Source: Corynebacterium pseudopelargi (lineage in GTDB: Bacteria > Actinomycetota > Actinomycetes > Mycobacteriales > Mycobacteriaceae). Taken from it: DNA of 64,000 bases. Under the pieces are notes generated by a model. The model saw nothing but the letters and a program-made list of their open reading frames with translations, made no database searches and was not told the origin of the DNA. The position numbers and the translations under genes are program-made. The stretch spans positions 868,001 to 932,000 of the forward strand of contig NZ_CP033898.1 in assembly GCF_003814005.1 (NCBI RefSeq), given 5' to 3'. This document shows, one piece after another, positions 1 through 64,000 of the stretch (positions within the stretch are counted from its first letter, which is position 1; the number at the start of each line of letters is the position of its first letter).

Positions 1-2
1 TA

Positions 3-983
3 GAAGGCGGCCCGGTATCAAATAACAAGGGCGTCTCCCTGCCAGGCATGGACATCTCCGTGCCCGCACTTTCCGAAAAAGACATCCGCGACCTACGCTT
101 CGCCATCAACCTCGGCGTAGACATCATCGCCTTGTCCTTCGTGCGCTCTGCTGCCGACGTTGAACTCGTACACAAGATCATGGACGAAGAAGGCCGCCGC
201 CTTCCCGTGATTGCCAAGCTGGAAAAGCCCGAAGCCGTCGATGGACTGGAATCCATCGTCTTGGCATTCGACGGCATCATGATCGCCCGCGGCGACCTCG
301 GCGTGGAATGCCCGCTCGAGCAGGTGCCGCTGTTCCAAAAGCGTGCCATCCAAATCGCTCGCGAAAACGCAAAGCCAGTGATCGTGGCAACCCAGATGCT
401 CGACTCCATGATCGAGAATCTGCGCCCCACCCGCGCAGAAGCCTCCGACGTTGCCAACGCCGTGCTCGACGGCGCCGATGCCGTGATGCTCTCCGGTGAA
501 ACCTCAGTGGGCGTTGACCCCCAAAACACCGTGCGTACCATGTCGCGTATCGTCTCCTACGCCGAAATCGACGGACGCGTACCAAACCTGGCGCACATCC
601 CGCGCACCAAGCGCGGCGTGATCTCCTACTCCGCGCGCGATATTGCAGAGCGCCTCAACGCCAAAGCCATCGTGGCATTTACCACCTCCGGTGATACCGC
701 GAAGCGCATCGCACGCCTGCACTCGCACCTGCCATTGCTGGTGTTCACCCCCAACCAAGCTGTGCGCTCACAGCTTGCACTGACCTGGGGTGCAGAAACC
801 TTCCTTACCCCCGAGGTCAAAGACACCGACGAAATGCTTGCACAAATCGACGAGCAGCTCCTCGGCATGGACCGCTACCACCGCGACGACATGATCGTTT
901 TGGTAGCAGGTACTCCTCCCGGAGTATCCGGCAACACCAACATGATTCACGTTCACTTGTTGGGTGAAGATCTGCACATCTAA
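3..983 (+). CDS. pyk: Pyruvate kinase, 3' part (5' end outside window)
   Basis: Converts phosphoenolpyruvate and ADP to pyruvate and ATP, the last step of glycolysis, in the cytoplasm. The frame is open from the window edge, so about a third of the protein lies upstream. Family signatures are present: GGPVSNNKGVSLPG at the edge, MIARGDLGVE (Mg/substrate region), and ATQMLDSMIENLRPTRAE followed by AVMLSGETSVG. The C-terminal allosteric domain follows, with conserved TTSGDTAK. The stop is followed ten bases later by a strong bidirectional hairpin shared with the convergent glgP. Identification is secure; only the start is missing. Confidence 0.97.
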   Translation, partial: EGGPVSNNKGVSLPGMDISVPALSEKDIRDLRFAINLGVDIIALSFVRSAADVELVHKIMDEEGRRLPVIAKLEKPEAVDGLESIVLAFDGIMIARGDLGVECPLEQVPLFQKRAIQIARENAKPVIVATQMLDSMIENLRPTRAEASDVANAVLDGADAVMLSGETSVGVDPQNTVRTMSRIVSYAEIDGRVPNLAHIPRTKRGVISYSARDIAERLNAKAIVAFTTSGDTAKRIARLHSHLPLLVFTPNQAVRSQLALTWGAETFLTPEVKDTDEMLAQIDEQLLGMDRYHRDDMIVLVAGTPPGVSGNTNMIHVHLLGEDLHI

Positions 984-992
984 GGCAGATAA

Positions 993-1024
993 AAAGGGGG
1001 CGGTGTTGTCACACCGCCCCCTTT
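993..1024. terminator. Bidirectional rho-independent terminator between pyk and glgP
   Basis: A 14-bp perfect stem (993-1006 with 1011-1024) and a TGTC loop, with A-run and T-run ends, sits between two convergent stop codons. It should terminate on both strands. Confidence 0.9.
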
Positions 1025-1035
1025 AGCGTTGCCAA

Positions 1036-3411
1036 TTATGGGTGAATTGGCGTTGCCTCAAGCTTCCATACCTCGCGGGCATAGTCGTTGATGGTGCGAT
1101 CAGAAGAGAAGCGACCAGACTCGCAAATATTGATCCAGCACTTCCTGGCCCAAGCAAGGGTATCTGCGTAATCTTCGGCCATGCGGTCGCGAGTTTCGCG
1201 ATAAGACTCGAAATCACCCAACACGTAGTACACATCCGGGGTTTCCCAGCCATTGCCGTCGAGCAAGGAGCCGCGCAGGTCATGGAACCAACCTGAGCCG
1301 TTGTCGTTGAGGGTGCCGTCTACAAGCGCGTCGAGTGCACGCTTGAGGCCCGGCACAGTCTCATAGACCGACTGCGGGTTGTAGTGCGCCTTGAGCTCGG
1401 GAAGCTGCTCAACCTTTGCGCCAAAGATATAGGCGTTTTCTTCGCCAACGGAATCGACGATCTCCACATTCGCACCGTCGAGGGTGCCAAGTGTCAGCGC
1501 GCCGTTCATCATGAACTTCATATTTGAAGTGCCCGATGCTTCCTTACCGGCAGTGGAGATCTGCTCGGAAATATCGGTGGCGGGGATGATGTGCTCGGCA
1601 GGCGAAACGTTGTAGTTTTCTACAAACACCACGCGCAGGGTCTTCGACACCTCGGGGTCGTTGTTGACCAAGTTGGCGATCTCGTTGATGAACTTGATCA
1701 CTGCCTTCGCGCGAATATAGCCTGGCGCGGCTTTTGCACCGAAGATGAAGGTGCGAGCAGGGACCGTTTCGCCGTCTTTGATGCGGTAGTACAGATCCAG
1801 AATGTACAAGGCATTGAGCAATTGGCGCTTGTATTCGTGGAGGCGCTTGATCTGGGTATCGAAGATCGAATCGGGATCAACCTCAATGCCGTCGCGCTCT
1901 TGAATCCATTGAGCGAAGTCGCGCTTATTCGCGGCCTTGATCTCCATGAGCTCTTGCATCACGGCGTCGTCTTCGGCGAAGTGGCGCAGCTTTTTCAGCT
2001 CGTCAAGCTCGGTGACCCACGCATCCGAGCCCGCAAGGCGGGTAAGCAATGCGGCCAGGCGTGGGTTGCACATCTTCAGCCAGCGGCGAGGGGTGACACC
2101 ATTGGTTTTGTTATTGAACTTCTCGGGCCAAAGCTCGTGCCATTCTTTGAGCGTGTCTGCCTTGATAATCTCCGTGTGCAACGCAGCCACACCATTGATG
2201 GAGTAGGCGGCGTAGCAAGCGATCCACGCCATGTGCACATTGCCGCCTGATACAGGAGCCATGTACTCGATGCGCTCGTGGTCGAGGCCAAGCTGTGCCA
2301 TCTGCTCGCGGAAACGACGATCAATTTCCTGGGTGATTTCCCAGACGCGGTAGAAAAGCTGCTGGAAGATGGTCACGTTCCACTGCTCGAGGGCCTCGGC
2401 AAGCACGGTGTGGTTGGTATAAGCGAAGGTTTCGCAGGTCACCTTCCACGCATCGTCCCAACTCATGCCGTGGTCGTCGAGAAGCAAGCGCATGAGCTCG
2501 GGAATGGCGAGCACCGGGTGGGTGTCGTTGAGCTGAATGCAGTTGTACTTGGCAAAATCGCGCAGATCATCGTGATGCGCCAAGAAATTGTCGATCATCT
2601 GCTGCAAGGAAGCAGACACAAAGAAGTACTGCTGGCGCACACGCAACACCTTGCCGGCGTAGGTGGTGTCGTTCGGGTACAGCACGCGGCAGATATCCAT
2701 GACGGCTTCGCGTTCGACAATGGCATCGGTGAAGCGCTGAGAGTTGAAGGCATCATAATCAAACTCAGCCATCGGCTCGGCCTTCCACAGACGAAGGGTG
2801 CCAATATTGTCGGTGCCGTAGCCGGTAATGGGCATGTCATAAGGAGTCGCGCGCACGGTCATGTCATCGAAACGAACGATGCGCTGCTCATTGTCGCGGC
2901 GGATAGTAAAGGGGTAGCCGTCTTCGCGCCACGCATCTGGCTCCTCAGACTGGAAGCCCTCGTTAAAGGTTTGCTTAAACAACCCGTAGCGATACAGCAG
3001 GCCATAGCCGGTCACGGGGTAGTTTTGGGTAGCGCATGAATCAAGGAAGCACGCAGCCAAACGGCCCAGGCCACCATTGCCAAGGGCAGCATCGTTTTCG
3101 GCCTCGAGGACGTCGGAAAGCTCATGGCCTTGCGCCTTTACTGCCTCGGCCACCTCTTCTTCGATCTCGAGGTTGGTGAGGTTATTCAGCAACGCCCTAC
3201 CCATGAGGAACTCTGCAGAAAGGTAGTGCTGCTGGCGGGTGGCGTTATACGCCTTGGTGGTTTCGGCCCAATTTTCTGCGAGCGAATCCATCACAGCCCC
3301 GGAGAGCCCGAACCAGAATTTACGATCAGTGGCCTCTTCTGGCGCGGTACCCGAAGCGCTGCGAACAAAGCTCGCGATGCGCTGCGTCAGATCGGATGAG
3401 GAATCCCTCAT
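1036..3411 (-). CDS. glgP: Glycogen/maltodextrin phosphorylase
   Basis: Cleaves alpha-1,4-glucan ends with phosphate to release glucose-1-phosphate, a PLP enzyme of glycogen breakdown. At 791 residues it has the normal family length. The PLP signature EASGTSNMKFMMNGAL followed by GTLDGANVEI is intact, with the Schiff-base lysine near residue 630. The N-terminal motifs YLSAEFLMGR and ALGNGGLGRLAACFLDS are also present. The ATG start is preceded by AAGGAG at a good distance. A TAGCAT -10-like hexamer lies at 3452-3457 on this strand. It is the last of three minus-strand genes, but gaps and its own promoter suggest separate transcription. Confidence 0.96.
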   Translation of the reverse strand: MRDSSSDLTQRIASFVRSASGTAPEEATDRKFWFGLSGAVMDSLAENWAETTKAYNATRQQHYLSAEFLMGRALLNNLTNLEIEEEVAEAVKAQGHELSDVLEAENDAALGNGGLGRLAACFLDSCATQNYPVTGYGLLYRYGLFKQTFNEGFQSEEPDAWREDGYPFTIRRDNEQRIVRFDDMTVRATPYDMPITGYGTDNIGTLRLWKAEPMAEFDYDAFNSQRFTDAIVEREAVMDICRVLYPNDTTYAGKVLRVRQQYFFVSASLQQMIDNFLAHHDDLRDFAKYNCIQLNDTHPVLAIPELMRLLLDDHGMSWDDAWKVTCETFAYTNHTVLAEALEQWNVTIFQQLFYRVWEITQEIDRRFREQMAQLGLDHERIEYMAPVSGGNVHMAWIACYAAYSINGVAALHTEIIKADTLKEWHELWPEKFNNKTNGVTPRRWLKMCNPRLAALLTRLAGSDAWVTELDELKKLRHFAEDDAVMQELMEIKAANKRDFAQWIQERDGIEVDPDSIFDTQIKRLHEYKRQLLNALYILDLYYRIKDGETVPARTFIFGAKAAPGYIRAKAVIKFINEIANLVNNDPEVSKTLRVVFVENYNVSPAEHIIPATDISEQISTAGKEASGTSNMKFMMNGALTLGTLDGANVEIVDSVGEENAYIFGAKVEQLPELKAHYNPQSVYETVPGLKRALDALVDGTLNDNGSGWFHDLRGSLLDGNGWETPDVYYVLGDFESYRETRDRMAEDYADTLAWARKCWINICESGRFSSDRTINDYAREVWKLEATPIHP

Positions 3412-3485
3412 ATATTTCTCCTTGAATCTTCAACAATGCAAAACACGCCTCATGCTACCGGGGAAACAGCGATATTTCCCCAGGA

Positions 3486-3496
3486 GCTTTTCGACG
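3486..3496 (-). repeat. CGTCGANAAGC motif, intergenic copy upstream of glgP
   Basis: Exact copy with N = A, between the stop of the M20 hydrolase gene and glgP. It is one of 27 copies listed in the findings. Confidence 0.75.
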
Positions 3497-3505
3497 CGCC
3501 GCATC

Positions 3506-4735
3506 TCATTGTTTACGTTGCAAATACGTCATTGCCGCCACCACTGCAGCTTTGGTAGCCGCCTCGATGGTCGGTTCATAATCCGGCAAGAAATTCGCCA
3601 TGTGATTCACCGGCACCATCTCGCCAATAGCGCCGGCCTCTTCAGCTTGTTGCCACAACTGCCTCGGCGTGCAGCCAAGGGTCCAATACAGATAGGGAGC
3701 ACCAAAGGCCGCGGGAATGTTGGCGAAATCTTCCGATGCAGTCCAACGATTCGCCGTGCGTGACTCACCACCAAAAATGGCATCGAAATTCGCGCGCACT
3801 CGTGCAAAAACGTGCGGATCATTATTGGTTAAAGGCCCGTGTGCGAAATAGCGAAACGTGGGTGGATGACAGCCCGATGCGGAGCATTCCCCTCGCACCA
3901 CTCGCTCAATAGCCGCATAGAGGCGTGCCTTTACTTCCTCGGAATAGGTGCGGCAATTCACCACGATGCGTGCCGAGCCAGGGATGGTGTTATTGGTATG
4001 TCCCGATTCCAAGGTGCCCACAGAGATCACGGCAAAATCAGAAGGCGCGATCTCCCTGCCCACGATGCCTTGGAGACGCACCACCACCATCGCCGCGGCA
4101 TACGTCGGGTCAATGGAATTGTGCGGCATAGAGCCGTGAGCACTTTTGCCCTTGATGATGATTTCAATCGAGTCGCAGGCAGCAGCGGCCGCACCAGGCA
4201 TAGAAAGCACACGCCCGGCAGGGCCTGCCACGATGTGCTGACCCAAGCACACCGTTGGCGTGGGGATTTTGGCACTGAGACCATCGGCCACCATGATCTG
4301 CGCGCCCGCACCATTTTCTTCTGAAGGTTGGAACAGGGCGATATAGGTGCCTGACCACAGATCGCGGTGTTCGTCGAAAAGCGAAAGAGCACTTAAAAGC
4401 GCCGTGGTATGCATGTCGTGGCCACAAGCATGCATCTTGCCTTTGATCTGCGAGGCGTAGGGGGCACCTGAATCCTCGGTCACGGGAAGGGCATCGAAAT
4501 CTGCACGCATCAACACATTCGGGCCTTCGCCATTGCGCATTACAGCTACGATGCCGTACCCACCGATGGGGCTGATCACCTCGCAGTCGAAGGCTTCAAG
4601 GGCGCGAAGAATTTTCTGAGCCGTCAGCCGCTCCTCACCTGAAAGCTCGGGGGCGCGGTGCATTGATGTATAAAATTCGAATTGCCAGGGCTGGTTTTTA
4701 TAACCACTCAGCATCCTCGTGATGCTGTTACTCAC
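3506..4735 (-). CDS. M20 family metallopeptidase / amidohydrolase
   Basis: Predicted cytoplasmic di-metal amidohydrolase of the M20 (hippurate / N-acyl amino acid hydrolase) group, 409 residues. Metal-ligand motifs are visible: HACGHDMHTTALL (Cys-Gly-His-Asp-x-His) and FQPSEENGAGA, preceded by the RADFDALP strand. MHRAPELSGEE near the N-terminus is also typical of these amidohydrolases. The start is GTG with GAGGTGA upstream. The exact substrate cannot be read from sequence; N-acetyl- or other N-acylated amino acids, or related amides, are the usual ones. It lies 46 bp downstream of the GalT-like gene on the same strand and could be co-transcribed with it. Confidence 0.88.
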   Translation of the reverse strand: MSNSITRMLSGYKNQPWQFEFYTSMHRAPELSGEERLTAQKILRALEAFDCEVISPIGGYGIVAVMRNGEGPNVLMRADFDALPVTEDSGAPYASQIKGKMHACGHDMHTTALLSALSLFDEHRDLWSGTYIALFQPSEENGAGAQIMVADGLSAKIPTPTVCLGQHIVAGPAGRVLSMPGAAAAACDSIEIIIKGKSAHGSMPHNSIDPTYAAAMVVVRLQGIVGREIAPSDFAVISVGTLESGHTNNTIPGSARIVVNCRTYSEEVKARLYAAIERVVRGECSASGCHPPTFRYFAHGPLTNNDPHVFARVRANFDAIFGGESRTANRWTASEDFANIPAAFGAPYLYWTLGCTPRQLWQQAEEAGAIGEMVPVNHMANFLPDYEPTIEAATKAAVVAAMTYLQRKQ

Positions 4736-4781
4736 AGATTCACCTCAAAAACAATCATGATCGACGTAACATGCATCAACG

Positions 4782-6095
4782 CTAGCAGCGTTGAGATAGC
4801 AAAGGGTTATATTTCAAGGAATTGCGCTGCACCGTGCATTCCTCCGCGATCCTGATATTGCCAATGTGGCCTTGATTGCGAAGCTCATACAGCTTCGGCA
4901 CCACCCGGTCGCGCACATCCCAAGGCGAAAGGGTATTCAGATAAATCTTGGTGCCGCCCTCAAAACCGGCGAGGGTGGAAACGCGCCACTTGATCATCAC
5001 TCGCCAGGGCATCGCAAGATCTAAGCCCGCAGGCTTGTGGTGCCACTCCTCATTACAAGGAACATCCGCGCCTGCCGCGGCGTGGCAAGCGTGCAAAAGA
5101 TCGCTCATCGCCTCGACTTCCTCGGCGCTTTGGAGCCACGGTTCTGCAGTAGCCGATTTAGAAAACACCTCCAAGGTGGGGTAGCGGTGCCCAAAACCTG
5201 CAAAACACACGGCGTGATCATTTTCGGCAATGATCAAATTTTGCTCGGCGGCATAGTCCACGGCCCACTCGTTATACATATTCGGGTTGCTACGCAGCCG
5301 GCTGATTTCGTTCTGGGCGGCAAGGCCACGCTCGTCAATAGCCACGAGTTGTTTATGCAAATGATCAAAGGAGGCGCCGGCTGGTTTAAGCCAATTCTGA
5401 AATACCGCCACATAATGCGCGTAGCGATTCCTGCGATACAGATCCGCCATCGAGTCAATGGTGAAACGAATCAGATCATGATGCTCTTGCCTGCTCAAGG
5501 TGCCAGCAGAAGCAAGCTGCGCACTCGTTTCGGCACCGTCGACAAAATGGCGACGCGCAATAATTACGTCATGGCCGCCACCAAAGAATGCTTCACCGGC
5601 GCGCAAGAGCTCATCTTCTGAAAGCTCGGGATCTAACCCTGCGGCGCGGCGTTTTGCCTGCACTGTCGTTTTCACGTGCTCGCGCCCGAGATCGCTGTGC
5701 AGATACTCCTGCATCCAAGCGCTGGTGTTGGCATCCATGGTGTAGCCATAGTTTTCGCGCCAATAGTCATAACTGACGATCTCAAAGAGGTTCGCTACAC
5801 GACGAAAATCCGCAGAACCATCGATGTGCTCTGGGCGAAGCGTCTGAATCTTGCCGTGAGTAATGCGGGACTTTTCTGGGGGAGTTTCAAATACGCGGTC
5901 GCTACAAAAGGCACAGGTGGTGCTGAAGTCATGAGCTTCGAGCAGATGCGTGTCTGTGGTGGGGTGGGTGAGTGGTCGGTTGCCGCGTCCGGGCACTGTC
6001 CAAACTTCGGTGCCGGAAAATGGGTTGATTTGTTTAATCGTGCCATCGGCCATGGTTTGAATTGGCGCAACGCGGGAATACATCTGAGCACTCAT
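4782..6095 (-). CDS. DUF4921 family protein, galactose-1-phosphate uridylyltransferase-like
   Basis: 437-residue protein with features of the GalT branch of the HIT superfamily: an N-terminal CAFC zinc-type pair near the segment starting STTCAFC, and FDHLHKQL, whose H-x-H-x-Q pattern matches the GalT nucleotidylated-histidine site. A second part contains VFSKSATAEPW and WHHKPAG. The true nucleotide-sugar substrate is unknown. The frame is open for 57 more codons upstream, but MSAQMYSR at 6095 is chosen because a TACGCT -10 hexamer sits seven bases before it (leaderless) and the upstream residues look non-coding. It is divergent from the small gene at 6121 with only 25 bp between them. Confidence 0.8.
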   Translation of the reverse strand: MSAQMYSRVAPIQTMADGTIKQINPFSGTEVWTVPGRGNRPLTHPTTDTHLLEAHDFSTTCAFCSDRVFETPPEKSRITHGKIQTLRPEHIDGSADFRRVANLFEIVSYDYWRENYGYTMDANTSAWMQEYLHSDLGREHVKTTVQAKRRAAGLDPELSEDELLRAGEAFFGGGHDVIIARRHFVDGAETSAQLASAGTLSRQEHHDLIRFTIDSMADLYRRNRYAHYVAVFQNWLKPAGASFDHLHKQLVAIDERGLAAQNEISRLRSNPNMYNEWAVDYAAEQNLIIAENDHAVCFAGFGHRYPTLEVFSKSATAEPWLQSAEEVEAMSDLLHACHAAAGADVPCNEEWHHKPAGLDLAMPWRVMIKWRVSTLAGFEGGTKIYLNTLSPWDVRDRVVPKLYELRNQGHIGNIRIAEECTVQRNSLKYNPLLSQRC

Positions 6096-6102
6096 GCAAT
6101 CA

Positions 6103-6114
6103 AGCGTATACCCT
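6103..6114. promoter_or_regulatory. Overlapping divergent leaderless promoters
   Basis: Plus-strand -10 TACCCT (6109-6114) lies six bases before ATG 6121. Minus-strand -10 TACGCT (6108-6103) lies seven bases before ATG 6095. The two hexamers abut around GTATA, so both promoters fit in a 25-bp gap. Inferred from sequence only. Confidence 0.55.
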
Positions 6115-6120
6115 GACCTC

Positions 6121-6528
6121 ATGAGTATCGCGAGTATCCATTTCGACGTGCTAGCACCAGAGCAGGCAGCCGAGCTTCTGCCCCAACGATTCGATGCCTT
6201 AAGCGCGTTGCTGATGAAAAAGGGCATGATCGAACGCGCCGAGGTTGAGCTCAGCATTCCCGACAATGCCTTAGAAACGGAACTTCGCGCCGTGTATTTA
6301 GAAACTTATGAGGAGCTTCCGCCGGTAGATCCAGAAAGCATGCGGGTGTATCGCCTCAGCCTCAAGGTAGACACGAATAGCTCACTCAACCAAGTAGCGA
6401 TGCTGTATTCCCGCTTGCTTACTCCTCCTGCGGCATTGCCTAATGATCCGCTCGCGCTGGCCAAGGAAGAACAATTTGAACAGCCCGCGCCCTATCCCTG
6501 GTTTTTGAACATCGAAGCAAAGCGCTGA
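6121..6528 (+). CDS. Hypothetical protein, 135 residues
   Basis: Begins MSIASIHFDVLAP and ends PYPWFLNIEAKR. It has no signal peptide, membrane segment or motif I recognise; it is acidic and looks alpha/beta. It starts 25 bp from the divergent GalT-like gene and appears leaderless. Its last 37 bases overlap the 3' end of glycerate kinase on the other strand, so the two messages are complementary at their tails. Codon use resembles the neighbours, supporting a real gene. Function unknown. Confidence 0.7.
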   Translation: MSIASIHFDVLAPEQAAELLPQRFDALSALLMKKGMIERAEVELSIPDNALETELRAVYLETYEELPPVDPESMRVYRLSLKVDTNSSLNQVAMLYSRLLTPPAALPNDPLALAKEEQFEQPAPYPWFLNIEAKR

Positions 6529-7574
6529 GCTACCTCGCGGCCGGCTTCGCGTAATTGCGTTTCCGGCTCACCTTCGCCGAGGGTGATCTGCCAGGCGTTT
6601 GCTTCGGCGTCGTGGCGCCCGGCCACGATAGCGACGGGGGTTGTTCCTGCCATCTCAAGGACCGTGCCAACGACCTTGCCGTGCAAAGATTGCGCATCGA
6701 AGCGACCCTCGCCGCTGATGATTAAATCTGCTTCCATGTCCTCTAATCCAGCAGCCGAAGCGATCACTTTCGCGCCGGGCAGGAGCTGCACCTGGGGTTG
6801 GCCGTGAAGCAGCGCTGAGAGCCAAGTAATGCCAATGGCCAACCCGCCGGCGGCTCCCATTCCGGGTGTTGTCGGATCTACTCCGGTGACTTGGCACAGT
6901 CGTGCGAGGCCTGCATCAAGCTTTTCGACGTCCTGAGGCGAAGCCCCTTTCTGTGGTCCGAACACTGCCGCTGCCCCCTCTGGGCCGGTGGCCGGATTGT
7001 CAACGTCGCTAAGCAGCACCCACTGCACGCTCGCTGCAGGGATATTCAGCATGGCGGTATCGATGTGATCCAGGTGCGCAAGACCTCCGCCGCCTTGGGC
7101 AATGGTGTGTCCTTGGGCATCGAGCAAGTTTGCACCTAGGGCGACTAAGATGCCGCTTCCGCCATCAACTGTCGCGGTGCCACCGAGGCCGAGCACGATG
7201 GTGCGGGCGCCGCGGGTTTGGGCGTCGGCGATGAGCACGCCTGTGCCGTAGGTGTCGGCGATAAGGGGACGTGGGGCGTCGATAAGCGTGATGCCAGAAG
7301 CCGCGGCAACGTCGATATATGCGGTGGCGGTGGATTCATCAAAGCGGTAGCTCGCCTCGATGAGTCGGCCGAGCGCATCGGTTGTGGGGAGAGTCACATC
7401 AACACCTGTAAAGCGGGCGGCGGTGCCTTCGCCACCATCGGCCATGGGGGCTAAAACGATCTCGCAGTCGAGCACCTCTTGGACTCCTTCGGCGAGCCAT
7501 TGTGCAGCTTGATCGGCATTGGCGGTGCCTTTAAAGGAGTCTGGGGCGATGATGATCTTGGCGGGGGAATTCAT
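6492..7574 (-). CDS. glxK: Glycerate kinase
   Basis: Phosphorylates D-glycerate with ATP, feeding glyoxylate/glycerate into glycolysis. The protein is 360 residues, normal for the GarK/GlxK family. Visible signatures are IIAPDSFKGTANADQAA at the N-terminus, APMADGGEGTA, and GLGGTATVDGGSGIL, with PGMGAAGGLA later. The start chosen is ATG 7574 (MNSPAKIIIAPDSFKG); an upstream in-frame extension of 16 codons lacks conservation signs. It is divergent from gdhA and overlaps the small plus-strand gene tail to tail by 37 bp. No terminator is visible. Confidence 0.93.
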   Translation of the reverse strand: MNSPAKIIIAPDSFKGTANADQAAQWLAEGVQEVLDCEIVLAPMADGGEGTAARFTGVDVTLPTTDALGRLIEASYRFDESTATAYIDVAAASGITLIDAPRPLIADTYGTGVLIADAQTRGARTIVLGLGGTATVDGGSGILVALGANLLDAQGHTIAQGGGGLAHLDHIDTAMLNIPAASVQWVLLSDVDNPATGPEGAAAVFGPQKGASPQDVEKLDAGLARLCQVTGVDPTTPGMGAAGGLAIGITWLSALLHGQPQVQLLPGAKVIASAAGLEDMEADLIISGEGRFDAQSLHGKVVGTVLEMAGTTPVAIVAGRHDAEANAWQITLGEGEPETQLREAGREVAQRFASMFKNQG

Positions 7575-7659
7575 GGTGTTTATCGTCCCACAGGTGTTCA
7601 AGAATTGCGTCTTAGGGCACAAGTGAAGGCCAAAGTGTCCCTCCCGGCTTTAATCCACC

Positions 7660-7679
7660 TTTCTATCGGTCTATAGTTA
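7660..7679 (+). promoter_or_regulatory. AmtR-type operator over the gdhA -10
   Basis: TTT-CTAT-cggtct-ATAG-TTA matches the C. glutamicum AmtR box (tttCTATN6AtAGat/aA). Its right arm overlaps a TATAGT -10 (7672-7677), so binding would block transcription. The first ATG of gdhA is 54 bp downstream. Confidence 0.75.
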
Positions 7680-7715
7680 CCTGCACACGCTAACCACATC
7701 CAGTGGTGCCGATAG

Positions 7716-9074
<1,359 letters not shown>

Positions 9075-9090
9075 ACGTCCGAAGCTATCG

Positions 9091-9124
9091 AAGCCACACC
9101 CGGAAAAGGGTGTGGCTTTTCTTC
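9091..9124 (+). terminator. Terminator of gdhA
   Basis: An 11-bp stem (9091-9101 with 9108-9118), loop GGAAAA, then TTTTCTT. Confidence 0.9.
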
Positions 9125-9199
9125 GTTGATATGTAATGCAGGTGGTTAATATTTTCTAGATTTAAAATGTGATACGTCGATCTCTCAGAAAGGAACCCG

Positions 9200-10225
9200 A
9201 TGGTTACTCGACGTATTTCCCTCCTAGCCGGAGCTGCCATCAGCGCAACCCTCGGTGCAATGAGCGTGCTCACGCCCCTGCAAGCCCAAGCACTGCCAGG
9301 TGCACCAGTCGCTGATGCCCAGGTGGAAGCCTGGACGGCGATGGGGCCACAACTTGAGCCCGCAAAAACGCTACCCGGCGCACTTGCCATCGCCATGGGC
9401 GCGAATAACCCAAGCCCGAAGGGTGCAAATGAAGCATGCAGCCTCGAGGGTGAAAACCCAGTGGTGCTCATTCACGGCATGACTTCAAATGCATATTCCA
9501 GCTTTGGTGCAATTAGCCCGGTGCTCAAGGCTCAAGGGCGTTGCGTATATGCCATGAATTATGGCTACTACACGCCCGAAAACACCGGATCTTCTGCCAC
9601 CCAAGTACTACCTGGCTTCTATGGCTACGATTCACTCGATCGCTCACTTGCCCAAGTAAGCGAACAGATTGAGATGGTCAAACGCGAAACTGGCGCACAA
9701 AAAGTCGATTTGGTGGGTTGGTCTGCAGGTGGTTCGCTTGCTGCCGCTTATGCCAAGCAGGTTGGCGCAGCGGGCGTGGGCACAGTGGTATCCATCGGCG
9801 GTGTGCTGCATGGAACGACCATGGGCGGGCTTTCCAATCTTGTGGAAAAGTCCCAGGCAGCGGGTGTTCCGGCCGATGCGTTTATTGCGGCAATCGTTGG
9901 CCCAGCCGGCAATGATCTGCTCAAGGGCTCAGCGTTTATGCAGCAGATGAATGAAGGTGGCTTAGAAGCTCCGGGTGTTCGTTATGTTGCTATTTCAACG
10001 CTTTACGACGAATCCGCCACTCCTTTAGAGGCAACCCAATTCAACGCCGGCGACTTTGAAAACTTGATCATCCAAGATGGTTGCCCCAGCGATAAGGTCG
10101 ATCACCTTGGCACTCCATACGATGACCGCGCAATTGCAATGGTGGCCAATGCTCTAGGTGGCGATGTGGCCTTAAGCTGCAGGGTTGAGGTTGGTCCTGC
10201 TGCGGGTCTTTCCAGCCAACGCTGA
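9200..10225 (+). CDS. Secreted alpha/beta-hydrolase lipase/esterase, copy 1
   Basis: Predicted exported triacylglycerol lipase/esterase, 341 residues. The N-terminus MVTRRISLLAGAAISATLGA to AQALPGAP is a signal peptide with an Arg pair and an A-x-A cleavage site. The mature part has VVLIHGMTSNAYSSFGAI (oxyanion-hole HG), the nucleophile elbow VGWSAGGS (Ser near 175), a likely acid in STLYDESATP and a likely His in DKVDHLG. Four to five Cys in the mature part suggest disulfides. Its closest relative here is the next gene, copied in tandem. A TAAAAT-like AT-rich promoter region and AAAGGAA precede the ATG. Confidence 0.87.
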   Translation: MVTRRISLLAGAAISATLGAMSVLTPLQAQALPGAPVADAQVEAWTAMGPQLEPAKTLPGALAIAMGANNPSPKGANEACSLEGENPVVLIHGMTSNAYSSFGAISPVLKAQGRCVYAMNYGYYTPENTGSSATQVLPGFYGYDSLDRSLAQVSEQIEMVKRETGAQKVDLVGWSAGGSLAAAYAKQVGAAGVGTVVSIGGVLHGTTMGGLSNLVEKSQAAGVPADAFIAAIVGPAGNDLLKGSAFMQQMNEGGLEAPGVRYVAISTLYDESATPLEATQFNAGDFENLIIQDGCPSDKVDHLGTPYDDRAIAMVANALGGDVALSCRVEVGPAAGLSSQR

Positions 10226-10241
10226 TTCATCAGGGCGTTTT

Positions 10242-10277
10242 AAGCTTCCCTGTGCCTGGATGTGCAGGGAAGTTTTT
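10242..10277 (+). terminator. Terminator of lipase copy 1
   Basis: CTTCCCTG (10245-10252) pairs with CAGGGAAG (10265-10272), followed by TTTTT. Confidence 0.75.
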
Positions 10278-10530
10278 GTGTATCTGTTCATGCGATGGCG
10301 TTGGCCGTAAGGGTGTTACCCCCTGATGTGCAGTGTTTAGCTTTTGTGGTGCAAGGCGAGGGTAGCGGGGTGATTTGGGGTGTTTGCAATGGCATTTGCG
10401 AGGTGTCGAGAGAGAAGTTCCATCTCGGAAAGCTACTGAAAAAGAAAAACTGTAAAGGTGCTTTACATAACGTCCATTTATGTTTTGGATGGTGTTCATT
10501 ATCCCTTCTCTTTCCTAAAGGAGCGTTATA
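10278..10530 (+). other. Intergenic region between the two lipase genes
   Basis: About 250 bp without a credible gene. It is AT-richer than the surroundings near its end, where the promoter of the second lipase should be. AAAGGAG at 10517-10523 is the ribosome site for the GTG at 10531. I see no known operator. Confidence 0.5.
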
Positions 10531-11538
10531 GTGTTTCACCTTCGAGCAAAAAGCCTTGCGGGGGTCATGCTTTTAGCCTGCACGGCCTTGTTACATCCCT
10601 CCGTGGCATCAGCGCAAAACGCTGAGGCTGAAGTGGCCGCGTGGACCGGCATGGACGCGCCCATGGCTGCAAGCAAGACGTTGCCAGGGGCGGCGCTGCG
10701 GGCGTCGACAAGCCCCTATGCCAGCCCGATGGGCGCAAATCATGACTGTGAAACCACGTCAGACGAGCCGCCGGTGGTGCTCATTCACGGCATGACCTCA
10801 AATTCCTATGCCTCCTTCGGCGCCATCGCTCCGGCGTTGGCGGCGCAGGGCAAGTGCGTGTTTGCGCTGAACTATGGCTACTACGGCACAGACGCTGTCG
10901 CTGGATCCTCGGTGGCAGGCTCATTGCCGGGATTTTTTGGGCTTGGCCCGATGCAAGCTTCGCTTGAAGAGATCAACGGGCAGGTTGCTCAGATCAAGGC
11001 GCACACCGGAGCCGAAAAAGTAGACCTGGTGGGCTGGTCTGAAGGTGGGGCACTGGCCGCGGCGTATGCAAAGCAAGACAAGGGCGATGTGCGTACTGTC
11101 GTGTCGATTGCAGGGGTGCTAAGAGGCACTACGGTGCTTGGCATCTCAAACCTGCTAGCACGTGGCGATGCGATGGGAATGGATACCGGGCGAGTTATTT
11201 CTGCAGGTCTTGGCCCAGCAGGCAATGATCTGTTAGAAGAATCTGCCTTTATGACTGCCCTGAAAGAAGGCGGTATCGAGGTGCCGGGCGTGCGATATGT
11301 TGCGATTTCTACCCTGTACGACGAAGCGGCAACCCCGCTCAGCGCGACGCAATTCAATGGGGGAGAGTATCGAAATATCGTGGTCCAACACGAATGCCCT
11401 CAAGATCGCGTTGATCATCTTGGCATGCCGTATGATCCGCGAACCATCGCCTTTGTTGCAGAGGCTTTAGGCGTTCCCGTGACGGTGCCGTGTGTAAAAA
11501 ATGTCGGTCCTGCTGCAGGTTTGAGGCAACCGGCCTAG
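10531..11538 (+). CDS. Secreted alpha/beta-hydrolase lipase/esterase, copy 2
   Basis: 335-residue paralogue of the preceding lipase. It starts at GTG after AAAGGAG. The signal peptide MFHLRAKSLAGVMLLACTAL ends near VASAQ. Conserved elements are VVLIHGMTSNSYASFGAIAP, nucleophile VGWSEGGALAA (Ser near 170), TLYDEAATPLSATQFN and QDRVDHLGMPYD. The nucleophile elbow differs from copy 1 (Glu for Ala after Ser). It carries one CGTCGACAAGC copy at 10703-10713. Substrate preference cannot be read; exported lipases of this family act on host or medium acylglycerols. No clear terminator follows. Confidence 0.87.
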   Translation: MFHLRAKSLAGVMLLACTALLHPSVASAQNAEAEVAAWTGMDAPMAASKTLPGAALRASTSPYASPMGANHDCETTSDEPPVVLIHGMTSNSYASFGAIAPALAAQGKCVFALNYGYYGTDAVAGSSVAGSLPGFFGLGPMQASLEEINGQVAQIKAHTGAEKVDLVGWSEGGALAAAYAKQDKGDVRTVVSIAGVLRGTTVLGISNLLARGDAMGMDTGRVISAGLGPAGNDLLEESAFMTALKEGGIEVPGVRYVAISTLYDEAATPLSATQFNGGEYRNIVVQHECPQDRVDHLGMPYDPRTIAFVAEALGVPVTVPCVKNVGPAAGLRQPA

Positions 11539-11581
11539 AAAGCTGCAAAATTTCCTCTCTCCAGTTGCGTCCATCGAATAC

Positions 11582-11605
11582 CTGTTCTATATTCGTGGTG
11601 AACAG
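11582..11605 (+). promoter_or_regulatory. Promoter with inverted repeat upstream of HNH gene
   Basis: CTGTTC (11582-11587) and GAACAG (11600-11605) flank a TATATT -10-like hexamer. A further GAACAG overlaps the GTG start region. This could be an operator; the regulator is unknown. Confidence 0.4.
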
Positions 11606-11625
11606 TCCAACTGGGGAGGGGAACA

Positions 11626-12735
11626 GTGGGGAAATTCAAGCACCAGCAACACAGCAGCGCAGGAGACTTCCAGCGCCGAATCAACGAACTCAATATCGAA
11701 TTCTGGATCGCACAGCACCCTGAAGATGCCGCCGATTTTCATACGCAGCTCGACCGGATAGCCGGTGAGATGAATATCAGCCGCCATGATGTCAGGATCG
11801 GTATGCGTATCGGGGTGCTGCTTCGCAGGTTTGCGCAGTTCGCGCAGTGTATTCGCGATCACGGCTATCACGTGAACATGGCAAAGCTCAGCACCGTGGA
11901 ACAGCACGTAGTCGCGATCCAGCCCGAACACGAGCCTCAAGTCGAGCAATTCCTGATCGAATACTTCACGCCAACCGTCGATGATGAAGTCCTGCCGCAG
12001 CCAGCAACGATTGCAAAGCATCTAAGAAGCTTTATCGCCACCATCGATGAGCAAGCCGCGAAATCGCCACGAGGTAACCAACAACGTCGGGCCCGCTTCA
12101 TTAGAAACCACAACGGCACCACCCGTTTTAGTGCCAACCTTTCCGATGTTGAAGCCGCGAAGCTCCAAGCCGTGCTGAAAAAGGAACAACGTGAGGGCAT
12201 GGAACTTGTCGATGCGTTTGCCAAAGCCCTCGACTCGCGCACCATAACCAAGGTTCACCTGCACCTTTTCAAAGACCAAGCCGGCATTTATCACCTGCTT
12301 GGCTCTGGGCCGCTTTTCGACGCCCCCGCGCTCGTAGCCAAAGCAACCCCGAGCGAAATCGACGCGAGTGCTTCTACTGCCGAATACAGGCCCACGCCAG
12401 AGATCAGAAAAATGGTGCAGCTTCTCGACGGTACCTGCCGCTACCCAGGCTGCTCGCGGCCCGCACAGGAATGCGACCTTGACCACGTGATTAATTATGA
12501 CGAAGGTGGCCCGACCGAACCTTCGAATCTTGCATGCCTCTGCCGCTTCCATCACACGATGAAAACCTCAGGCAGGGTTCACTACACACTGCATAAAGAC
12601 CGCACAATCACCTGGTATTTCGGCGAAAATACTAAAACCACCAAGCCGCACGGTGAAGCAATTCCTCGGGCAATGTTTTCCCAAACGTGGGCTGAACACG
12701 AAAACAAGCGCATCAAGCTCCGCCGATCCGCCTAG
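11626..12735 (+). CDS. DUF222 / HNH endonuclease signature protein (13E12-like)
   Basis: 369-residue protein of the family common in multiple copies in actinobacterial genomes. The C-terminus holds the HNH nuclease: CRYPGCSRPAQECDLDHV, then NLACLCRFHH, with zinc-type Cys pairs. The N-terminal two thirds is the DUF222-type helical region (QQRRARFIRNHNGTTRFSANLS, AKLQAVLKKEQREG). The start is GTG with GGGGAGGGG before it. It carries two CGTCGANAAGC copies (12312, 12420). Family members resemble repeat or mobile-associated ORFs, but no ends, target duplication or partner genes are visible, so it is treated as a stand-alone gene. Confidence 0.85.
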   Translation: MGKFKHQQHSSAGDFQRRINELNIEFWIAQHPEDAADFHTQLDRIAGEMNISRHDVRIGMRIGVLLRRFAQFAQCIRDHGYHVNMAKLSTVEQHVVAIQPEHEPQVEQFLIEYFTPTVDDEVLPQPATIAKHLRSFIATIDEQAAKSPRGNQQRRARFIRNHNGTTRFSANLSDVEAAKLQAVLKKEQREGMELVDAFAKALDSRTITKVHLHLFKDQAGIYHLLGSGPLFDAPALVAKATPSEIDASASTAEYRPTPEIRKMVQLLDGTCRYPGCSRPAQECDLDHVINYDEGGPTEPSNLACLCRFHHTMKTSGRVHYTLHKDRTITWYFGENTKTTKPHGEAIPRAMFSQTWAEHENKRIKLRRSA

Positions 12736-12777
12736 CGACACGCCCACCAGCCTGCAGAAAAAGCCACAAGGCGCGTT

Positions 12778-12783
12778 TACGAT
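12778..12783 (+). promoter_or_regulatory. -10 element (TACGAT) of sepIVA, leaderless
   Basis: TACGAT ends six bases before ATG 12790, so the transcript should begin at or next to the start codon. Confidence 0.6.
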
Positions 12784-12789
12784 GGAGAC

Positions 12790-13500
12790 ATGTACCGCGT
12801 ATTCGAAAGCCTTGATGAACTAGTTCAAACCGTAGAGCAAGCCTACGGCGTACCCATGACTTCCAACTGCATGGTTCCGCGTAACGAAATGCTCGCACTC
12901 CTCGACGATCTGCGAAACGCTTTGCCTGTAGAGCTCGACGATGCCCAAGATGTGCTCGACCAGCGCGATGAAATTATCCGCGGTGCCGAAGAACGCGCCA
13001 ATAGCACCATCGAACAGGCCAGCACCGAAGCTGCTGATCTTGTAGAAGGCGCACGCCAAGACTCCGAAGCCATGGTCGCAGACGCAGAAAACCGTTCACA
13101 TGCAGCGGTGGCCAAAGCCGAAGATGAAGCCGACCGCATCGTTGGAAGCGCACGCCGCGAAGCTGAAGATACTGTGGCCCGTGCCCAAGCAGAGGCAGAT
13201 CGCCTCGTTGCAAATGGCAATGAGCAGTACCAGCGCAGCGTCGATGAGGGTCTTGCCGAGCAACACCGTTTAGTTAGCGAATCTGAGGTAGTCCGTCGCG
13301 CAGACGAAGAAGCGCACCGCATTGTTGATGCTGCACACGCAGATTCCAACCGCTTGCGACAAGAATGTGATGCGTTTGTAGAAAACAAGCTCGCTGAGTT
13401 TGAAGAAGCCCTTTCTTCCACGCTTCGTACCGTTGCACGAGATCGTCGCGCTTTGCGCAGTGGCGCAGGTGCTTCGGGCACAAGGAGCTATGAGGGGTAG
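12790..13500 (+). CDS. sepIVA: DivIVA-domain septation protein SepIVA-like
   Basis: 236-residue protein: a short N-terminal DivIVA-like part (MYRVFESLDELVQTVEQAYGVPMT, NCMVPRNEMLALLDDLR) followed by a long Ala/Glu/Arg-rich coiled coil (about residues 50-215) with ARRxAEDxVARA-type heptads. Mycobacterial SepIVA, essential for division and cell-wall growth, lies in the same place upstream of DUF177 and rnc, so context supports orthology. It probably acts at the inner face of the membrane near the septum. Nine bases separate it from the next gene, suggesting an operon with DUF177 and rnc. Confidence 0.82.
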   Translation: MYRVFESLDELVQTVEQAYGVPMTSNCMVPRNEMLALLDDLRNALPVELDDAQDVLDQRDEIIRGAEERANSTIEQASTEAADLVEGARQDSEAMVADAENRSHAAVAKAEDEADRIVGSARREAEDTVARAQAEADRLVANGNEQYQRSVDEGLAEQHRLVSESEVVRRADEEAHRIVDAAHADSNRLRQECDAFVENKLAEFEEALSSTLRTVARDRRALRSGAGASGTRSYEG

Positions 13501-13509
13501 AATTCAACG

Positions 13510-14019
13510 GTGATGAATAACGAATCTTCACCGTATGTGTTCGATGTTGGAAACGCCCTTCGTAGTGGCATCACGGAAGTGTTGCTTAACGAAGGGCCTA
13601 CTCCGGTGCGTGTAGGCCCGGAAATGATCGCGGTCCCGGAGGGGAAGCAGGTTCGCGTTGAGGCGCGAATCAACCCGCTTGGAGACGCGGTGATGGTGGA
13701 CGCAACGCTTGATGCTGAGCTTGAGGGGCAGTGCGTTCGCTGCCTTGCTGATTTGCGTCCCCACTTGCATCTCGATGTGCAGGAAGTATTCGGCGTGGAC
13801 GAGGACTTCATTCAGGGCGATGATCCTGAAGACGATGAGGTGCCACCGCTGATTGAACGTGACACCGTTGACCTTCAACAGCTTTTCCTTGATGAAGCTG
13901 GCCTGAATTTGCCCTTCAGTCCCGTGTGTGAGGGCGAGTGTGAAGGTGATGTGCCTGAGCCTGACACTGAAGAAGAAGTTCGTGACATTCGCTGGGCTGG
14001 ATTGGAGAAGTTCCTGTGA
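13510..14019 (+). CDS. DUF177 (YceD-type) protein
   Basis: 169 residues. The N-terminus SSPYVFDVGNALRSG and the central GQCVRCLADLRPHLHLDVQEVF match DUF177/YceD, linked in other bacteria to 23S rRNA/50S precursor accumulation. The acidic C-terminus ends in DIRWAGLEKFL, the typical DPRWAAL-like tail. The start could be GTG 13510 or ATG 13513. In many bacteria this gene precedes rpmF; here it leads into rnc with a 4-bp overlap, the actinobacterial arrangement. Confidence 0.85.
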   Translation: MMNNESSPYVFDVGNALRSGITEVLLNEGPTPVRVGPEMIAVPEGKQVRVEARINPLGDAVMVDATLDAELEGQCVRCLADLRPHLHLDVQEVFGVDEDFIQGDDPEDDEVPPLIERDTVDLQQLFLDEAGLNLPFSPVCEGECEGDVPEPDTEEEVRDIRWAGLEKFL

Positions 14020-14777
14020 GCAGAAGGCGTCGAAAAGCTGCTGTTGAGGTCATGCACTTCGGCGACCTCGACTATGCGCCCTTGCTAGAGGCATTTGGGG
14101 TTGAGATTCCTGATGAGCTGCTCAATTTGGCGCTCACGCACCGTTCTTACGCCAACGAGAAGGGCTTTTTGCCCAACAATGAGCGCCTGGAGTTCCTCGG
14201 CGATGCGGTGCTGGGGCTTTCTGTGGCCGGCAGGCTTTTCGACGTCTACCCCTCGCGTCCGGAAAGTGATATTTCCAAGATGCGGGCCAGCATCGTGAGC
14301 CGCTATGCATTAGCGGAGGTGGCCAAAGAGATCGGGCTTGGTCAATATGTGCTGCTAGGCCGCGGTGAATTGCTCACTGGTGGCCGGGAAAAAGACTCAA
14401 TTTTGGCTGACACGATGGAAGCCATGCTGGGTGCGATTTATCGTGAGCATGGCTTTGAGGTGGCTCGTGAATCGGTGCTTCGTTTGTTCGAGTCGCGAAT
14501 TCAGCATGCCACTGCCGCGGATCGTCATTTGGATTGGAAGACTTCGCTGCAGGAGCGTCTGGCTGAGCTGAAGTTCCCTGTGGCTCGTTATGTCGCTGAG
14601 GTGGAAGGGCCTGATCACGAGCAGCAATTCACCTCGACGGTGATGGTTGCTGAGCATGCTTTGGGTCAGGGGCGTGGTCGAGCCAAGAAGTTTGCAGAGC
14701 AAGAGGCTGCGCGGTTGGCGGTTGAGGCGCTGGAGTCTGTGGAGCGCCAGCAAGAGATCGCGCGTTCTTTGTCTTAG
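14016..14777 (+). CDS. rnc: Ribonuclease III
   Basis: Cleaves double-stranded RNA in rRNA and mRNA maturation. 253 residues. The signature NERLEFLGDAVL is at about 55-66, with further catalytic acids in DTMEAMLGAIY. The C-terminal dsRNA-binding domain (about 178-246) ends with GRGRAKKFAEQEAARLAVEAL. The GTG start overlaps the TGA of the previous gene (GTGA), implying translational coupling; ATG 14052 is an alternative. Two CGTCGAAAAGC copies in opposite orientation (14028 and 14234) lie in its first 230 bp. Confidence 0.95.
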   Translation: MSRRRRKAAVEVMHFGDLDYAPLLEAFGVEIPDELLNLALTHRSYANEKGFLPNNERLEFLGDAVLGLSVAGRLFDVYPSRPESDISKMRASIVSRYALAEVAKEIGLGQYVLLGRGELLTGGREKDSILADTMEAMLGAIYREHGFEVARESVLRLFESRIQHATAADRHLDWKTSLQERLAELKFPVARYVAEVEGPDHEQQFTSTVMVAEHALGQGRGRAKKFAEQEAARLAVEALESVERQQEIARSLS

Positions 14778-14891
14778 TGCGCTGAGCAGCAGCGTTCGTG
14801 CCGTGACCTACCCGCATATCGGGTTGTGGGGTGTGTCATATTTGGCGTTGATGTTGTTCTAATGCATAACTCTGGGCTGGTGGGGGTTAGG

Positions 14892-16361
14892 ATGCTGCAC
14901 ATGGAAAGTGTCCAAACCTTCATCGCCAATGTGATCAATGACAAACTTTGGCTGTTTATCTCCTTCCTGCTGCTAGCCGCAGGTATCTACTTCGGTGTAC
15001 GCACCCTTGTCGTGCAGATCCGTATGATTCCCGAGATGTTCCGCTCGGTGGGCGAGAAGCCATCGGATTCTGCGACGGATGAAAAGGGCATCAGCGCATT
15101 CAAGGCTTTTAGCATCTCTGCTGCTTCCCGCGTGGGCACGGGCAACGTCGCCGGCGTGGCTGTTGCTATTACCGTTGGTGGTCCTGGCGCGGTGTTCTGG
15201 ATGTGGGTGGTGGCCCTTGTTGGTGGCGCCACGGCATTCGTTGAGTCGACCCTGGCACAGTTGTGGAAAACTCGTAACGCTGATGGCTCCTATCGTGGTG
15301 GCCCGGCGTATTACATGACTCGCGGCCTCAATGCTCGTTGGCTTGCGGTGATCTTCGCCTTCGCCATCACCTTCACTTATGGCTTTGTGTATAACTCGAT
15401 TCAGTCCAATTCGATTGCAGAGTCGATGGGTGAGTCTTTCGGGCAGGATGCTTTGTGGTTTAAGGCCTTGATTGGTTTGGTGCTTGCCATCATCACTGCG
15501 TTGATCATTTTCGGTGGTGTGCAGCGCATCGCTGATTTCACTCAGATCGTGGTGCCTGTGATGGCTGTTGCTTACCTGATCATCGGCATCGTGGTGGTAG
15601 CAGTGAACTTCCAGGAAGTTCCGGGGATGATCGCCGATATCGTCGGCAGCGCTTTGGGCTTCAAGGAGGTGCTGGGCGCAACACTGGGTCAGGCATTCTT
15701 GATGGGTATGCGCCGTGGTCTGTTCTCGAATGAGGCCGGTGAGGGTTCTGCGCCAAATGCTGCGGCAACTGCAACTGTGTCTCACCCCGTAAAGCAGGGT
15801 CTGGTGCAAACCTTGGGCGTGTACTTCGACACGATTCTGGTGTGCTCGATTACCGCGTTCATCATTTTGCTGAACAACCCCACCTATGGTGCAGAGGTTC
15901 AAGGCGCCACGCTGACGCAGCAGTCCTTGGCAGCAGAGCTCGGTGGCTGGGCCGTGCACTTTGTTACCTTGATCCTGTTCTTCTTGGCATTTTCTTCGGT
16001 GATCGGCAATACCTACCTTGCGCAGGCAAATATCGAGTACTTCACTGAGTCGAAGGTGGTTATGACCATCTTCCGCGTGGTGGTGTTGGCATGTGTGTTC
16101 TTAGGCGCGATTGGTTCGGTGCCGCTGGTGTGGGCTCTTGGCGATACCTTCGCCGCGATCATGGTCTTGATCAACCTCACCGCGATCATCCCGATGGCCG
16201 GTATTGCGGTGAAGCTGTTGGCGAATTACTCGGCGCAGAAGGCAAAGGGCTACGACCCGGTCTTCCACGAGGACATGTTGCCAGGTGTTCCCAATATTGA
16301 GTGCTGGGATGGCTCTGATCCGGTGACGCACCGCAACGGCCAAATTGTCAGGAGCGTGTAG
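14892..16361 (+). CDS. AGCS family sodium:alanine/amino-acid symporter
   Basis: About 489-residue membrane transporter that couples Na+ entry to uptake of alanine, glycine or related amino acids. Family motifs are GTGNVAGVAVAITVGGPGAVFWMW and the RNADGSYRGGPAYYMTRGL segment, with GMRRGLFSNEAGEGSAPNAAAT later. About ten or eleven hydrophobic helices are visible. The frame is open from 14826, but MLHMESVQTF at 14892 (or ATG 14901) fits the GGGG/AGG ribosome sites and family length. It lies between rnc and smc, where actinobacteria usually have mutM. It ends exactly where acyP begins. Confidence 0.92.
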   Translation: MLHMESVQTFIANVINDKLWLFISFLLLAAGIYFGVRTLVVQIRMIPEMFRSVGEKPSDSATDEKGISAFKAFSISAASRVGTGNVAGVAVAITVGGPGAVFWMWVVALVGGATAFVESTLAQLWKTRNADGSYRGGPAYYMTRGLNARWLAVIFAFAITFTYGFVYNSIQSNSIAESMGESFGQDALWFKALIGLVLAIITALIIFGGVQRIADFTQIVVPVMAVAYLIIGIVVVAVNFQEVPGMIADIVGSALGFKEVLGATLGQAFLMGMRRGLFSNEAGEGSAPNAAATATVSHPVKQGLVQTLGVYFDTILVCSITAFIILLNNPTYGAEVQGATLTQQSLAAELGGWAVHFVTLILFFLAFSSVIGNTYLAQANIEYFTESKVVMTIFRVVVLACVFLGAIGSVPLVWALGDTFAAIMVLINLTAIIPMAGIAVKLLANYSAQKAKGYDPVFHEDMLPGVPNIECWDGSDPVTHRNGQIVRSV

Positions 16362-16637
16362 ATGTCGACTCGTTTGACTGCTTGGGTGCATGGCCAGGTG
16401 CAAGGCGTTGGTTTTCGCTGGTGGACGTACTCTCAAGCCAAGGAGCTTGGTCTTGCGGGGTCCGCCACAAATCTGGCTGATGGTCGTGTGTGCGTGGTGG
16501 CCGAGGGGCCACAGCAGGCATGCGAGGAGTTGCTTGAGCGTTTAAGCGGGCAAGATCCTACGCGCCCGGGGCAAGTGGATTCGGTGATTGAGCGTTGGTC
16601 TGAGCCAAAAGGGGTGCGTGGGTTTAGCACGCAGTAG
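16362..16637 (+). CDS. acyP: Acylphosphatase
   Basis: 91-residue enzyme hydrolysing acyl phosphates such as acetyl or carbamoyl phosphate. The active-site loop VHGQVQGVGFRWWTYSQA contains the phosphate-binding turn and catalytic Arg, followed by TNLADGRVCVVAEG with the catalytic Asn. The ATG directly follows the symporter stop with no gap, so it is probably translated from the same message. A position just before smc is common in actinobacteria. Confidence 0.93.
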   Translation: MSTRLTAWVHGQVQGVGFRWWTYSQAKELGLAGSATNLADGRVCVVAEGPQQACEELLERLSGQDPTRPGQVDSVIERWSEPKGVRGFSTQ

Positions 16638-16654
16638 CAGCCCAAAGGCTCTGC

Positions 16655-16660
16655 TAAAAT
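16655..16660 (+). promoter_or_regulatory. -10 element (TAAAAT) of smc, leaderless
   Basis: TAAAAT ends seven bases before the GTG at 16668, and no ribosome-binding sequence is present. Confidence 0.65.
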
Positions 16661-16667
16661 TTCTCGG

Positions 16668-19600
16668 GTGTATTTGAAGTCGCTGACGTTAAAGGGTTTT
16701 AAGTCCTTCGCGTCGGCGACTTCTTTGAAGTTTGAGCCTGGGATCTGTGCAGTCGTAGGCCCGAATGGTTCGGGCAAGTCGAATGTGGTGGATGCGCTTG
16801 CCTGGGTGATGGGGGAGCAGGGGGCGAAGACGCTTCGCGGCGGGAAGATGGAAGACGTGATCTTCGCGGGTGCGGGGCAGCGTAAGCCTTTGGGGCGCGC
16901 CGAGGTCACGTTAACTATCGACAATGCCGATGGCGCTTTGCCCATCGAATACTCCGAGGTTTCGGTAACGCGCCGGATGTTCCGTGATGGCGCCAGCGAG
17001 TACGAGATTAATGGCCAGCGTGCTCGTTTGATGGATATCCAGGAGCTTTTGTCGGATTCTGGCATTGGCCGCGAGATGCACGTCATTGTTGGCCAGGGTC
17101 GGCTCGCGCAGATTTTGGAGTCGCGGCCGGAGGATCGCCGTGCCTTTATCGAGGAAGCCGCTGGGGTGCTCAAGCATAAGCGTCGAAAAGAAAAAGCTCA
17201 GCGCAAGCTCACTGGCATGCAGGCGAATCTGGATCGTCTGCAGGATCTGACTGAGGAGTTGAAAAAGCAGTTAAAGCCTTTGGCTCGTCAGGCAAAGGCG
17301 GCAAAGCGCGCTGCCACGGTCCAGGCTGATCTGCGCGAGTCTCGTTTGCGTTTAGCAGGCCATACGCTTTCGCAGCTTCACCTCGCCCACGAAACCCATG
17401 CCCAAGCCTTCAGTCAAGCAAGTGAGCTTCATGGCTCATTGCAGCACGATTTTCAGGTGGCGCAGGAATCCTTGCAGGAGGCTGAGGCTGCACTTTCTCG
17501 TACGCAACCTGAGGCTCAAGCAGCCCAGCGCCTCTGGTTTGATCTTTCGGCGTTAAGTGAGCGCATTGCGGCTACGTCTCGGGTGGCAAATGAGCGCGCT
17601 GAGCATTTTCAGCCCACGCCGTTTCCTGGTGAGGATCCCGCAAGTTTGCTCTCGCGGGCAGAGCATGCCGAGGCTGAACTAGGGCAGCTCAGCACGGCTG
17701 CGGAAATCGCCGCAGAGCGTCTCGATTCGATCCGTGAGGAGGTTGAGGAGCGCGCCGAGGCGGCGGCTGAAGCTGAGCGGGAGCACATGGCGCAGGTCCG
17801 TGCCATCGCTGATCACCGCGAGGGCGTGGTGCGTTTATTGGCGGCTCAGGAATCCACCGAGCAGCAATTGCAGGCAGCGCTTGCCGAGTCCCAGCGTTTG
17901 CATGAGCATCTAGCGGAGCAGCGTCGGCAATTGCACGCGGCTTCAGAAGAGCTTGAATTAAGCCAGCGCGATGCCCAGCAGCATTCCTTGGAACCTTTGC
18001 AAGAAGCTGCCGATGCCAGCGCTGTGGAGGCCGCTGCTGCGGAGGAGCGTCTGGAGCAGCTACGTGATCGTCGTGGAGCTTTAGAGCGCACGATCTCGAA
18101 GCTGGAATCACGCATTGAAACCCTCGAGGCCAATGCTCCGAAGCCTGGTGTGGAGGGCGATTTTGCTCCGCTGGCAAAGTTTCTTCGTGCTCAACCTGAG
18201 GCTCAGGTGGCGCTTTCTGCAGCTCTTGGCGCTTTTGCCCAGGCGGTGGTGGGCGACCCTTCTGCGCACTCTTGGGAAGATGTGGCGCGCACTGTGGTGG
18301 TGGAGCAAGGCCAGGGCGAGGCGTGGAGCCTTGATGTGGATTTGCCGCCCTATGCCTCTTGGCTCACAGATCATGTGCAGGTGGATGGGTCTGTTTCTTT
18401 GGCGGTTTATCGCTTGCTTGCCGACGTCGCGCTTTGCCCTTCCACCGACAAAGCCCAAGCCCTGGTGGCTGAAGATCCGCGTGTTCGCGCAGTAACCAAT
18501 GATGGCGTGCTGGTGGGGCAGGGCTGGATTGCGCTTGGCCGGGGTGAAAGGACCGCCCTCGATGTTGCTGCGCAGGTGGATCAAGCTCGCGAGGAATTGG
18601 CCAGTGCTGCTGAAGAGCTTGAGTCTTTATCGGGTGTGTTTGCTGGCGCAAAGCAGGCGGCAGAAGAATCTCGGGTGGCGCAGGCAAAAGCGCAAGTGGC
18701 GCTCAAAGAAGCGGCGCAGCGTGATCGCGCCCTGCAACAGCAGCAGGAACAATTAAGCTCCAGGCAGCAGGTGCTCCAACAGCAGGTGGAACGCACGCAG
18801 CAGCAGGTTGTGGCTGCCGAGGAGCGCATGAAAGATCTTGAGGCTCAAAAGGCTGCTACTGCGGATCGTTTATCGCGCGTTGAGGATGTTGAAGATGAGC
18901 CTTCGACTGAGGCTCGTGATGAGGCATCGGCGGCGCTGGCGCAGATTCGGGCCATGGAGATGGAGGCTCGTTTAAATGTTCGTGGCGCGCAGGACCGTGT
19001 AGAGCAGGCCAAGGCGAGTGCGGCGGGGTTGCGTCGAAAAGCAAGCTTTGCCCAACAAGCCAAGCAGCAGCATGAACGCGAGCAACATAAACGAGCCCAA
19101 CGCGCGCAGTTGGCCAAGACGGTGGCCGATTTAGCGGCTGAGATTGCTCAACGCACCGCCAAGGCCTTAGAAAAGGCCGCCAATAAACGCAGCGAATTGC
19201 AGCAGTTGCTTGAGGTGCACAAGGCCGCAGAGCAAAAGGCGCGGCGCGATGTTGAGGCGATTCGCCAGCGTGTCGAGCGTGCAGCGCAGCAACGCCACGA
19301 GGCTGAATTGGCGGTGGGGCAGGCTAGGGTTCGTTTGGAAGAAGCCCAACTGAAGTTGAGTGAGCAAACTGGTGTGCCGGCCCAGAACATCATCGAAGAT
19401 TTTGCTCCCGAGGAAGATTTCGATGTTGAGCAGGAGCGGGCGCGCCTTCAGCAGGCAGAGCGCGATCTGCGATCCTTGGGCAAAATCAACCCCTTGGCGC
19501 TTGAAGAATATAAGGCTTTGGAAGAACGCTATGAGTTCTTATCCACCCAATTGGCTGATGTGGAGCAGGCCCGTAAGGATTTGCGCGGGGTAATCCACGA

Positions 19601-20120
19601 TGTAGACGCGAAGATTCTGCAGCTTTTTAGTGATGCTTGGCGCGATGTTGAAGCGGAATTTCCAAAGGTGTTCGCCACGCTGTTCCCAGGCGGCGAGGGG
19701 CGATTATTGCTCACGGACCCAGAGGATATGCTCAGCACGGGCATTGAGGTTGAGGCCCGCCCGCCGGGTAAGAAGGTCAAGCGTTTATCGCTGCTTTCTG
19801 GTGGCGAGAAGTCGCTGACGGCACTGGCGATGTTGGTGGCTATTTTCCGGGCGCGGCCGAGTCCTTTTTATGTGATGGACGAGGTCGAGGCTGCTTTGGA
19901 TGATGTGAATTTGCGTCGGCTTATTGCGTTATTTGAGGAGCTTCGTCAAGATTCGCAGCTCATTGTGATCACTCACCAAAAGCCAACCATGGACATAGCA
20001 AATGTGCTGTATGGGGTGACGATGCGCGGCGATGGCGTCACCCGAGTGATTTCTCAGCGCATGTCGCGCGCACCCGAGCAAGGCAGTAGTGTTACACCGT
20101 TGCCAGATGCTTCACACTAA
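16668..20120 (+). CDS. smc: Chromosome segregation protein SMC
   Basis: 1150-residue condensin ATPase. Domain order: N-terminal Walker A GPNGSGKSNVVDALAW (31-38), coiled coil to about 490, hinge about 500-650, returning coiled coil, then the C-terminal head with signature LSGGEKSLTALAM and Walker B PFYVMDEVEAALDD. With ScpA and ScpB (not in this window) it compacts and separates sister chromosomes. The start is GTG (MYLKSLTLKGFKSFA), apparently leaderless. The next gene starts 18 bp downstream with its own AAGGA, so co-transcription with the large unknown gene and ftsY is likely. Confidence 0.97.
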   Translation: MYLKSLTLKGFKSFASATSLKFEPGICAVVGPNGSGKSNVVDALAWVMGEQGAKTLRGGKMEDVIFAGAGQRKPLGRAEVTLTIDNADGALPIEYSEVSVTRRMFRDGASEYEINGQRARLMDIQELLSDSGIGREMHVIVGQGRLAQILESRPEDRRAFIEEAAGVLKHKRRKEKAQRKLTGMQANLDRLQDLTEELKKQLKPLARQAKAAKRAATVQADLRESRLRLAGHTLSQLHLAHETHAQAFSQASELHGSLQHDFQVAQESLQEAEAALSRTQPEAQAAQRLWFDLSALSERIAATSRVANERAEHFQPTPFPGEDPASLLSRAEHAEAELGQLSTAAEIAAERLDSIREEVEERAEAAAEAEREHMAQVRAIADHREGVVRLLAAQESTEQQLQAALAESQRLHEHLAEQRRQLHAASEELELSQRDAQQHSLEPLQEAADASAVEAAAAEERLEQLRDRRGALERTISKLESRIETLEANAPKPGVEGDFAPLAKFLRAQPEAQVALSAALGAFAQAVVGDPSAHSWEDVARTVVVEQGQGEAWSLDVDLPPYASWLTDHVQVDGSVSLAVYRLLADVALCPSTDKAQALVAEDPRVRAVTNDGVLVGQGWIALGRGERTALDVAAQVDQAREELASAAEELESLSGVFAGAKQAAEESRVAQAKAQVALKEAAQRDRALQQQQEQLSSRQQVLQQQVERTQQQVVAAEERMKDLEAQKAATADRLSRVEDVEDEPSTEARDEASAALAQIRAMEMEARLNVRGAQDRVEQAKASAAGLRRKASFAQQAKQQHEREQHKRAQRAQLAKTVADLAAEIAQRTAKALEKAANKRSELQQLLEVHKAAEQKARRDVEAIRQRVERAAQQRHEAELAVGQARVRLEEAQLKLSEQTGVPAQNIIEDFAPEEDFDVEQERARLQQAERDLRSLGKINPLALEEYKALEERYEFLSTQLADVEQARKDLRGVIHDVDAKILQLFSDAWRDVEAEFPKVFATLFPGGEGRLLLTDPEDMLSTGIEVEARPPGKKVKRLSLLSGGEKSLTALAMLVAIFRARPSPFYVMDEVEAALDDVNLRRLIALFEELRQDSQLIVITHQKPTMDIANVLYGVTMRGDGVTRVISQRMSRAPEQGSSVTPLPDASH

Positions 20121-20137
20121 ACAAGGACGGTTCTTTT

Positions 20138-23100
20138 ATGGGCGATGTAGGCCATCCGATTGCTGATCTCAACGACTCTTTGCTGGGTTGGGCTTCTCAA
20201 ACTGAGCTGGAGTTGTCCCAGCAACTTGGCGAATGTTCCATCGTTGCCGATCTCGACTTGGCCAGCGATGAACTCGAGCGCATCGAAAGGCTGTATGGCA
20301 TTTTCCTCTCGCGCCAGCTCGCCGCCGGAGCAAGCCTTGCGCCCCTGTTGCTCATCAGCCCTGCTTTGACCCTTTGCACGCTGGTAGACCGTGCTTTTAA
20401 GCTTGTCGACGCCCCCCGCTTCGCCCAGGAATACACCGCAGGCTTAGGCATTGATGCAACCATTGATCTGCCAACGCTTCTGCCACAATTGCTTGAAAAA
20501 TTCGGCTTTGCATCCCTTGATGTAGATCCAGTGGAGCTGTTGTGTTTGCACGCCGGCATCATCCGCAATGATGTGCCAGGTGTGCTCGAGGCACTCGACT
20601 TTGATCGCGACTTGCCTGCCCTTGTGCAGTTAGCGCAAAAAGAGATGCCAGAGGTGGCTCAAAGGATCCTCAGTGGTGTGCAGGCGCTGCGCGAATTTGC
20701 CATCGCTCATCCCCATTCCTGGTTTGATCGTGACCGCTCCTCATTGCCTGCGCTGCCTGCTGCACTTGCAGAGGCTCTTGCAGCAGAGCTGCGCGAGCGT
20801 CCCATTGGTACCGAGGATCGCGATTCGGTGGTGGGCGTGGCTAATCGCGAGATGCGTCCGCGCATCCTCTTTGATACCCAGCGCAATAAAGTGTGCCTGC
20901 GATTGCCGGAACAGCGCGTGCCGCGGCATGCCGATGGCAGCTTCGGTGAGGTGAATTGGCGTGTGAGCATGGAGGGCACCACCAAGGTCTATCGCACGGC
21001 AAACCCCTGGCACACAGCCAGTGGCTATGCCGAAACCCTTGATGTGAGCATCGACCATCCTGTCCGCGAAGTGACGGTGCAGGATTTGTCTAATGGTATT
21101 ACGTGGACGGTGCCGGTACTTGGCGAGGACGCCGCGTTAGTCTTTAGCGCCCGCGGGGCCAATATGAGCGATAAGGCTTCGCTGCACTATGCCACGATGC
21201 TGGTGGTGGCCCCAAGCGATGCGGTGGTCAGTGACGTGGTGCACGGACGAGAGCTCGAAGCCGATAGCACTTTTGGCGTGCAGTGGGAGGGATGGACTGT
21301 GCGAAGCTTCGATCTCTCACAGGCCTCCTCGCTTGCGGTGACCCAAGCCGGTGAGACGCCGAGGATGGAGCGGGTGCGCAGCGTGGATACGCGCCAACGC
21401 GTGCGCTTTATTGCGCCTGAACCTTTCGACTTTCTCAAATCGGCCTCTGGTTTGGCCGTGCACAACGCCTCCTTGGTGGCCGAATTTCCTCCCACGCCCT
21501 CGGGCCAGGAGGAGGTGTGGCAATTGTCCATTTCTTCCTATGGCGGTGTGGGGCACGCCGGCGAGGAGATCGCAGCGCCTGAAGAGCTCGCCATTCCCGC
21601 CGAAGGTGGAGCATTCGCCGTTTTTGATCCCGAGCTTTACGACGCCCCCTGGGTTGGCGAGTACCTGGTGCGCCTGCGTGGACCGCGCAATGAATCCTTC
21701 CGCCACGAATTTGCCATCGTGGAGGGGCTGCGTGCCTCGATCTCGATGCAGGGCGTGAGCAAGCATCTGCGAATCCCCACCGCTGGTGGTTTGAGCGAAA
21801 CCACGTTGACGGTGAAGTCGGGGGAGAAGCCTTTTGAGGTCAGCCCCCGCCAGATTGAAGTTTCTACCGATCAGCCCAGCGCCCAGTGTGTGATTTCCAC
21901 TGAAGAAGGCGATCAGTTGCCACTTCGCTGCACCCCTTCGCGTTTGGTGTTTGAGCTTCCAACGATTAGCGAACCTGCCATGTGGCGTGCCCGTCGCCTG
22001 CAGTTGGATCCTTCGGATATCGCTATGGATGCCATGCTGCGTGTGCGCGCTGGCGGCAGGATGAAAGATGCAAAGATCACGGTGCGCAACCATCATGGTT
22101 CGCCACTAAAAACTGCACGCCTTGAAAGCGATGATCACATCACTTACTTCGCGCCGCTTGCTTCTTTGGCGGGTCAATCGGCCAAATTGCCCACTGGTCG
22201 TGTGGATTTGGAGTGGACTGATCCAAGTGGTGCAAGGATTTCGGTGGCCATTGCCGATGTGGCGCCCAGGCCACAGCCGGAGGTGCGCTTAGAACAAGCC
22301 ACGCTGTACGCCGATGCTGAGGCTGTGTGGGTTTGGCCTTCGACCGCCCCCTGGGAACCAGCGCGCGCGTTTAGCCTGGAGCAGGGCCAGGTGCAATTGC
22401 CCGAGAATTACATCAATGCTGGCGATTTGTTGGTGCAGCCTTTTGCCATGGACCCCTTCATGACGCTGATCGCGCCAGTCTCGCCCAGCGCCCACGCCCA
22501 GCGCATCGAACAGGACGGCTACTTTTTAAGCGCTGATCCTAAGTTGCAGGAATTGGCGGCGTTTCTCGCCGGCGAGCAGGAACATGCCCCGAGTGACCCG
22601 GCGATCATGCCGGTGTTGTGGGACATGGTTACCACCGGGGTTGCCGTGGGGGAGAGCGCCCGTGGCGTCCGCGAGGTCTTTAGTGCGCATCCTTCGGCGG
22701 CGTTAAGTGGCCTTTCGGCCTCTTTGGTTCCCGCGCACCTGCAGCCAGGGCGTGTGGTGGAATCAGGGTTGGTGCGAGCACGCTTCGGGCTTGCCGACGA
22801 CCTCACGCCGCATCGCGTGCCGTGGATCGGCACCTTGGAACTGCTCGGCTCTTTGGCTGAGGGTCAATCTTCTCGTGCCTTGCTCCAGCAGCTTCGCGCC
22901 CTTGCTGGCGAAAACTTGATCACTGCCCTGCAAACTGCCCGCGACACCACCTTAGATAGTGCGTGCATTGATAAATCAACCGTGGCAATTGCCAGCATGG
23001 ACGCCGCTCAGCAGGAGGCGCTGTTGGAGATGTTCTTCTCGCGTTCGAAGATCGTCCCCGGTTTGCTCATGGACGATGCCACGCGCCTTTTGGCGGTGTT

Positions 23101-23479
23101 TGAAACGTTTAATCACCGCGAGTCCTTGAGGCGTTTGCTCTCGGATGAAGGCTTGATTAAATCCTCGGTCACGCTTTTAAGAACGCTTCGTAGTGCTAAT
23201 AAGCAGCTCTACGCCATGGCGCGTGTGCGCTTTGACAAGCTCGACGGGGTGGATACCGAGGCAAGCGAGAACCTGTGGGCGCTAGCGCCAGTAGTTTCGA
23301 TGGTTTTGGCGCTGGTGGCTCGCATGCAGGCGCATGGGATGATCACCTCGAATAAGACCTTGGATGCCGCAACCCCTGGCTGGGCTGCGATGGCAGATAT
23401 CGTTCCCGATTTGGTCACCGGCGATTTGATCGCCGCCGATGCCGTGGTGGTGGCATTAAGCAGCGCGAGCATGGAGTAA
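20138..23479 (+). CDS. Uncharacterised 1113-residue protein between smc and ftsY
   Basis: I do not recognise this protein. There is no signal peptide, membrane helix, Walker motif, nuclease or helicase motif. The first 250 residues are mainly helical and Ala/Leu rich. Residues about 260-860 are beta-rich with Trp- and Pro-containing strands, suggesting several Ig-like or beta-sandwich domains (for example WRVSMEGTTKVYRTANPW and AVWVWPSTAPWEPARAF). The last 240 are helical again (LLSDEGLIKSSVTLLRTL). It is acidic, probably cytosolic. Codon use matches the neighbours. The start is ATG after AAGGACGG. It may be co-expressed with smc and ftsY. See findings. Confidence 0.85.
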   Translation: MGDVGHPIADLNDSLLGWASQTELELSQQLGECSIVADLDLASDELERIERLYGIFLSRQLAAGASLAPLLLISPALTLCTLVDRAFKLVDAPRFAQEYTAGLGIDATIDLPTLLPQLLEKFGFASLDVDPVELLCLHAGIIRNDVPGVLEALDFDRDLPALVQLAQKEMPEVAQRILSGVQALREFAIAHPHSWFDRDRSSLPALPAALAEALAAELRERPIGTEDRDSVVGVANREMRPRILFDTQRNKVCLRLPEQRVPRHADGSFGEVNWRVSMEGTTKVYRTANPWHTASGYAETLDVSIDHPVREVTVQDLSNGITWTVPVLGEDAALVFSARGANMSDKASLHYATMLVVAPSDAVVSDVVHGRELEADSTFGVQWEGWTVRSFDLSQASSLAVTQAGETPRMERVRSVDTRQRVRFIAPEPFDFLKSASGLAVHNASLVAEFPPTPSGQEEVWQLSISSYGGVGHAGEEIAAPEELAIPAEGGAFAVFDPELYDAPWVGEYLVRLRGPRNESFRHEFAIVEGLRASISMQGVSKHLRIPTAGGLSETTLTVKSGEKPFEVSPRQIEVSTDQPSAQCVISTEEGDQLPLRCTPSRLVFELPTISEPAMWRARRLQLDPSDIAMDAMLRVRAGGRMKDAKITVRNHHGSPLKTARLESDDHITYFAPLASLAGQSAKLPTGRVDLEWTDPSGARISVAIADVAPRPQPEVRLEQATLYADAEAVWVWPSTAPWEPARAFSLEQGQVQLPENYINAGDLLVQPFAMDPFMTLIAPVSPSAHAQRIEQDGYFLSADPKLQELAAFLAGEQEHAPSDPAIMPVLWDMVTTGVAVGESARGVREVFSAHPSAALSGLSASLVPAHLQPGRVVESGLVRARFGLADDLTPHRVPWIGTLELLGSLAEGQSSRALLQQLRALAGENLITALQTARDTTLDSACIDKSTVAIASMDAAQQEALLEMFFSRSKIVPGLLMDDATRLLAVFETFNHRESLRRLLSDEGLIKSSVTLLRTLRSANKQLYAMARVRFDKLDGVDTEASENLWALAPVVSMVLALVARMQAHGMITSNKTLDAATPGWAAMADIVPDLVTGDLIAADAVVVALSSASME

Positions 23480-23528
23480 TTGGGGTGCCAAGGTGTGTTC
23501 ATGAGGAGTTTTTGCCACACTTAAGGGC

Positions 23529-25067
23529 ATGAGCACCGAAATGATGATCTACCTTGGCATCGCCGTAGTGGCGTTGCTGCTGCTAATCGCCCTGGTTGTC
23601 TGGGGTTTGAAGCGTAAACAATCTAAGACGATCAGCTTTGAGGCTCCCGAGAAAAAGGAGCTTTCTCAGGCAGATAAGTCCGGCAACTATCAGGCAAGCG
23701 GTGGTTTTAATTTCCAGCCTGCTGCCAAAGAGCCGGTGCTGCGTGATGATCAGTCCGTGCCGCCGAAGCAGGAGGCAGCCAAGGCACCGTTTGATTTGCC
23801 GGAGGATTCTCGCGAACAAGAAGGTGAACCAGCGCCTTTCGATTTGCCCGAGACACCCCGTGAGGCTGAACAGCCGAGCCCATTTGATCTTCCCGATACA
23901 CCGCGTGAAGAAGATGAGCCTTTCGATCAACCGGATGAGGTTGCATCTAACGAGGCGGAGCCTGCAAAGCAGGAAGAAGAGGCTGAAGAGCAGCCTGAGC
24001 TAGAAGATACCTTCCAAGAGCTCGACGAGTTCGAGGAAGAAGAAGAGGCGCCTGCACCTTCCGAAGCAGAACCAGAAGTGGCACCGGAACCAGAAGTAGC
24101 ACCGGAGCCAGAAGCAGCCCCCGAGCCGCAGCAGCGCGAAGAAATTGCTCCGGCTGCAGGGCGCATTGGCAAACTGCGTGGGCGTTTATCGCGTTCTCAA
24201 AATGTTATTGGCAAGTCGGTGCTGGGCATGCTCACTGCCGGCGATTTGGATGAGGATGCCTGGGAAGATATCGAGGCGCAGCTCATTCAGGCCGATCTTG
24301 GCGTCAATATCACCACCAAGGTGGTGGATCAGTTGCGCGAGAAGATTGCGGCGCACGGTGTAGAAAGCGAGCAGCAGGCTCGTGCGATGCTGCGCGAATG
24401 CCTCGTTGATGCCTGCAAGCCTGAGATGGATCGCTCGATCAAGGCTATGCCGTATGAGGGCAAGCCTGCGGTGGTGCTCGTGGTTGGTGTCAATGGCACC
24501 GGCAAGACCACCACTACTGGCAAGCTGGCGCGTGTATTGGTTGCTATGGGCCATAAGGTCACGCTCGGTGCTGCCGATACCTTCCGTGCTGCTGCGGCGG
24601 ATCAGTTGGAAACCTGGGGTCGTCGCGTAGGCGCGAAGACGGTTCGTGGTGCCGAAGGTGCCGATCCTGCTTCGGTGGCCTTTGATGCTGTGGCCAAGGG
24701 CGTCGAGGATCATGCCGATGTTGTGGTGATTGATACCGCTGGCCGTTTGCACAATTCATCCAACCTCATGGATCAGCTTGGCAAGGTCAAGCGCGTGGTG
24801 GAGAAGAAGGCAAAGGTGGATGAGGTGCTTTTGGTCCTCGATGCCACCACCGGCCAAAACGGTTTGACTCAGGCTCGCATCTTTAGTGATGTGGTGCAGA
24901 TTTCTGGTGTGGTGCTAACCAAGCTGGATGGCACTGCTAAGGGTGGCATCGTCTTCCAGGTGCAGGAAGAACTTGGTGTGCCGGTGAAGCTGGTTGGCCT
25001 TGGAGAAGGCGCCGATGATCTCGCGCCTTTCGAGGTTGATGGCTTCGTGGATGCCTTGCTGGGTTAA
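23529..25067 (+). CDS. ftsY: Signal recognition particle receptor FtsY
   Basis: SRP receptor GTPase that docks ribosome-SRP complexes at the membrane. 512 residues: an N-terminal transmembrane helix (about 7-26), an acidic A domain (about 35-205), then the NG GTPase with VNGTGKTTTTGKLARVL (G1), DTFRAAAADQLETW, VIDTAGRLHN (G3) and TKLDGTAKGG (G4). The A domain contains three close repeats PFDLPExxRE/PFDLPDTPRE plus a fourth PFDQPDE (residues 87-137) and a PEVAPEPE run. The N-terminal anchor is an actinobacterial feature. Monocistronic end with a strong terminator. Confidence 0.97.
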   Translation: MSTEMMIYLGIAVVALLLLIALVVWGLKRKQSKTISFEAPEKKELSQADKSGNYQASGGFNFQPAAKEPVLRDDQSVPPKQEAAKAPFDLPEDSREQEGEPAPFDLPETPREAEQPSPFDLPDTPREEDEPFDQPDEVASNEAEPAKQEEEAEEQPELEDTFQELDEFEEEEEAPAPSEAEPEVAPEPEVAPEPEAAPEPQQREEIAPAAGRIGKLRGRLSRSQNVIGKSVLGMLTAGDLDEDAWEDIEAQLIQADLGVNITTKVVDQLREKIAAHGVESEQQARAMLRECLVDACKPEMDRSIKAMPYEGKPAVVLVVGVNGTGKTTTTGKLARVLVAMGHKVTLGAADTFRAAAADQLETWGRRVGAKTVRGAEGADPASVAFDAVAKGVEDHADVVVIDTAGRLHNSSNLMDQLGKVKRVVEKKAKVDEVLLVLDATTGQNGLTQARIFSDVVQISGVVLTKLDGTAKGGIVFQVQEELGVPVKLVGLGEGADDLAPFEVDGFVDALLG

Positions 25068-25090
25068 TCCTTCAAGCTTGAAAAAGCTCA

Positions 25091-25125
25091 CCCCGTGACT
25101 TGTAAAGAGTCACGGGGTTTCTTCT
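25091..25125 (+). terminator. Terminator of ftsY
   Basis: CCCCGTGACT (25091-25100) pairs perfectly with AGTCACGGGG (25108-25117), followed by TTTCTTCTT. Confidence 0.9.
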
Positions 25126-25146
25126 TGTTTGGGAGGGTGCCCCTAA

Positions 25147-25166
25147 TTTCTATAGCTTGATAGTAA
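25147..25166 (+). promoter_or_regulatory. AmtR-type operator, distal, upstream of amtB
   Basis: TTT-CTAT-agcttg-ATAG-TAA is a full match to the C. glutamicum AmtR consensus core CTATN6ATAG. Confidence 0.75.
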
Positions 25167-25171
25167 TTGAG

Positions 25172-25191
25172 TTTCTATCGTGCTACAGTTT
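25172..25191 (+). promoter_or_regulatory. AmtR-type operator, proximal, over the amtB -10
   Basis: TTT-CTAT-cgtgct-ACAG-TTT has one core mismatch (ACAG for ATAG). It lies 25 bp after the distal box and overlaps a TACAGT -10 (25184-25189), the same geometry as at gdhA. Confidence 0.6.
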
Positions 25192-25242
25192 TTCCAGACC
25201 TGCACAATTCCAAGGTGTGGAGGCAATGAGAGGAGCACGTAT

Positions 25243-26526
25243 ATGGACACAGGAAATGCTGCTTGGATGCTGACATCGGCCTCACTCGTGCTGCTGATGA
25301 CGCCAGCACTGGCGCTGTTCTATGGCGGCATGTCGCGCCAAAAGTCGGTGCTGAACATGATGATGATGAGCTTTGGTGCTGCCGGGGTCGTGGGGATTAT
25401 CTACGTCCTCTGGGGCTGGTCAATGTCGTATGGGCCAAGCCTAGGTGGCATCATCGGTAACCCCTTCGCAGCCTTCGGGCTTCACGATGTGATCAATCAA
25501 GATGGCACCGCCATCATTGGCGAGCAGGGGTATCCCCAAGTCATCGACGTTGCCTTCCAGCTCACCTTCGCCGTGATCTCCACGGCACTTATTTCGGGCG
25601 CACTGGCAGAGCGCGTCCGCTTCGGCACCTGGCTTTGTTTTGCAGGCGCTTGGGCTACCTTTGTGTATTTCCCAATCGCGCACATGGTGTGGAGTGGTGG
25701 CCTGCTGTCTCACGCCAGCGAAAGCCTGTCCGGCTGGATCTTCGGTGTCAGCGATGGTCAAGCCAAGATCGAGCCCATCGACTTCGCCGGTGGTGTGGTA
25801 GTCCACATCACCGCAGGTACAGCGGCCTTAGTCCTTGCCATCGTGGTGGGCAAGCGCCATAGCTGGCCACACCGTCCTCACAACCTTCCCATGGTGATGC
25901 TCGGCGCAGCACTGCTGTGGTTTGGCTGGTTCGGCTTTAATGCAGGCTCCGCCTTCGCCGCCGATGGCCTGGCAGGTTTGGCGTGGATCAACACCACCGC
26001 CGCCACTGCGGCTGCGATGTTGAGCTGGCTGCTTGTCGAGCGTCTGCGCGATGGCCATGCCACATCCCTTGGTGCAGCCTCCGGTGTGGTTGCTGGTCTG
26101 GTGGCGATTACCCCTGCAGCCGGCGTGCTCACCCCAGTTTGGGCCATCGTGGTTGGTGCCATTGGTGGTGTAGTTGCTGCCTTCGGAGTTGGTCTGAAGT
26201 ATCGCTTTGGCTACGACGATTCCCTGGACGTGGTTGGCGTGCACCTGTTCGCAGGTCTGTGGGGCACCATCGCTGTAGGCCTGGTTGCTACCGATGATGG
26301 GTTGCTGACCGGCGGCGGGGCAGATGGATTCCGTTTGCTGATCATGCAGGCCTTGATTGCGCTTGTGGCAATGGTGTGGTCTGGCCTGTGCACCTGGCTA
26401 TTGGCTTGGGGCTTGCAAAAGACGATGGGCTGGCGTGTAGAGAAGGAAGCAGAATTCGATGGCATCGACCAAGCGCTGCATGCAGAAAGCGCCTACGAGC
26501 AATCCGCCCAGCGCTATGCGCACTAG
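25243..26526 (+). CDS. amtB: Ammonium transporter AmtB
   Basis: 427-residue membrane channel for ammonium uptake, about 11 helices. It begins MDTGNAAWMLTSASLVLLMTPALALFYGG, the Amt N-terminus. Also visible are the ammonium-path segments AGAWATFVYFPIAHMVW, FAGGVVVHITAGTAALVLAI with a pore His, and DVVGVHLFAGLWGT with the second pore His. The start is ATG after GAGAGGAG; an open extension of 21 codons upstream runs through the promoter and is rejected. It leads the amtB-glnK-glnD operon; the two AmtR-like boxes predict expression when nitrogen is scarce. Confidence 0.97.
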   Translation: MDTGNAAWMLTSASLVLLMTPALALFYGGMSRQKSVLNMMMMSFGAAGVVGIIYVLWGWSMSYGPSLGGIIGNPFAAFGLHDVINQDGTAIIGEQGYPQVIDVAFQLTFAVISTALISGALAERVRFGTWLCFAGAWATFVYFPIAHMVWSGGLLSHASESLSGWIFGVSDGQAKIEPIDFAGGVVVHITAGTAALVLAIVVGKRHSWPHRPHNLPMVMLGAALLWFGWFGFNAGSAFAADGLAGLAWINTTAATAAAMLSWLLVERLRDGHATSLGAASGVVAGLVAITPAAGVLTPVWAIVVGAIGGVVAAFGVGLKYRFGYDDSLDVVGVHLFAGLWGTIAVGLVATDDGLLTGGGADGFRLLIMQALIALVAMVWSGLCTWLLAWGLQKTMGWRVEKEAEFDGIDQALHAESAYEQSAQRYAH

Positions 26527-26559
26527 ACTATTGGCAATCACCGCCTTCGAAGGCGTTAG

Positions 26560-29021
<2,462 letters not shown>

Positions 29022-29060
29022 TCCACTTTTTTGAATCAACCCGCAAGGAGCGTGCAAAAC

Positions 29061-30650
29061 GTGTTCGAGTCTCTCTCAGATCGCCTCAGCGGAGCGCTAT
29101 CCGGTCTGCGCTCTAAAGGCAAGGTCACCGAGGCGGACATCAATGCCGTCGCACGCGAGATCCGCCTCGCGCTGCTTGAAGCCGACGTTTCGTTGCCGGT
29201 GGTTCGTGGATTTATCAAACGCATCAAAGAACGCGCCCTTGGCGTAGACGTTTCTAAAGCGCTCAACCCCGCCGAGCAAGTAATCAAGATCGTTGATGAG
29301 GAACTCACCCAGATCCTCGGTGGCGAAACCCGCCGGCTGAACCTGGCTAAAACTCCACCGACGGTGATCATGCTGGCAGGCCTCCAGGGTGCCGGTAAAA
29401 CCACCTTGGCAGGTAAGTTGGCTCACCACCTGGCCAAGCAGGGTCACACCCCCATGCTGGTGGCTTGCGACTTGCAGCGCCCAGGCGCTGTGCAGCAGTT
29501 GCAGATCGTTGGTGAGCGCGCCGGGGTGCCTACCTTTGCCCCCGATCCCGGTACCTCGATTGATTCCAGCGACCATGAGATGGGCACCTCGCATGGCGAT
29601 CCCGTAGCCGTGGCCCGCGAGGGTATTGAAGAGGCAAAGCGCCGCCAGCATGACATCGTGATCGTCGATACCGCGGGCCGTTTGGGTATCGATGAAACGC
29701 TGATGACCCAGGCGCGCAATATCCGCGATGCCGTTAATCCAGATGAAGTCCTGTTCGTGATCGACTCGATGATCGGTCAGGACGCTGTTAATACCGCCGA
29801 AGCCTTCCGCGATGGTGTGGACTTCACCGGTGTCGTGTTAACCAAACTCGATGGCGATGCCCGCGGCGGTGCCGCGCTTTCGATCCGTGAAGTGACCGGC
29901 AAGCCGATCATGTTTGCTTCCACCGGTGAAAAACTCGATGATTTCGACGTTTTCCACCCAGAGCGTATGGCCAGCCGTATCCTCGGCATGGGCGATATTC
30001 TCACCCTGATCGAGCAGGCCGAGCAGAAGCTTGACCAAGAAGAAGCACTGAAAAATGCTCAAAAACTTGGCAGTGGTGAGCTCACCCTCGACGACTTCCT
30101 CAACCAAATGCTCATGGTTCGTCGCATGGGGCCTATTGGCAACATCTTGAAGATGCTCCCAGGCGGCAAGCAAATGTCGCAGATGGCCGACATGGTGGAC
30201 GAAAAGCAGCTCGACCGCATCCAGGCCATTATCCGAGGCATGACTCCTGCCGAGCGTGAGAACCCGAAGATCTTGAATGCTTCTCGACGCAAGCGCATTG
30301 CCAATGGTTCCGGTGTGTCCGTCTCCGATGTGAACCAATTGGTTGAGCGCTTTTTTGAAGCGAAAAAGATGATGGGCAAGATGAGCAGCCAATTTGGCAT
30401 GGGTGGCGGCGGACGTAGCGCCACGAAGAAAAAGCCCAAGGGGCGTAAGGGCAAAAATGGCAAGCGTAAGCCGGTGAAGAATAAGCCACGTCAGCCTCAA
30501 ATGCCGGGCATGCCAGGCATGCCGGGCATGGGTGGCGGCATGCCGGATATGGCCGAGCTGCAAAAGCTCCAGCAGCAAATGGGTGGAATGAAGCTGCCCA
30601 AGGGGATGGAAAATATCGACCTCAATAACTTGGATTTTGGCAAGAAGTAA
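29061..30650 (+). CDS. ffh: Signal recognition particle protein Ffh
   Basis: SRP54 GTPase that binds signal sequences and SRP RNA and hands ribosomes to FtsY. 529 residues with GLQGAGKTTLAGKLA (G1 near 108-115), DLQRPGAVQQL, DTAGRLGIDE and TKLDGDARGGAALS. The M domain has GPIGNILKMLPGG and a Met-rich RNA-binding segment with SRRKRIANGSG. The C-terminus is an extended Lys/Arg-rich stretch followed by MPGMPGMPGMGGGM and a helix. The GTG start at 29061 (MFESLSDRLSGAL) has AAGGAG ten bases upstream and is preferred to TTG 29031. Confidence 0.97.
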   Translation: MFESLSDRLSGALSGLRSKGKVTEADINAVAREIRLALLEADVSLPVVRGFIKRIKERALGVDVSKALNPAEQVIKIVDEELTQILGGETRRLNLAKTPPTVIMLAGLQGAGKTTLAGKLAHHLAKQGHTPMLVACDLQRPGAVQQLQIVGERAGVPTFAPDPGTSIDSSDHEMGTSHGDPVAVAREGIEEAKRRQHDIVIVDTAGRLGIDETLMTQARNIRDAVNPDEVLFVIDSMIGQDAVNTAEAFRDGVDFTGVVLTKLDGDARGGAALSIREVTGKPIMFASTGEKLDDFDVFHPERMASRILGMGDILTLIEQAEQKLDQEEALKNAQKLGSGELTLDDFLNQMLMVRRMGPIGNILKMLPGGKQMSQMADMVDEKQLDRIQAIIRGMTPAERENPKILNASRRKRIANGSGVSVSDVNQLVERFFEAKKMMGKMSSQFGMGGGGRSATKKKPKGRKGKNGKRKPVKNKPRQPQMPGMPGMPGMGGGMPDMAELQKLQQQMGGMKLPKGMENIDLNNLDFGKK

Positions 30651-30662
30651 TTTGGCCACAGT

Positions 30663-30694
30663 GGGGCGTCGACAAGCAATTGCGGCGCCCCTTT
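30663..30694 (+). terminator. Probable terminator of ffh
   Basis: GGGGCG (30663-30668) pairs with CGCCCC (30686-30691), then TTT. The stem is short and the loop contains a CGTCGACAAGC motif copy. Confidence 0.5.
30667..30677 (+). repeat. CGTCGANAAGC motif, intergenic, inside ffh terminator hairpin
   Basis: N = C. Lies in the ascending arm and loop of the hairpin downstream of ffh, a placement typical of uptake sequences in other bacteria. Confidence 0.7.
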
Positions 30695-30722
30695 GGGGAT
30701 CTTGGCCCAAAAGGTGTATAGT
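30693..30722 (+). promoter_or_regulatory. Promoter of rpsP
   Basis: -35 TTGGGG (30693-30698), 18-bp spacer, -10 TATAGT (30717-30722). This gives a leader of about 160 nt that can fold (GGCTT/AAGCC and others), possible ribosomal-protein feedback. Confidence 0.6.
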
Positions 30723-30890
30723 GCCAAGGGTTGTGGCTTTTTAAGCCGCGCAACTACAAGCAGACACCGTCAGCGTCTACGGTCGCCCGGTGGTCACCTG
30801 CTTGAAAAATCCAAGGGATAAACCGGCTGCGCCGCGCATTGGTGCAGCGTCTGTATTTCCCCGTGACCAAGAAGTAAAGGACTTAACACA

Positions 30891-31382
30891 ATGGCAGTCA
30901 AGATTAAGCTGCAGCGCCTGGGCAAGATTCGCACCCCGCACTACCGCGTGGTGATCGCTGATGCCCGTACCCGTCGCGATGGCAAGGTCATCGAGAACAT
31001 CGGCATCTACGAGCCCAAGCAAGAGCCCTCCTTGATCAAGATCGATTCCGAGCGCGCTCAGTACTGGCTCGGCGTTGGTGCTCAGCCCACCGAACCCGTG
31101 CTCGCCCTGCTCAAGGTGACCGGCGACTGGCAGAAGTTCAAGGGCATCGACGGCGCCGAAGGCACCCTGAAGACCGCCGAGACAAAGCCCTCCAAGCTTG
31201 AGCTGTTCAACCAGGCACTGGCTGAGGCCAACGAAGGCCCCACCGCTGAGGCCATCACCGAGAAGAAGCGCAAGGCCAAGGAAGAGGCTGAGGCTAAGGC
31301 CGCTAAGGAAGCTGAAGAAGCTGCCAAGGCTGAGGCTGCTGAGGAATCCGCTGAAGAAGCAAGCGAAGAAGCTGCTGAGTAA
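30891..31382 (+). CDS. rpsP: 30S ribosomal protein S16
   Basis: 163 residues. The S16 core (1-80) starts [30 protein letters not shown] and includes [38 protein letters not shown] long C-terminal tail rich in Ala, Glu and Lys follows, common in actinobacterial S16. ATG follows AAAGGAC. The gene has its own promoter with a structured leader and ends in a strong terminator, although it is often with rimM and trmD; here the cupin gene on the other strand separates them. Confidence 0.97.
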
Positions 31383-31401
31383 GCATTCCTGAAGAAAATA
31401 C

Positions 31402-31436
31402 ACCGCGATCTTAATTACAAAGATCGCGGTTTTTCT
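31402..31436. terminator. Terminator of rpsP (convergent with cupin gene)
   Basis: ACCGCGATCTT (31402-31412) pairs perfectly with AAGATCGCGGT (31420-31430), followed by TTTTCTT. It reaches the stop codon of the minus-strand gene. Confidence 0.9.
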
Positions 31437-31798
31437 TAGCTTGAGGTGTGCATCTGCAACCCCAACACCGCGTCTTGTTCAGCGCGCACCCAATGCGGCT
31501 CCATTTTCGGCAGATACAACATCTGGCCGGGAGTTAGGGTGATCTGCTGGCCCTGCCAGCCAAATTCCAAGGCGCCCTCAAGGCACTGCACGGTAATAGG
31601 CCATGCCGCCTTATGTTCTCGCAGCTCCTGGCCTGGGCGGAAACGAAACAGGATCACATTGCAGCCTTCGGCTTCTAGTACCCGCTGCACGCTGGGCACT
31701 TTTCTATCAGAAGGCGCGGGGGCATCATTGGCGCTAAACAGGCCGGGCACATGCTGCTGAGCGGCCTGGCCAAAAGTCTCTGGAGTGTTGGTCTGCAT
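31436..31798 (-). CDS. Cupin-domain protein
   Basis: 120-residue single-domain cupin. Visible are the first cupin motif FRPGQELREHKAAWPITVQCLEGALEFGW and the second ITLTPGQMLYLPKMEPHWVRAEQDAVLGL. Metal ligands would be the His residues of REH and PHW, plus Glu of CLEG. No catalytic partner is apparent; such proteins may be enzymes or sensors. The gene sits alone on the minus strand between rpsP and rimM, interrupting the usual rpsP-rimM-trmD order. Confidence 0.8.
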   Translation of the reverse strand: MQTNTPETFGQAAQQHVPGLFSANDAPAPSDRKVPSVQRVLEAEGCNVILFRFRPGQELREHKAAWPITVQCLEGALEFGWQGQQITLTPGQMLYLPKMEPHWVRAEQDAVLGLQMHTSS

Positions 31799-31891
31799 AA
31801 TGTACGAGCTTAATTCGCTTCACGCGCTGTAACAGTCCACGTGGTGGAGAACACCCAAGCTGAGCCTGTGCTTCAACACAGGGTGCGGGCT

Positions 31892-31918
31892 GCTAGCTTT
31901 GAGGGCGTGAAAGCTAGC
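31892..31918 (+). promoter_or_regulatory. Perfect inverted repeat around the rimM start codon, with -10
   Basis: GCTAGCTTT (31892-31900) and AAAGCTAGC (31910-31918) flank nine bases ending in the GTG start. TAGCTT (31894-31899), inside the left arm, is a -10 seven bases before GTG, so the mRNA would be leaderless. The repeat may act at DNA level. Confidence 0.5.
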
Positions 31919-32473
31919 GAAGATCAGGTACAAATCGGCCGTGTGATTAAGCCTCACGGTATCCGTGGTGAACTGGTGGTAGACCCCACCACCGATGACC
32001 CCCAAGGGCGTTTTGCCCCAGGTGAGGTGCTACGCGGTGTACAAACCGGCAAGGAGCTTTCGCTCACCGTCAAAGCCATGCGAGCGCACCAACAACGCCT
32101 GCTGATCAGCTTTGAAGAAGTCCCCGACCGCACGGCAGCCGAGCGTCTGCGGGGCGTGCGATTTTTCGCCGCACCCATCGAAGAAGACGAAGCCTTCTAC
32201 GATCACGAGCTCGAGGGCTTAAGAGTGCTCAACGTTGGTGCTGTCGACGCCGAAGAAGCCAACGCACGCGCCTATGAAGGCGCGCAGCCTGAACCCGAAG
32301 ACATCGGTGAAGTCACCCGCGTCATGCGCGGGCCTGCCCACCGCTTGCTCGTCGTGGCACTAGATGAAGGCGGCGAAGCCATTGTGCCCTTCGTTCACGA
32401 GATCGTCCCGATCGTCGATCTTGATAACGAGGCCATTGTGATCACACCCCCCGATGGCCTTCTGGAGCTATAG
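31907..32473 (+). CDS. rimM: Ribosome maturation factor RimM
   Basis: 188-residue factor for 30S 3' domain assembly that binds S19. It has the N-terminal motif QVQIGRVIKPHGIRGELVVDPTTDD, GVRFFAAPIEEDEAFYDHEL, and a PRC-barrel C-terminal end with IVPFVHEIVPIVDLDNEAIVITPPDGLLEL. The frame is open 22 codons upstream, but GTG 31907 (MKASEDQVQIGRVIKPHG) fits the family and a -10 seven bases before. trmD follows after three bases, so they share a message. Confidence 0.94.
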   Translation: MKASEDQVQIGRVIKPHGIRGELVVDPTTDDPQGRFAPGEVLRGVQTGKELSLTVKAMRAHQQRLLISFEEVPDRTAAERLRGVRFFAAPIEEDEAFYDHELEGLRVLNVGAVDAEEANARAYEGAQPEPEDIGEVTRVMRGPAHRLLVVALDEGGEAIVPFVHEIVPIVDLDNEAIVITPPDGLLEL

Positions 32474-32476
32474 ATC

Positions 32477-33349
32477 ATGGCGCTTCGTATCGATGTGGTG
32501 AGCATCTTTCCGGAATATCTCGATCCATTCCGCCACGCCCTGCTTGGCAAGGCAATTGAGCAGCAGATCTTAAGCGTTGGGGTGCACGATCTACGCCAAT
32601 GGGCCAGCGATAATCACAAGTCAGTGGATGATTCGCCCTATGGTGGCGGCCCCGGCATGGTGATGAAAGCCGAAGTGTGGGGTGCAGCCCTTGACGATGT
32701 TGCAGCCCATACCGGCCCTGCGGCCGATAAACATTTGGTTTCTGCCACACCGCATCTCTCACGGCCTAGGCACGACGCCCTTCAAGGCATCGAACAAGTT
32801 GGTTATCCCGAGCACTCCCAGGCAGACGAGCGTCCTTTATTGCTCGTGCCAACGCCGGCGGGAACCCCTTTTACTCAAGCCGATGCCCAGGCCTGGTCAA
32901 ATGAACAGCACATTGTGTTTGCTTGCGGCAGATACGAAGGCATTGATCAGCGAGTCTTCGAAGATGCGGCACGACGCTACCGGGTACGGGAAGTGTCGAT
33001 CGGTGATTATGTGCTCATCGGTGGGGAAGTAGCAGCACTCGTGATCGCAGAAGCAGTGGTGCGATTGATCCCCGGGGTCTTGGGCAATCGCCAAAGCCAC
33101 GAAGAGGATAGTTTTTCGGATGGTCTTTTAGAAGGACCAAGCTATTCCAAACCACGCCAATGGCGAGGCCTCGCCGTGCCTGAGGTCTTATTGTCTGGCA
33201 ACCACCAACTAGTGGCGCAGTGGCGCAGGCAAGCCTCTTTGCAAAGAACGCTCGAACGCCGCCCAGATTTGCTCGATAGTGCAGACCTGAGCGCTGAAGA
33301 CGTAGCCTTTCTCCAGACATATCAACAACAGCGCAGCAAGGAGCAATGA
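32477..33349 (+). CDS. trmD: tRNA (guanine-N1)-methyltransferase
   Basis: Methylates G37 of tRNAs reading CNN codons using S-adenosylmethionine, preventing frameshifting. 290 residues. Family signatures: MALRIDVVSIFPEYLDPF, DDSPYGGGPGMVMK, FACGRYEGIDQRVFE and the knot region EVSIGDYVLIGGEVAALVIAEAVVRLIPG. It is longer at the C-terminus than the E. coli enzyme. It overlaps the next small ORF by four bases (ATGATGA region). Confidence 0.97.
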   Translation: MALRIDVVSIFPEYLDPFRHALLGKAIEQQILSVGVHDLRQWASDNHKSVDDSPYGGGPGMVMKAEVWGAALDDVAAHTGPAADKHLVSATPHLSRPRHDALQGIEQVGYPEHSQADERPLLLVPTPAGTPFTQADAQAWSNEQHIVFACGRYEGIDQRVFEDAARRYRVREVSIGDYVLIGGEVAALVIAEAVVRLIPGVLGNRQSHEEDSFSDGLLEGPSYSKPRQWRGLAVPEVLLSGNHQLVAQWRRQASLQRTLERRPDLLDSADLSAEDVAFLQTYQQQRSKEQ

Positions 33350-33714
33350 TGAAAGCTATCTCCACTGATATGCAGGTGCTGATGAGTCCACGTGATTGGC
33401 AGCATCTGGCGCAGGTTATGCCAGAGATTCTTAAAAAAGCTGGGTACCAGGTGGAGCAGATTCACGCAGAGGAAGTCGATCTCACCTGCGAGCCAGACAA
33501 TATGCTGATTACGCAATACCAGCAGCAGCATGGTCAATTGGCGCCGAGTCTTAGGCTGCATCGCCTAGTGATCAATGGAGCAAGTGACCTTGATCTTCGC
33601 GCCGCTACGCGCGCGGTGGCGGAGAGCTTCCCTCCGGATACCTATTGGTATGGCACTTCCAACCACGGACACACCGAGCCGGGAGTCAATGCTGCCTGTG
33701 CCTGGCAAGGCTGA
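33346..33714 (+). CDS. Hypothetical protein downstream of trmD, 122 residues
   Basis: Starts at ATG 33346 overlapping the trmD stop (or ATG 33349), so it is probably co-translated. Sequence begins MMKAISTDMQVLMSPRDW and contains LRLHRLVINGASDLDLRAATRAV. No domain is recognised. Its stop lies inside the first copy of a 21-bp tandem repeat that precedes tex. The tight coupling suggests a real gene, but there is no other support. Confidence 0.6.
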   Translation: MMKAISTDMQVLMSPRDWQHLAQVMPEILKKAGYQVEQIHAEEVDLTCEPDNMLITQYQQQHGQLAPSLRLHRLVINGASDLDLRAATRAVAESFPPDTYWYGTSNHGHTEPGVNAACAWQG

Positions 33715-33745
33715 AGCTTTCGGTGGCAAGGCTGAAGTCTTCAGT
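33704..33745 (+). repeat. 21-bp tandem repeat, two copies
   Basis: Copies 33704-33724 and 33725-33745 both begin GGCAAGGCTGAAG and differ at a few bases near their ends. The first holds the stop of the upstream ORF; a degenerate GGCGGGG follows and leads into the tex promoter. Confidence 0.7.
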
Positions 33746-33755
33746 GGCGGGGCGC

Positions 33756-33761
33756 TAGAAT
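33756..33761 (+). promoter_or_regulatory. -10 element (TAGAAT) of tex, leaderless
   Basis: TAGAAT ends seven bases before ATG 33769 and no ribosome site is visible. Confidence 0.65.
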
Positions 33762-33768
33762 CGCACGA

Positions 33769-36075
33769 ATGACATCGCGCATCGCATCCATCATTGCTAA
33801 GGAATTGTCTACAACGCCTCCGAAAATCGAGGCTGCCATCAACTTGCTCGACGAGGGCAACACTGTGCCATTTATTGCCAGGTACAGAAAGGAAGCAACC
33901 GGTGGCCTCGATGATTCCCAACTGCGCCAAATCGAAGAACGCCTGGTGTATCTGCGTGAACTCGAAGCCAGAAAGCGCGTGGTGCTTGAGGCTATCGAAG
34001 AACAAGGCAAGCTGGATCAACACCTCAAGGCCTTGATCGAAGAATGCGACACCAAAGCTCGGCTGGAGGATCTGTACCTTCCGTTTAAAAAACGTCGAAA
34101 AACAAAGGCCGATAAAGCCCGTGAGGCGGGGCTTGAGCCTCTTCTTGATCAGCTCATCGCTCAACCAGAAGCCCAGGCCGAGGCTCTGGCCGAGGGCTAT
34201 GTCGGCGCCGAGATCGCCGATACGAAAGCCGCGCTTGATGGTGCCCGCGCGATTTTGATTGATCGCCTCGCACTCGATGCAGACCTGGTTGGCCAACTGC
34301 GTCAGAAGATGTACGAGGATGGCCAGTTGAGTGCGAAGGTCATTGAGGGCAAGCAAGACCTCGGTGCCAAATACCGCGACTACTTCGATTTCGAAGAGCC
34401 TTTTACCCAGCTTCCAAGCCACCGCATCCTCGCGCTGCTTCGTGGAGAACAAGAAGGAGTGCTGAGCTTGGAGATGGACGCCGGAGACGACGCCATCTTC
34501 GAACAACGCATCGCAGAGCACGCGGGCTTGGACACCACCTCGCCGTGGCTGCACAAGGCCGTCCACTTTGCCTGGCGCACGAAATTACAAGTTTCTGCAG
34601 GCTTAGATGTGCGGATGCGTCTGAAGGAATTTGCCCAAGAGCAAGCCTTGGATGTGTTTGCGAAGAATCTTCGCGATGTTCTCCTTGCTGCACCGGCAGG
34701 CGAACGCGCCACCTTAGGGCTCGACCCCGGCTACCGCAATGGTGTGAAGTGCGCAGTGGTGTCTTCAACCGGCAAGGTGCTCGAAACGCTGATTGTGTAT
34801 CCACACAAGCCACAGCAACGATGGGCTGAGGCCGTAGAACAGCTCGCCACCGCCTGCGCTACGCATCGTGTGGAGCTGATTGCAGTGGGCAATGGCACCG
34901 CTTCGCGCGAAAGCGAAAAACTCGCCCAAGAAGTAGCGGATCTGATTCACAAAGCCGGTGGCCAACGCCCAACCCCGGTGGTGGTGAGCGAATCAGGTGC
35001 CTCGGTCTATTCGGCTTCGGCCCTTGCCGCCCAAGAATTTCCCACCATGGATGTTGCGCTGCGCGGAGCAGTATCAATTGCGCGACGGCTCCAAGATCCC
35101 TTGGCGGAGCTGGTCAAGATTGATCCCAAGGCCATTGGTGTGGGTCAGTATCAGCACGATGTTCAACAACAGGCTCTAGCGCGCACCTTGGATGCAGTCG
35201 TAGAAGATGCCGTGAATGCGGTTGGTGTAGACGTCAATACCGCCTCCGCGCCACTGCTGGCCCGAGTTGCAGGGGTAACGCCGAGTATTGCCGAGCACAT
35301 TGTGGCCTACCGCGATGAGCATGGTGCCTTCGAAGGCCGCGAGCAGTTGCGCAAGGTTCCACGGCTTGGGCCAAAAGCCTTTGAGCAATGTGCAGGCTTT
35401 TTAAGGGTCAGGGGCAACCATCCCCTCGATGCCTCGGCGGTGCACCCAGAAGCCTATGGTGTGGTTGCGGATATGGCTGCGCACACTGGTTTAGAGGTAT
35501 CTGCCTTAATTGCTAATACTTCGGTGCTGCGTTCTTTGGATCCTCAGCAATTTATCCGCGGCGATTTTGGTGAACCCACCATCAAAGACATCATCGCCGA
35601 GTTAGACAAACCTGGCCGAGATCCTCGACCAGAATTTAAAACGGCCCAGTTCCAAGAAGGCGTTGAAACTTTAAGCGATCTCCGCGAGGGCATGATCCTC
35701 GAAGGGACAGTGACGAATGTGGCTGCCTTCGGCGCCTTTGTCGATGTCGGGGTGCACCAGGATGGGTTGGTGCATGTCTCTGCGATGGCGAATCATTTTG
35801 TGTCGGATCCGCATGATGTGGTGCGATCCGGCGAAGTGGTGAAGGTCAAAGTGCTCGAGGTTGATGTTGATCGCAAGCGCATCGCCTTGAGCATGGTGCT
35901 CGATCAGGATTCTTCACAGCAACGTCGAGGAGCAAAGCCTCAGGCCAAAGCCGACCGACAGCGCGGCGCCAACCCCAACGCCAGGGCCAAGCAATCAGGC
36001 AAGAAGCAGCAGCGCAAGCAGGCACCGGTGGCTAATTCGGCTATGGCTGAGGCATTGAAGCGCGCTGGGCTCTAG
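33769..36075 (+). CDS. tex: Tex-like RNA-binding transcription accessory protein
   Basis: 768-residue protein of the Tex/SPT6-like family. It starts MTSRIASIIAKELSTTPPKIEAAINLLDEGNTVPFIARYRKEATGGLDD. It has a YqgF-like RNase H fold near ATLGLDPGYRNGVKCAVV, helix-hairpin-helix regions (DVNTASAPLLARVAGVTPSIAEHI), and a C-terminal S1 domain (GMILEGTVTNVAAFGAFVDVGVHQDGLVHVSAM). The last 60 residues are Lys/Gln/Arg rich. It is believed to act at transcription or RNA turnover. It starts as a leaderless message. Confidence 0.95.
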   Translation: MTSRIASIIAKELSTTPPKIEAAINLLDEGNTVPFIARYRKEATGGLDDSQLRQIEERLVYLRELEARKRVVLEAIEEQGKLDQHLKALIEECDTKARLEDLYLPFKKRRKTKADKAREAGLEPLLDQLIAQPEAQAEALAEGYVGAEIADTKAALDGARAILIDRLALDADLVGQLRQKMYEDGQLSAKVIEGKQDLGAKYRDYFDFEEPFTQLPSHRILALLRGEQEGVLSLEMDAGDDAIFEQRIAEHAGLDTTSPWLHKAVHFAWRTKLQVSAGLDVRMRLKEFAQEQALDVFAKNLRDVLLAAPAGERATLGLDPGYRNGVKCAVVSSTGKVLETLIVYPHKPQQRWAEAVEQLATACATHRVELIAVGNGTASRESEKLAQEVADLIHKAGGQRPTPVVVSESGASVYSASALAAQEFPTMDVALRGAVSIARRLQDPLAELVKIDPKAIGVGQYQHDVQQQALARTLDAVVEDAVNAVGVDVNTASAPLLARVAGVTPSIAEHIVAYRDEHGAFEGREQLRKVPRLGPKAFEQCAGFLRVRGNHPLDASAVHPEAYGVVADMAAHTGLEVSALIANTSVLRSLDPQQFIRGDFGEPTIKDIIAELDKPGRDPRPEFKTAQFQEGVETLSDLREGMILEGTVTNVAAFGAFVDVGVHQDGLVHVSAMANHFVSDPHDVVRSGEVVKVKVLEVDVDRKRIALSMVLDQDSSQQRRGAKPQAKADRQRGANPNARAKQSGKKQQRKQAPVANSAMAEALKRAGL

Positions 36076-36079
36076 TGGA

Positions 36080-36107
36080 TTTTGCGCAAAGCCCAGGAGC
36101 TGGCATA
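36080..36107 (+). promoter_or_regulatory. Promoter and structured leader of rplS
   Basis: -35 TTGCGC (36080-36085), 16-bp spacer, -10 CATAAT (36102-36107). The ~135-nt leader to 36252 has several hairpins, including CTAGG/CCTAG (36215-36233) and CCCC/GGGG, which may mediate ribosomal-protein feedback. Confidence 0.55.
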
Positions 36108-36252
36108 ATGGCTCAAGTTGTTCGCTTTGTGCTGTATGGGAGCGCAAAGAGGGCTGCACATTTTGCTCCGGGCACGAACCAGCCGAGCGCCCCGTATAAC
36201 AAGGGGAGATGCCGCTAGGGTCCTCTGTCCTAGAAACACATAAGGAATATTC

Positions 36253-36594
36253 ATGAACATTCTTGACAAGGTCGATGCAGCGTCCATGCGCGACGATATC
36301 CCGGACTTCCGTCCCGGCGATACCCTCGACGTGCACGTAAAGGTGATCGAAGGTCAAAAGACCCGTACCCAGCTCTTCCGTGGCGTTGTGATTCGTCGCC
36401 AGGGTGCCGGCGTGCGTGAGACCTTCACCGTACGCAAGGTCTCCTTCGGTATTGGTGTGGAGCGTACCTTCCCGGTACACACCCCCAACATCGACAAGAT
36501 CGAGGTCGTTTCCCGCGGCCGCGTGCGTCGCGCCAAGCTGTACTACCTGCGCGATCGCAAGGGCAAGGCAGCCAAGATTCGCGAGCGCCGCTAA
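36253..36594 (+). CDS. rplS: 50S ribosomal protein L19
   Basis: 113 residues with the L19 pattern: [53 protein letters not shown], ending [23 protein letters not shown]. It lies at the 30S-50S interface. ATG follows AAGGAATATTC. It has its own promoter and structured leader and a strong terminator, so it is transcribed alone. Confidence 0.97.
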
Positions 36595-36607
36595 GAGCGC
36601 ATTGCTT

Positions 36608-36637
36608 AAAAAGACCCCTCCGGGGGTCTTTTTTTAT
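36608..36637 (+). terminator. Terminator of rplS
   Basis: AAGACCCC (36611-36618) pairs with GGGGTCTT (36623-36630), TCCG loop, then a run of Ts. Confidence 0.92.
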
Positions 36638-36754
36638 TGCCAAATCACTCAGGTATCAGGCTTGAGCTGCTTGTCATAGGCGTTGGGGTGAAGACCAGGA
36701 ATCTAGGAGGGCTTGCTCATTCGATGCGGATGGGATCTGGTTGGGGCAGGGGGA

Positions 36755-36765
36755 CGTCGAAAAGC
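36755..36765 (+). repeat. CGTCGANAAGC motif, 37 bp before lepB start
   Basis: N = A. Located 24 bp upstream of the -10, at exactly the same distance as the copy before map (62909). Confidence 0.75.
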
Positions 36766-36778
36766 TAGGAAGCGGTGC

Positions 36779-36784
36779 TAGAGT
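36779..36784 (+). promoter_or_regulatory. -10 element (TAGAGT) of lepB, leaderless
   Basis: TAGAGT ends seven bases before GTG 36792. Confidence 0.6.
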
Positions 36785-36791
36785 GCAAGCC

Positions 36792-37523
36792 GTGAGTGAA
36801 GCCGAAAACCCCAAGGCCGAGAAGAAGCAACTTCCTTGGTACGTAGAAATCCCGCTGGTGATGTTTGTAACCCTGGCGGTTATTGTGTTGATTCAAACCT
36901 TCGTTGGCAGGCTCTACGTCATTCCAAGTGCCTCGATGGAGCCGACGTTGCATGGCTGCGCGGGTTGCACTGGGGATCGCATCATCGTGGATAAGCTCAC
37001 CTACGATTTTTCCGATCCCAAACCGGGCGATGTAGTGGTGTTTAAAGGCACCGACTCCTGGAATGAGGGCTTTGTTAATCAACAATCCCAAAATCCCGTG
37101 ACCTCCAAATTGCGCAATATCGCCTCCTGGGTTGGTTTGGCCTCAACGGATGAAAATGACCTGGTCAAGCGGGTGATTGCCACCGGTGGGCAAACGGTTC
37201 AGTGCCTTGAAGGGGATCAGGGCGTGAAAGTTGATGGCAAACTCATCGATCAATCCTTCGTGCAAAACCCACCCTCGAATCCTGTGCAAGGACCTGGGGG
37301 CTCTGAGGCCTGTGGCGGACCATATTTCGGGCCGGTGAAAGTGCCAGAGGGCAACTTGTGGGTGATGGGCGATAACCGAACCAACTCGGCGGATTCGCGC
37401 TACCACATGGGGGATCAGTACCAAGGCACCATTCCTGAAGACAATGTCATTGGCAAGGTCCGCTGGATCGTCTTCCCCTTCAACCGCATCCAAAGCGTGG
37501 ATGCCTATGACCTTCAAGGCTAA
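36792..37523 (+). CDS. lepB: Signal peptidase I
   Basis: Removes signal peptides from exported proteins on the outer face of the membrane. 243 residues with one N-terminal transmembrane helix (about 20-38). The catalytic Ser is in IPSASMEPTL (Ser 48), the Lys in DLVKRVIATGG (near 126), followed by the box GDNRTNSADSRYHMGD. The start GTG 36792 is preferred over an upstream open extension because a -10 hexamer sits seven bases before it. rnhB starts immediately after the stop, suggesting an operon. Confidence 0.95.
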   Translation: MSEAENPKAEKKQLPWYVEIPLVMFVTLAVIVLIQTFVGRLYVIPSASMEPTLHGCAGCTGDRIIVDKLTYDFSDPKPGDVVVFKGTDSWNEGFVNQQSQNPVTSKLRNIASWVGLASTDENDLVKRVIATGGQTVQCLEGDQGVKVDGKLIDQSFVQNPPSNPVQGPGGSEACGGPYFGPVKVPEGNLWVMGDNRTNSADSRYHMGDQYQGTIPEDNVIGKVRWIVFPFNRIQSVDAYDLQG

Positions 37524-38168
37524 GTGCGCACGCTGAAGCAATTGCGCACCTTCGATGTTGCGCTAGACAAAGCAGGCCTGGGGCCGGTCGCGGGAGTAGA
37601 CGAAGCCGGCCGGGGAGCATGTTGTGGGCCTATCTCAATCGCCGCCTGCATCCTGCCACCGAAAATCCTGCCCGCCCTGGATGGTCTCACCGACTCCAAA
37701 GCCCTGTCACCTGCGCGCCGCAATACGCTTTTCGACGCCATCCGTACCCACGCACTGGCCTATTCCATCGTGCATATCTCGGCTCAAGACATTGATGCCC
37801 ATGGTATTCAACATGCCAATATCTCAGGCATGCGTCGCGCGGTGGCACAGCTTCACATACGACCCGGCTACGTGCTCAGCGACGCCATGCGGGTCGAAGG
37901 AATGGAAACCGCAATGCTGCCGATGATTGGCGGCGATGCGGCCTCACGCAGCATTGCTGCTGCGAGCGTGTTGGCAAAAGTATCGCGAGATAGGGCGATG
38001 GAGGCGTTAGATCTTCGCTTGCCCAACTATGGATTAGCGGCCCATAAGGGATATGGGACGAAGTCTCATATGGATGCGGTGCGCCGCCACGGTGCAAGCG
38101 AAGAACATCGTTATAGTTATGCCAATGTCCAGGCAGCACATCGCCACTGGCTAGAGCAGAACACCTAA
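37524..38168 (+). CDS. rnhB: Ribonuclease HII
   Basis: Removes ribonucleotides misincorporated in DNA and RNA:DNA hybrids. 214 residues. The catalytic motif GVDEAGRGACCGPI carries Asp26 and Glu27, and LSDAMR carries a further acid. YGLAAHKGYGTKSHMDAV is the C-terminal signature. GTG start directly at the lepB stop. It contains one CGTCGAAAAGC copy (37727) on the opposite strand. Confidence 0.95.
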   Translation: MRTLKQLRTFDVALDKAGLGPVAGVDEAGRGACCGPISIAACILPPKILPALDGLTDSKALSPARRNTLFDAIRTHALAYSIVHISAQDIDAHGIQHANISGMRRAVAQLHIRPGYVLSDAMRVEGMETAMLPMIGGDAASRSIAAASVLAKVSRDRAMEALDLRLPNYGLAAHKGYGTKSHMDAVRRHGASEEHRYSYANVQAAHRHWLEQNT

Positions 38169-38191
38169 AGGCACCTACACAAGGGAGCACC

Positions 38192-38497
38192 ATGAGCGCC
38201 GAAGACCTTGAAAACTATGAGGCAGAAGTCGAGCTTTCTCTCTACCGCGAATACCGCGATGTGGTGAGCCAATTCTCCTATGTAGTAGAAACAGATCGTC
38301 GTTTCTACCTTGCCAATGCCGTGGAACTGATCCCGCATACCGAAGGCAAAGAGGTCTACTACGAAGTGCGCATGTCTGATGCATGGGTCTGGGATATGTA
38401 CAGGGCCGCACGCTTCGTGCGCTATGTACGCGTAATTACCTACAAGGACGTCAATATCGAAGAGTTGGACAAGCCAGATTTCGTTCTTCCCGACTAA
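38192..38497 (+). CDS. DUF2469 family protein
   Basis: 101-residue acidic protein: MSAEDLENYEAEVELSLYREYRDVVSQFSYVVETDRRFYLAN, then a DAWVWDMYRAARFVRYVRVITYKDVNIEEL tail. The family is confined to actinobacteria and regularly follows rnhB (Rv2901c in M. tuberculosis). Function unknown. ATG after AAGGGAGCACC. A terminator closes the lepB-rnhB-DUF2469 group. Confidence 0.88.
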   Translation: MSAEDLENYEAEVELSLYREYRDVVSQFSYVVETDRRFYLANAVELIPHTEGKEVYYEVRMSDAWVWDMYRAARFVRYVRVITYKDVNIEELDKPDFVLPD

Positions 38498-38507
38498 AAG
38501 CACAACC

Positions 38508-38535
38508 AAGCCCCGCACAGTGTGTGGGGCTTTTT
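38508..38535 (+). terminator. Terminator after DUF2469 gene
   Basis: AAGCCCCGCACA pairs with TGTGTGGGGCTT (one G-U), followed by TTTTT. Confidence 0.85.
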
Positions 38536-38867
38536 CAGTATTTGGTGTGGGGGTTTTTAATGGCCGGTTGCTGGCGTGTTGGGATCTGGCGTGCTGGGAT
38601 ATTGGGCGGCAGCCGTTGGTGATCTTCGAAGCTGCTGAAGATTTTTCGGGCACTTTCCCCTGTTTGGTTCCCTGGTTGCCTAAATTTTTCCAAGTTGTGG
38701 ATCGCTCCCAGTATCGGTGCTGGGGATTTTAAGGGTGATGCTGAGGTTATCCACAACTGCTGCGCTACTGCCGGCGAAGTGCTGGCAAGAAACCTCGCGG
38801 TTGCAGACACTAGAGCTACAACGGCACCAAGAGGTTCCGGCACGCACAATTTTTAGGGGGAAACGCG
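38536..38867 (+). other. Intergenic region upstream of yraN
   Basis: 332 bp without a credible gene. It contains a 15-bp direct tandem repeat CTGGCGTGYTGGGAT (38571-38585 and 38586-38600, one mismatch). A TTATCCACAA sequence at 38748-38757 matches a consensus DnaA box; a single copy is not enough to suggest an origin. AGGGGG lies near 38852 before yraN. Confidence 0.5.
38571..38600 (+). repeat. 15-bp direct tandem repeat
   Basis: Two adjacent copies of CTGGCGTGYTGGGAT with one difference. Confidence 0.75.
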
Positions 38868-39218
38868 ATGCCAACGGCAAAGAGTATGCGATTGGGCAAA
38901 CACGGTGAGGATCTTGCCGCCGAAGACTATGAGGCCAAGGGGTATTTGGTACTTGAGCGAAACGTCGTCACACCATTTGGTGAACTCGACCTGATTGTTA
39001 CTCGCGGCAAAGAGGTACGAATTGTCGAGGTAAAAACACGCAGCAGCGCCGCCTTCGGTGCTGAGCACTCGGTGGATAGGCAGAAGTTTCGCCGCATGAA
39101 ACGCGCTGCCGTGTGGTGGATGCGAAGGCACCAGATTCGGGCGGTGAGCTTCGATGTTGTAGCCATTACTGCTGGAAAATTGGAGCGATTCGAAGGGGTG
39201 GATCGTGGCGCTTGCTAA
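38868..39218 (+). CDS. yraN: YraN family (UPF0102) endonuclease-fold protein
   Basis: 116 residues with the YraN nuclease-fold motif: GKHGEDLAAEDYEAKGYLVLERNVVTPFGELDLIV, then VRIVEVKTRSSAAFG, matching the PD-(D/E)XK pattern E...D...EVK. The enzymatic activity of the family is not well established; it accompanies dprA and yifB in actinobacteria and may belong to DNA uptake/recombination. It overlaps yifB by 14 bp. Confidence 0.9.
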   Translation: MPTAKSMRLGKHGEDLAAEDYEAKGYLVLERNVVTPFGELDLIVTRGKEVRIVEVKTRSSAAFGAEHSVDRQKFRRMKRAAVWWMRRHQIRAVSFDVVAITAGKLERFEGVDRGAC

Positions 39219-40701
39219 AACCCTCAGCGCCGCTTTAAGCGGAGCCCACGCCAATTTGGTTCGCGTGGAGGTCAACATTGGCCCAGGTTTACCTGGTACC
39301 TACATCGTTGGGCTTGGCGACGCCGCCGTGGGTGAAGCCCGCGACCGACTCAAAACTGCAGCCATGAATGCCCAGCTCGGCTGGCCTAAAACCAAGGTGA
39401 TGGTCAACCTATCACCGGCAAGCATGCCCAAGCACGGCACCATGATGGACCTCGGCATCTGCATGGCCATTTTGGCTGCCAGTGCTGAAGGTTTCGATAT
39501 CGAGCATGTGCTGTTTTTAGGGGAGGTGGGCTTGGATGGGCGCATCACCGGTGTCCGAGGCGTTGCCGCGGGCATTTTGGCTGCTGCTGACGCCAAGATC
39601 CAGATTGCGGTGGTGCCCAAGGCCAATGCCGAAGAAGCAGCCAGTGTGGCCCCAGAGCACCTCACCGTTTTGATTGCTGAAGATATTGCCCAAGTAGCGG
39701 CGTGGTGCCAGGCATCTGTGAGCCTTGAGCAAGCGAAAGCAAGACCACGCCAGCCTAAGCGTCACCTGAACATGCTCGATGTGGTGGGTCAGCAGCAGGC
39801 CAAACGCGCTGCGATGATTGCAGCGGCAGGCGGGCACCACTTTATGATGATCGGCCCACCAGGCTCAGGAAAGTCGATGATTGCACGACGCTTCGCAGGT
39901 TTACTGCCAGCACTGGCACCGCAGCAGGAACGCGAATGCCGCGCTATTTGTTCAATTACCGGCGAGGAATTTTCAGGCCCGCCCTTTGTGGCTCCGCACC
40001 ATAGTGTGAGTAAAGCATCCCTGCTAGGAGGTGGCCCCGGGTTGCCACAACCAGGGGCAGTGACGAAGGCGCATCGGGGAGTGCTGTTTTTAGACGAGGT
40101 CAGCGAAATAGCAGCAGGCGTGCTCGACGCGCTGCGTGTGCCATTAGATCGCGGCAAAGTTGAGCTCCTTCGAGCCAATGGCAGTGTTGTCTTTCCTGCG
40201 CAATTTCAACTGGTATTGGCCGCAAATCCTTGCCGGTGTGGGGCCGCAGAAGCACGAGATTGCGCATGCAAGCCTCAGCATCGTGCGCGTTATTTACAAA
40301 ACCTTTCGGGGCCTTTGCGTGATCGCCTCGATATGGTGGTGCGCACCCAACCGAAGGGAAGCCTGCGAGAACTGCATGGCATGAGTAGTGAAGAAATGGC
40401 TCAAGCTGCAGCGCGGGCACGGATGCGTGCGCAGCAGCGTTTTGCCTCAATGGGCATGCATGCCACGAATAATGCGCGGGTTCCAGCAGGCAGATTGCGT
40501 AAGGATCTGCAGGCAGCCCCTGATGCGATGGCCTTGCTCGAAAGCTATTTGGCCGTGGGTGCTTTAAGTCAGCGCGCGGTGGATCGAACGCTGCGTCTGG
40601 CGTGGACGATTGCGGATCTCGAAGCGGCAGCCACGCCCACTATTGAGCATGTTGCAGAAGCACTGGAATATAACGCCACCATGCAGGAGCTGATGGCATG
40701 A
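39205..40701 (+). CDS. YifB/ComM-family Mg-chelatase-like AAA+ ATPase
   Basis: 498-residue AAA+ protein. The N-terminal YifB domain (SGAHANLVRVEVNIGPGLPGTYIVGLGDAAVGEARDRLKTA) is followed by Walker A MIGPPGSGKSMIARRFAGLLP, an arginine-finger region, and Walker B VLFLDEVSEIAAG. ComM in transforming bacteria is a helicase for branch migration of donor DNA; this is the same family. GTG start 39205. It overlaps dprA by four bases (ATGA) and yraN by 14, so the three genes are tightly coupled. Confidence 0.93.
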   Translation: MALAKTLSAALSGAHANLVRVEVNIGPGLPGTYIVGLGDAAVGEARDRLKTAAMNAQLGWPKTKVMVNLSPASMPKHGTMMDLGICMAILAASAEGFDIEHVLFLGEVGLDGRITGVRGVAAGILAAADAKIQIAVVPKANAEEAASVAPEHLTVLIAEDIAQVAAWCQASVSLEQAKARPRQPKRHLNMLDVVGQQQAKRAAMIAAAGGHHFMMIGPPGSGKSMIARRFAGLLPALAPQQERECRAICSITGEEFSGPPFVAPHHSVSKASLLGGGPGLPQPGAVTKAHRGVLFLDEVSEIAAGVLDALRVPLDRGKVELLRANGSVVFPAQFQLVLAANPCRCGAAEARDCACKPQHRARYLQNLSGPLRDRLDMVVRTQPKGSLRELHGMSSEEMAQAAARARMRAQQRFASMGMHATNNARVPAGRLRKDLQAAPDAMALLESYLAVGALSQRAVDRTLRLAWTIADLEAAATPTIEHVAEALEYNATMQELMA

Positions 40702-41852
40702 GCCGGAAGCAGGCCTGGGCGTATATGTCCAGAACGATCGAAGGGCCAAGTAGAACGCTGCAAGAATTGCTGGCTCAAGGCCGGGATATCGAAGCGATCG
40801 CACGCGGGGTGAAACAACGAGAACCTTGGTGTGGAGCACTATTGCAGCAAACCCAGTCGCGCTACGGTGAGGATCAATCAAGTGAAGACCTTGCCAAGAT
40901 ACGCGCACTAGGTGGCAGGCTGATCACCCCGGAAGATCCAGAGTGGCCACGAGAAGCCTTTGATCAAGCCTTTGGCTTTGCCGCCTCTGGTGTGAGCGAA
41001 CATGCCCGTTCCTATGCCGATGATGCAGTATCACCGCATGCGCTGTGGGTTCGTGGCCAAGATCTCGGTGGCTTAAGCCAGCAGGCAGTCGCGATGGTTG
41101 GCACCAGGGCTATTTCACCCTATGGGTCGAGGGTTTGTGCCATGGTGGGCGAGCACCTTGCCCAGCACCATTGGACGATCGTTTCAGGAGGTGCGCTCGG
41201 TGTGGATACCGCCGCACATCAAGCGGCGCTGGCGGCAGGGGGTTCCACGGTCGTGGTAGCTGCGTGCGGTTTGGATCGTGCATATCCTGCGCGCAACGCC
41301 GCGTTGTTTGAGCAGGTAGTAGAACGCGGTGCGGTGGTTAGTGAATATCCACCAGGCATGGTGCCGCATCGGCATCGCTTTTTAACAAGAAATAGGCTGG
41401 TAGCAGCCCTAAGTGCCGGGGTTGTGGTGGTAGAAGCGGCGTGGAGAAGCGGTGCGCTCAACACCCTGTTGTGGGCTCAAGCTTTTGGCAAGGTGGCCAT
41501 GGCTATACCTGGGCCGATTACCAGCGTGAATGCTCTTGGATGCCACGAAAAGATCAAAACTGGCGATGCCCAAATGGTGTGTTCAGGCCAAGAAATTCTC
41601 GAGCTCATCCAACGCCTCGGCAGCGTCGATGCCACAGCACAATATGAATTGGACTTCGCCGCAGACCCAATCCAGCGACTTCCACGCAATGAGTTGAGAG
41701 TCTTCGACGCGCTTTCAGGCCAACCCCAATCGGTGGAAGAAATCGCCCAGCAAGCGGGTTTGAGTATGGCCTTGAGCATGCACCTGCTGGTGACCTTGGA
41801 GCACAAAGGCTTGATCCAACGCGAAGGCGCACATTGGTTGCGCGCCCAGTAG
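40698..41852 (+). CDS. dprA: DNA-processing protein DprA
   Basis: 384 residues. Rossmann-like core: VAMVGTRAISPYGSRVC, IVSGGALGVDTAAHQAALAAGGSTVVVAACGLDRAYPARN, SEYPPGMVPHRHRFLTRNRLVAALSAGVVVVEAAWRSGALNT. A C-terminal winged helix follows (EIAQQAGLSMALSMHLLVTLEHKGLIQREG). DprA loads RecA onto incoming single-stranded DNA in natural transformation. The start overlaps yifB. Together with yraN and yifB it forms a transformation-type cassette, although Corynebacterium competence is not well demonstrated. Confidence 0.95.
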   Translation: MSRKQAWAYMSRTIEGPSRTLQELLAQGRDIEAIARGVKQREPWCGALLQQTQSRYGEDQSSEDLAKIRALGGRLITPEDPEWPREAFDQAFGFAASGVSEHARSYADDAVSPHALWVRGQDLGGLSQQAVAMVGTRAISPYGSRVCAMVGEHLAQHHWTIVSGGALGVDTAAHQAALAAGGSTVVVAACGLDRAYPARNAALFEQVVERGAVVSEYPPGMVPHRHRFLTRNRLVAALSAGVVVVEAAWRSGALNTLLWAQAFGKVAMAIPGPITSVNALGCHEKIKTGDAQMVCSGQEILELIQRLGSVDATAQYELDFAADPIQRLPRNELRVFDALSGQPQSVEEIAQQAGLSMALSMHLLVTLEHKGLIQREGAHWLRAQ

Positions 41853-41855
41853 GCT
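41850..41855 (+). promoter_or_regulatory. -10 element (TAGGCT) of xerC, leaderless
   Basis: TAGGCT overlaps the dprA stop and ends eight bases before ATG 41864. Confidence 0.5.
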
Positions 41856-41863
41856 AGATGCCC

Positions 41864-42766
41864 ATGGGCACCACGCAAATGCTTGAGCTTATCGACGACT
41901 ACGTTGATCATTTGCGCTTTGTGCTTGGTAGATCCGAGGCCACCATTCGTGGCTATCGCTCAGATCTTCGCGCCTTTGCGCACTCGCGGCCAAGCCTTGA
42001 GGCCATGAGCCTGGAAGATTGCCGCGACGCACTCGGCGAGGCGGTAGAGGCGGGGGCTTCGCGAGCCACGCTTGCCCGGCGCACCGCTGCGCTGAAAGGC
42101 TTTAGCGCCTGGCTTTTTGCCCAGGGCTATCTCTCAAGTGATGTTGCTGCACGCCTGCAAGCCCCAAAGGTTGGCAAGCACCTCCCCAAAGTGCTCAATG
42201 AGCACACTGCTGCCGAGGTAGTGCACAAAGAATTAGATGAGGATGCTTCGCCTGCACAACAGGCAGAAGTGCTTCGTGATCTCGCAATCCTTGAGTTGCT
42301 GTATGCCACGGGCATGCGCGTGGCAGAACTCGTTGCTTTGGATATCGCAGATCTTGATCCTGCAACACGCATTGCCAAGGTAACCGGTAAGGGCAATAAA
42401 CAACGCATGGTGCCTTTTGGCACTCAAGCAGCCGCCGCGCTCAAGGCATGGCTTGAGCACGGTCGTGGCCACTTCGCCGGTAATGCAAGCGGCAATGCGC
42501 TCTTTTTAGGCGTTCGTGGCGGCAGGTTAAATGTGCGCCAAGTGCGCAGACTCGTGCAAGCCCAAGGTGATCGCGCCGGGGTGGAAGGCCTCGGGCCACA
42601 CGCCTTGCGCCACAGCGCGGCCACGCACCTGCTTGACCACGGAGCTGATTTACGCGTGGTGCAGGAATTGCTGGGCCATTCCTCTTTGCAAACCACGCAG
42701 ATCTATACCCACGTCAGTACCCAGCGGCTCCAAGAGGCATTCAAGCAGGCGCATCCACGCGCCTAA
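41864..42766 (+). CDS. xerC: Tyrosine recombinase XerC
   Basis: 300-residue site-specific recombinase resolving chromosome dimers at dif. N-terminal SAM-like domain (about 1-100). Catalytic residues: Arg152 (ATGMRVAEL), Lys in VTGKGNKQR, His246 and Arg249 (PHALRHSAATH), His272 (LGHSSLQTTQ) and nucleophile Tyr281 (IYTHVS). It could also start at ATG 41858. No attachment site or phage genes are nearby, and chromosomal XerC beside dprA is the usual actinobacterial arrangement. Confidence 0.95.
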   Translation: MGTTQMLELIDDYVDHLRFVLGRSEATIRGYRSDLRAFAHSRPSLEAMSLEDCRDALGEAVEAGASRATLARRTAALKGFSAWLFAQGYLSSDVAARLQAPKVGKHLPKVLNEHTAAEVVHKELDEDASPAQQAEVLRDLAILELLYATGMRVAELVALDIADLDPATRIAKVTGKGNKQRMVPFGTQAAAALKAWLEHGRGHFAGNASGNALFLGVRGGRLNVRQVRRLVQAQGDRAGVEGLGPHALRHSAATHLLDHGADLRVVQELLGHSSLQTTQIYTHVSTQRLQEAFKQAHPRA

Positions 42767-42821
42767 TCCCAGATTCAAGCAACTGATCTATCGGCGCATT
42801 GTTTCCTGGCAAAGTGCTGCT

Positions 42822-43307
42822 TTAAGAATCAATGGGTTTGAGTCTGATTATGGGAATATCGAGCAGGGATAGGGGATTGATATAGCTTTTCGGCCCAGTT
42901 TTCATTCCCCAATGCAGCCCCTGTTCACCCTGTGCGCTCAGAAGGATGCCGATCACTTGCCCTGCTTGTACGGTGTCTCCTTTTGCCACCACTGCACGAA
43001 TTGGCTGATAGGTGCTACGAAGGCCATCGGGGTGATCGATCGAGAGCACGGGGGTGCCAGCAACCACGCCTGCAAACGCCACCGTGCCTTGCTCTGCAGC
43101 TACCACGGGACTGCCCGGTGCTAGTCCAAGATCAACACCGCGATGCCCCGGAAGCCAATCGTGTTCACCAACATCAAACGCTTTGGTTACTCTTCCCGGA
43201 TACTGTGTGCCGGTGGCAGGGGAGACGTAGGCAAAAGCCTCAGGTATGGAGCCAAAGGCGATCAAGGAGCAAAGTGCGATGGCGTTTAAAGCTGAAAAGA
43301 TGCGCAT
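42822..43307 (-). CDS. Exported M23 (LytM-type) family peptidase
   Basis: 161 residues. The signal peptide MRIFSALNAIALCSLIAFGS ends with AFA before Tyr27. LytM features: WLPGHRGVDLGLAPGSPVVAAEQG, with zinc ligands His55 and Asp59, and QGLHWGMK, where a second His (about 133) sits; the usual H-x-H is H-W-G, so one ligand may be altered. Such proteins cleave peptidoglycan peptides or activate other hydrolases. It is on the minus strand between xerC and rpsB. Confidence 0.85.
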   Translation of the reverse strand: MRIFSALNAIALCSLIAFGSIPEAFAYVSPATGTQYPGRVTKAFDVGEHDWLPGHRGVDLGLAPGSPVVAAEQGTVAFAGVVAGTPVLSIDHPDGLRSTYQPIRAVVAKGDTVQAGQVIGILLSAQGEQGLHWGMKTGPKSYINPLSLLDIPIIRLKPIDS

Positions 43308-43679
43308 GCGCTCAGGATGAGATCATCGCGGGATCTTTGCCATCCGGCGAGGATTTGGCTGTGGAAAATGTGACCAGTGGTGTAGGTGATAGGGAAGTTT
43401 TCACAACTGGAAATAAATTTTGGAATTTCCGCAGGCAGCAGATAGGATTGCTCCTCAGCAGTGTGTCTGCACAGTGTTGTGCTGTGCAATTATGGCCACT
43501 GACTACGCGCGACCGCGAAGGTAATTGGCCTTAAAAACGCCAGTGCCGCCGGCGGCCACGAGGTCCCATGTTGCTTGTTTTAGGCATCAGGGTGTGGCTT
43601 AAGGAGCGTCGGTAGCCAGGGCGCGGGGAGAACCCGCGCACGTACAGATAACCGAACCACATACTTGAAAAGGAGCACC
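43308..43679 (+). other. Intergenic region and leader of rpsB
   Basis: 372 bp divergent gap without a credible gene. It carries a GC-rich hairpin GCGCGGG/CCCGCGC (43621-43639), 41 bases before rpsB, without a T run, so more likely a leader structure than a terminator. No clear -10 was identified. AAAAGGAG precedes rpsB. Confidence 0.5.
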
Positions 43680-44510
43680 ATGGCTGTTGTAACCATGCGT
43701 GAACTGCTCGATGCTGGTGTGCACTTTGGTCACCAGACCCGTCGTTGGAACCCGAAGATGCGTCGTTTCATCTTCACCGACCGCAACGGCATCTACATCA
43801 TCGACCTGCAGCAGACCCTGACCTACATCGATGAGGCCTACGAATTTGTCAAGGAGACCGTTGCCCACGGTGGCACCATCCTTTACGTTGGCACCAAGAA
43901 GCAGGCTCAGGAAGCTGTGAAGAACCAGGCTGAGCGCGTTGGTATGCCTTATGTGAACCACCGCTGGCTCGGCGGCATGCTCACCAACTTCCAGACCGTG
44001 TCCAAGCGTCTGCACCGCATGAAGGAACTGCAGGCAATGGACGCTGCTGAGGGTGGCTACGAGGGTCGCACCAAGAAGGAAGTACTGATGCTCACCCGTG
44101 AGCGTCAGAAGCTCGAGCGCGTGCTCGGCGGTATCGCCGACATGACCAAGGTGCCTTCCGCCATGTGGATCGTAGACACCAACAAGGAGCACATCGCCGT
44201 CAACGAGGCACACAAGCTCAACATCCCCGTAGTTGCCATCCTGGACACCAACTGCGACCCGGACGTTGTGAACTACCCCGTGCCCGGCAACGACGACTCC
44301 ATCGGCTCCATCGACGTGCTCACCCGCGTCATCTCCTCCGCAGTCTCCGCTGGTAAGCAGGCTCGCGAGGAGCGCCAGTTGGCTGCACAGAAGGAAGCTG
44401 CCGGCGACACCGAGAAGACCGAAGTTGCCGCAAAGGTTGAGGCTACCGAAGAGGTTGCTGCCAAGGTGGAAGCCCCCAAGGCAGAAGCTGCAGAGGCTAA
44501 GTCTGAGTAA
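43680..44510 (+). CDS. rpsB: 30S ribosomal protein S2
   Basis: 276 residues. S2 signatures: [66 protein letters not shown], and [33 protein letters not shown]. An Ala/Glu/Lys-rich C-terminal tail of about 50 residues follows. ATG 43680 after AAAAGGAG is chosen over an in-frame start five codons earlier. It pairs with tsf in the usual order but with a 254-bp gap holding hairpins and probably a separate promoter. Confidence 0.98.
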
Positions 44511-44534
44511 TAGCTAGCTCATGCCACACATCTA

Positions 44535-44578
44535 AAGGCCCCAACCTCACGCGGCGTTTGCTGCTTGGCTGGGGTCTT
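44535..44578 (+). terminator. Possible terminator or attenuator of rpsB
   Basis: AAGGCCCCAACC (44535-44546) pairs imperfectly with GGCTGGGGTCTT (44567-44578). T run is poor. Confidence 0.4.
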
Positions 44579-44641
44579 GCATGTTGTTATGCGCATGACA
44601 AGGCACGGCACTGCAATAGCGCAAGCTATGGCAAAAAGTAT

Positions 44642-44660
44642 GTGGTTGCGCCGTAACCAC
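44642..44660 (+). other. Hairpin GTGGTT/AACCAC in rpsB-tsf gap
   Basis: Six-base arms at 44642-44647 and 44655-44660, with more partial pairing around. It lies upstream of the tsf leader; role unknown. Confidence 0.4.
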
Positions 44661-44764
44661 GCAACACTGAAACATCACCAAGCCAGCGCATCTTGTCGCG
44701 TTTGGTTAGTGTAAACAGTGACCACAACGTACAACATCCCTATACAAGGAGGGTCGCCCCAAAT

Positions 44765-45592
44765 ATGGCGAACTACACCGCTGCTGATGTGAAGAAGCTT
44801 CGCGAGCTAACCGGCTCCGGCATGCTCGACTGCAAGAAGGCACTCGAGGAAACCGACGGCGACTTCGACAAGGCTGTTGAGATCCTGCGCATCAAGGGCG
44901 CTAAGGACGTGGGCAAGCGCGCAGAGCGCAACGCCCTTGAAGGCCTGATCGCTGTGTCTGGCAACACCATGGTCGAGATCAACTCCGAGACCGACTTCGT
45001 TGCTAAGAACGCTGAGTTCAAGGAATTCGCTCAGAAGGTTGCCGACGCTGCTGCTGCAGTGAAGGCTAACTCCCCTGAGGAGCTTGCTGCTGCTGAGGTT
45101 GACGGCAAGCCTGCTGGCGAGGCTGTGCAAGAGCTTTCCGCCAAGATCGGCGAGAAGCTCGAGCTGCGTCGCGCCGTGACCCTTGAGGGCGAGAACATCT
45201 CCGTGTACCTGCACCACCGTGCAGCCGACCTGCCCCCGGCAGTTGGCGTGCTCGTTGCATACACCGGCGAGGGCGAAGAGGCCAAGGCTGCTGCACACGC
45301 TGCTGCAATGCAGGTTGCTGCACTGAAGGCTCAGTACCTGACCCGCGAGGACGTTCCTGCTGAGGTTGTAGAAAACGAGCGTTCCATCGCCGAGCAGATC
45401 ACCCGTGACGAGGGCAAGCCTGAGCAGGCTATCCCGAAGATCGTTGAGGGTCGCCTCGGTGGCTTCTACAAGGACGTCGTACTGCTCGAGCAGGCTTCTG
45501 TTGCTGATAGCAAGAAGACCGTCAAGCAGGTTATGGACGATGCAGGTGTAACCCTCACCGGCTTCGTTCGTTACGAGGTTGGCCAGCATTAA
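44765..45592 (+). CDS. tsf: Elongation factor Ts
   Basis: 275-residue nucleotide-exchange factor of EF-Tu. N-terminal [41 protein letters not shown] is diagnostic, followed by [14 protein letters not shown] and the core domain. ATG 44765 has AAGGAGG upstream. An in-frame extension to 44693 is rejected. In most corynebacteria and mycobacteria pyrH follows closely; here a minus-strand helicase-nuclease pair of 6.2 kb intervenes. Confidence 0.98.
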
Positions 45593-45604
45593 TTTGTGCC
45601 TTGC

Positions 45605-45641
45605 AATGCCCGTCCCCTTTGAAGTTGGGGGCGGGCATTTT
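45605..45641. terminator. Terminator between tsf and addA-like gene
   Basis: AATGCCCGTCCCC (45605-45617) pairs with GGGGGCGGGCATT (45627-45639, one G-U), then TTT. It lies between convergent stops and may serve both. Confidence 0.85.
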
Positions 45642-45652
45642 GCTTATCGACG
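45642..45652 (-). repeat. CGTCGANAAGC motif over the addA-like stop codon
   Basis: N = T. Directly follows the tsf terminator and overlaps the stop codon of the minus-strand helicase gene. Confidence 0.65.
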
Positions 45653-48600
45653 CTCCACGCGCACCTGCGGGCCGTCATGGCCAAGGAAAATAAGCTCACA
45701 GCGTGCGACCTGAATATCCATGGCCTTTTCCACGATCCGCGCGTACACCTCGAGCTGCAGGAAGTAACTGCTAATGGTCTCAGGGGTAGCAGCGCGATCC
45801 GTCTTATAATCCGCGATAATCCATTCGCCGTGTGCATCGCGGTATAGCACGTCGATGATGCCTTCCACAGCAACATCATCGATCCGGTCAAACACCGGCA
45901 GTTCACGGTAGACCCGTTCAGCCTGCAAACTTTGCTGGTAGGGCTCCGATAAAGCGAAGCATTCGGCTGCGCTAACCACATCAGCAACGGCTTGGGCTTC
46001 AAGGTTGTGAAGCGGAGCGATAGCCTCTGCGAGCGCCTGGGCGTCTTCGCCTTCTGGTAGTAGCTCCATCACCTCGTGTACTGCGGAACCGAAGGCTGTG
46101 CCGCCGGCTGTTTTCAGCTTGGTATTGCCAAGAATCTTGGTGTGACTATCGTGCTTGCTTGCCAGCAATGCGCGTAACCTCGCGCCGGTGGCAAGCGTTG
46201 CCGAGGTGGGCTGCTCTGCTTCAGGCTCCGCTGAGTTTTCAGCGTGGGCGATTGCGGTCACCGAGATTCTCGGCGCCTGCTGTGCTGCGCGGGCAAGGTG
46301 TTCTTGGAGGCTGGCCACGTGGCGTTGTGCTTGGTCGAAGTCCAACTCCCGGTCAGTCTGCTCTTGTTTGGGGAGAGGGCGGCTGCCACCGGGCAATGTA
46401 TCAGCACTGACCATTGGCAAGTGGTGGCCGATGGTTTGGATGGCGTCGTACAACATGGCGCCGTAGAACTTCGTGGAGGCTTTGCCCTTGGCTTTCAACG
46501 CAGGTTCGAGCGGAATAGCCAGCGTGTTGCGTGCTCGGGTGGCAGCTACGTATAGCAGGCGGATTGCTTCGAACTGGGCTGCGAGTTTTTCGTACTCGCA
46601 CATGGCCTTATAGCCGTCGGTGCTGAAGTCACCCAACTTAAATTCGAGCACTTTATTGTCTTTGGCCAAGCCTTGAGCAGGTGCTTGATGTGACTTGTGG
46701 TGCGCCATGCCGGCCATGATCACCATGGGGAATTCGCGGCCCTTGGAGCGGTGAATCGTCATCACCCGAACACCCTTGGTGCCGTTGTCTAACACCGGCT
46801 CTGCCACACCTTGTGAACTTGCTGCTTGTTGATCAGCCCAGTGCACGAATTCCCGCAGCCCATAACCGGTGCTGGCCACGAATTCTTCTGTGATCTCTAA
46901 AAGCAGCGACACCCGTGGCAGGTTGGCGCGTTGGCTGTGTTCGGAGGCTAATGCCTCACGCACCGCGGCGGATTGCACCAGCTCAGCCATGAACACATGC
47001 AGTGGCACTTTCCGAGTCCGCAGATGTTGTTGCTGTAACCACGCCTTTGCTTGAGACACAGGGTGATCGGCTGGGGGATCATCTAGCTGATGATATTGGG
47101 CTAGTTCGCGGTCGCTGCAGCCGAGGATTGCCGAGCGCAGTGCAGCAACCTGGGTGAACTTATCGGCTGGGTCTGCGATGGCGCGCAGCACGGTGAGCAG
47201 CTCATTGATTTCTGGGGCGTTGAAGAGTTGTGTGGAGCCTTCAGAAACATAGGGGATCCCCTCGGTGATCAGCAGGTCGATCACGCGGCGCGCGATGGTG
47301 TGGGTGGGCGCCAGGATGGCGATGTCTTCCAATTCCAGCGCGGCAGTGCCTTCCGGGGCGTCTTTGAGGAACTCGCCACCTTCATCAGCCATGCTCGCCT
47401 TGATTAGCGAGGCAATGTCGGCCATCTCGATTTCGCGGTGTGGGGTGCTATCAGAACCCATGGTGCCGATAGCTTCGATGGCCTCATCATTGCGCAGGAT
47501 CAACACCTGACCTGGCCGATCACCGGATGCATCCGGGTACTCCATCGGCACATAATCCACGGCACATGGGGCGTGATCCGATGTTTCGGCGATGTGGGCA
47601 GCTTGGGCGAACAGTTCCCCGAATATCAGGTTGACGCCATCGACAACCGCCGGTGCTGAGCGGAAATTGTTGGCCAAATGCACCACGCTGTGCCCTTCTT
47701 CGCCGTAGGAGGGGAAGTGTGTGCGGGCAAGCATGTAGGTATCGAGGTCTGCGTTGCGGAAGCGGTAGATGGACTGTTTGGGGTCACCCACTAAGAACAG
47801 CTTGCCGGGGACCGGGTGCTCGCCAGCACCACGAGCGATATGTTCGAAGATCTCAAGCTGGGCTGGGTCGGTGTCTTGGAATTCGTCTACGCAAATGGTG
47901 TGGAAGCGCTCGTGCAAGGCTTGAGCGATGTCTGGCTTGCGCACCAGGCGCTGGGCCAGGTAGATCATGTCGTGGAATTCGATCATGCCGGTGCGGCAGC
48001 GCTGCTGTGCAAGCTCCACGGTACGGGCCGCCAAGACGGCGCGCACCTGGGTCAGCGCCCGGTGGACTGGGCCTAAGCGCTGGATCTCTACGTTTTCCAG
48101 CTCCTCGCGGATCGTATCTCTTACTTGCTTAGGTGTGAGGCCATTCCAGTGCTTGGTAGAACCACCTCGGAAATCCATGTGCGGCGCTACAAAGTCCTCT
48201 GGATGTGCCCCATCATCCACATAGCGGTGTAGCTCGCTTTGTAGGGGAGCAACCACGTTTTGGTACAGCTTGTCTGCGTGGTTAGTGCACAACGCTGCGA
48301 GTTGTTCTACGCGTTGGAGCATTTTGCGCAGGTAATCCACAGTGAGGCGATCACCTGGGTGGATTGGCGCATTTAGAGTTTGGTCGAGTTCGCCCCAGTG
48401 CGCATCCATCCACCCCACGAGATTGCCAAGTTGGTTCACGCGGACCTCATTGGCGGTGAGGCACTCGAGTGCGCCGCGCAGGTCGGCGCCGCTGACTGGG
48501 ACGGGTAGGGCGTCGACGAGCTTAGTGGTCTCTGCATGCCCTTGCATGGATGCGGTGAGCAGCGCAAGTGTGTCGTTGATGCGCTCGGCAATGGCTACGT

Positions 48601-49057
48601 CGGCAAGCAAATCATTGGACTTTTCCACCCGTGGTGGCAAGCCTGCCTCGAGGGGGAAGATTTTGAGGATGCGCATGCAAAAGGAGTGCAGCGTCTCAAT
48701 GGCTGCGCCGGGCAATGCTTCGAGGGCTTCGCTGGCGCGTTGTTTGGCTTGCTCAACATCGGAGAAGGTGCGGGCGCTGGCGTGTTGAATGCTGAGTTGG
48801 CCAGTGTGTGCGATTTCTGCGAAGTTGCGTCGCAGGCGTGTAACCAGCTCGGCTGCAGCGGATTCGGTGAAGGTGATGGCCACAATGCGTGAGATGGGCA
48901 CGCCACGTTCGATCACCAGGGTGACGATTCGGCTGACCAGTTGGAAGGTCTTGCCGGAGCCGGCACCGGCCTCGACAAAGATGGATTGATCAACGTGGTT
49001 GGTGATCAAGTGACGGTTGAAGTTGTCCATGTTGCTGGGATCTGGTTGTTGCACCAC
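45644..49057 (-). CDS. AddA-like UvrD/RecB-family helicase-nuclease
   Basis: 1137-residue SF1A helicase fused to a RecB-type nuclease. Motifs in order: Walker A VEAGAGSGKTFQLV, Ia ITFTESAAAELVTRLRR, II CVDEFQDTDPAQLEIFE, III LFLVGDPKQSIYRFRNADL, IV/V region ending MTIHRSKGREFPMVIMAG, VI LLYVAATRARNT. The C-terminal nuclease has FGSAVHEVME and IIADYKTDRAAT near residue 1080. With the adjacent AddB-like protein it would process double-strand breaks to 3' tails for RecA. The GTG start follows the partner's TAA after one base, so the pair is translationally coupled. It is probably not the AdnAB pair usual in mycobacteria. Confidence 0.88.
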   Translation of the reverse strand: MVQQPDPSNMDNFNRHLITNHVDQSIFVEAGAGSGKTFQLVSRIVTLVIERGVPISRIVAITFTESAAAELVTRLRRNFAEIAHTGQLSIQHASARTFSDVEQAKQRASEALEALPGAAIETLHSFCMRILKIFPLEAGLPPRVEKSNDLLADVAIAERINDTLALLTASMQGHAETTKLVDALPVPVSGADLRGALECLTANEVRVNQLGNLVGWMDAHWGELDQTLNAPIHPGDRLTVDYLRKMLQRVEQLAALCTNHADKLYQNVVAPLQSELHRYVDDGAHPEDFVAPHMDFRGGSTKHWNGLTPKQVRDTIREELENVEIQRLGPVHRALTQVRAVLAARTVELAQQRCRTGMIEFHDMIYLAQRLVRKPDIAQALHERFHTICVDEFQDTDPAQLEIFEHIARGAGEHPVPGKLFLVGDPKQSIYRFRNADLDTYMLARTHFPSYGEEGHSVVHLANNFRSAPAVVDGVNLIFGELFAQAAHIAETSDHAPCAVDYVPMEYPDASGDRPGQVLILRNDEAIEAIGTMGSDSTPHREIEMADIASLIKASMADEGGEFLKDAPEGTAALELEDIAILAPTHTIARRVIDLLITEGIPYVSEGSTQLFNAPEINELLTVLRAIADPADKFTQVAALRSAILGCSDRELAQYHQLDDPPADHPVSQAKAWLQQQHLRTRKVPLHVFMAELVQSAAVREALASEHSQRANLPRVSLLLEITEEFVASTGYGLREFVHWADQQAASSQGVAEPVLDNGTKGVRVMTIHRSKGREFPMVIMAGMAHHKSHQAPAQGLAKDNKVLEFKLGDFSTDGYKAMCEYEKLAAQFEAIRLLYVAATRARNTLAIPLEPALKAKGKASTKFYGAMLYDAIQTIGHHLPMVSADTLPGGSRPLPKQEQTDRELDFDQAQRHVASLQEHLARAAQQAPRISVTAIAHAENSAEPEAEQPTSATLATGARLRALLASKHDSHTKILGNTKLKTAGGTAFGSAVHEVMELLPEGEDAQALAEAIAPLHNLEAQAVADVVSAAECFALSEPYQQSLQAERVYRELPVFDRIDDVAVEGIIDVLYRDAHGEWIIADYKTDRAATPETISSYFLQLEVYARIVEKAMDIQVARCELIFLGHDGPQVRVERR

Positions 49058-49058
49058 G

Positions 49059-51860
49059 TTATTGCTCCTCGTCTTCGGCGATGTTCAGCGGCGTGAGCCC
49101 CAACAATTGCAGCCTGGAAGCCGCGACAGCGGTGCTGGCTCCAAGGCGCACGGCGCGCTCAGTCATGATGGGATTGCCTGAGATCTCATAGGGCGGGAAG
49201 GCACCATCGGCAATAAATGAGGTGATCTTTGCTAGCCGTTGTTCCAATTCCGCCTGGGCGTTGTCGTCATAGATGATTCGGATGAGCTCGAAGTTCTCGT
49301 CAAGGAAGAAGAGGTAGCCCGAAACAATGGTCACGGGATAATTGTCGGTGTTAATCTTTGCCACCTCGCTGGCTAGCTCAGCCAGCGGGCCTTCGGTAAT
49401 TGTTCCCGCTAAGGCCTGTCGGATGGCTTCACCGTAGGCCGCGAGCTGGAAGCGGTAGCCGTGTTTGGCATTGCCGGTGTACTCGTCGCCGTTGAATGCA
49501 GCTTTGTAGGTTTTAGGCTTGCCTGATTTGTAGTCCAAGACGGCGAGCACGGCTTGCTGGCTTTCGTGGTCGATCTGCAGATCAACACGGTCGATCACAC
49601 CGCCAAGGGTAAGGGTGTGCCTGTTGCTCAAAGGGATCTTTAGCGGTGGTGAATCTTCGGCGTCGTACACACGGCCAAACGGCACCTCAACGCCAATAGG
49701 TCGCCACGTTTTCGAGCGTGCGATCTCGACTTTGACAAAGGCATCGCTAACTCGGAGCACCTCGGTTTGGAAGGCCTGCCACATCACGCCCGGGATGGAG
49801 GAATCGCGGCGGGCATTGAGTTCTTCCATCGCGATCTCGCGCATGCGCAGCACCCCTGCATTAAAGTCCACGTCGCTATAGCGGTGATCCAGGGATGCAA
49901 TGTCTAACCACATTTCGCGGATCCAGCGTTCAAAGATGCGGTGGTAGATGGTGCCACGATCTCGGGCATCGATCTCGGCGGCGCCAAAGGAATCCTCCAA
50001 TACCCTTTGGCCGAGGATGCGCTCGATAAAGAACACCAGGGGATTTTGGGTAAATAGCTCAAGTGCTGAGGTTGATAGCTGCTGTTCTAGCACCGCGTTG
50101 CTCAAGCCTGGGCCAATCCAGCCATTAAAGGCAGCGCTATCGCCAGCCCATTCGCCTTCTTGGCGGGCCTGCATTGTGTGCAAGAAGCGTTGCACCTGCT
50201 GTTTCGTCTGAGCATCCTGGCCTCCTGCGAGCAGGTTGAGGTCAAAGGCAGTTGCCGGCAGGCTTGAAGCCTGATGCCATTCTTGGATAAGCGGGCCGTG
50301 GTGGTGCACATCGCCATCGGCCCAGGGGGAGCGTTCTACTTTAGAAGTCCCCACCAGCAAGCTGCGCGGATGGGAGATCAGCACCTTGCTGGAGGCTCGC
50401 AGTGCGTGCTGGAAGGCGCGCTCACGTCGGTCGAGGAATGCCTTGGAGGTATTACCGGACTGCTCGGGTGTAATAGCAGCATTAGAGCCAAGGGATCCTG
50501 GTAGCGCATCATCGCTGGCGCCACAGATGATGCAGAGTTGCATGGACCTACCCACCAGGCCTTCGAGGCTGGTCAATTGCACCATGCCCTGCTGTGTGGA
50601 AGGTAGCGGAGTGGCCAGTGCTTGATCGCTGAGCTCGGCCAGCATTACCGCGCTGGCGCTGAGTTGATGTTGGCGCATGGTGTCGAGCAGCCGATTGAAA
50701 AATGCTTGCTCCTCGGCGTTCATCTTGCGCAGAAGGCTGCCGCGCAGCTGGCTGAGCGCCTCGGCGAGCGCTGCCAAGCTCTCAGCCTGGTGTAAGCCTT
50801 TTAATTGTTTGGCCAGGGCGTTGACAAAGCGCTTGACCTCTGTCACGGCCTTGAGCTCTTCTGCTTTTTCGATCCAATCATCACCCTGGTTCAAGTTGGC
50901 CAGCCCACGGGTGGCGAAATCAAAGGAGCTCAAACTGGGTGCGTCTTTGAGAATCCCCGAGGCAAGCAGCGCCGCCACCTCTGGCCTTGGCATGAGTGAG
51001 GGATCCAGCATGAGCAATTGGCGAATCCCGCGGGCGAACGGTTCCTGGGCCCAGGTGCGGGGATTCATAGCACTAAAAGGAATGCCTGCGCGCTCAAGTG
51101 CTTGGTGCAGTGCACCCATCTGGCTGGCATTGCAGTAGGCAACTGCAATGCTGTGCAGCGGCACGCCACCGGCTACGGCTTCGAGTACCTGCGCTGCAGC
51201 AAAGTCTGCTTCGTCGGTATTGGAGACGAAGCTGTGGTGTTCAATCTCAGCCTGCCCAGTGACGGCAGGGAAGTCCACCTCGTGGCGGGCATCATCGGGC
51301 AGTTGCTGCACAAACCATTCGCTGAGCGTGTCAAAAGCAATATCGCCGGCGAGCACGTATTGGGTTCCGCGCCGGGCTGCGCGCTGGATAAGGAATTCCG
51401 CCACATCGGGCAAGGTAAACCAGTGCTCGGCACAATCCTCACCGATGCTCTTGGCAAGCGCAGCCACAGCAGCAGGCAGGCGCGCACCGCCATGGGCATC
51501 GCGGCGCTGGGCGGGCAAGTTCAGCAGGGCGAGTACGGCCTCGGCAAGCGCTTCGCGGGTCACGGCCTCATCGTTAATGCCTTGGCGGTGAAATTCCGTC
51601 TCGGGAGCCTCGTCTTGGAGCGCGGCGGTAACTTTGACTGCTACATCGCGAAGCTGCAGTGGCCGGCGCGGCGCTAGAAGGCGCCCGGATTCTAGGAGGT
51701 ATTGGCGGATGCCACCGACTTGCACTCCGGCGATGGCCCCGCCCTGAGTCATCTGCGCGATGACGTCATCGCGAGCATGCTGGCCGCAAAGCACCACGAT
51801 TTCAGCCTCGGGGTGTGTTTGACGGACGGACTGTAAAGCTGCGTTCAGCGTTTGCTTCAT
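49059..51860 (-). CDS. AddB-like nuclease/inactivated helicase subunit
   Basis: 933 residues. The N-terminal helicase-like half lacks a Walker A motif, as AddB-type structural subunits may. The C-terminal half carries a PD-(D/E)XK nuclease: GTIYHRIFERWIREM, GGVIDRVDLQID and AVLDYKSGKPKTYK (near residue 775). The segment SALELFTQNPLVFFIERILG stands where Bacillus AddB has an iron-sulphur Cys; no such Cys are seen, resembling alphaproteobacterial-type AddB. It is the first gene of a two-gene minus-strand operon, divergent from pyrH. ATG start 51860. A LexA-like box lies upstream. Confidence 0.82.
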   Translation of the reverse strand: MKQTLNAALQSVRQTHPEAEIVVLCGQHARDDVIAQMTQGGAIAGVQVGGIRQYLLESGRLLAPRRPLQLRDVAVKVTAALQDEAPETEFHRQGINDEAVTREALAEAVLALLNLPAQRRDAHGGARLPAAVAALAKSIGEDCAEHWFTLPDVAEFLIQRAARRGTQYVLAGDIAFDTLSEWFVQQLPDDARHEVDFPAVTGQAEIEHHSFVSNTDEADFAAAQVLEAVAGGVPLHSIAVAYCNASQMGALHQALERAGIPFSAMNPRTWAQEPFARGIRQLLMLDPSLMPRPEVAALLASGILKDAPSLSSFDFATRGLANLNQGDDWIEKAEELKAVTEVKRFVNALAKQLKGLHQAESLAALAEALSQLRGSLLRKMNAEEQAFFNRLLDTMRQHQLSASAVMLAELSDQALATPLPSTQQGMVQLTSLEGLVGRSMQLCIICGASDDALPGSLGSNAAITPEQSGNTSKAFLDRRERAFQHALRASSKVLISHPRSLLVGTSKVERSPWADGDVHHHGPLIQEWHQASSLPATAFDLNLLAGGQDAQTKQQVQRFLHTMQARQEGEWAGDSAAFNGWIGPGLSNAVLEQQLSTSALELFTQNPLVFFIERILGQRVLEDSFGAAEIDARDRGTIYHRIFERWIREMWLDIASLDHRYSDVDFNAGVLRMREIAMEELNARRDSSIPGVMWQAFQTEVLRVSDAFVKVEIARSKTWRPIGVEVPFGRVYDAEDSPPLKIPLSNRHTLTLGGVIDRVDLQIDHESQQAVLAVLDYKSGKPKTYKAAFNGDEYTGNAKHGYRFQLAAYGEAIRQALAGTITEGPLAELASEVAKINTDNYPVTIVSGYLFFLDENFELIRIIYDDNAQAELEQRLAKITSFIADGAFPPYEISGNPIMTERAVRLGASTAVAASRLQLLGLTPLNIAEDEEQ

Positions 51861-51961
51861 CGTGTGTACCTTGGCTTCGAGCTTCAGCCTCAGGGGCTTT
51901 CGAGGGGCTTTGAACTAGTACATAGGTTACCTGGACACCTCCGAGAAACCCTCAGCAACAA

Positions 51962-51977
51962 TCGAACAGTAGTTCTA
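51962..51977 (-). promoter_or_regulatory. LexA (SOS)-like box upstream of the helicase-nuclease pair
   Basis: TCGAACAGTAGTTCTA matches 12 of 14 fixed positions of the C. glutamicum LexA consensus TCGAA(A/C)ANNTGTTCGA. It lies about 100 bp before the addB-like ATG, upstream of a possible TAACCT -10 (51929-51924). It could also act on pyrH. Confidence 0.45.
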
Positions 51978-52028
51978 AGTCTTGATGCGTTCCCGGATCG
52001 AGGTGACGTTGAACACGGCTGCGTGGGA

Positions 52029-52039
52029 CGTCGAAAAGC
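52029..52039 (+). repeat. CGTCGANAAGC motif upstream of pyrH
   Basis: N = A. Located 28 bp before a TAAACT -10-like hexamer (52057-52062) of pyrH. Confidence 0.7.
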
Positions 52040-52056
52040 TCAAAAGCAAAGCACTG

Positions 52057-52062
52057 TAAACT
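52057..52062 (+). promoter_or_regulatory. Possible -10 (TAAACT) of pyrH
   Basis: TAAACT 58 bp before the GTG start; transcript would have a short leader that includes AAAAGGAG. Confidence 0.45.
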
Positions 52063-52120
52063 GGTGCCCGAATTCGCTGCCCTGCGCAGCAGCCTCAAGA
52101 ACAAAAGGAGTCCATTTACC

Positions 52121-52846
52121 GTGAACAGTGCAGAAAACCGCACCGCCTATAAGCGCGTCATGCTCAAACTCGGTGGGGAGATGTTCGGCGGCGGGGAAGT
52201 CGGCATCGACCCCGACGTGGTGCAAAATGTCGCTCGCCAAATTGCTGAGGTTGCAAAATCAGGTGTGGAAGTTGCAGTGGTCATCGGTGGCGGCAACTTC
52301 TTCCGCGGCGCTCAATTGCAGCAACGCGGCATGGATCGCTCGCGCTCGGATTATATGGGCATGCTCGGCACGGTGATGAATTGCTTGGCCTTGCAGGACT
52401 TCTTGCAGCAAGAAGGCATTGATTGCCGCGTGCAAACCGCTATTAATATGGCCCAGGTTGCAGAGCCCTACCTGCCGCTTCGCGCCGATCGTCACCTGGA
52501 AAAAGGTCGCGTCGTGATCTTCGGTGCAGGCATGGGCATGCCCTATTTCTCCACCGATACCACCGCAGCGCAGCGCGCGTTGGAAATTGGTTGCGAGGTG
52601 CTGCTGATGGCCAAGGCCGTCGATGGCGTGTATTCCGATGACCCGCGCACCAACCCCGATGCGCAGCTTTATACCGAGATCACCCCGCGCGAGGTGATTG
52701 AAAAGAACCTCAAGGTTGCCGACGCCACCGCTTTTAGCTTGTGTATGGATAACAATATGCCCATTTTGGTATTCAATTTGCTTACCCAGGGCAATATTGC
52801 GCGCGCAGTTTCGGGCGAGCGCATCGGCACCTTGGTGCAATCCTGA
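52121..52846 (+). CDS. pyrH: Uridylate kinase
   Basis: Phosphorylates UMP to UDP with ATP for pyrimidine nucleotide synthesis. 241 residues. Amino-acid-kinase fold motifs: [29 protein letters not shown], and [23 protein letters not shown]. The start GTG 52121 ([15 protein letters not shown]) has AAAAGGAG ten bases upstream; a longer open frame to 52064 has no such site. The usual tsf-pyrH adjacency is broken by the helicase-nuclease pair. Confidence 0.96.
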
Positions 52847-52872
52847 TACGCTAAAAGCACTTTGCTTGTGGT

Positions 52873-52900
52873 GAAAAGGGGCGAAATCTGGCCCCTTCTC
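52873..52900 (+). terminator. Possible terminator of pyrH
   Basis: GAAAAGGGGC pairs with GCCCCTTCTC (one mismatch), loop GAAATCTG. No T run; the motif copy GCTTGTCGACG follows immediately. Confidence 0.45.
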
Positions 52901-52911
52901 GCTTGTCGACG
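52901..52911 (-). repeat. CGTCGANAAGC motif after the pyrH hairpin
   Basis: N = C. Abuts the hairpin in the pyrH-frr gap. Confidence 0.7.
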
Positions 52912-53075
52912 CCCCAACCTACCCAAGCCCAGCGGCTCAAAGCGGTGGTAAGGGGGAGTATCGGCGAAGTGATTTTCACCCGGGCGCACGGTGCGGTTGG
53001 ATGCATATTCCATACTTAGGCACCGAAAAATAACGAGCGAATAATAACCAACGACTGTCCTTTTAAGGAAGAGCC

Positions 53076-53633
53076 ATGATTGACGAAGTCCTCTTTGAGT
53101 GCGAAGAGCACATGACCACCTCGGTGGACCGCACCCGCGATGAAATGACCAATATCCGCACCGGCCGCGCCAACCCCGCCATGTTCAATGGCGTGATCGC
53201 AGACTATTACGGTGTTCCCACCCCTATTACCCAGATGGCTACCATCTCTGTGCCTGAAGCACGCATGCTGCTGATTAAGCCCTATGAGATGTCTTCGATG
53301 GGTGAGATCGAAAACGCGATCCGCAACTCCGATCTTGGTGTCAACCCCACCAATGACGGCCAGGTGCTGCGTGTGACCATTCCTCAGCTCACCGAGGAGC
53401 GCCGCCGCGACATGGTTAAACTTGCCAAGTCCAAGGGCGAAGACGGCAAGATTGCTATTCGCAATGTGCGACGCAAGGGCATGGATCAGTTGAAGAAGAT
53501 CCAAAAAGATGGCGATGCTGGTGAAGATGAGGTTCAGGCAGCAGAAAAAGAACTGGATAAGGTAACTGCCAATTACGTTGGCCAGATCGACGAGCTGGTG
53601 AGCAAGAAGGAACAGGAGTTGATGGAGGTTTAA
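53076..53633 (+). CDS. frr: Ribosome recycling factor
   Basis: 185 residues; splits post-termination ribosomes with EF-G. Signature elements: [65 protein letters not shown], and [48 protein letters not shown] after AAGGAAGAGCC. It is separated from pyrH by a 229-bp gap with a hairpin, and probably has its own promoter. Confidence 0.98.
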
Positions 53634-53739
53634 ATCGCCTCCTGTGCATCACCTTCTCACCGGGCAGGTCGCTCGCGGGCACGCTGCAAGCATTCTGGAT
53701 CGGTAGAGATAGACCCAACCGAGACCTTATTTACAGCGC

Positions 53740-53761
53740 GCCCTCGCAGCCTTGTGAGGGC
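53740..53761 (+). other. Hairpin upstream of cdsA
   Basis: GCCCTCGCA pairs with TGTGAGGGC (one G-U), loop GCCT, ending 26 bases before the cdsA ATG; possible leader structure. Confidence 0.4.
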
Positions 53762-53787
53762 CTGCCAGCAAGCAGGAGCCTTGAGCC

Positions 53788-54666
53788 ATGAACCGTCCAC
53801 CAAAAGGACTGGAACACTTACCCAAGCCCCGAAATTCCGCAGGCCGTGACTTAAAAGCCGCCATCGGAGTAGGCGTTGGCCTTGGCGCCCTAGTGCTGCT
53901 GTGCATCTTTGTCATTCCTTTTGGGTGGTACCCACTCGTGGCGCTGGCCATCGCGCTTGCCACCTGGGAAGTACACGCTCGCCTCAGTGAGGCCGGCTAC
54001 CTGGTGCAACGCTGGGTGCTGATTCTAGGCGGCCAGCTCATGCTGTGGTCTAGCTGGCCTTTTGGCACCAAAGGTCTCGTTTCTGCCTATGTGGCCGCAG
54101 CCTTGTGCCTGATGTTTGGCAGGCTTTTTCACTACGGGCCTAAAACGCCACCAAAGAACTATCTACGCGATACCGCAGTGGGCATCTTCGTGCTCACCTG
54201 GATCCCGCTGTTCGGCAGCTTCGCGGCCATGCTCTCCTTGTTTGGCACCGACCAAGCATCAGGGGCGATGTTCATTGTCACCTTCATGCTGTGCGTGATC
54301 GCCTCCGATACCGGTGGCTATGTCGCCGGCGTGATGTTTGGCAAGCACCCCATGGCCCCTGCGGTGAGCCCGAAGAAGTCTTGGGAAGGCTTTGGTGGAT
54401 CCATCTTCTTTGGTTCCATCGCCGGTGCTCTTACCGTGTACTTCCTACTGGATTATGTCTGGTGGTGGGGTTTGATTCTGGGCGTCGGTCTAGTTATTTG
54501 CGCCACCTTGGGTGATCTCGTGGAATCACAATTCAAACGCGAGTTGGGCATTAAAGATATGTCGAATTTGCTTCCCGGCCACGGGGGCATCATGGATCGC
54601 CTCGACGGCATGCTGCCCTCGGCGATGGTGACCTGGCTGGTGCTAAGCACCATCACCACCATCTAG
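53788..54666 (+). CDS. cdsA: Phosphatidate cytidylyltransferase (CDP-diglyceride synthase)
   Basis: Makes CDP-diacylglycerol from phosphatidate and CTP, the precursor of phosphatidylinositol, phosphatidylglycerol and cardiolipin. 292 residues with about seven or eight membrane helices. The family signature is at the C-terminus: SQFKRELGIKDMSNLLPGHG followed by GIMDRLDGMLPS. A cytosolic N-terminal tail (about 30 residues) precedes the first helix. A perfect palindromic terminator follows. Confidence 0.96.
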   Translation: MNRPPKGLEHLPKPRNSAGRDLKAAIGVGVGLGALVLLCIFVIPFGWYPLVALAIALATWEVHARLSEAGYLVQRWVLILGGQLMLWSSWPFGTKGLVSAYVAAALCLMFGRLFHYGPKTPPKNYLRDTAVGIFVLTWIPLFGSFAAMLSLFGTDQASGAMFIVTFMLCVIASDTGGYVAGVMFGKHPMAPAVSPKKSWEGFGGSIFFGSIAGALTVYFLLDYVWWWGLILGVGLVICATLGDLVESQFKRELGIKDMSNLLPGHGGIMDRLDGMLPSAMVTWLVLSTITTI

Positions 54667-54679
54667 TACAACAACAAGC

Positions 54680-54713
54680 AAAAAGGCGGCCTTTGCGCAA
54701 AGGCCGCCTTTTT
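54680..54713. terminator. Perfectly palindromic terminator after cdsA
   Basis: A 34-base perfect palindrome with a 17-base arm on each side, AAAAA start and TTTTT end. It serves cdsA and the convergent minus-strand gene. Confidence 0.95.
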
Positions 54714-54729
54714 GGTGATGAAAGGGTGT

Positions 54730-55095
54730 TTAGCCCTTCTTGATCTGCCGACGCAATTGGAACATGCGGATAATGCCGACCATCGCCATGATCAAAGCAC
54801 CCACGATCGCGGCCAGAAGGAAACCAACGCCCACAGGAACAGAGAAGTTCCAGGCGAAGAACTCCAACTCGACCTGTTCTTGGTTTTGCATAATAAAGAT
54901 CAAGAGAACAATCAGGAGGAGCGCGCCTACAATCAGCGACACCCATGTGCCACCGGCGAGCGAGCCTTGTACTTTCTTAGCTTCCTGGCGTTGTTGGGCT
55001 TCGCGTTGTTGGGTCTCCAGCTCCTGGGTGGCAGGGGCTTGTTGCGTGTTCGCAGCTTGAGGCGCGGAGCTATGTGCATCGAAACGTTCTTCCAT
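54730..55095 (-). CDS. LapA-domain (DUF1049) membrane protein
   Basis: 121 residues. A Gln/Ala-rich cytosolic N-terminus (about 1-48), then two membrane helices: WVSLIVGALLLIVLLIFIMQN and VGFLLAAIVGALIMAMVGII, separated by the LapA core EQVELEFFAWNFSVPVGVG. A basic QLRRQIKKG tail ends it. The family is linked to LPS assembly in E. coli; in actinobacteria the role is unknown. It is divergent from rlmN. Confidence 0.88.
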   Translation of the reverse strand: MEERFDAHSSAPQAANTQQAPATQELETQQREAQQRQEAKKVQGSLAGGTWVSLIVGALLLIVLLIFIMQNQEQVELEFFAWNFSVPVGVGFLLAAIVGALIMAMVGIIRMFQLRRQIKKG

Positions 55096-55253
55096 GCCTC
55101 TTATTAAACGCCACGGGCACCTGTGGCGCGAATGCGCTTTGCAGAAGCAGTAAGAGTTAAAAGCTATTGCAGTCCCGTTGTGTGCGGTTTAGGGCCGGCT
55201 TTGGGTGCGCAGTGTTGGTCTCTCGGGCGCGAGATGACACAATAGCGATCATC

Positions 55254-56351
55254 ATGGCTACTCCCATTCAGCTCAATTTTTCCTCCCCGCGCCGCGGCAT
55301 GCCGCCGAAGCATTTCGCCGATCTCAGCCCCCAAGAGCGCATCGATGCCCTCAAGGAACTCGGGCTGCCCAAATTCCGCGCAAATCAGATTGCCAAGCAC
55401 TACTACGAGCGCAAAGAAGCAGACCCTTCCACCATGACCGACTTGCCGGCAGCGGCTCGCGATCAGGTCCGGGAGGCGCTATTTCCTACACTTATGACTT
55501 CGGTGCGCAATGTTGCCGCCGATGATGGAGAAACCCAAAAAACGCTCTGGCGCCTCCACGATGGCACGCTGCTGGAATCTGTGTTGATGCGCTATCCCAA
55601 TCGCGCGACCTTGTGTATTTCTTCTCAGGCCGGTTGCGGCATGGCCTGTCCTTTTTGCGCGACCGGCCAAGGTGGCCTAGACCGCAACCTTTCTACCGCC
55701 GAGATCGTCGATCAGGTGCGCGAAGCCGCAGCCACCATGGAGCAAGAAGGCTCGAGGCTGAGCAATATCGTGTTCATGGGTATGGGGGAGCCGCTAGCTA
55801 ACTACAAGCGAGTAGTAAGCGCGGTGCGTCAGATTACCCAGCCTGCTCCTGATGGCTTTGGAATTTCTCAGCGCAACGTGACTGTGTCAACAGTGGGTCT
55901 TGCTCCGGCGATTCGCAAGCTTGCCGACGAACAACTCTCCGTTACCCTCGCTGTGTCCCTCCACACCCCGGATGATGAATTGCGCGATACCCTCGTGCCA
56001 GTCAATAACCGCTGGTCTGTGGCAGAAGTGCTCGATGCAGCAACGTATTATGCCGAGCAATCCGGCAGGCGCGTCTCAATTGAGTATGCACTGATCCGAG
56101 ACATCAACGATCAGGGTTGGCGGGCAGATATGTTGGGCAAGAAGCTGCATAAGGCTTTGGGCTCCAAGGTGCATGTGAACCTGATTCCGTTAAATCCCAC
56201 CCCGGGATCCAAATGGGATGCTTCGCCAAAGGAGCGTCAGGATGAATTCGTGCGCCGCGTGATTGCCCAAGGTGTGCCTTGTACCGTGCGCGATACCAAG
56301 GGCCAAGAAATCGCCGCGGCCTGTGGCCAGCTTGCCGCCGACGAGCGTTAA
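55254..56351 (+). CDS. rlmN: Dual-specificity RNA methyltransferase RlmN
   Basis: Radical SAM enzyme making m2A2503 in 23S rRNA and m2A37 in tRNA. 365 residues. The radical SAM cluster motif [11 protein letters not shown] gives Cys128, 132 and 135, followed by [15 protein letters not shown] (GGEP-like) and the methyl-carrying C-terminal region [23 protein letters not shown] 55254; a longer open frame to 55167 lacks family resemblance. A CACAAT or AATAGC -10 just upstream suggests a very short or no leader. Confidence 0.96.
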
Positions 56352-56362
56352 ATAATCACAAA

Positions 56363-56402
56363 AACGCCGTCGCCCCAGATCGGGGCGACGGCGTTGGTGT
56401 TT
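56363..56402. terminator. Bidirectional terminator after rlmN
   Basis: AACGCCGTCGCCCC (56363-56376) pairs perfectly with GGGGCGACGGCGTT (56382-56395). Lies between convergent stops. Confidence 0.9.
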
Positions 56403-56413
56403 TGGGCGCCTAG

Positions 56414-56854
56414 TTAAGCCTTTTCGTTTTCGCGCTCGATCTCACGGAGGTGAGCAACGCGGCTGGGCTCGATGTTCAAGGCGCGCAGCTCAGCGTCGTT
56501 GAGCTTTGCGTAAGGGCCAGAAACGGTGGACTGCAGGTATGCCCAGTCCGGCTCGTGGTGGCCGAGGGGCTTGTTGTGCGCGGTGAGGGTGCGCTGCTGC
56601 TTGCCAAAGCTGGGCTTGAACAGTTGGATTAACAGGCCAACGGCGATGAGGATAGCGAAGGCGAAGAGATAAATCGTTTCAACGTGTCCCTCGTGGTTAC
56701 CAAAGTTGTAAGCCAGCAGGAAGAACACAGAGATCCAGCCGGAGAGCTGAATGGCGTGTTGTCCGATATCATGCCAACCCCAAGCTGCAGAGGGCTCATC
56801 CAAAGTGGACACGCCGTTGTGCACCGAAGGGGCGATCTCGTGGGAACCTGCCAC
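56414..56854 (-). CDS. DUF2631 family membrane protein
   Basis: 146 residues with two hydrophobic helices (about 44-60, 70-88) flanked by a cytosolic N-terminal part (EPSAAWGWHDIGQHAIQL) and a C-terminal tail VAHLREIEREN. The family is actinobacterial with unknown function. The start is GTG 56854 (MAGSHEIAPSVHNG) with AAGGAG six bases upstream on this strand; an ORF 15 codons longer is less likely. It is divergent from dxr. Confidence 0.8.
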   Translation of the reverse strand: MAGSHEIAPSVHNGVSTLDEPSAAWGWHDIGQHAIQLSGWISVFFLLAYNFGNHEGHVETIYLFAFAILIAVGLLIQLFKPSFGKQQRTLTAHNKPLGHHEPDWAYLQSTVSGPYAKLNDAELRALNIEPSRVAHLREIERENEKA

Positions 56855-57168
56855 GTTCTTCTCCTTATGTTGGAGCTCCCTTGGCCTGTGAGCACACAAC
56901 GCAGGGGAGCGCGAATGTTTGTCGTATGGCTATATTTTGGCACATTTGCCCGTGCACATGCGAGAAGCTCAGGCCATAACACGACACTTTTGTAACCCAG
57001 TTCACCTTGGGCTGGGTACAAACGCCCCGCTTAGGCGCTGGCCTGCATAAAGTGACAGATCAGAGTGCTGAAGGCTCCAACCAAAGTAGTATCCCTTAAG
57101 GGGGTAGCCATTGGGGTGAACGCGAAGGCTATTTTCAAGAATCAGCACAAAGCAGCGGGCATGGAATA
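56855..57168 (+). other. Divergent gap between DUF2631 gene and dxr
   Basis: 314 bp without a gene. It contains a CCCTTAAGGG palindrome at 57093-57102, about 65 bp before dxr, and a weak ACCCAG/CTGGGT hairpin near 56996-57016. The palindrome could be an operator; no known family fits. Confidence 0.4.
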
Positions 57169-58341
57169 ATGCGCACTGTGACTCAGCGGATTCTTATTCT
57201 TGGCAGCACCGGCTCTATAGGCACCCAAGCACTCGACGTCATCGCCGATAATCGCGATCGCTTCGAAGTTGTAGGTCTAGCCGCCGGATCAAATGTGGAA
57301 TTACTGGCCCAACAGGCCAAACAATTTGACCTCTCGGCAGACGTGATCGCCGTAGCAGATGCCGAGGCAGCCAAACGCTTAAGCGATCAGCTTGGCGCGC
57401 CGGTGCGTTCAGGCAAAGACTCCGCAGCCCAACTCGTGCGCGAGGTGGCAGCCGATACCGTGTTAAATGCCCTGGTTGGCTCCATGGGCCTTGATGCCAC
57501 CATGGCCACCATCGAGGCCGGGGAGATACTTGCGCTGGCCAATAAAGAATCGCTTGTTGCCGGTGGCCAATTGGTTATGGCGGCTGCCAAACCGGGCCAA
57601 ATCGTCCCCGTGGACTCAGAACACACTGCCATGGCGCAATCGCTTCGTGCCGGTGAGCGCCAGGAAGTGGACCGCTTTGTGCTCACCGCCTCCGGCGGGC
57701 CATTTCGTGGTTGGACGCGCGAGCAAATGTGGAACGTGACCCCGAAGCAGGCAGCCCAGCACCCCACCTGGTCTATGGGGCAAATGAACACGCTGAACTC
57801 CGCCACATTGGTCAATAAAGGCCTCGAATTGGTTGAGGCAACTTTGCTATTCGACGTTCCCGCCGATCAGATCGACGTGGTAGTACACCCGCAGTCCATC
57901 GTGCACTCCATGATTACCTTCTGCGATGGCGCAACCATCGCCCAGGCCTCGCCACCTTCGATGAAGATGCCCATCGCCCACGCACTGGCGTGGCCAAAGC
58001 GCGTGCCACACGCCCAAGCCTCCTTAGACTTCGGCCAGGCCTCCACCTGGGAATTCTTCCCAGTCGAACCACAATTTGAGGCTATCCCGCTGGCTCGGGC
58101 GTCAGCAGCGGCAGGCGGTAGCTATTCGGCGGTATATAACGCGGCAAATGAACAGGCTGCCGAGGCGTTTTTGCAAGGGCGCATCCGATTCCCGCAAATC
58201 GTCGATACCATTGCCGAGGTGCTCGACGGTGCGAGTGACTTTGCAGGCTCGGTGAGCAGCATCGCGGAAGTGCTTGAACACGAGCGCGAAGCGCGCAGGC
58301 GTGCGAACGTGGTCGTCGAAAAGCTAGCTGGCCTAAGCTAG
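57169..58341 (+). CDS. dxr: 1-deoxy-D-xylulose-5-phosphate reductoisomerase
   Basis: Second step of the MEP isoprenoid pathway, NADPH dependent. 390 residues. N-terminal [16 protein letters not shown] binds [27 protein letters not shown] (metal/substrate) and [15 protein letters not shown] are substrate-site signatures; [15 protein letters not shown] is also conserved. ATG 57169 is used; GTG 57178 is an alternative. It starts the dxr-rip-ispG-PBP-map block found in mycobacteria and corynebacteria. A CGTCGAAAAGC copy lies at its 3' end (58314). Confidence 0.97.
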
Positions 58342-58379
58342 AGGCCTTCTGAGCCTGGATGAATACATAAGGAGAATCA

Positions 58380-59594
58380 GTGGGGTCCTATTTGCTTGGC
58401 GTAGCGCTATTCGCGCTCGGTATCGCCGTGACCATCGCGCTGCATGAGCTTGGCCACCTCATGGCAGCACGCGCCTTTGGCATGCGTGTGCGGCGTTATT
58501 TTGTAGGCTTTGGCCCCACGGTGTTCTCCTGGCGTAAAGGGCATACCGAATATGGCCTCAAAGCCGTGCCCTTGGGCGGGTTCTGCGATATCGCGGGAAT
58601 GACGAATCAAGACGAAGTCACCGCCGAAGAAGCACCCCATGCAATGAGGAATAAGCCCTGGTGGCAGCGCGTGATTGTGCTCCTTGGCGGCATCATCATG
58701 AATGTGCTGATCACCCTCGTGCTGCTCTATGGCGTGGCAGTGGGCAACGGCCTGCCCAACCCAAACGTGGATCTTCGCGCCCACGTGGGCGAACTCAGTT
58801 GCGTGCCAGCAACACAAATTGATGCCAATACCTTAAGCGAATGCCAGGGCACAGGCCCTGCCCAAGAAGCAGGGCTTGCCGTAGGCGATACGATTCTGGC
58901 CGTTGAAGGCCAAGACACCCCCGATTTCCCTTCGGTGGCCGAAGCCGTGCGTGCATATCCCGGCCAAACCATCACCCTGGACATCGAACGCGATGGCCAG
59001 CAGCTGCAGATCCCGGTGGAGGTAGCCGCAGTAGAGCGCTTGACTACCACCGGGGAAACGAAAACTGTGGGCGCTATCGGCGTGAGTTCTGCGCCGATCA
59101 AGGATGTGATTGTGCAATACGGGCCGGCAGAAGCCGTGCCGGCAACCTTGCGTTTTAGTGGGGAATGGCTCAAAGCCACAGGCCAGGGCCTGGCGGCATT
59201 TCCTGCAAAAATCCCCGGAGTAGCTGCCTCGATTTTCGGTGCCGAGCGCGATAAAGAAAGCCCCATGAGCGTGGTGGGCGCCTCCCGAGTTGGCGGCGAA
59301 CTCGCACAAAGGGATTCCTGGGCAACATTTTTCATGCTGCTGGCTAACCTCAACCTCTTCTTGGCGCTGTTTAACCTGGTGCCTCTGCCTCCGCTTGATG
59401 GCGGGCATATTGCGGTGGTGCTCTACGAGGTCATCCGCGACAAGATCCGCAAGCTGCGCGGCCTGGCGCCAGCCGGTCCTGCCGATTACACCAAACTCAT
59501 GCCACTGACGATCACCGTGGCAGGGCTGCTGCTCACCATCGGTGTGGTGGTGATTATCGCCGATGTGGTCAACCCAGTAAGAATCTTCGGGTAA
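58380..59594 (+). CDS. M50 site-2 protease (Rip1/RseP type)
   Basis: 404-residue intramembrane zinc protease. The zinc motif IALHELGHLMAARAFG (H22-E-x-x-H26) is in the first helix; the second zinc ligand motif is NLVPLPPLDGGH. An internal PDZ domain (about 145-215, GPAQEAGLAVGDTILAVEGQ) follows. Cuts anti-sigma factors or other membrane substrates; Rip1 of mycobacteria lies in the same dxr-rip-gcpE order. GTG start after AAGGAGAATCA, 38 bases from dxr. Confidence 0.94.
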   Translation: MGSYLLGVALFALGIAVTIALHELGHLMAARAFGMRVRRYFVGFGPTVFSWRKGHTEYGLKAVPLGGFCDIAGMTNQDEVTAEEAPHAMRNKPWWQRVIVLLGGIIMNVLITLVLLYGVAVGNGLPNPNVDLRAHVGELSCVPATQIDANTLSECQGTGPAQEAGLAVGDTILAVEGQDTPDFPSVAEAVRAYPGQTITLDIERDGQQLQIPVEVAAVERLTTTGETKTVGAIGVSSAPIKDVIVQYGPAEAVPATLRFSGEWLKATGQGLAAFPAKIPGVAASIFGAERDKESPMSVVGASRVGGELAQRDSWATFFMLLANLNLFLALFNLVPLPPLDGGHIAVVLYEVIRDKIRKLRGLAPAGPADYTKLMPLTITVAGLLLTIGVVVIIADVVNPVRIFG

Positions 59595-59805
59595 CAGATC
59601 TTTGGATAAAACCCCTGCGCGACTGTTTGGATAATTCGCCTGCGCGCCCATTGTGCGCGAGGCGATACAGCCGCTACCTCAGCCAAGGCCATCAGCGGTG
59701 CTAGACTGCTACAACGATTCCTGCACCACATTAAAACCCGCCAGCAGGCTTAAGGCCAGCAAACCTCGTGCCTTATCACCTGCTGGATCAGCAAGGAGCA
59801 AACTT

Positions 59806-60981
59806 TTGACTTCCACGAGTGGACAACCCATCGGACTCGGCTTGCCAGATGCACCACCACCGGTACTTGCCCCAAGGCGTAAAACTCGCCAATTGATGGT
59901 GGGCAACGTCGGCGTTGGTTCCGATTACCCCGTCTCGGTGCAGTCGATGACCACCACCAAGACCCACGACGTTAACTCCACCTTGCAGCAGATCGCGCAG
60001 CTTACTGCTACCGGCTGCGATATCGTGCGCGTGGCCTGCCCGAAGACGGTGGACGCCGAGGCTTTGCCGATCATCGCCAAGAAATCACCCATCCCGGTGA
60101 TCGCCGATATTCACTTCCAACCGAAGTACATCTTTGCCGCCATCGACGCCGGCTGTGCCGCGGTGCGCGTGAATCCCGGCAATATCAAGGAATTCGATGG
60201 CCGCGTGAAAGAGGTGGCCAAGGCCGCAGGCGAGGCCAATATCCCGATCCGCATCGGCGTGAACGCAGGTTCTTTGGATAAGCGCCTGATGGAAAAATAT
60301 GGCAAGGCAACCCCAGAGGCATTGGTGGAATCTGCGCTTTGGGAGGCCGGGCTTTTTGAGGAGCACGGCTTTGGCGATATCGCCATCTCGGTCAAGCACA
60401 ATGACCCAGTGATCATGGTGGAGGCCTACCGCCAGCTCGCGGCTCAATGCGATTACCCGCTGCACCTGGGCGTTACGGAGGCAGGTCCGAAGTTCCAGGG
60501 CACCATCAAGTCCGCTGTGGCCTTTGGCTCTTTGCTTGCCGACGGCATCGGCGACACCATTCGCGTGTCCTTGTCTGCCGATCCTGTAGAAGAAATCAAG
60601 GTGGGCGATCAAATTCTGCAGTCGCTCAACCTACGCGAACGCGGCCTCGAAATTGTCTCCTGCCCGTCCTGCGGCCGTGCACAGGTTGATGTGTATTCGC
60701 TGGCAGAAGAAGTCACCGCCGCACTTGAGGGCATGGATGTGCCACTGCGCGTTGCCGTGATGGGCTGTGTGGTCAACGGCCCCGGTGAGGCTCGCGACGC
60801 TGACCTTGGTGTGGCTTCTGGCAACGGCAAGGGGCAGATCTTTGTCAAGGGCGAAGTGATTAAGACTGTGCCTGAATCCCAGATCGTGGAAACCCTCATC
60901 GAGGAAGCCATGCGCATCTGCGAAGAAGAAGGCATCGAGATTAAAGAGGGCTCCGGGCCTCAGGTCAAGGTCACTCGCTAG
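59806..60981 (+). CDS. ispG: 4-hydroxy-3-methylbut-2-enyl diphosphate synthase IspG
   Basis: Penultimate step of the MEP pathway, 4Fe-4S enzyme. 391 residues. TTG start 59806 ([20 protein letters not shown]) has AAGGAG seven bases upstream; a longer open frame to 59653 runs through the leader. Motifs: [21 protein letters not shown], and Fe-S ligands in SCPSCGRAQ and [17 protein letters not shown] -10-like sequence at 59702-59707 suggests a leader near 90 nt. Confidence 0.96.
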
Positions 60982-61032
60982 ATTTTTCTGTGGGCATTGG
61001 TGTTGCACCGTCGATCTTTGTATCGGCGGTGT

Positions 61033-61038
61033 TAGCCT
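61033..61038 (+). promoter_or_regulatory. -10 element (TAGCCT) of the PBP gene, leaderless
   Basis: TAGCCT ends seven bases before ATG 61046. Confidence 0.55.
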
Positions 61039-61045
61039 TTTTCGC

Positions 61046-62908
61046 ATGAAAAAACCCTGGCAGCGAGCACTTGCAACCACAGTCATCGCCAGCATGACCG
61101 TCTCGCTTGCCGCGTGCACTCCCAAACCCGCCTCGGCAAAACCAGTGGTTGAGGAATTCCTCGAAGAACTCAGTAACCAACAATTCCAGCAGGCAGCGGC
61201 GCTTTCCGACGATCCCGGCGCCGCAGAGACCTTAGAGCAATCCTGGAAAGGCTTACAGGCCGAAGGGATAGAGGCCGAGCTTGTCGACGTCGACTTAAAC
61301 GACTCCATCGCCACCGCGAAAGTGCGTTACCACTGGGATCTGCCAAGGGATCGCGATTTTGTCTACGAATCCGACATGACGCTCAATCGCATCAATGATC
61401 ATTGGTCGATTCGTTGGCAGCCTGCCGCTCTGCACCCGAAGCTGGGGGCTAATCAGCACTTGGAACTTCGGGCCGTGAATGCCGAAAAGGCCAGCGTTGT
61501 TTCCTCCGATGGCGCGGATGTATTGGTGCCAGGCACCGTCTACCGGGTGCTGATTGAGCCGGATCAATTAAGCGATGCTGGCACTATTGCCCGAAGCCTG
61601 GTAGCTCAACTACAAGCTGCCCACGGTTTTGACGAGACGGTGCAGGTGCCCGACTTGAAGGAATTAGAAAAGACCATCAAGGACGCCACCAGCACCTATT
61701 CGGTGACCACCTTGAGCAAAGAAACCGGCGAGCGGCTGAAAGACTCGCTGGAGGCTTTACCTGGGGTTCGGATGAACCCCGAGGCGGCCATGGTGAATAC
61801 CGACCCGAATTTTGCTCCCGATGTGGTGGCCAGGGTTACCTCTTTGATCTCCGATGATTTAGAAGGCCAAAACGGTTGGAAAGTAGCTGCGGTGACCTCC
61901 GATGGGGCAGAGCTTGAGCAGCTTGAATACCACGCCCCAGATCCTGCTCCTTCCGTGGAAATCAGCCTGGATCACTACGTGCAGCGTGCAGCCGAAGAGG
62001 CAGTGAATCTTCGCGCGGATAAAAAGGCCGTGCTTGTAGCCGTGCGGCCTTCAACCGGCCAGATCTTGGCTATTGCCCAGACTGATAAGGCCGATGAAGA
62101 CGGCGATATTGCTCTTACCGGCATGTATCCGCCCGGATCTACGTTTAAGATCATCACCGCATCGGCGGGAATTGAAGATCAAGACCTCAATCCCGGCAGC
62201 ATCGTGCCATGCCCAGGCAGCATGAATATCTATGGGCGCGTGGTGAATAACTACAACGGTTTTTCTTTGGGCAACGTCCCACTCCAACAAGCCTTTGCCA
62301 GGTCGTGTAACACCACCTTTGCCGATATCTCCACCAAATTGCATCCAGGCCAGCTTGAAGATGTAGGAAAAGAGTTCGGCATCGGCGTTGATTACGACAT
62401 CCCTGGCATCGCTACTGTCACCGGGGATATTCCCCACGGCGATACTGAGCTTTCACGCACCGAAGCAGGCTATGGCCAAGGTGAAGTGCTGGTGAGTCCT
62501 TTCGGTTTGGCCATGGTTTCAGCCACCGCGGCTGCCGGGCACACCCCGGTGCCAACGCTGATCTCAAGCCGCGAAACCAAAGTAGAAGGAGACTCGCGAA
62601 GCCCCGAGCCGAAGACCGTTGAGCAATTACGCGACTTGATGGCGGCGGTTACCGCCGGCGGCGGTACGGCTGCAGGCATGAGCCAACAAGGCGGCAAAAT
62701 TTTTGCCAAGACCGGTGAGGCGGAAATTAATAACGGCTCCCATGCCTGGTTTACCGGCTACCGCGAAGACGACATTGCCTTTGCCACCCTGGTCGTGCTC
62801 GGTGGCGGATCAGAAACAGCAGTGGCTGTTACAGATAAGTTCTTTAACACCCTCGATGAATTGCGCAGTGGGGGATCGCTGCCGCCTGAGCCTCAACCAC
62901 AACCCTAA
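61046..62908 (+). CDS. Penicillin-binding lipoprotein with transpeptidase domain
   Basis: 620 residues. A signal peptide with lipobox SLAAC anchors the protein. N-terminal NTF2-like MecA_N region (about 30-150), a PBP dimerisation region, and a transpeptidase domain with SxxK in PPGSTFKII (Ser near 365), SxN in RSCNTTF, and KTG in FAKTGEAE. The order rip-ispG-PBP-map matches Rv2864c. It probably cross-links peptidoglycan; beta-lactam target. A Pro/Gln tail ends it. Leaderless start predicted. Confidence 0.93.
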
Positions 62909-62919
62909 CGTCGAAAAGC
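62909..62919 (+). repeat. CGTCGANAAGC motif, 37 bp before map start
   Basis: N = A. It starts one base after the PBP stop and lies at the same distance to the start codon as the copy before lepB. Confidence 0.75.
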
Positions 62920-62932
62920 TAGGCTTCGGCGC

Positions 62933-62938
62933 TAGCAT
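62933..62938 (+). promoter_or_regulatory. -10 element (TAGCAT) of map, leaderless
   Basis: TAGCAT ends seven bases before ATG 62946. Confidence 0.6.
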
Positions 62939-62945
62939 GGTGGGC

Positions 62946-63818
62946 ATGGCTACTCGCGCACCACTGACACCTGGAACCCCAACGCCGATTCGCACCGTAC
63001 CGAAGCAGATTCCGCGACCGGAATATGTGTGGAAAGACTCTGTCCAAGAAGCCATGGGCGAGCCTTTTGTGCAAACACCGGAAACCATCGAGGCCATGCG
63101 CGAGGCATCCAAGATTGCTGCCAATGCGCTGCACGTGGCCGGTGCCGCCGTGCAGCCGGGTATTACTACCGACGAACTCGACCGGATCGCCCATGAATAC
63201 ATGCTCGATCACGGCGCATACCCTTCATGCTTGGGATATAGGAACTTTCCCAAATCCGTGTGCGTGAGCCTCAACGAGATTGTCTGCCACGGCATCCCAG
63301 ATAGCACCGTGATCCAAGACGGCGACATTGTCAATATCGACGTCACCGCCTATAAAAACGGTGTGCACGGCGATACCAACGCCACCTTCCTTGCCGGCAA
63401 CGTCAGCGAAGAGCATCGCCTGTTAGTAGAACGCACCAAAGAAGCCACGATGCGAGGAATCAAGGCAGCCAAGCCCGGCAGGCAAATCAACGTCATTGGG
63501 CGAGTAATCGAAAGCTACGCCAGGCGTTTTGGCTACTCGGTGGTAGAAGACTTCACCGGCCACGGCATTGGCACCACCTTCCACAATGGCCTAGTGGTTC
63601 TGCACTTCGACTCCGAACGCTATACCAACGAACTTGTCCCCGGCATGACCTTAACCATCGAGCCAATGCTCAACCTTGGTGGGTTGGACTATGAGATCTG
63701 GGAAGACGACTGGACGGTGCAAAACACCGACTATCAATTCTCCGCACAATTCGAGCACACCATCTTGATTACCGAAGACGGCAACGAGATCCTCACCCTG
63801 CCCGACGAGAACATCTAA
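62946..63818 (+). CDS. map: Methionine aminopeptidase (type I)
   Basis: 290-residue di-metal protease removing initiator Met. Metal ligands in [40 protein letters not shown] and FEHTILIT. An N-terminal extension of about 40 residues containing [18 protein letters not shown] precedes the core, as in mycobacterial MapB. Start ATG 62946 ([10 protein letters not shown]) preferred over ATG 62937 because of the -10 spacing. Confidence 0.95.
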
Positions 63819-63821
63819 ACC

Positions 63822-64000
63822 ATGGGCAAGGCGGTGCTGATTGCCGGCTGTACCTCCGATGCCGGCAAGTCTGTGGTGGTGGCAGGGCTGTGCCGGGCGC
63901 TTGCTCGACGCGGGATCCAGGTGGCGCCCTTTAAAGCACAAAACATGTCCAATAACTCTGCCGTCACCCCAGAAGGCGGAGAGATCGGGCGTGCCCAAGC
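63822..64000 (+). CDS. cobQ: Cobyric acid synthase CobQ, 5' part (truncated by window)
   Basis: The first 59 residues read [20 protein letters not shown] then [11 protein letters not shown] and [13 protein letters not shown], the glutamine amidotransferase-type ATPase N-terminus of CobQ (cobalamin amidation). Start ATG 63822, three bases after the map stop codon, so probably co-transcribed. The rest lies outside the window. Confidence 0.9.

Follow-up and report, generated by a model that had tools for sequence, protein, structure and literature searches.

A dispersed word with ten fixed bases in Corynebacterium pseudopelargi is a probable DNA uptake sequence, with dialects across the genus

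In the Corynebacterium pseudopelargi chromosome we identified an abundant short word, CGTCGANAAGC, that is probably the DNA uptake sequence of this species, i.e. a tag for self-DNA, and one dialect (D1) of a genus-wide system. This reading draws on the enrichment of the word, including between genes, selection at the DNA level, the balance of strands, restriction to one genus, the existence of dialects, low numbers in phages and the presence of machinery genes (ComEC/TadA); among the explanations considered it fits best, in keeping with the likeness to uptake sequences suggested in an earlier note on this DNA. We also lean towards an independently evolved self-DNA code with at least two, probably three, dialects, read by a Tad/Flp-pilus machine in a mycolate-bearing Gram-positive genus. 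No report of the motif was found in the literature.

Enrichment and selection at the DNA level

The window, i.e. the whole stretch of 64,000 nt that was analysed, contains 27 exact copies of CGTCGANAAGC, compared with a chance expectation of 0.15, and none of 100 shuffled window sequences reached 27. Our recount agreed with the earlier note on this expectation, on every coordinate and strand (12 plus, 15 minus) and on the base at N (A in 13, C in 7, G in 4 and T in 3 copies). The form CGTCGAAAAGC occurs on the plus strand at 4372–4382, 14028–14038, 19032–19042, 26934–26944, 36755–36765, 52029–52039, 58314–58324 and 62909–62919, and on the minus strand at 3486–3496, 6920–6930, 12312–12322, 14234–14244 and 37727–37737. 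CGTCGACAAGC is found at 10703–10713 and 30667–30677 (plus) and at 20401–20411, 26784–26794, 28934–28944, 52901–52911 and 61279–61289 (minus); CGTCGAGAAGC at 2475–2485 (plus), 12420–12430, 27479–27489 and 30279–30289 (minus); and CGTCGATAAGC at 7277–7287 (plus), 41887–41897 and 45642–45652 (minus). With a simple gene caller, seven copies were fully intergenic (those starting at 3486, 10703, 14028, 30667, 36755, 52029 and 52901), the same number that had been placed between genes or at gene ends. Near misses had been described as rare, which holds for nine of the ten fixed positions (0–2 per variant) but not for the sixth base, where A is replaced by C in 3, by G in 7 and by T in 2 cases.

Genome-wide, there are 615 copies of CGTCGANAAGC in 2.35 Mb, compared with 32 for the reversed-pattern control. 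In a 463-kb sample, 137 copies were observed where an order-5 Markov model expects 3.3, and 100 in-gene sites compared with a mean of 2.6 and a maximum of 8 in 200 trials of synonymous-codon shuffling. The enrichment therefore stays unexplained by codons, and selection on the motif acts at the DNA level, as had been claimed, in both coding and intergenic sequence. Indeed, 35 of the 137 sites (25.5%) are intergenic, whereas intergenic sequence makes up 15.4% of bases (P = 0.002). The further claim that several reading frames are used was borne out: the 102 coding sites fall into five frame/strand classes, but very unequally, with 65 antisense in a single frame (Leu-[Phe/Ile/Leu/Val]-Asp) and 37 spread over the four others. 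Overall, 74 of these sites are antisense to the gene and 28 sense. Of 72 G-Leu-NTC-GAC-G contexts, 65 use CTT for Leu, compared with a background of 2266 CTT among 12949 Leu codons.

Flanking preferences were also seen. At the 34 fully intergenic copies the 5′ flank is still G-rich and T is still favoured at +11; T comes next after the motif in 70% of them, and N is A in 22. A 3-base rhythm in the G-rich 5′ flank was considered as part of the motif, but we now think it largely reflects codon-position bias. The spacing of copies is near random and without strong clustering (CV 0.85), and inverted pairs are rare, with three within 150 bp among the 137 sites, one of them at 30 bp.

Strand balance, spread through the genus and dialects

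CGTCGANAAGC occurs in both orientations in every sampled chromosomal stretch. The chromosome starts at dnaA (C1:487–972), and in a strand-bias sample of 444 kb that includes the window and covers both chromosome halves, forward and reverse copies numbered 42/51 and 19/20 (P = 0.85). Thus, neither sampled half shows a replichore skew, the outcome named beforehand as favouring uptake over Chi; nor did the sample show the strong skew towards the terminus that marks KOPS.

Comparison with related genomes, which the earlier note had called for, revealed at least 150 D1 copies in 160 of 242 congeners (median 585 within those 160). Across 140 sampled genomes of 30 other genera, D1 reached at most ∼32 copies per Mb, compared with 262. 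The D1 motif is therefore widespread in Corynebacterium and, among the sampled genomes, specific to the genus. A second dialect (D2), CATCGNCAAGC, was present at 307–754 copies each in 14 motif-poor congeners (80 genomes searched), and a third (D3), CGRCGTCATNA, at 591 copies in one motif-poor congener (70 genomes searched); both are strand-balanced. This leaves 67 of the 242 congeners untyped, with 63 of them covered by the D2 search and 66 by the D3 search: 49 have none of the three words and 18 carry one weakly (14 with 61–144 D1 copies and 4 with 57–115 D2 copies). Other candidate words were rejected. The word CGANCGCG in genome G043 owes much of its count to a single tandem-repeat gene, words in six further genomes (G054, G121, G206, G216, G232 and G032) resemble coding periodicity, and weak CGTCGNNAA-like words in G007, G088 and G202 are at noise level. 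The word search in G008, G011 and G132 yielded nothing convincing.

In a HolA tree, the seven sampled D2 genomes and one motif-poor genome form a single branch (support 100/100), and a DegV tree recovers the same branch (support 99/96); accordingly, the D1/D2 divergence looks like a single shift. The ComEC and ComEA trees did not unite the D2 genomes. D1 and D2 sites coincide at orthologous codons in 40 of 435 cases, compared with 0.13%, but among 96 Leu-x-Asp tripeptides in D2 genomes, 24 form a full site in any case, which makes the coincidence weak evidence, and we dropped it as proof. Sites of the D3 genome coincided with D1 positions in 0 of 62 cases and with D2 positions in 0 of 31, and we are unsure of the kinship of D3 to either. 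The number of dialects is at least two and probably three. In a genome pair 98.5% alike, 41 of 41 sites were kept, compared with 89% of permuted 10-base words (P = 0.008); a second pair kept 10 of 12 compared with 66%, which alone is not significant. Four Corynebacterium phages (180 kb), with hosts of whichever dialect, carry 5 D1, 2 D2 and 1 D3 copies.

Uptake machinery, proposed mechanism and alternatives

ComEC was found in 241 of the 242 congeners, a T2SSE/TadA-type ATPase in 239 (235 over cut-off) and a prepilin peptidase in 79 of 80 (77 over cut-off), and a comEA–comEC pair was present at all 20 loci viewed. The C. pseudopelargi genome has HMM matches to the uptake machinery, including one T2SSE match, and its pilin-like gene is a DUF4244; the Flp pilin family PF04964 gave one weak match, under cut-off, in the 242 genomes. 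Since 66 of the 67 untyped genomes have ComEC and 66 of 67 a T2SSE match, the presence of this machinery is no predictor of the motif, and these near-universal genes, the prepilin peptidase included, were set aside as a separator of motif-rich and motif-poor genomes. Alignment columns diagnostic of D1 versus D2 (8–9 D1 and 6–7 D2 rows; proteins of two loci, with the HolA row omitted because of stray sequences) numbered zero in DUF4244, the two TadE-like proteins (TadE1 and TadE2) and ComEA, and 0 to 4 in other proteins of the tad/com loci. Therefore, the Tad pilins are unsupported as the dialect receptor, and ComEA, also with zero columns, is likewise unsupported. Our literature search found no data on natural uptake or competence in Corynebacterium. 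In the actinobacterium Micrococcus luteus, the cited part of one study reports that transformation requires tad genes (PMC4322843).

We propose that CGTCGANAAGC is read during uptake. In this scheme, the competence machine would have a DNA receptor at the cell surface that binds the 10-bp motif on DNA shed by close relatives, assisted by the G-rich 5′ and T/A 3′ flanks, and a Tad/Flp-type pilus, presumably serving DNA uptake in Corynebacterium, would pull the tagged DNA inward together with ComEA. ComEC would then hand a single strand into the cell, where recombination would swap the homologous stretch for the incoming strand. Because tagged alleles would be preferentially taken up, a self-reinforcing drive may spread the motif, with copies accumulating wherever coding allows, on both strands and both replichores, until mutation balances uptake. 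A shift in receptor specificity would slowly rewrite the genome to a new dialect.

Two alternatives named in the earlier note fared worse than uptake. A nucleoid or condensin-loading protein might bind the motif every ∼3–4 kb, shaping the chromosome or helping it to segregate, and copies in all sampled stretches, in either orientation and without strong clustering (CV 0.85), are consistent with this. Nevertheless, we consider it unlikely: it predicts neither the dialects nor 10-bp stringency, which abundant nucleoid proteins rarely have, spacing is near random instead of regular, 49 congeners have none of the three words, and a dialect change would have to alter the protein and hundreds of sites without an uptake drive. 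The other is a Chi-like hot spot that stops a break-processing helicase-nuclease and starts RecA loading; AdnAB or another enzyme would be the partner because RecBCD is lacking (RecC family PF04257 in 0 of 242 genomes, with a positive E. coli control). The asymmetry of the motif, its hundreds of dispersed copies and its frequency on chromosomes as against its rarity in the four phages would suit Chi, but the missing leading-strand skew in both halves, the lack of RecC, the intergenic enrichment and dialects inside one genus would not. Known Chi sites have 5–8 bases, fewer than the ten fixed here, and overall this reading appears quite improbable.

An RNA or transcription element, e.g. a processing, pausing or termination signal GCUUNUCGACG, could give the antisense bias within genes (74 of 102), but this bias stems largely from one permissive frame, Leu-x-Asp, and the other 28 coding sites are sense. 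Moreover, of the 35 intergenic sites, 12 run with and 7 against the tandem genes that flank them, convergent genes enclose 11 and divergent genes 3, and 2 are at stretch ends; we regard such an element as very improbable. There is next to no likelihood that the word reflects codon pairs or a peptide, or that it is a dispersed mobile repeat: one frame does dominate (65 of 102), but synonymous shuffling yields 2.6 sites rather than 100, intergenic copies are enriched, and a short flank bias is the sole common sequence beyond the motif. A restriction-modification target was rejected, as such sites are depleted or neutral and usually 4–8 bp, whereas CGTCGANAAGC is strongly enriched (615 compared with 32).

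To our knowledge, sequence-specific DNA uptake is confined to two families, the Pasteurellaceae and the Neisseriaceae, apart from a methylation-based choice in Campylobacter. If the uptake-sequence reading is correct, ours would be the first uptake sequence beyond these two families and a third, independent case, in Actinomycetota, implying that self-DNA codes evolve repeatedly. Most Corynebacterium species would then be naturally transformable now or recently, and natural transformation would be predicted in a genus that includes commensals and pathogens as well as species of industrial use; the motif would mark species that exchange genes, and dialects would be barriers to that exchange. The dialect switch within a genus makes receptor–site coevolution testable.

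Comparison with known systems

Like Chi and the KOPS (FtsK) motifs, the Corynebacterium motif is a short, dispersed, asymmetric chromosomal word. Chi and KOPS are strand-skewed by replichore, in contrast to the Corynebacterium sample, and RecC is absent. The uptake signal sequences (USS) of Pasteurellaceae such as Haemophilus have a core of ∼9–10 bp with softer flanks and use coding frames unequally, and the Corynebacterium motif shares all three features, although its flanks are G-rich (5′) and T/A (3′) whereas those of USS are A/T tracts. USS pairs often form terminators, according to the cited part of the source (PMC5217627), unlike in Corynebacterium, where inverted pairs are few (three within 150 bp).

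For the machinery, a close parallel is Flp/Tad transformation in M. luteus, which shares with Corynebacterium the actinobacterial comEA/comEC, tadA-tadB-tadC and small pilins, as far as the cited text describes it (PMC4322843). Two tad loci are required there, compared with one T2SSE match in C. pseudopelargi, and the term ‘uptake sequence’ is absent from that paper.

The DNA uptake sequences (DUS) of Neisseriaceae, whose receptor is ComP, have a proven function, whereas that of the Corynebacterium motif is proposed here. The two are unrelated in sequence and differ in pilus (type IVa compared with Tad-type), in inverted pairs, which are few in Corynebacterium, in copy number (∼1900 for the meningococcal 10-mer compared with the D1 median of 585 in the 160 motif-rich genomes) and in the 67 of 242 Corynebacterium genomes that are untyped. 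Nonetheless, in both systems asymmetric words of ∼10 bp recur very many times, are conserved within lineages and fall into dialects that vary along the phylogeny, as the cited part of the Neisseriaceae study describes for DUS (PMC3630211).

D1 copy number and coding context

The 27 exact copies of the 11-bp motif D1 (ten fixed bases and one N) that the earlier note had listed in the window are all real (12 forward and 15 reverse; 0.15 expected). Enrichment extends across the whole genome (G000; 2,348,160 bases in two contigs, of 2,345,052 and 3,108), which holds 300 forward and 315 reverse copies compared with 14 and 18 for the reversed-pattern control. Their spacing is near random (CV 0.85), and the first 100 forward copies span 734 kb, approximately the average density. 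The 3,108-base contig (C2; L028) has no copies, where the expectation is just 0.8. This small contig is plasmid-like, and parts of it align at about 66–84% with small plasmids from Austwickia, Rothia and others.

We examined D1 in a 463-kb sample of G000, consisting of the window, 19 stretches of 20 kb across the chromosome and one 19-kb locus. The sample contains 137 copies, compared with 1.0, 1.1, 1.6, 2.7 and 3.3 expected under Markov models of orders 1–5. Within called genes, there were 100 copies, compared with a mean of 2.6 and a maximum of 8 in 200 trials of synonymous-codon shuffling, in which codons were exchanged among all genes and every protein was left unchanged. With both expectations far below the observed counts, selection acts on the DNA itself, as had been proposed from the window alone. 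By midpoint, 35 of the 137 copies (25.5%) are intergenic according to a simple gene caller of our own (404 genes), compared with 15.4% of bases (p 0.002). Coding copies had been described as occurring in several frames; five classes are indeed occupied, but a single antisense frame, xxG-CTT-NTC-GAC-Gxx, holds 65 of the 102, with 37 in the four others. In the context G-Leu-NTC-GAC-G, the leucine codon is CTT in 65 of 72 cases (2266 of 12949 leucine codons overall).

Copies with one altered base are much less frequent than exact ones in this sample; the sixth base varies most (54 variants in total), and no other position has more than 16. Flanking preferences were read from the 34 fully intergenic copies, which are free of codon effects. 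Here, each of the five bases upstream is G in 47–64%, N is A in 22 copies and T comes directly after the motif in 70%, giving an extended intergenic consensus of roughly GGGGNCGTCGAAAAGCTA.

Range, upkeep and dialects

At least 150 copies of D1 are present in 160 of 242 congeneric genomes (median 585 among these, maximum 1533), with 61–144 copies in 15 and fewer than 60 in 67; the reversed-pattern control does not exceed 36 in any of the 242. In 30 other genera of the family, represented by 140 sampled genomes, counts peaked at 147 (5.5 Mb) and 145 (4.5 Mb), at most about an eighth of the density in G000. Four phages of the genus, whose hosts may or may not use D1, have 5 copies in 180 kb, and a record of Corynebacterium sp. 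S30M_Sa_12, which gave the best TadA match, contains 10 copies over 21 kb. Between two genomes that are 98.5% identical over 100 kb (G061 and G062), all 41 copies were kept, compared with 88–89% for 10-base control words, random or permuted; at 0.89 per site, the probability of keeping all 41 is 0.008. In a second pair (G015 and G016; 95.0%, 56 kb), 10 of 12 copies were kept compared with 66% (p 0.17).

De novo word counts in 60- to 112-kb samples of 19 genomes, including the window, yielded a second word, CATCGNCAAGC (D2), in G001 and G107, a related word in G097, and a third, CGRCGTCATNA (D3), in G012; the other motif-poor genomes sampled in this way gave no convincing word. D2 was then counted in whole genomes, 80 in total: G000 and G002 plus 78 of the 82 congeners with fewer than 150 copies of D1. 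There were 307–754 copies in 14 genomes and 57–115 in four (G028, G032, G156 and G185), and no other genome exceeded 44 (32 in G000 and 13 in G002). One genome, G024, holds both dialects (117 D1 and 487 D2) and may represent a halfway stage in a change of dialect. D3 reaches 591 copies in G012 (292 + 299); none of the other 69 genomes searched has more than 60. This leaves 67 of those 82 congeners untyped: 49 with none of the three words, 14 with weak D1 and 4 with weak D2. Of these 67, all but G058, G168, G203 and G204 were covered by the D2 search and all but G204 by the D3 search.

D1 and D2 have C-x-TCG-x-x-AAGC in common. D3 shares less with them, namely CGTC, and its sites do not coincide with D1 or D2 positions, so its kinship to both is less sure. 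In the HolA tree, all 7 D2 genomes sampled (of the 14) form one branch with the motif-poor G043 (100/100), as do all 6 sampled with G043 in the DegV tree (99/96); neither ComEC nor ComEA groups the D2 genomes together. Because of the shared HolA and DegV branch, the change between D1 and D2 looks like one shift. The motif seems to have been lost within the D2 lineage (G043), and perhaps also by a relative of the D1 genomes, G132, whose position in the ComEC tree is weak. An over-represented word in G043 was rejected, as it was mimicked by a gene-like tandem-repeat stretch of GACGACCAGAACGACGATCGC units (L045, L135–L138 or L209). Another repeated word, GGTTCGACACAAAAATCCCCTGGTATACTCC, is 31 bp long and was counted 12 times in G029 (L163–L165, L043 or L208), with full-length identity among the contexts listed; it looks like a CRISPR or other interspersed repeat unrelated to D1.

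Candidate functions and the Tad/Com machinery

The chromosome contig of G000 begins at dnaA (C1:487-972), and its halves were compared separately because summing over the genome would mask any leading-strand skew. Sampled copies split 42/51 between the forward and reverse strands in the first half and 19/20 in the second (Fisher p 0.85), i.e. no skew, and grouping by the sign of GC skew gave 41/51 and 20/20 (p 0.58). A Chi-like site predicts the replichore skew that these sampled halves lack, as well as a partner such as RecBCD, which was not found in a search for the RecC family; we consider this reading very unlikely. A chromosome-organising site is also unlikely, since a change of dialect across hundreds of sites would not be easy. 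D1 is probably a DNA uptake sequence, because this accounts for the whole set of observations, explaining enrichment, strand balance, rarity in phages, clade restriction and dialect change. One stringent word would be enriched by self-reinforcement without a preferred strand, and copies would be tolerated just where coding permits. Our literature search, which mostly did not cover subscription journals and preprints, gave no report of a Corynebacterium uptake sequence among the papers listed, and a text search with the motif letters gave no degenerate spellings and no title on Corynebacterium among the matches listed. A 2017 survey of spaced motifs, in the text available, names three Corynebacterium genomes and gives CRISPR-related words for them (PMC5217627).

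ComEC is present in 241 and a T2SSE/TadA-type ATPase in 239 of the 242 congeneric genomes; of 80 genomes searched for a prepilin peptidase, 79 have one. We compared 20 tad loci (L031–L050), ten chosen as D1-rich (one, G024, mainly D2) and ten as D1-poor. All 20 have TadA, a large opposite-strand gene and a small gene after it; between them lie TadB/TadC-, DUF4244- and TadE-type ORFs, single genes being missed by the ORF picker in some loci. In G000, these are T2SSF (TadB and TadC), DUF4244 and a Rv3654c-family TadE-like protein. The product of the large gene is a DEAD helicase carrying MrfA and HRQ1 domains, and that of the small gene is a cold-shock protein; such neighbours would be in keeping with a DNA-related function for the pilus. 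The first TadE-like protein of G000 and the gene before tadA, which we take to be ssd, had no Pfam match. The comEA–comEC pair occurs in 20 of 20 com loci, with HolA recovered in 19. At the G000 com locus, comEA-comEC-holA has a Cas3 and a Cas5-type gene on its downstream side and a phage-type integrase on its upstream side (L191:9912-12522, L191:1482-2612).

Of the candidate reader proteins DUF4244, the two TadE-like proteins and ComEA, none had an alignment column that separated 8–9 D1 from 6–7 D2 genomes. Untyped genomes retain the machine; their DNA uptake may be unselective, or they may have words undetected here. According to a study of Micrococcus luteus, deletions of tad genes abolish transformation there, except for that of tadB, after which a little remains, and its authors describe tad together with comEA/comEC as frequent in actinobacteria (PMC4322843).
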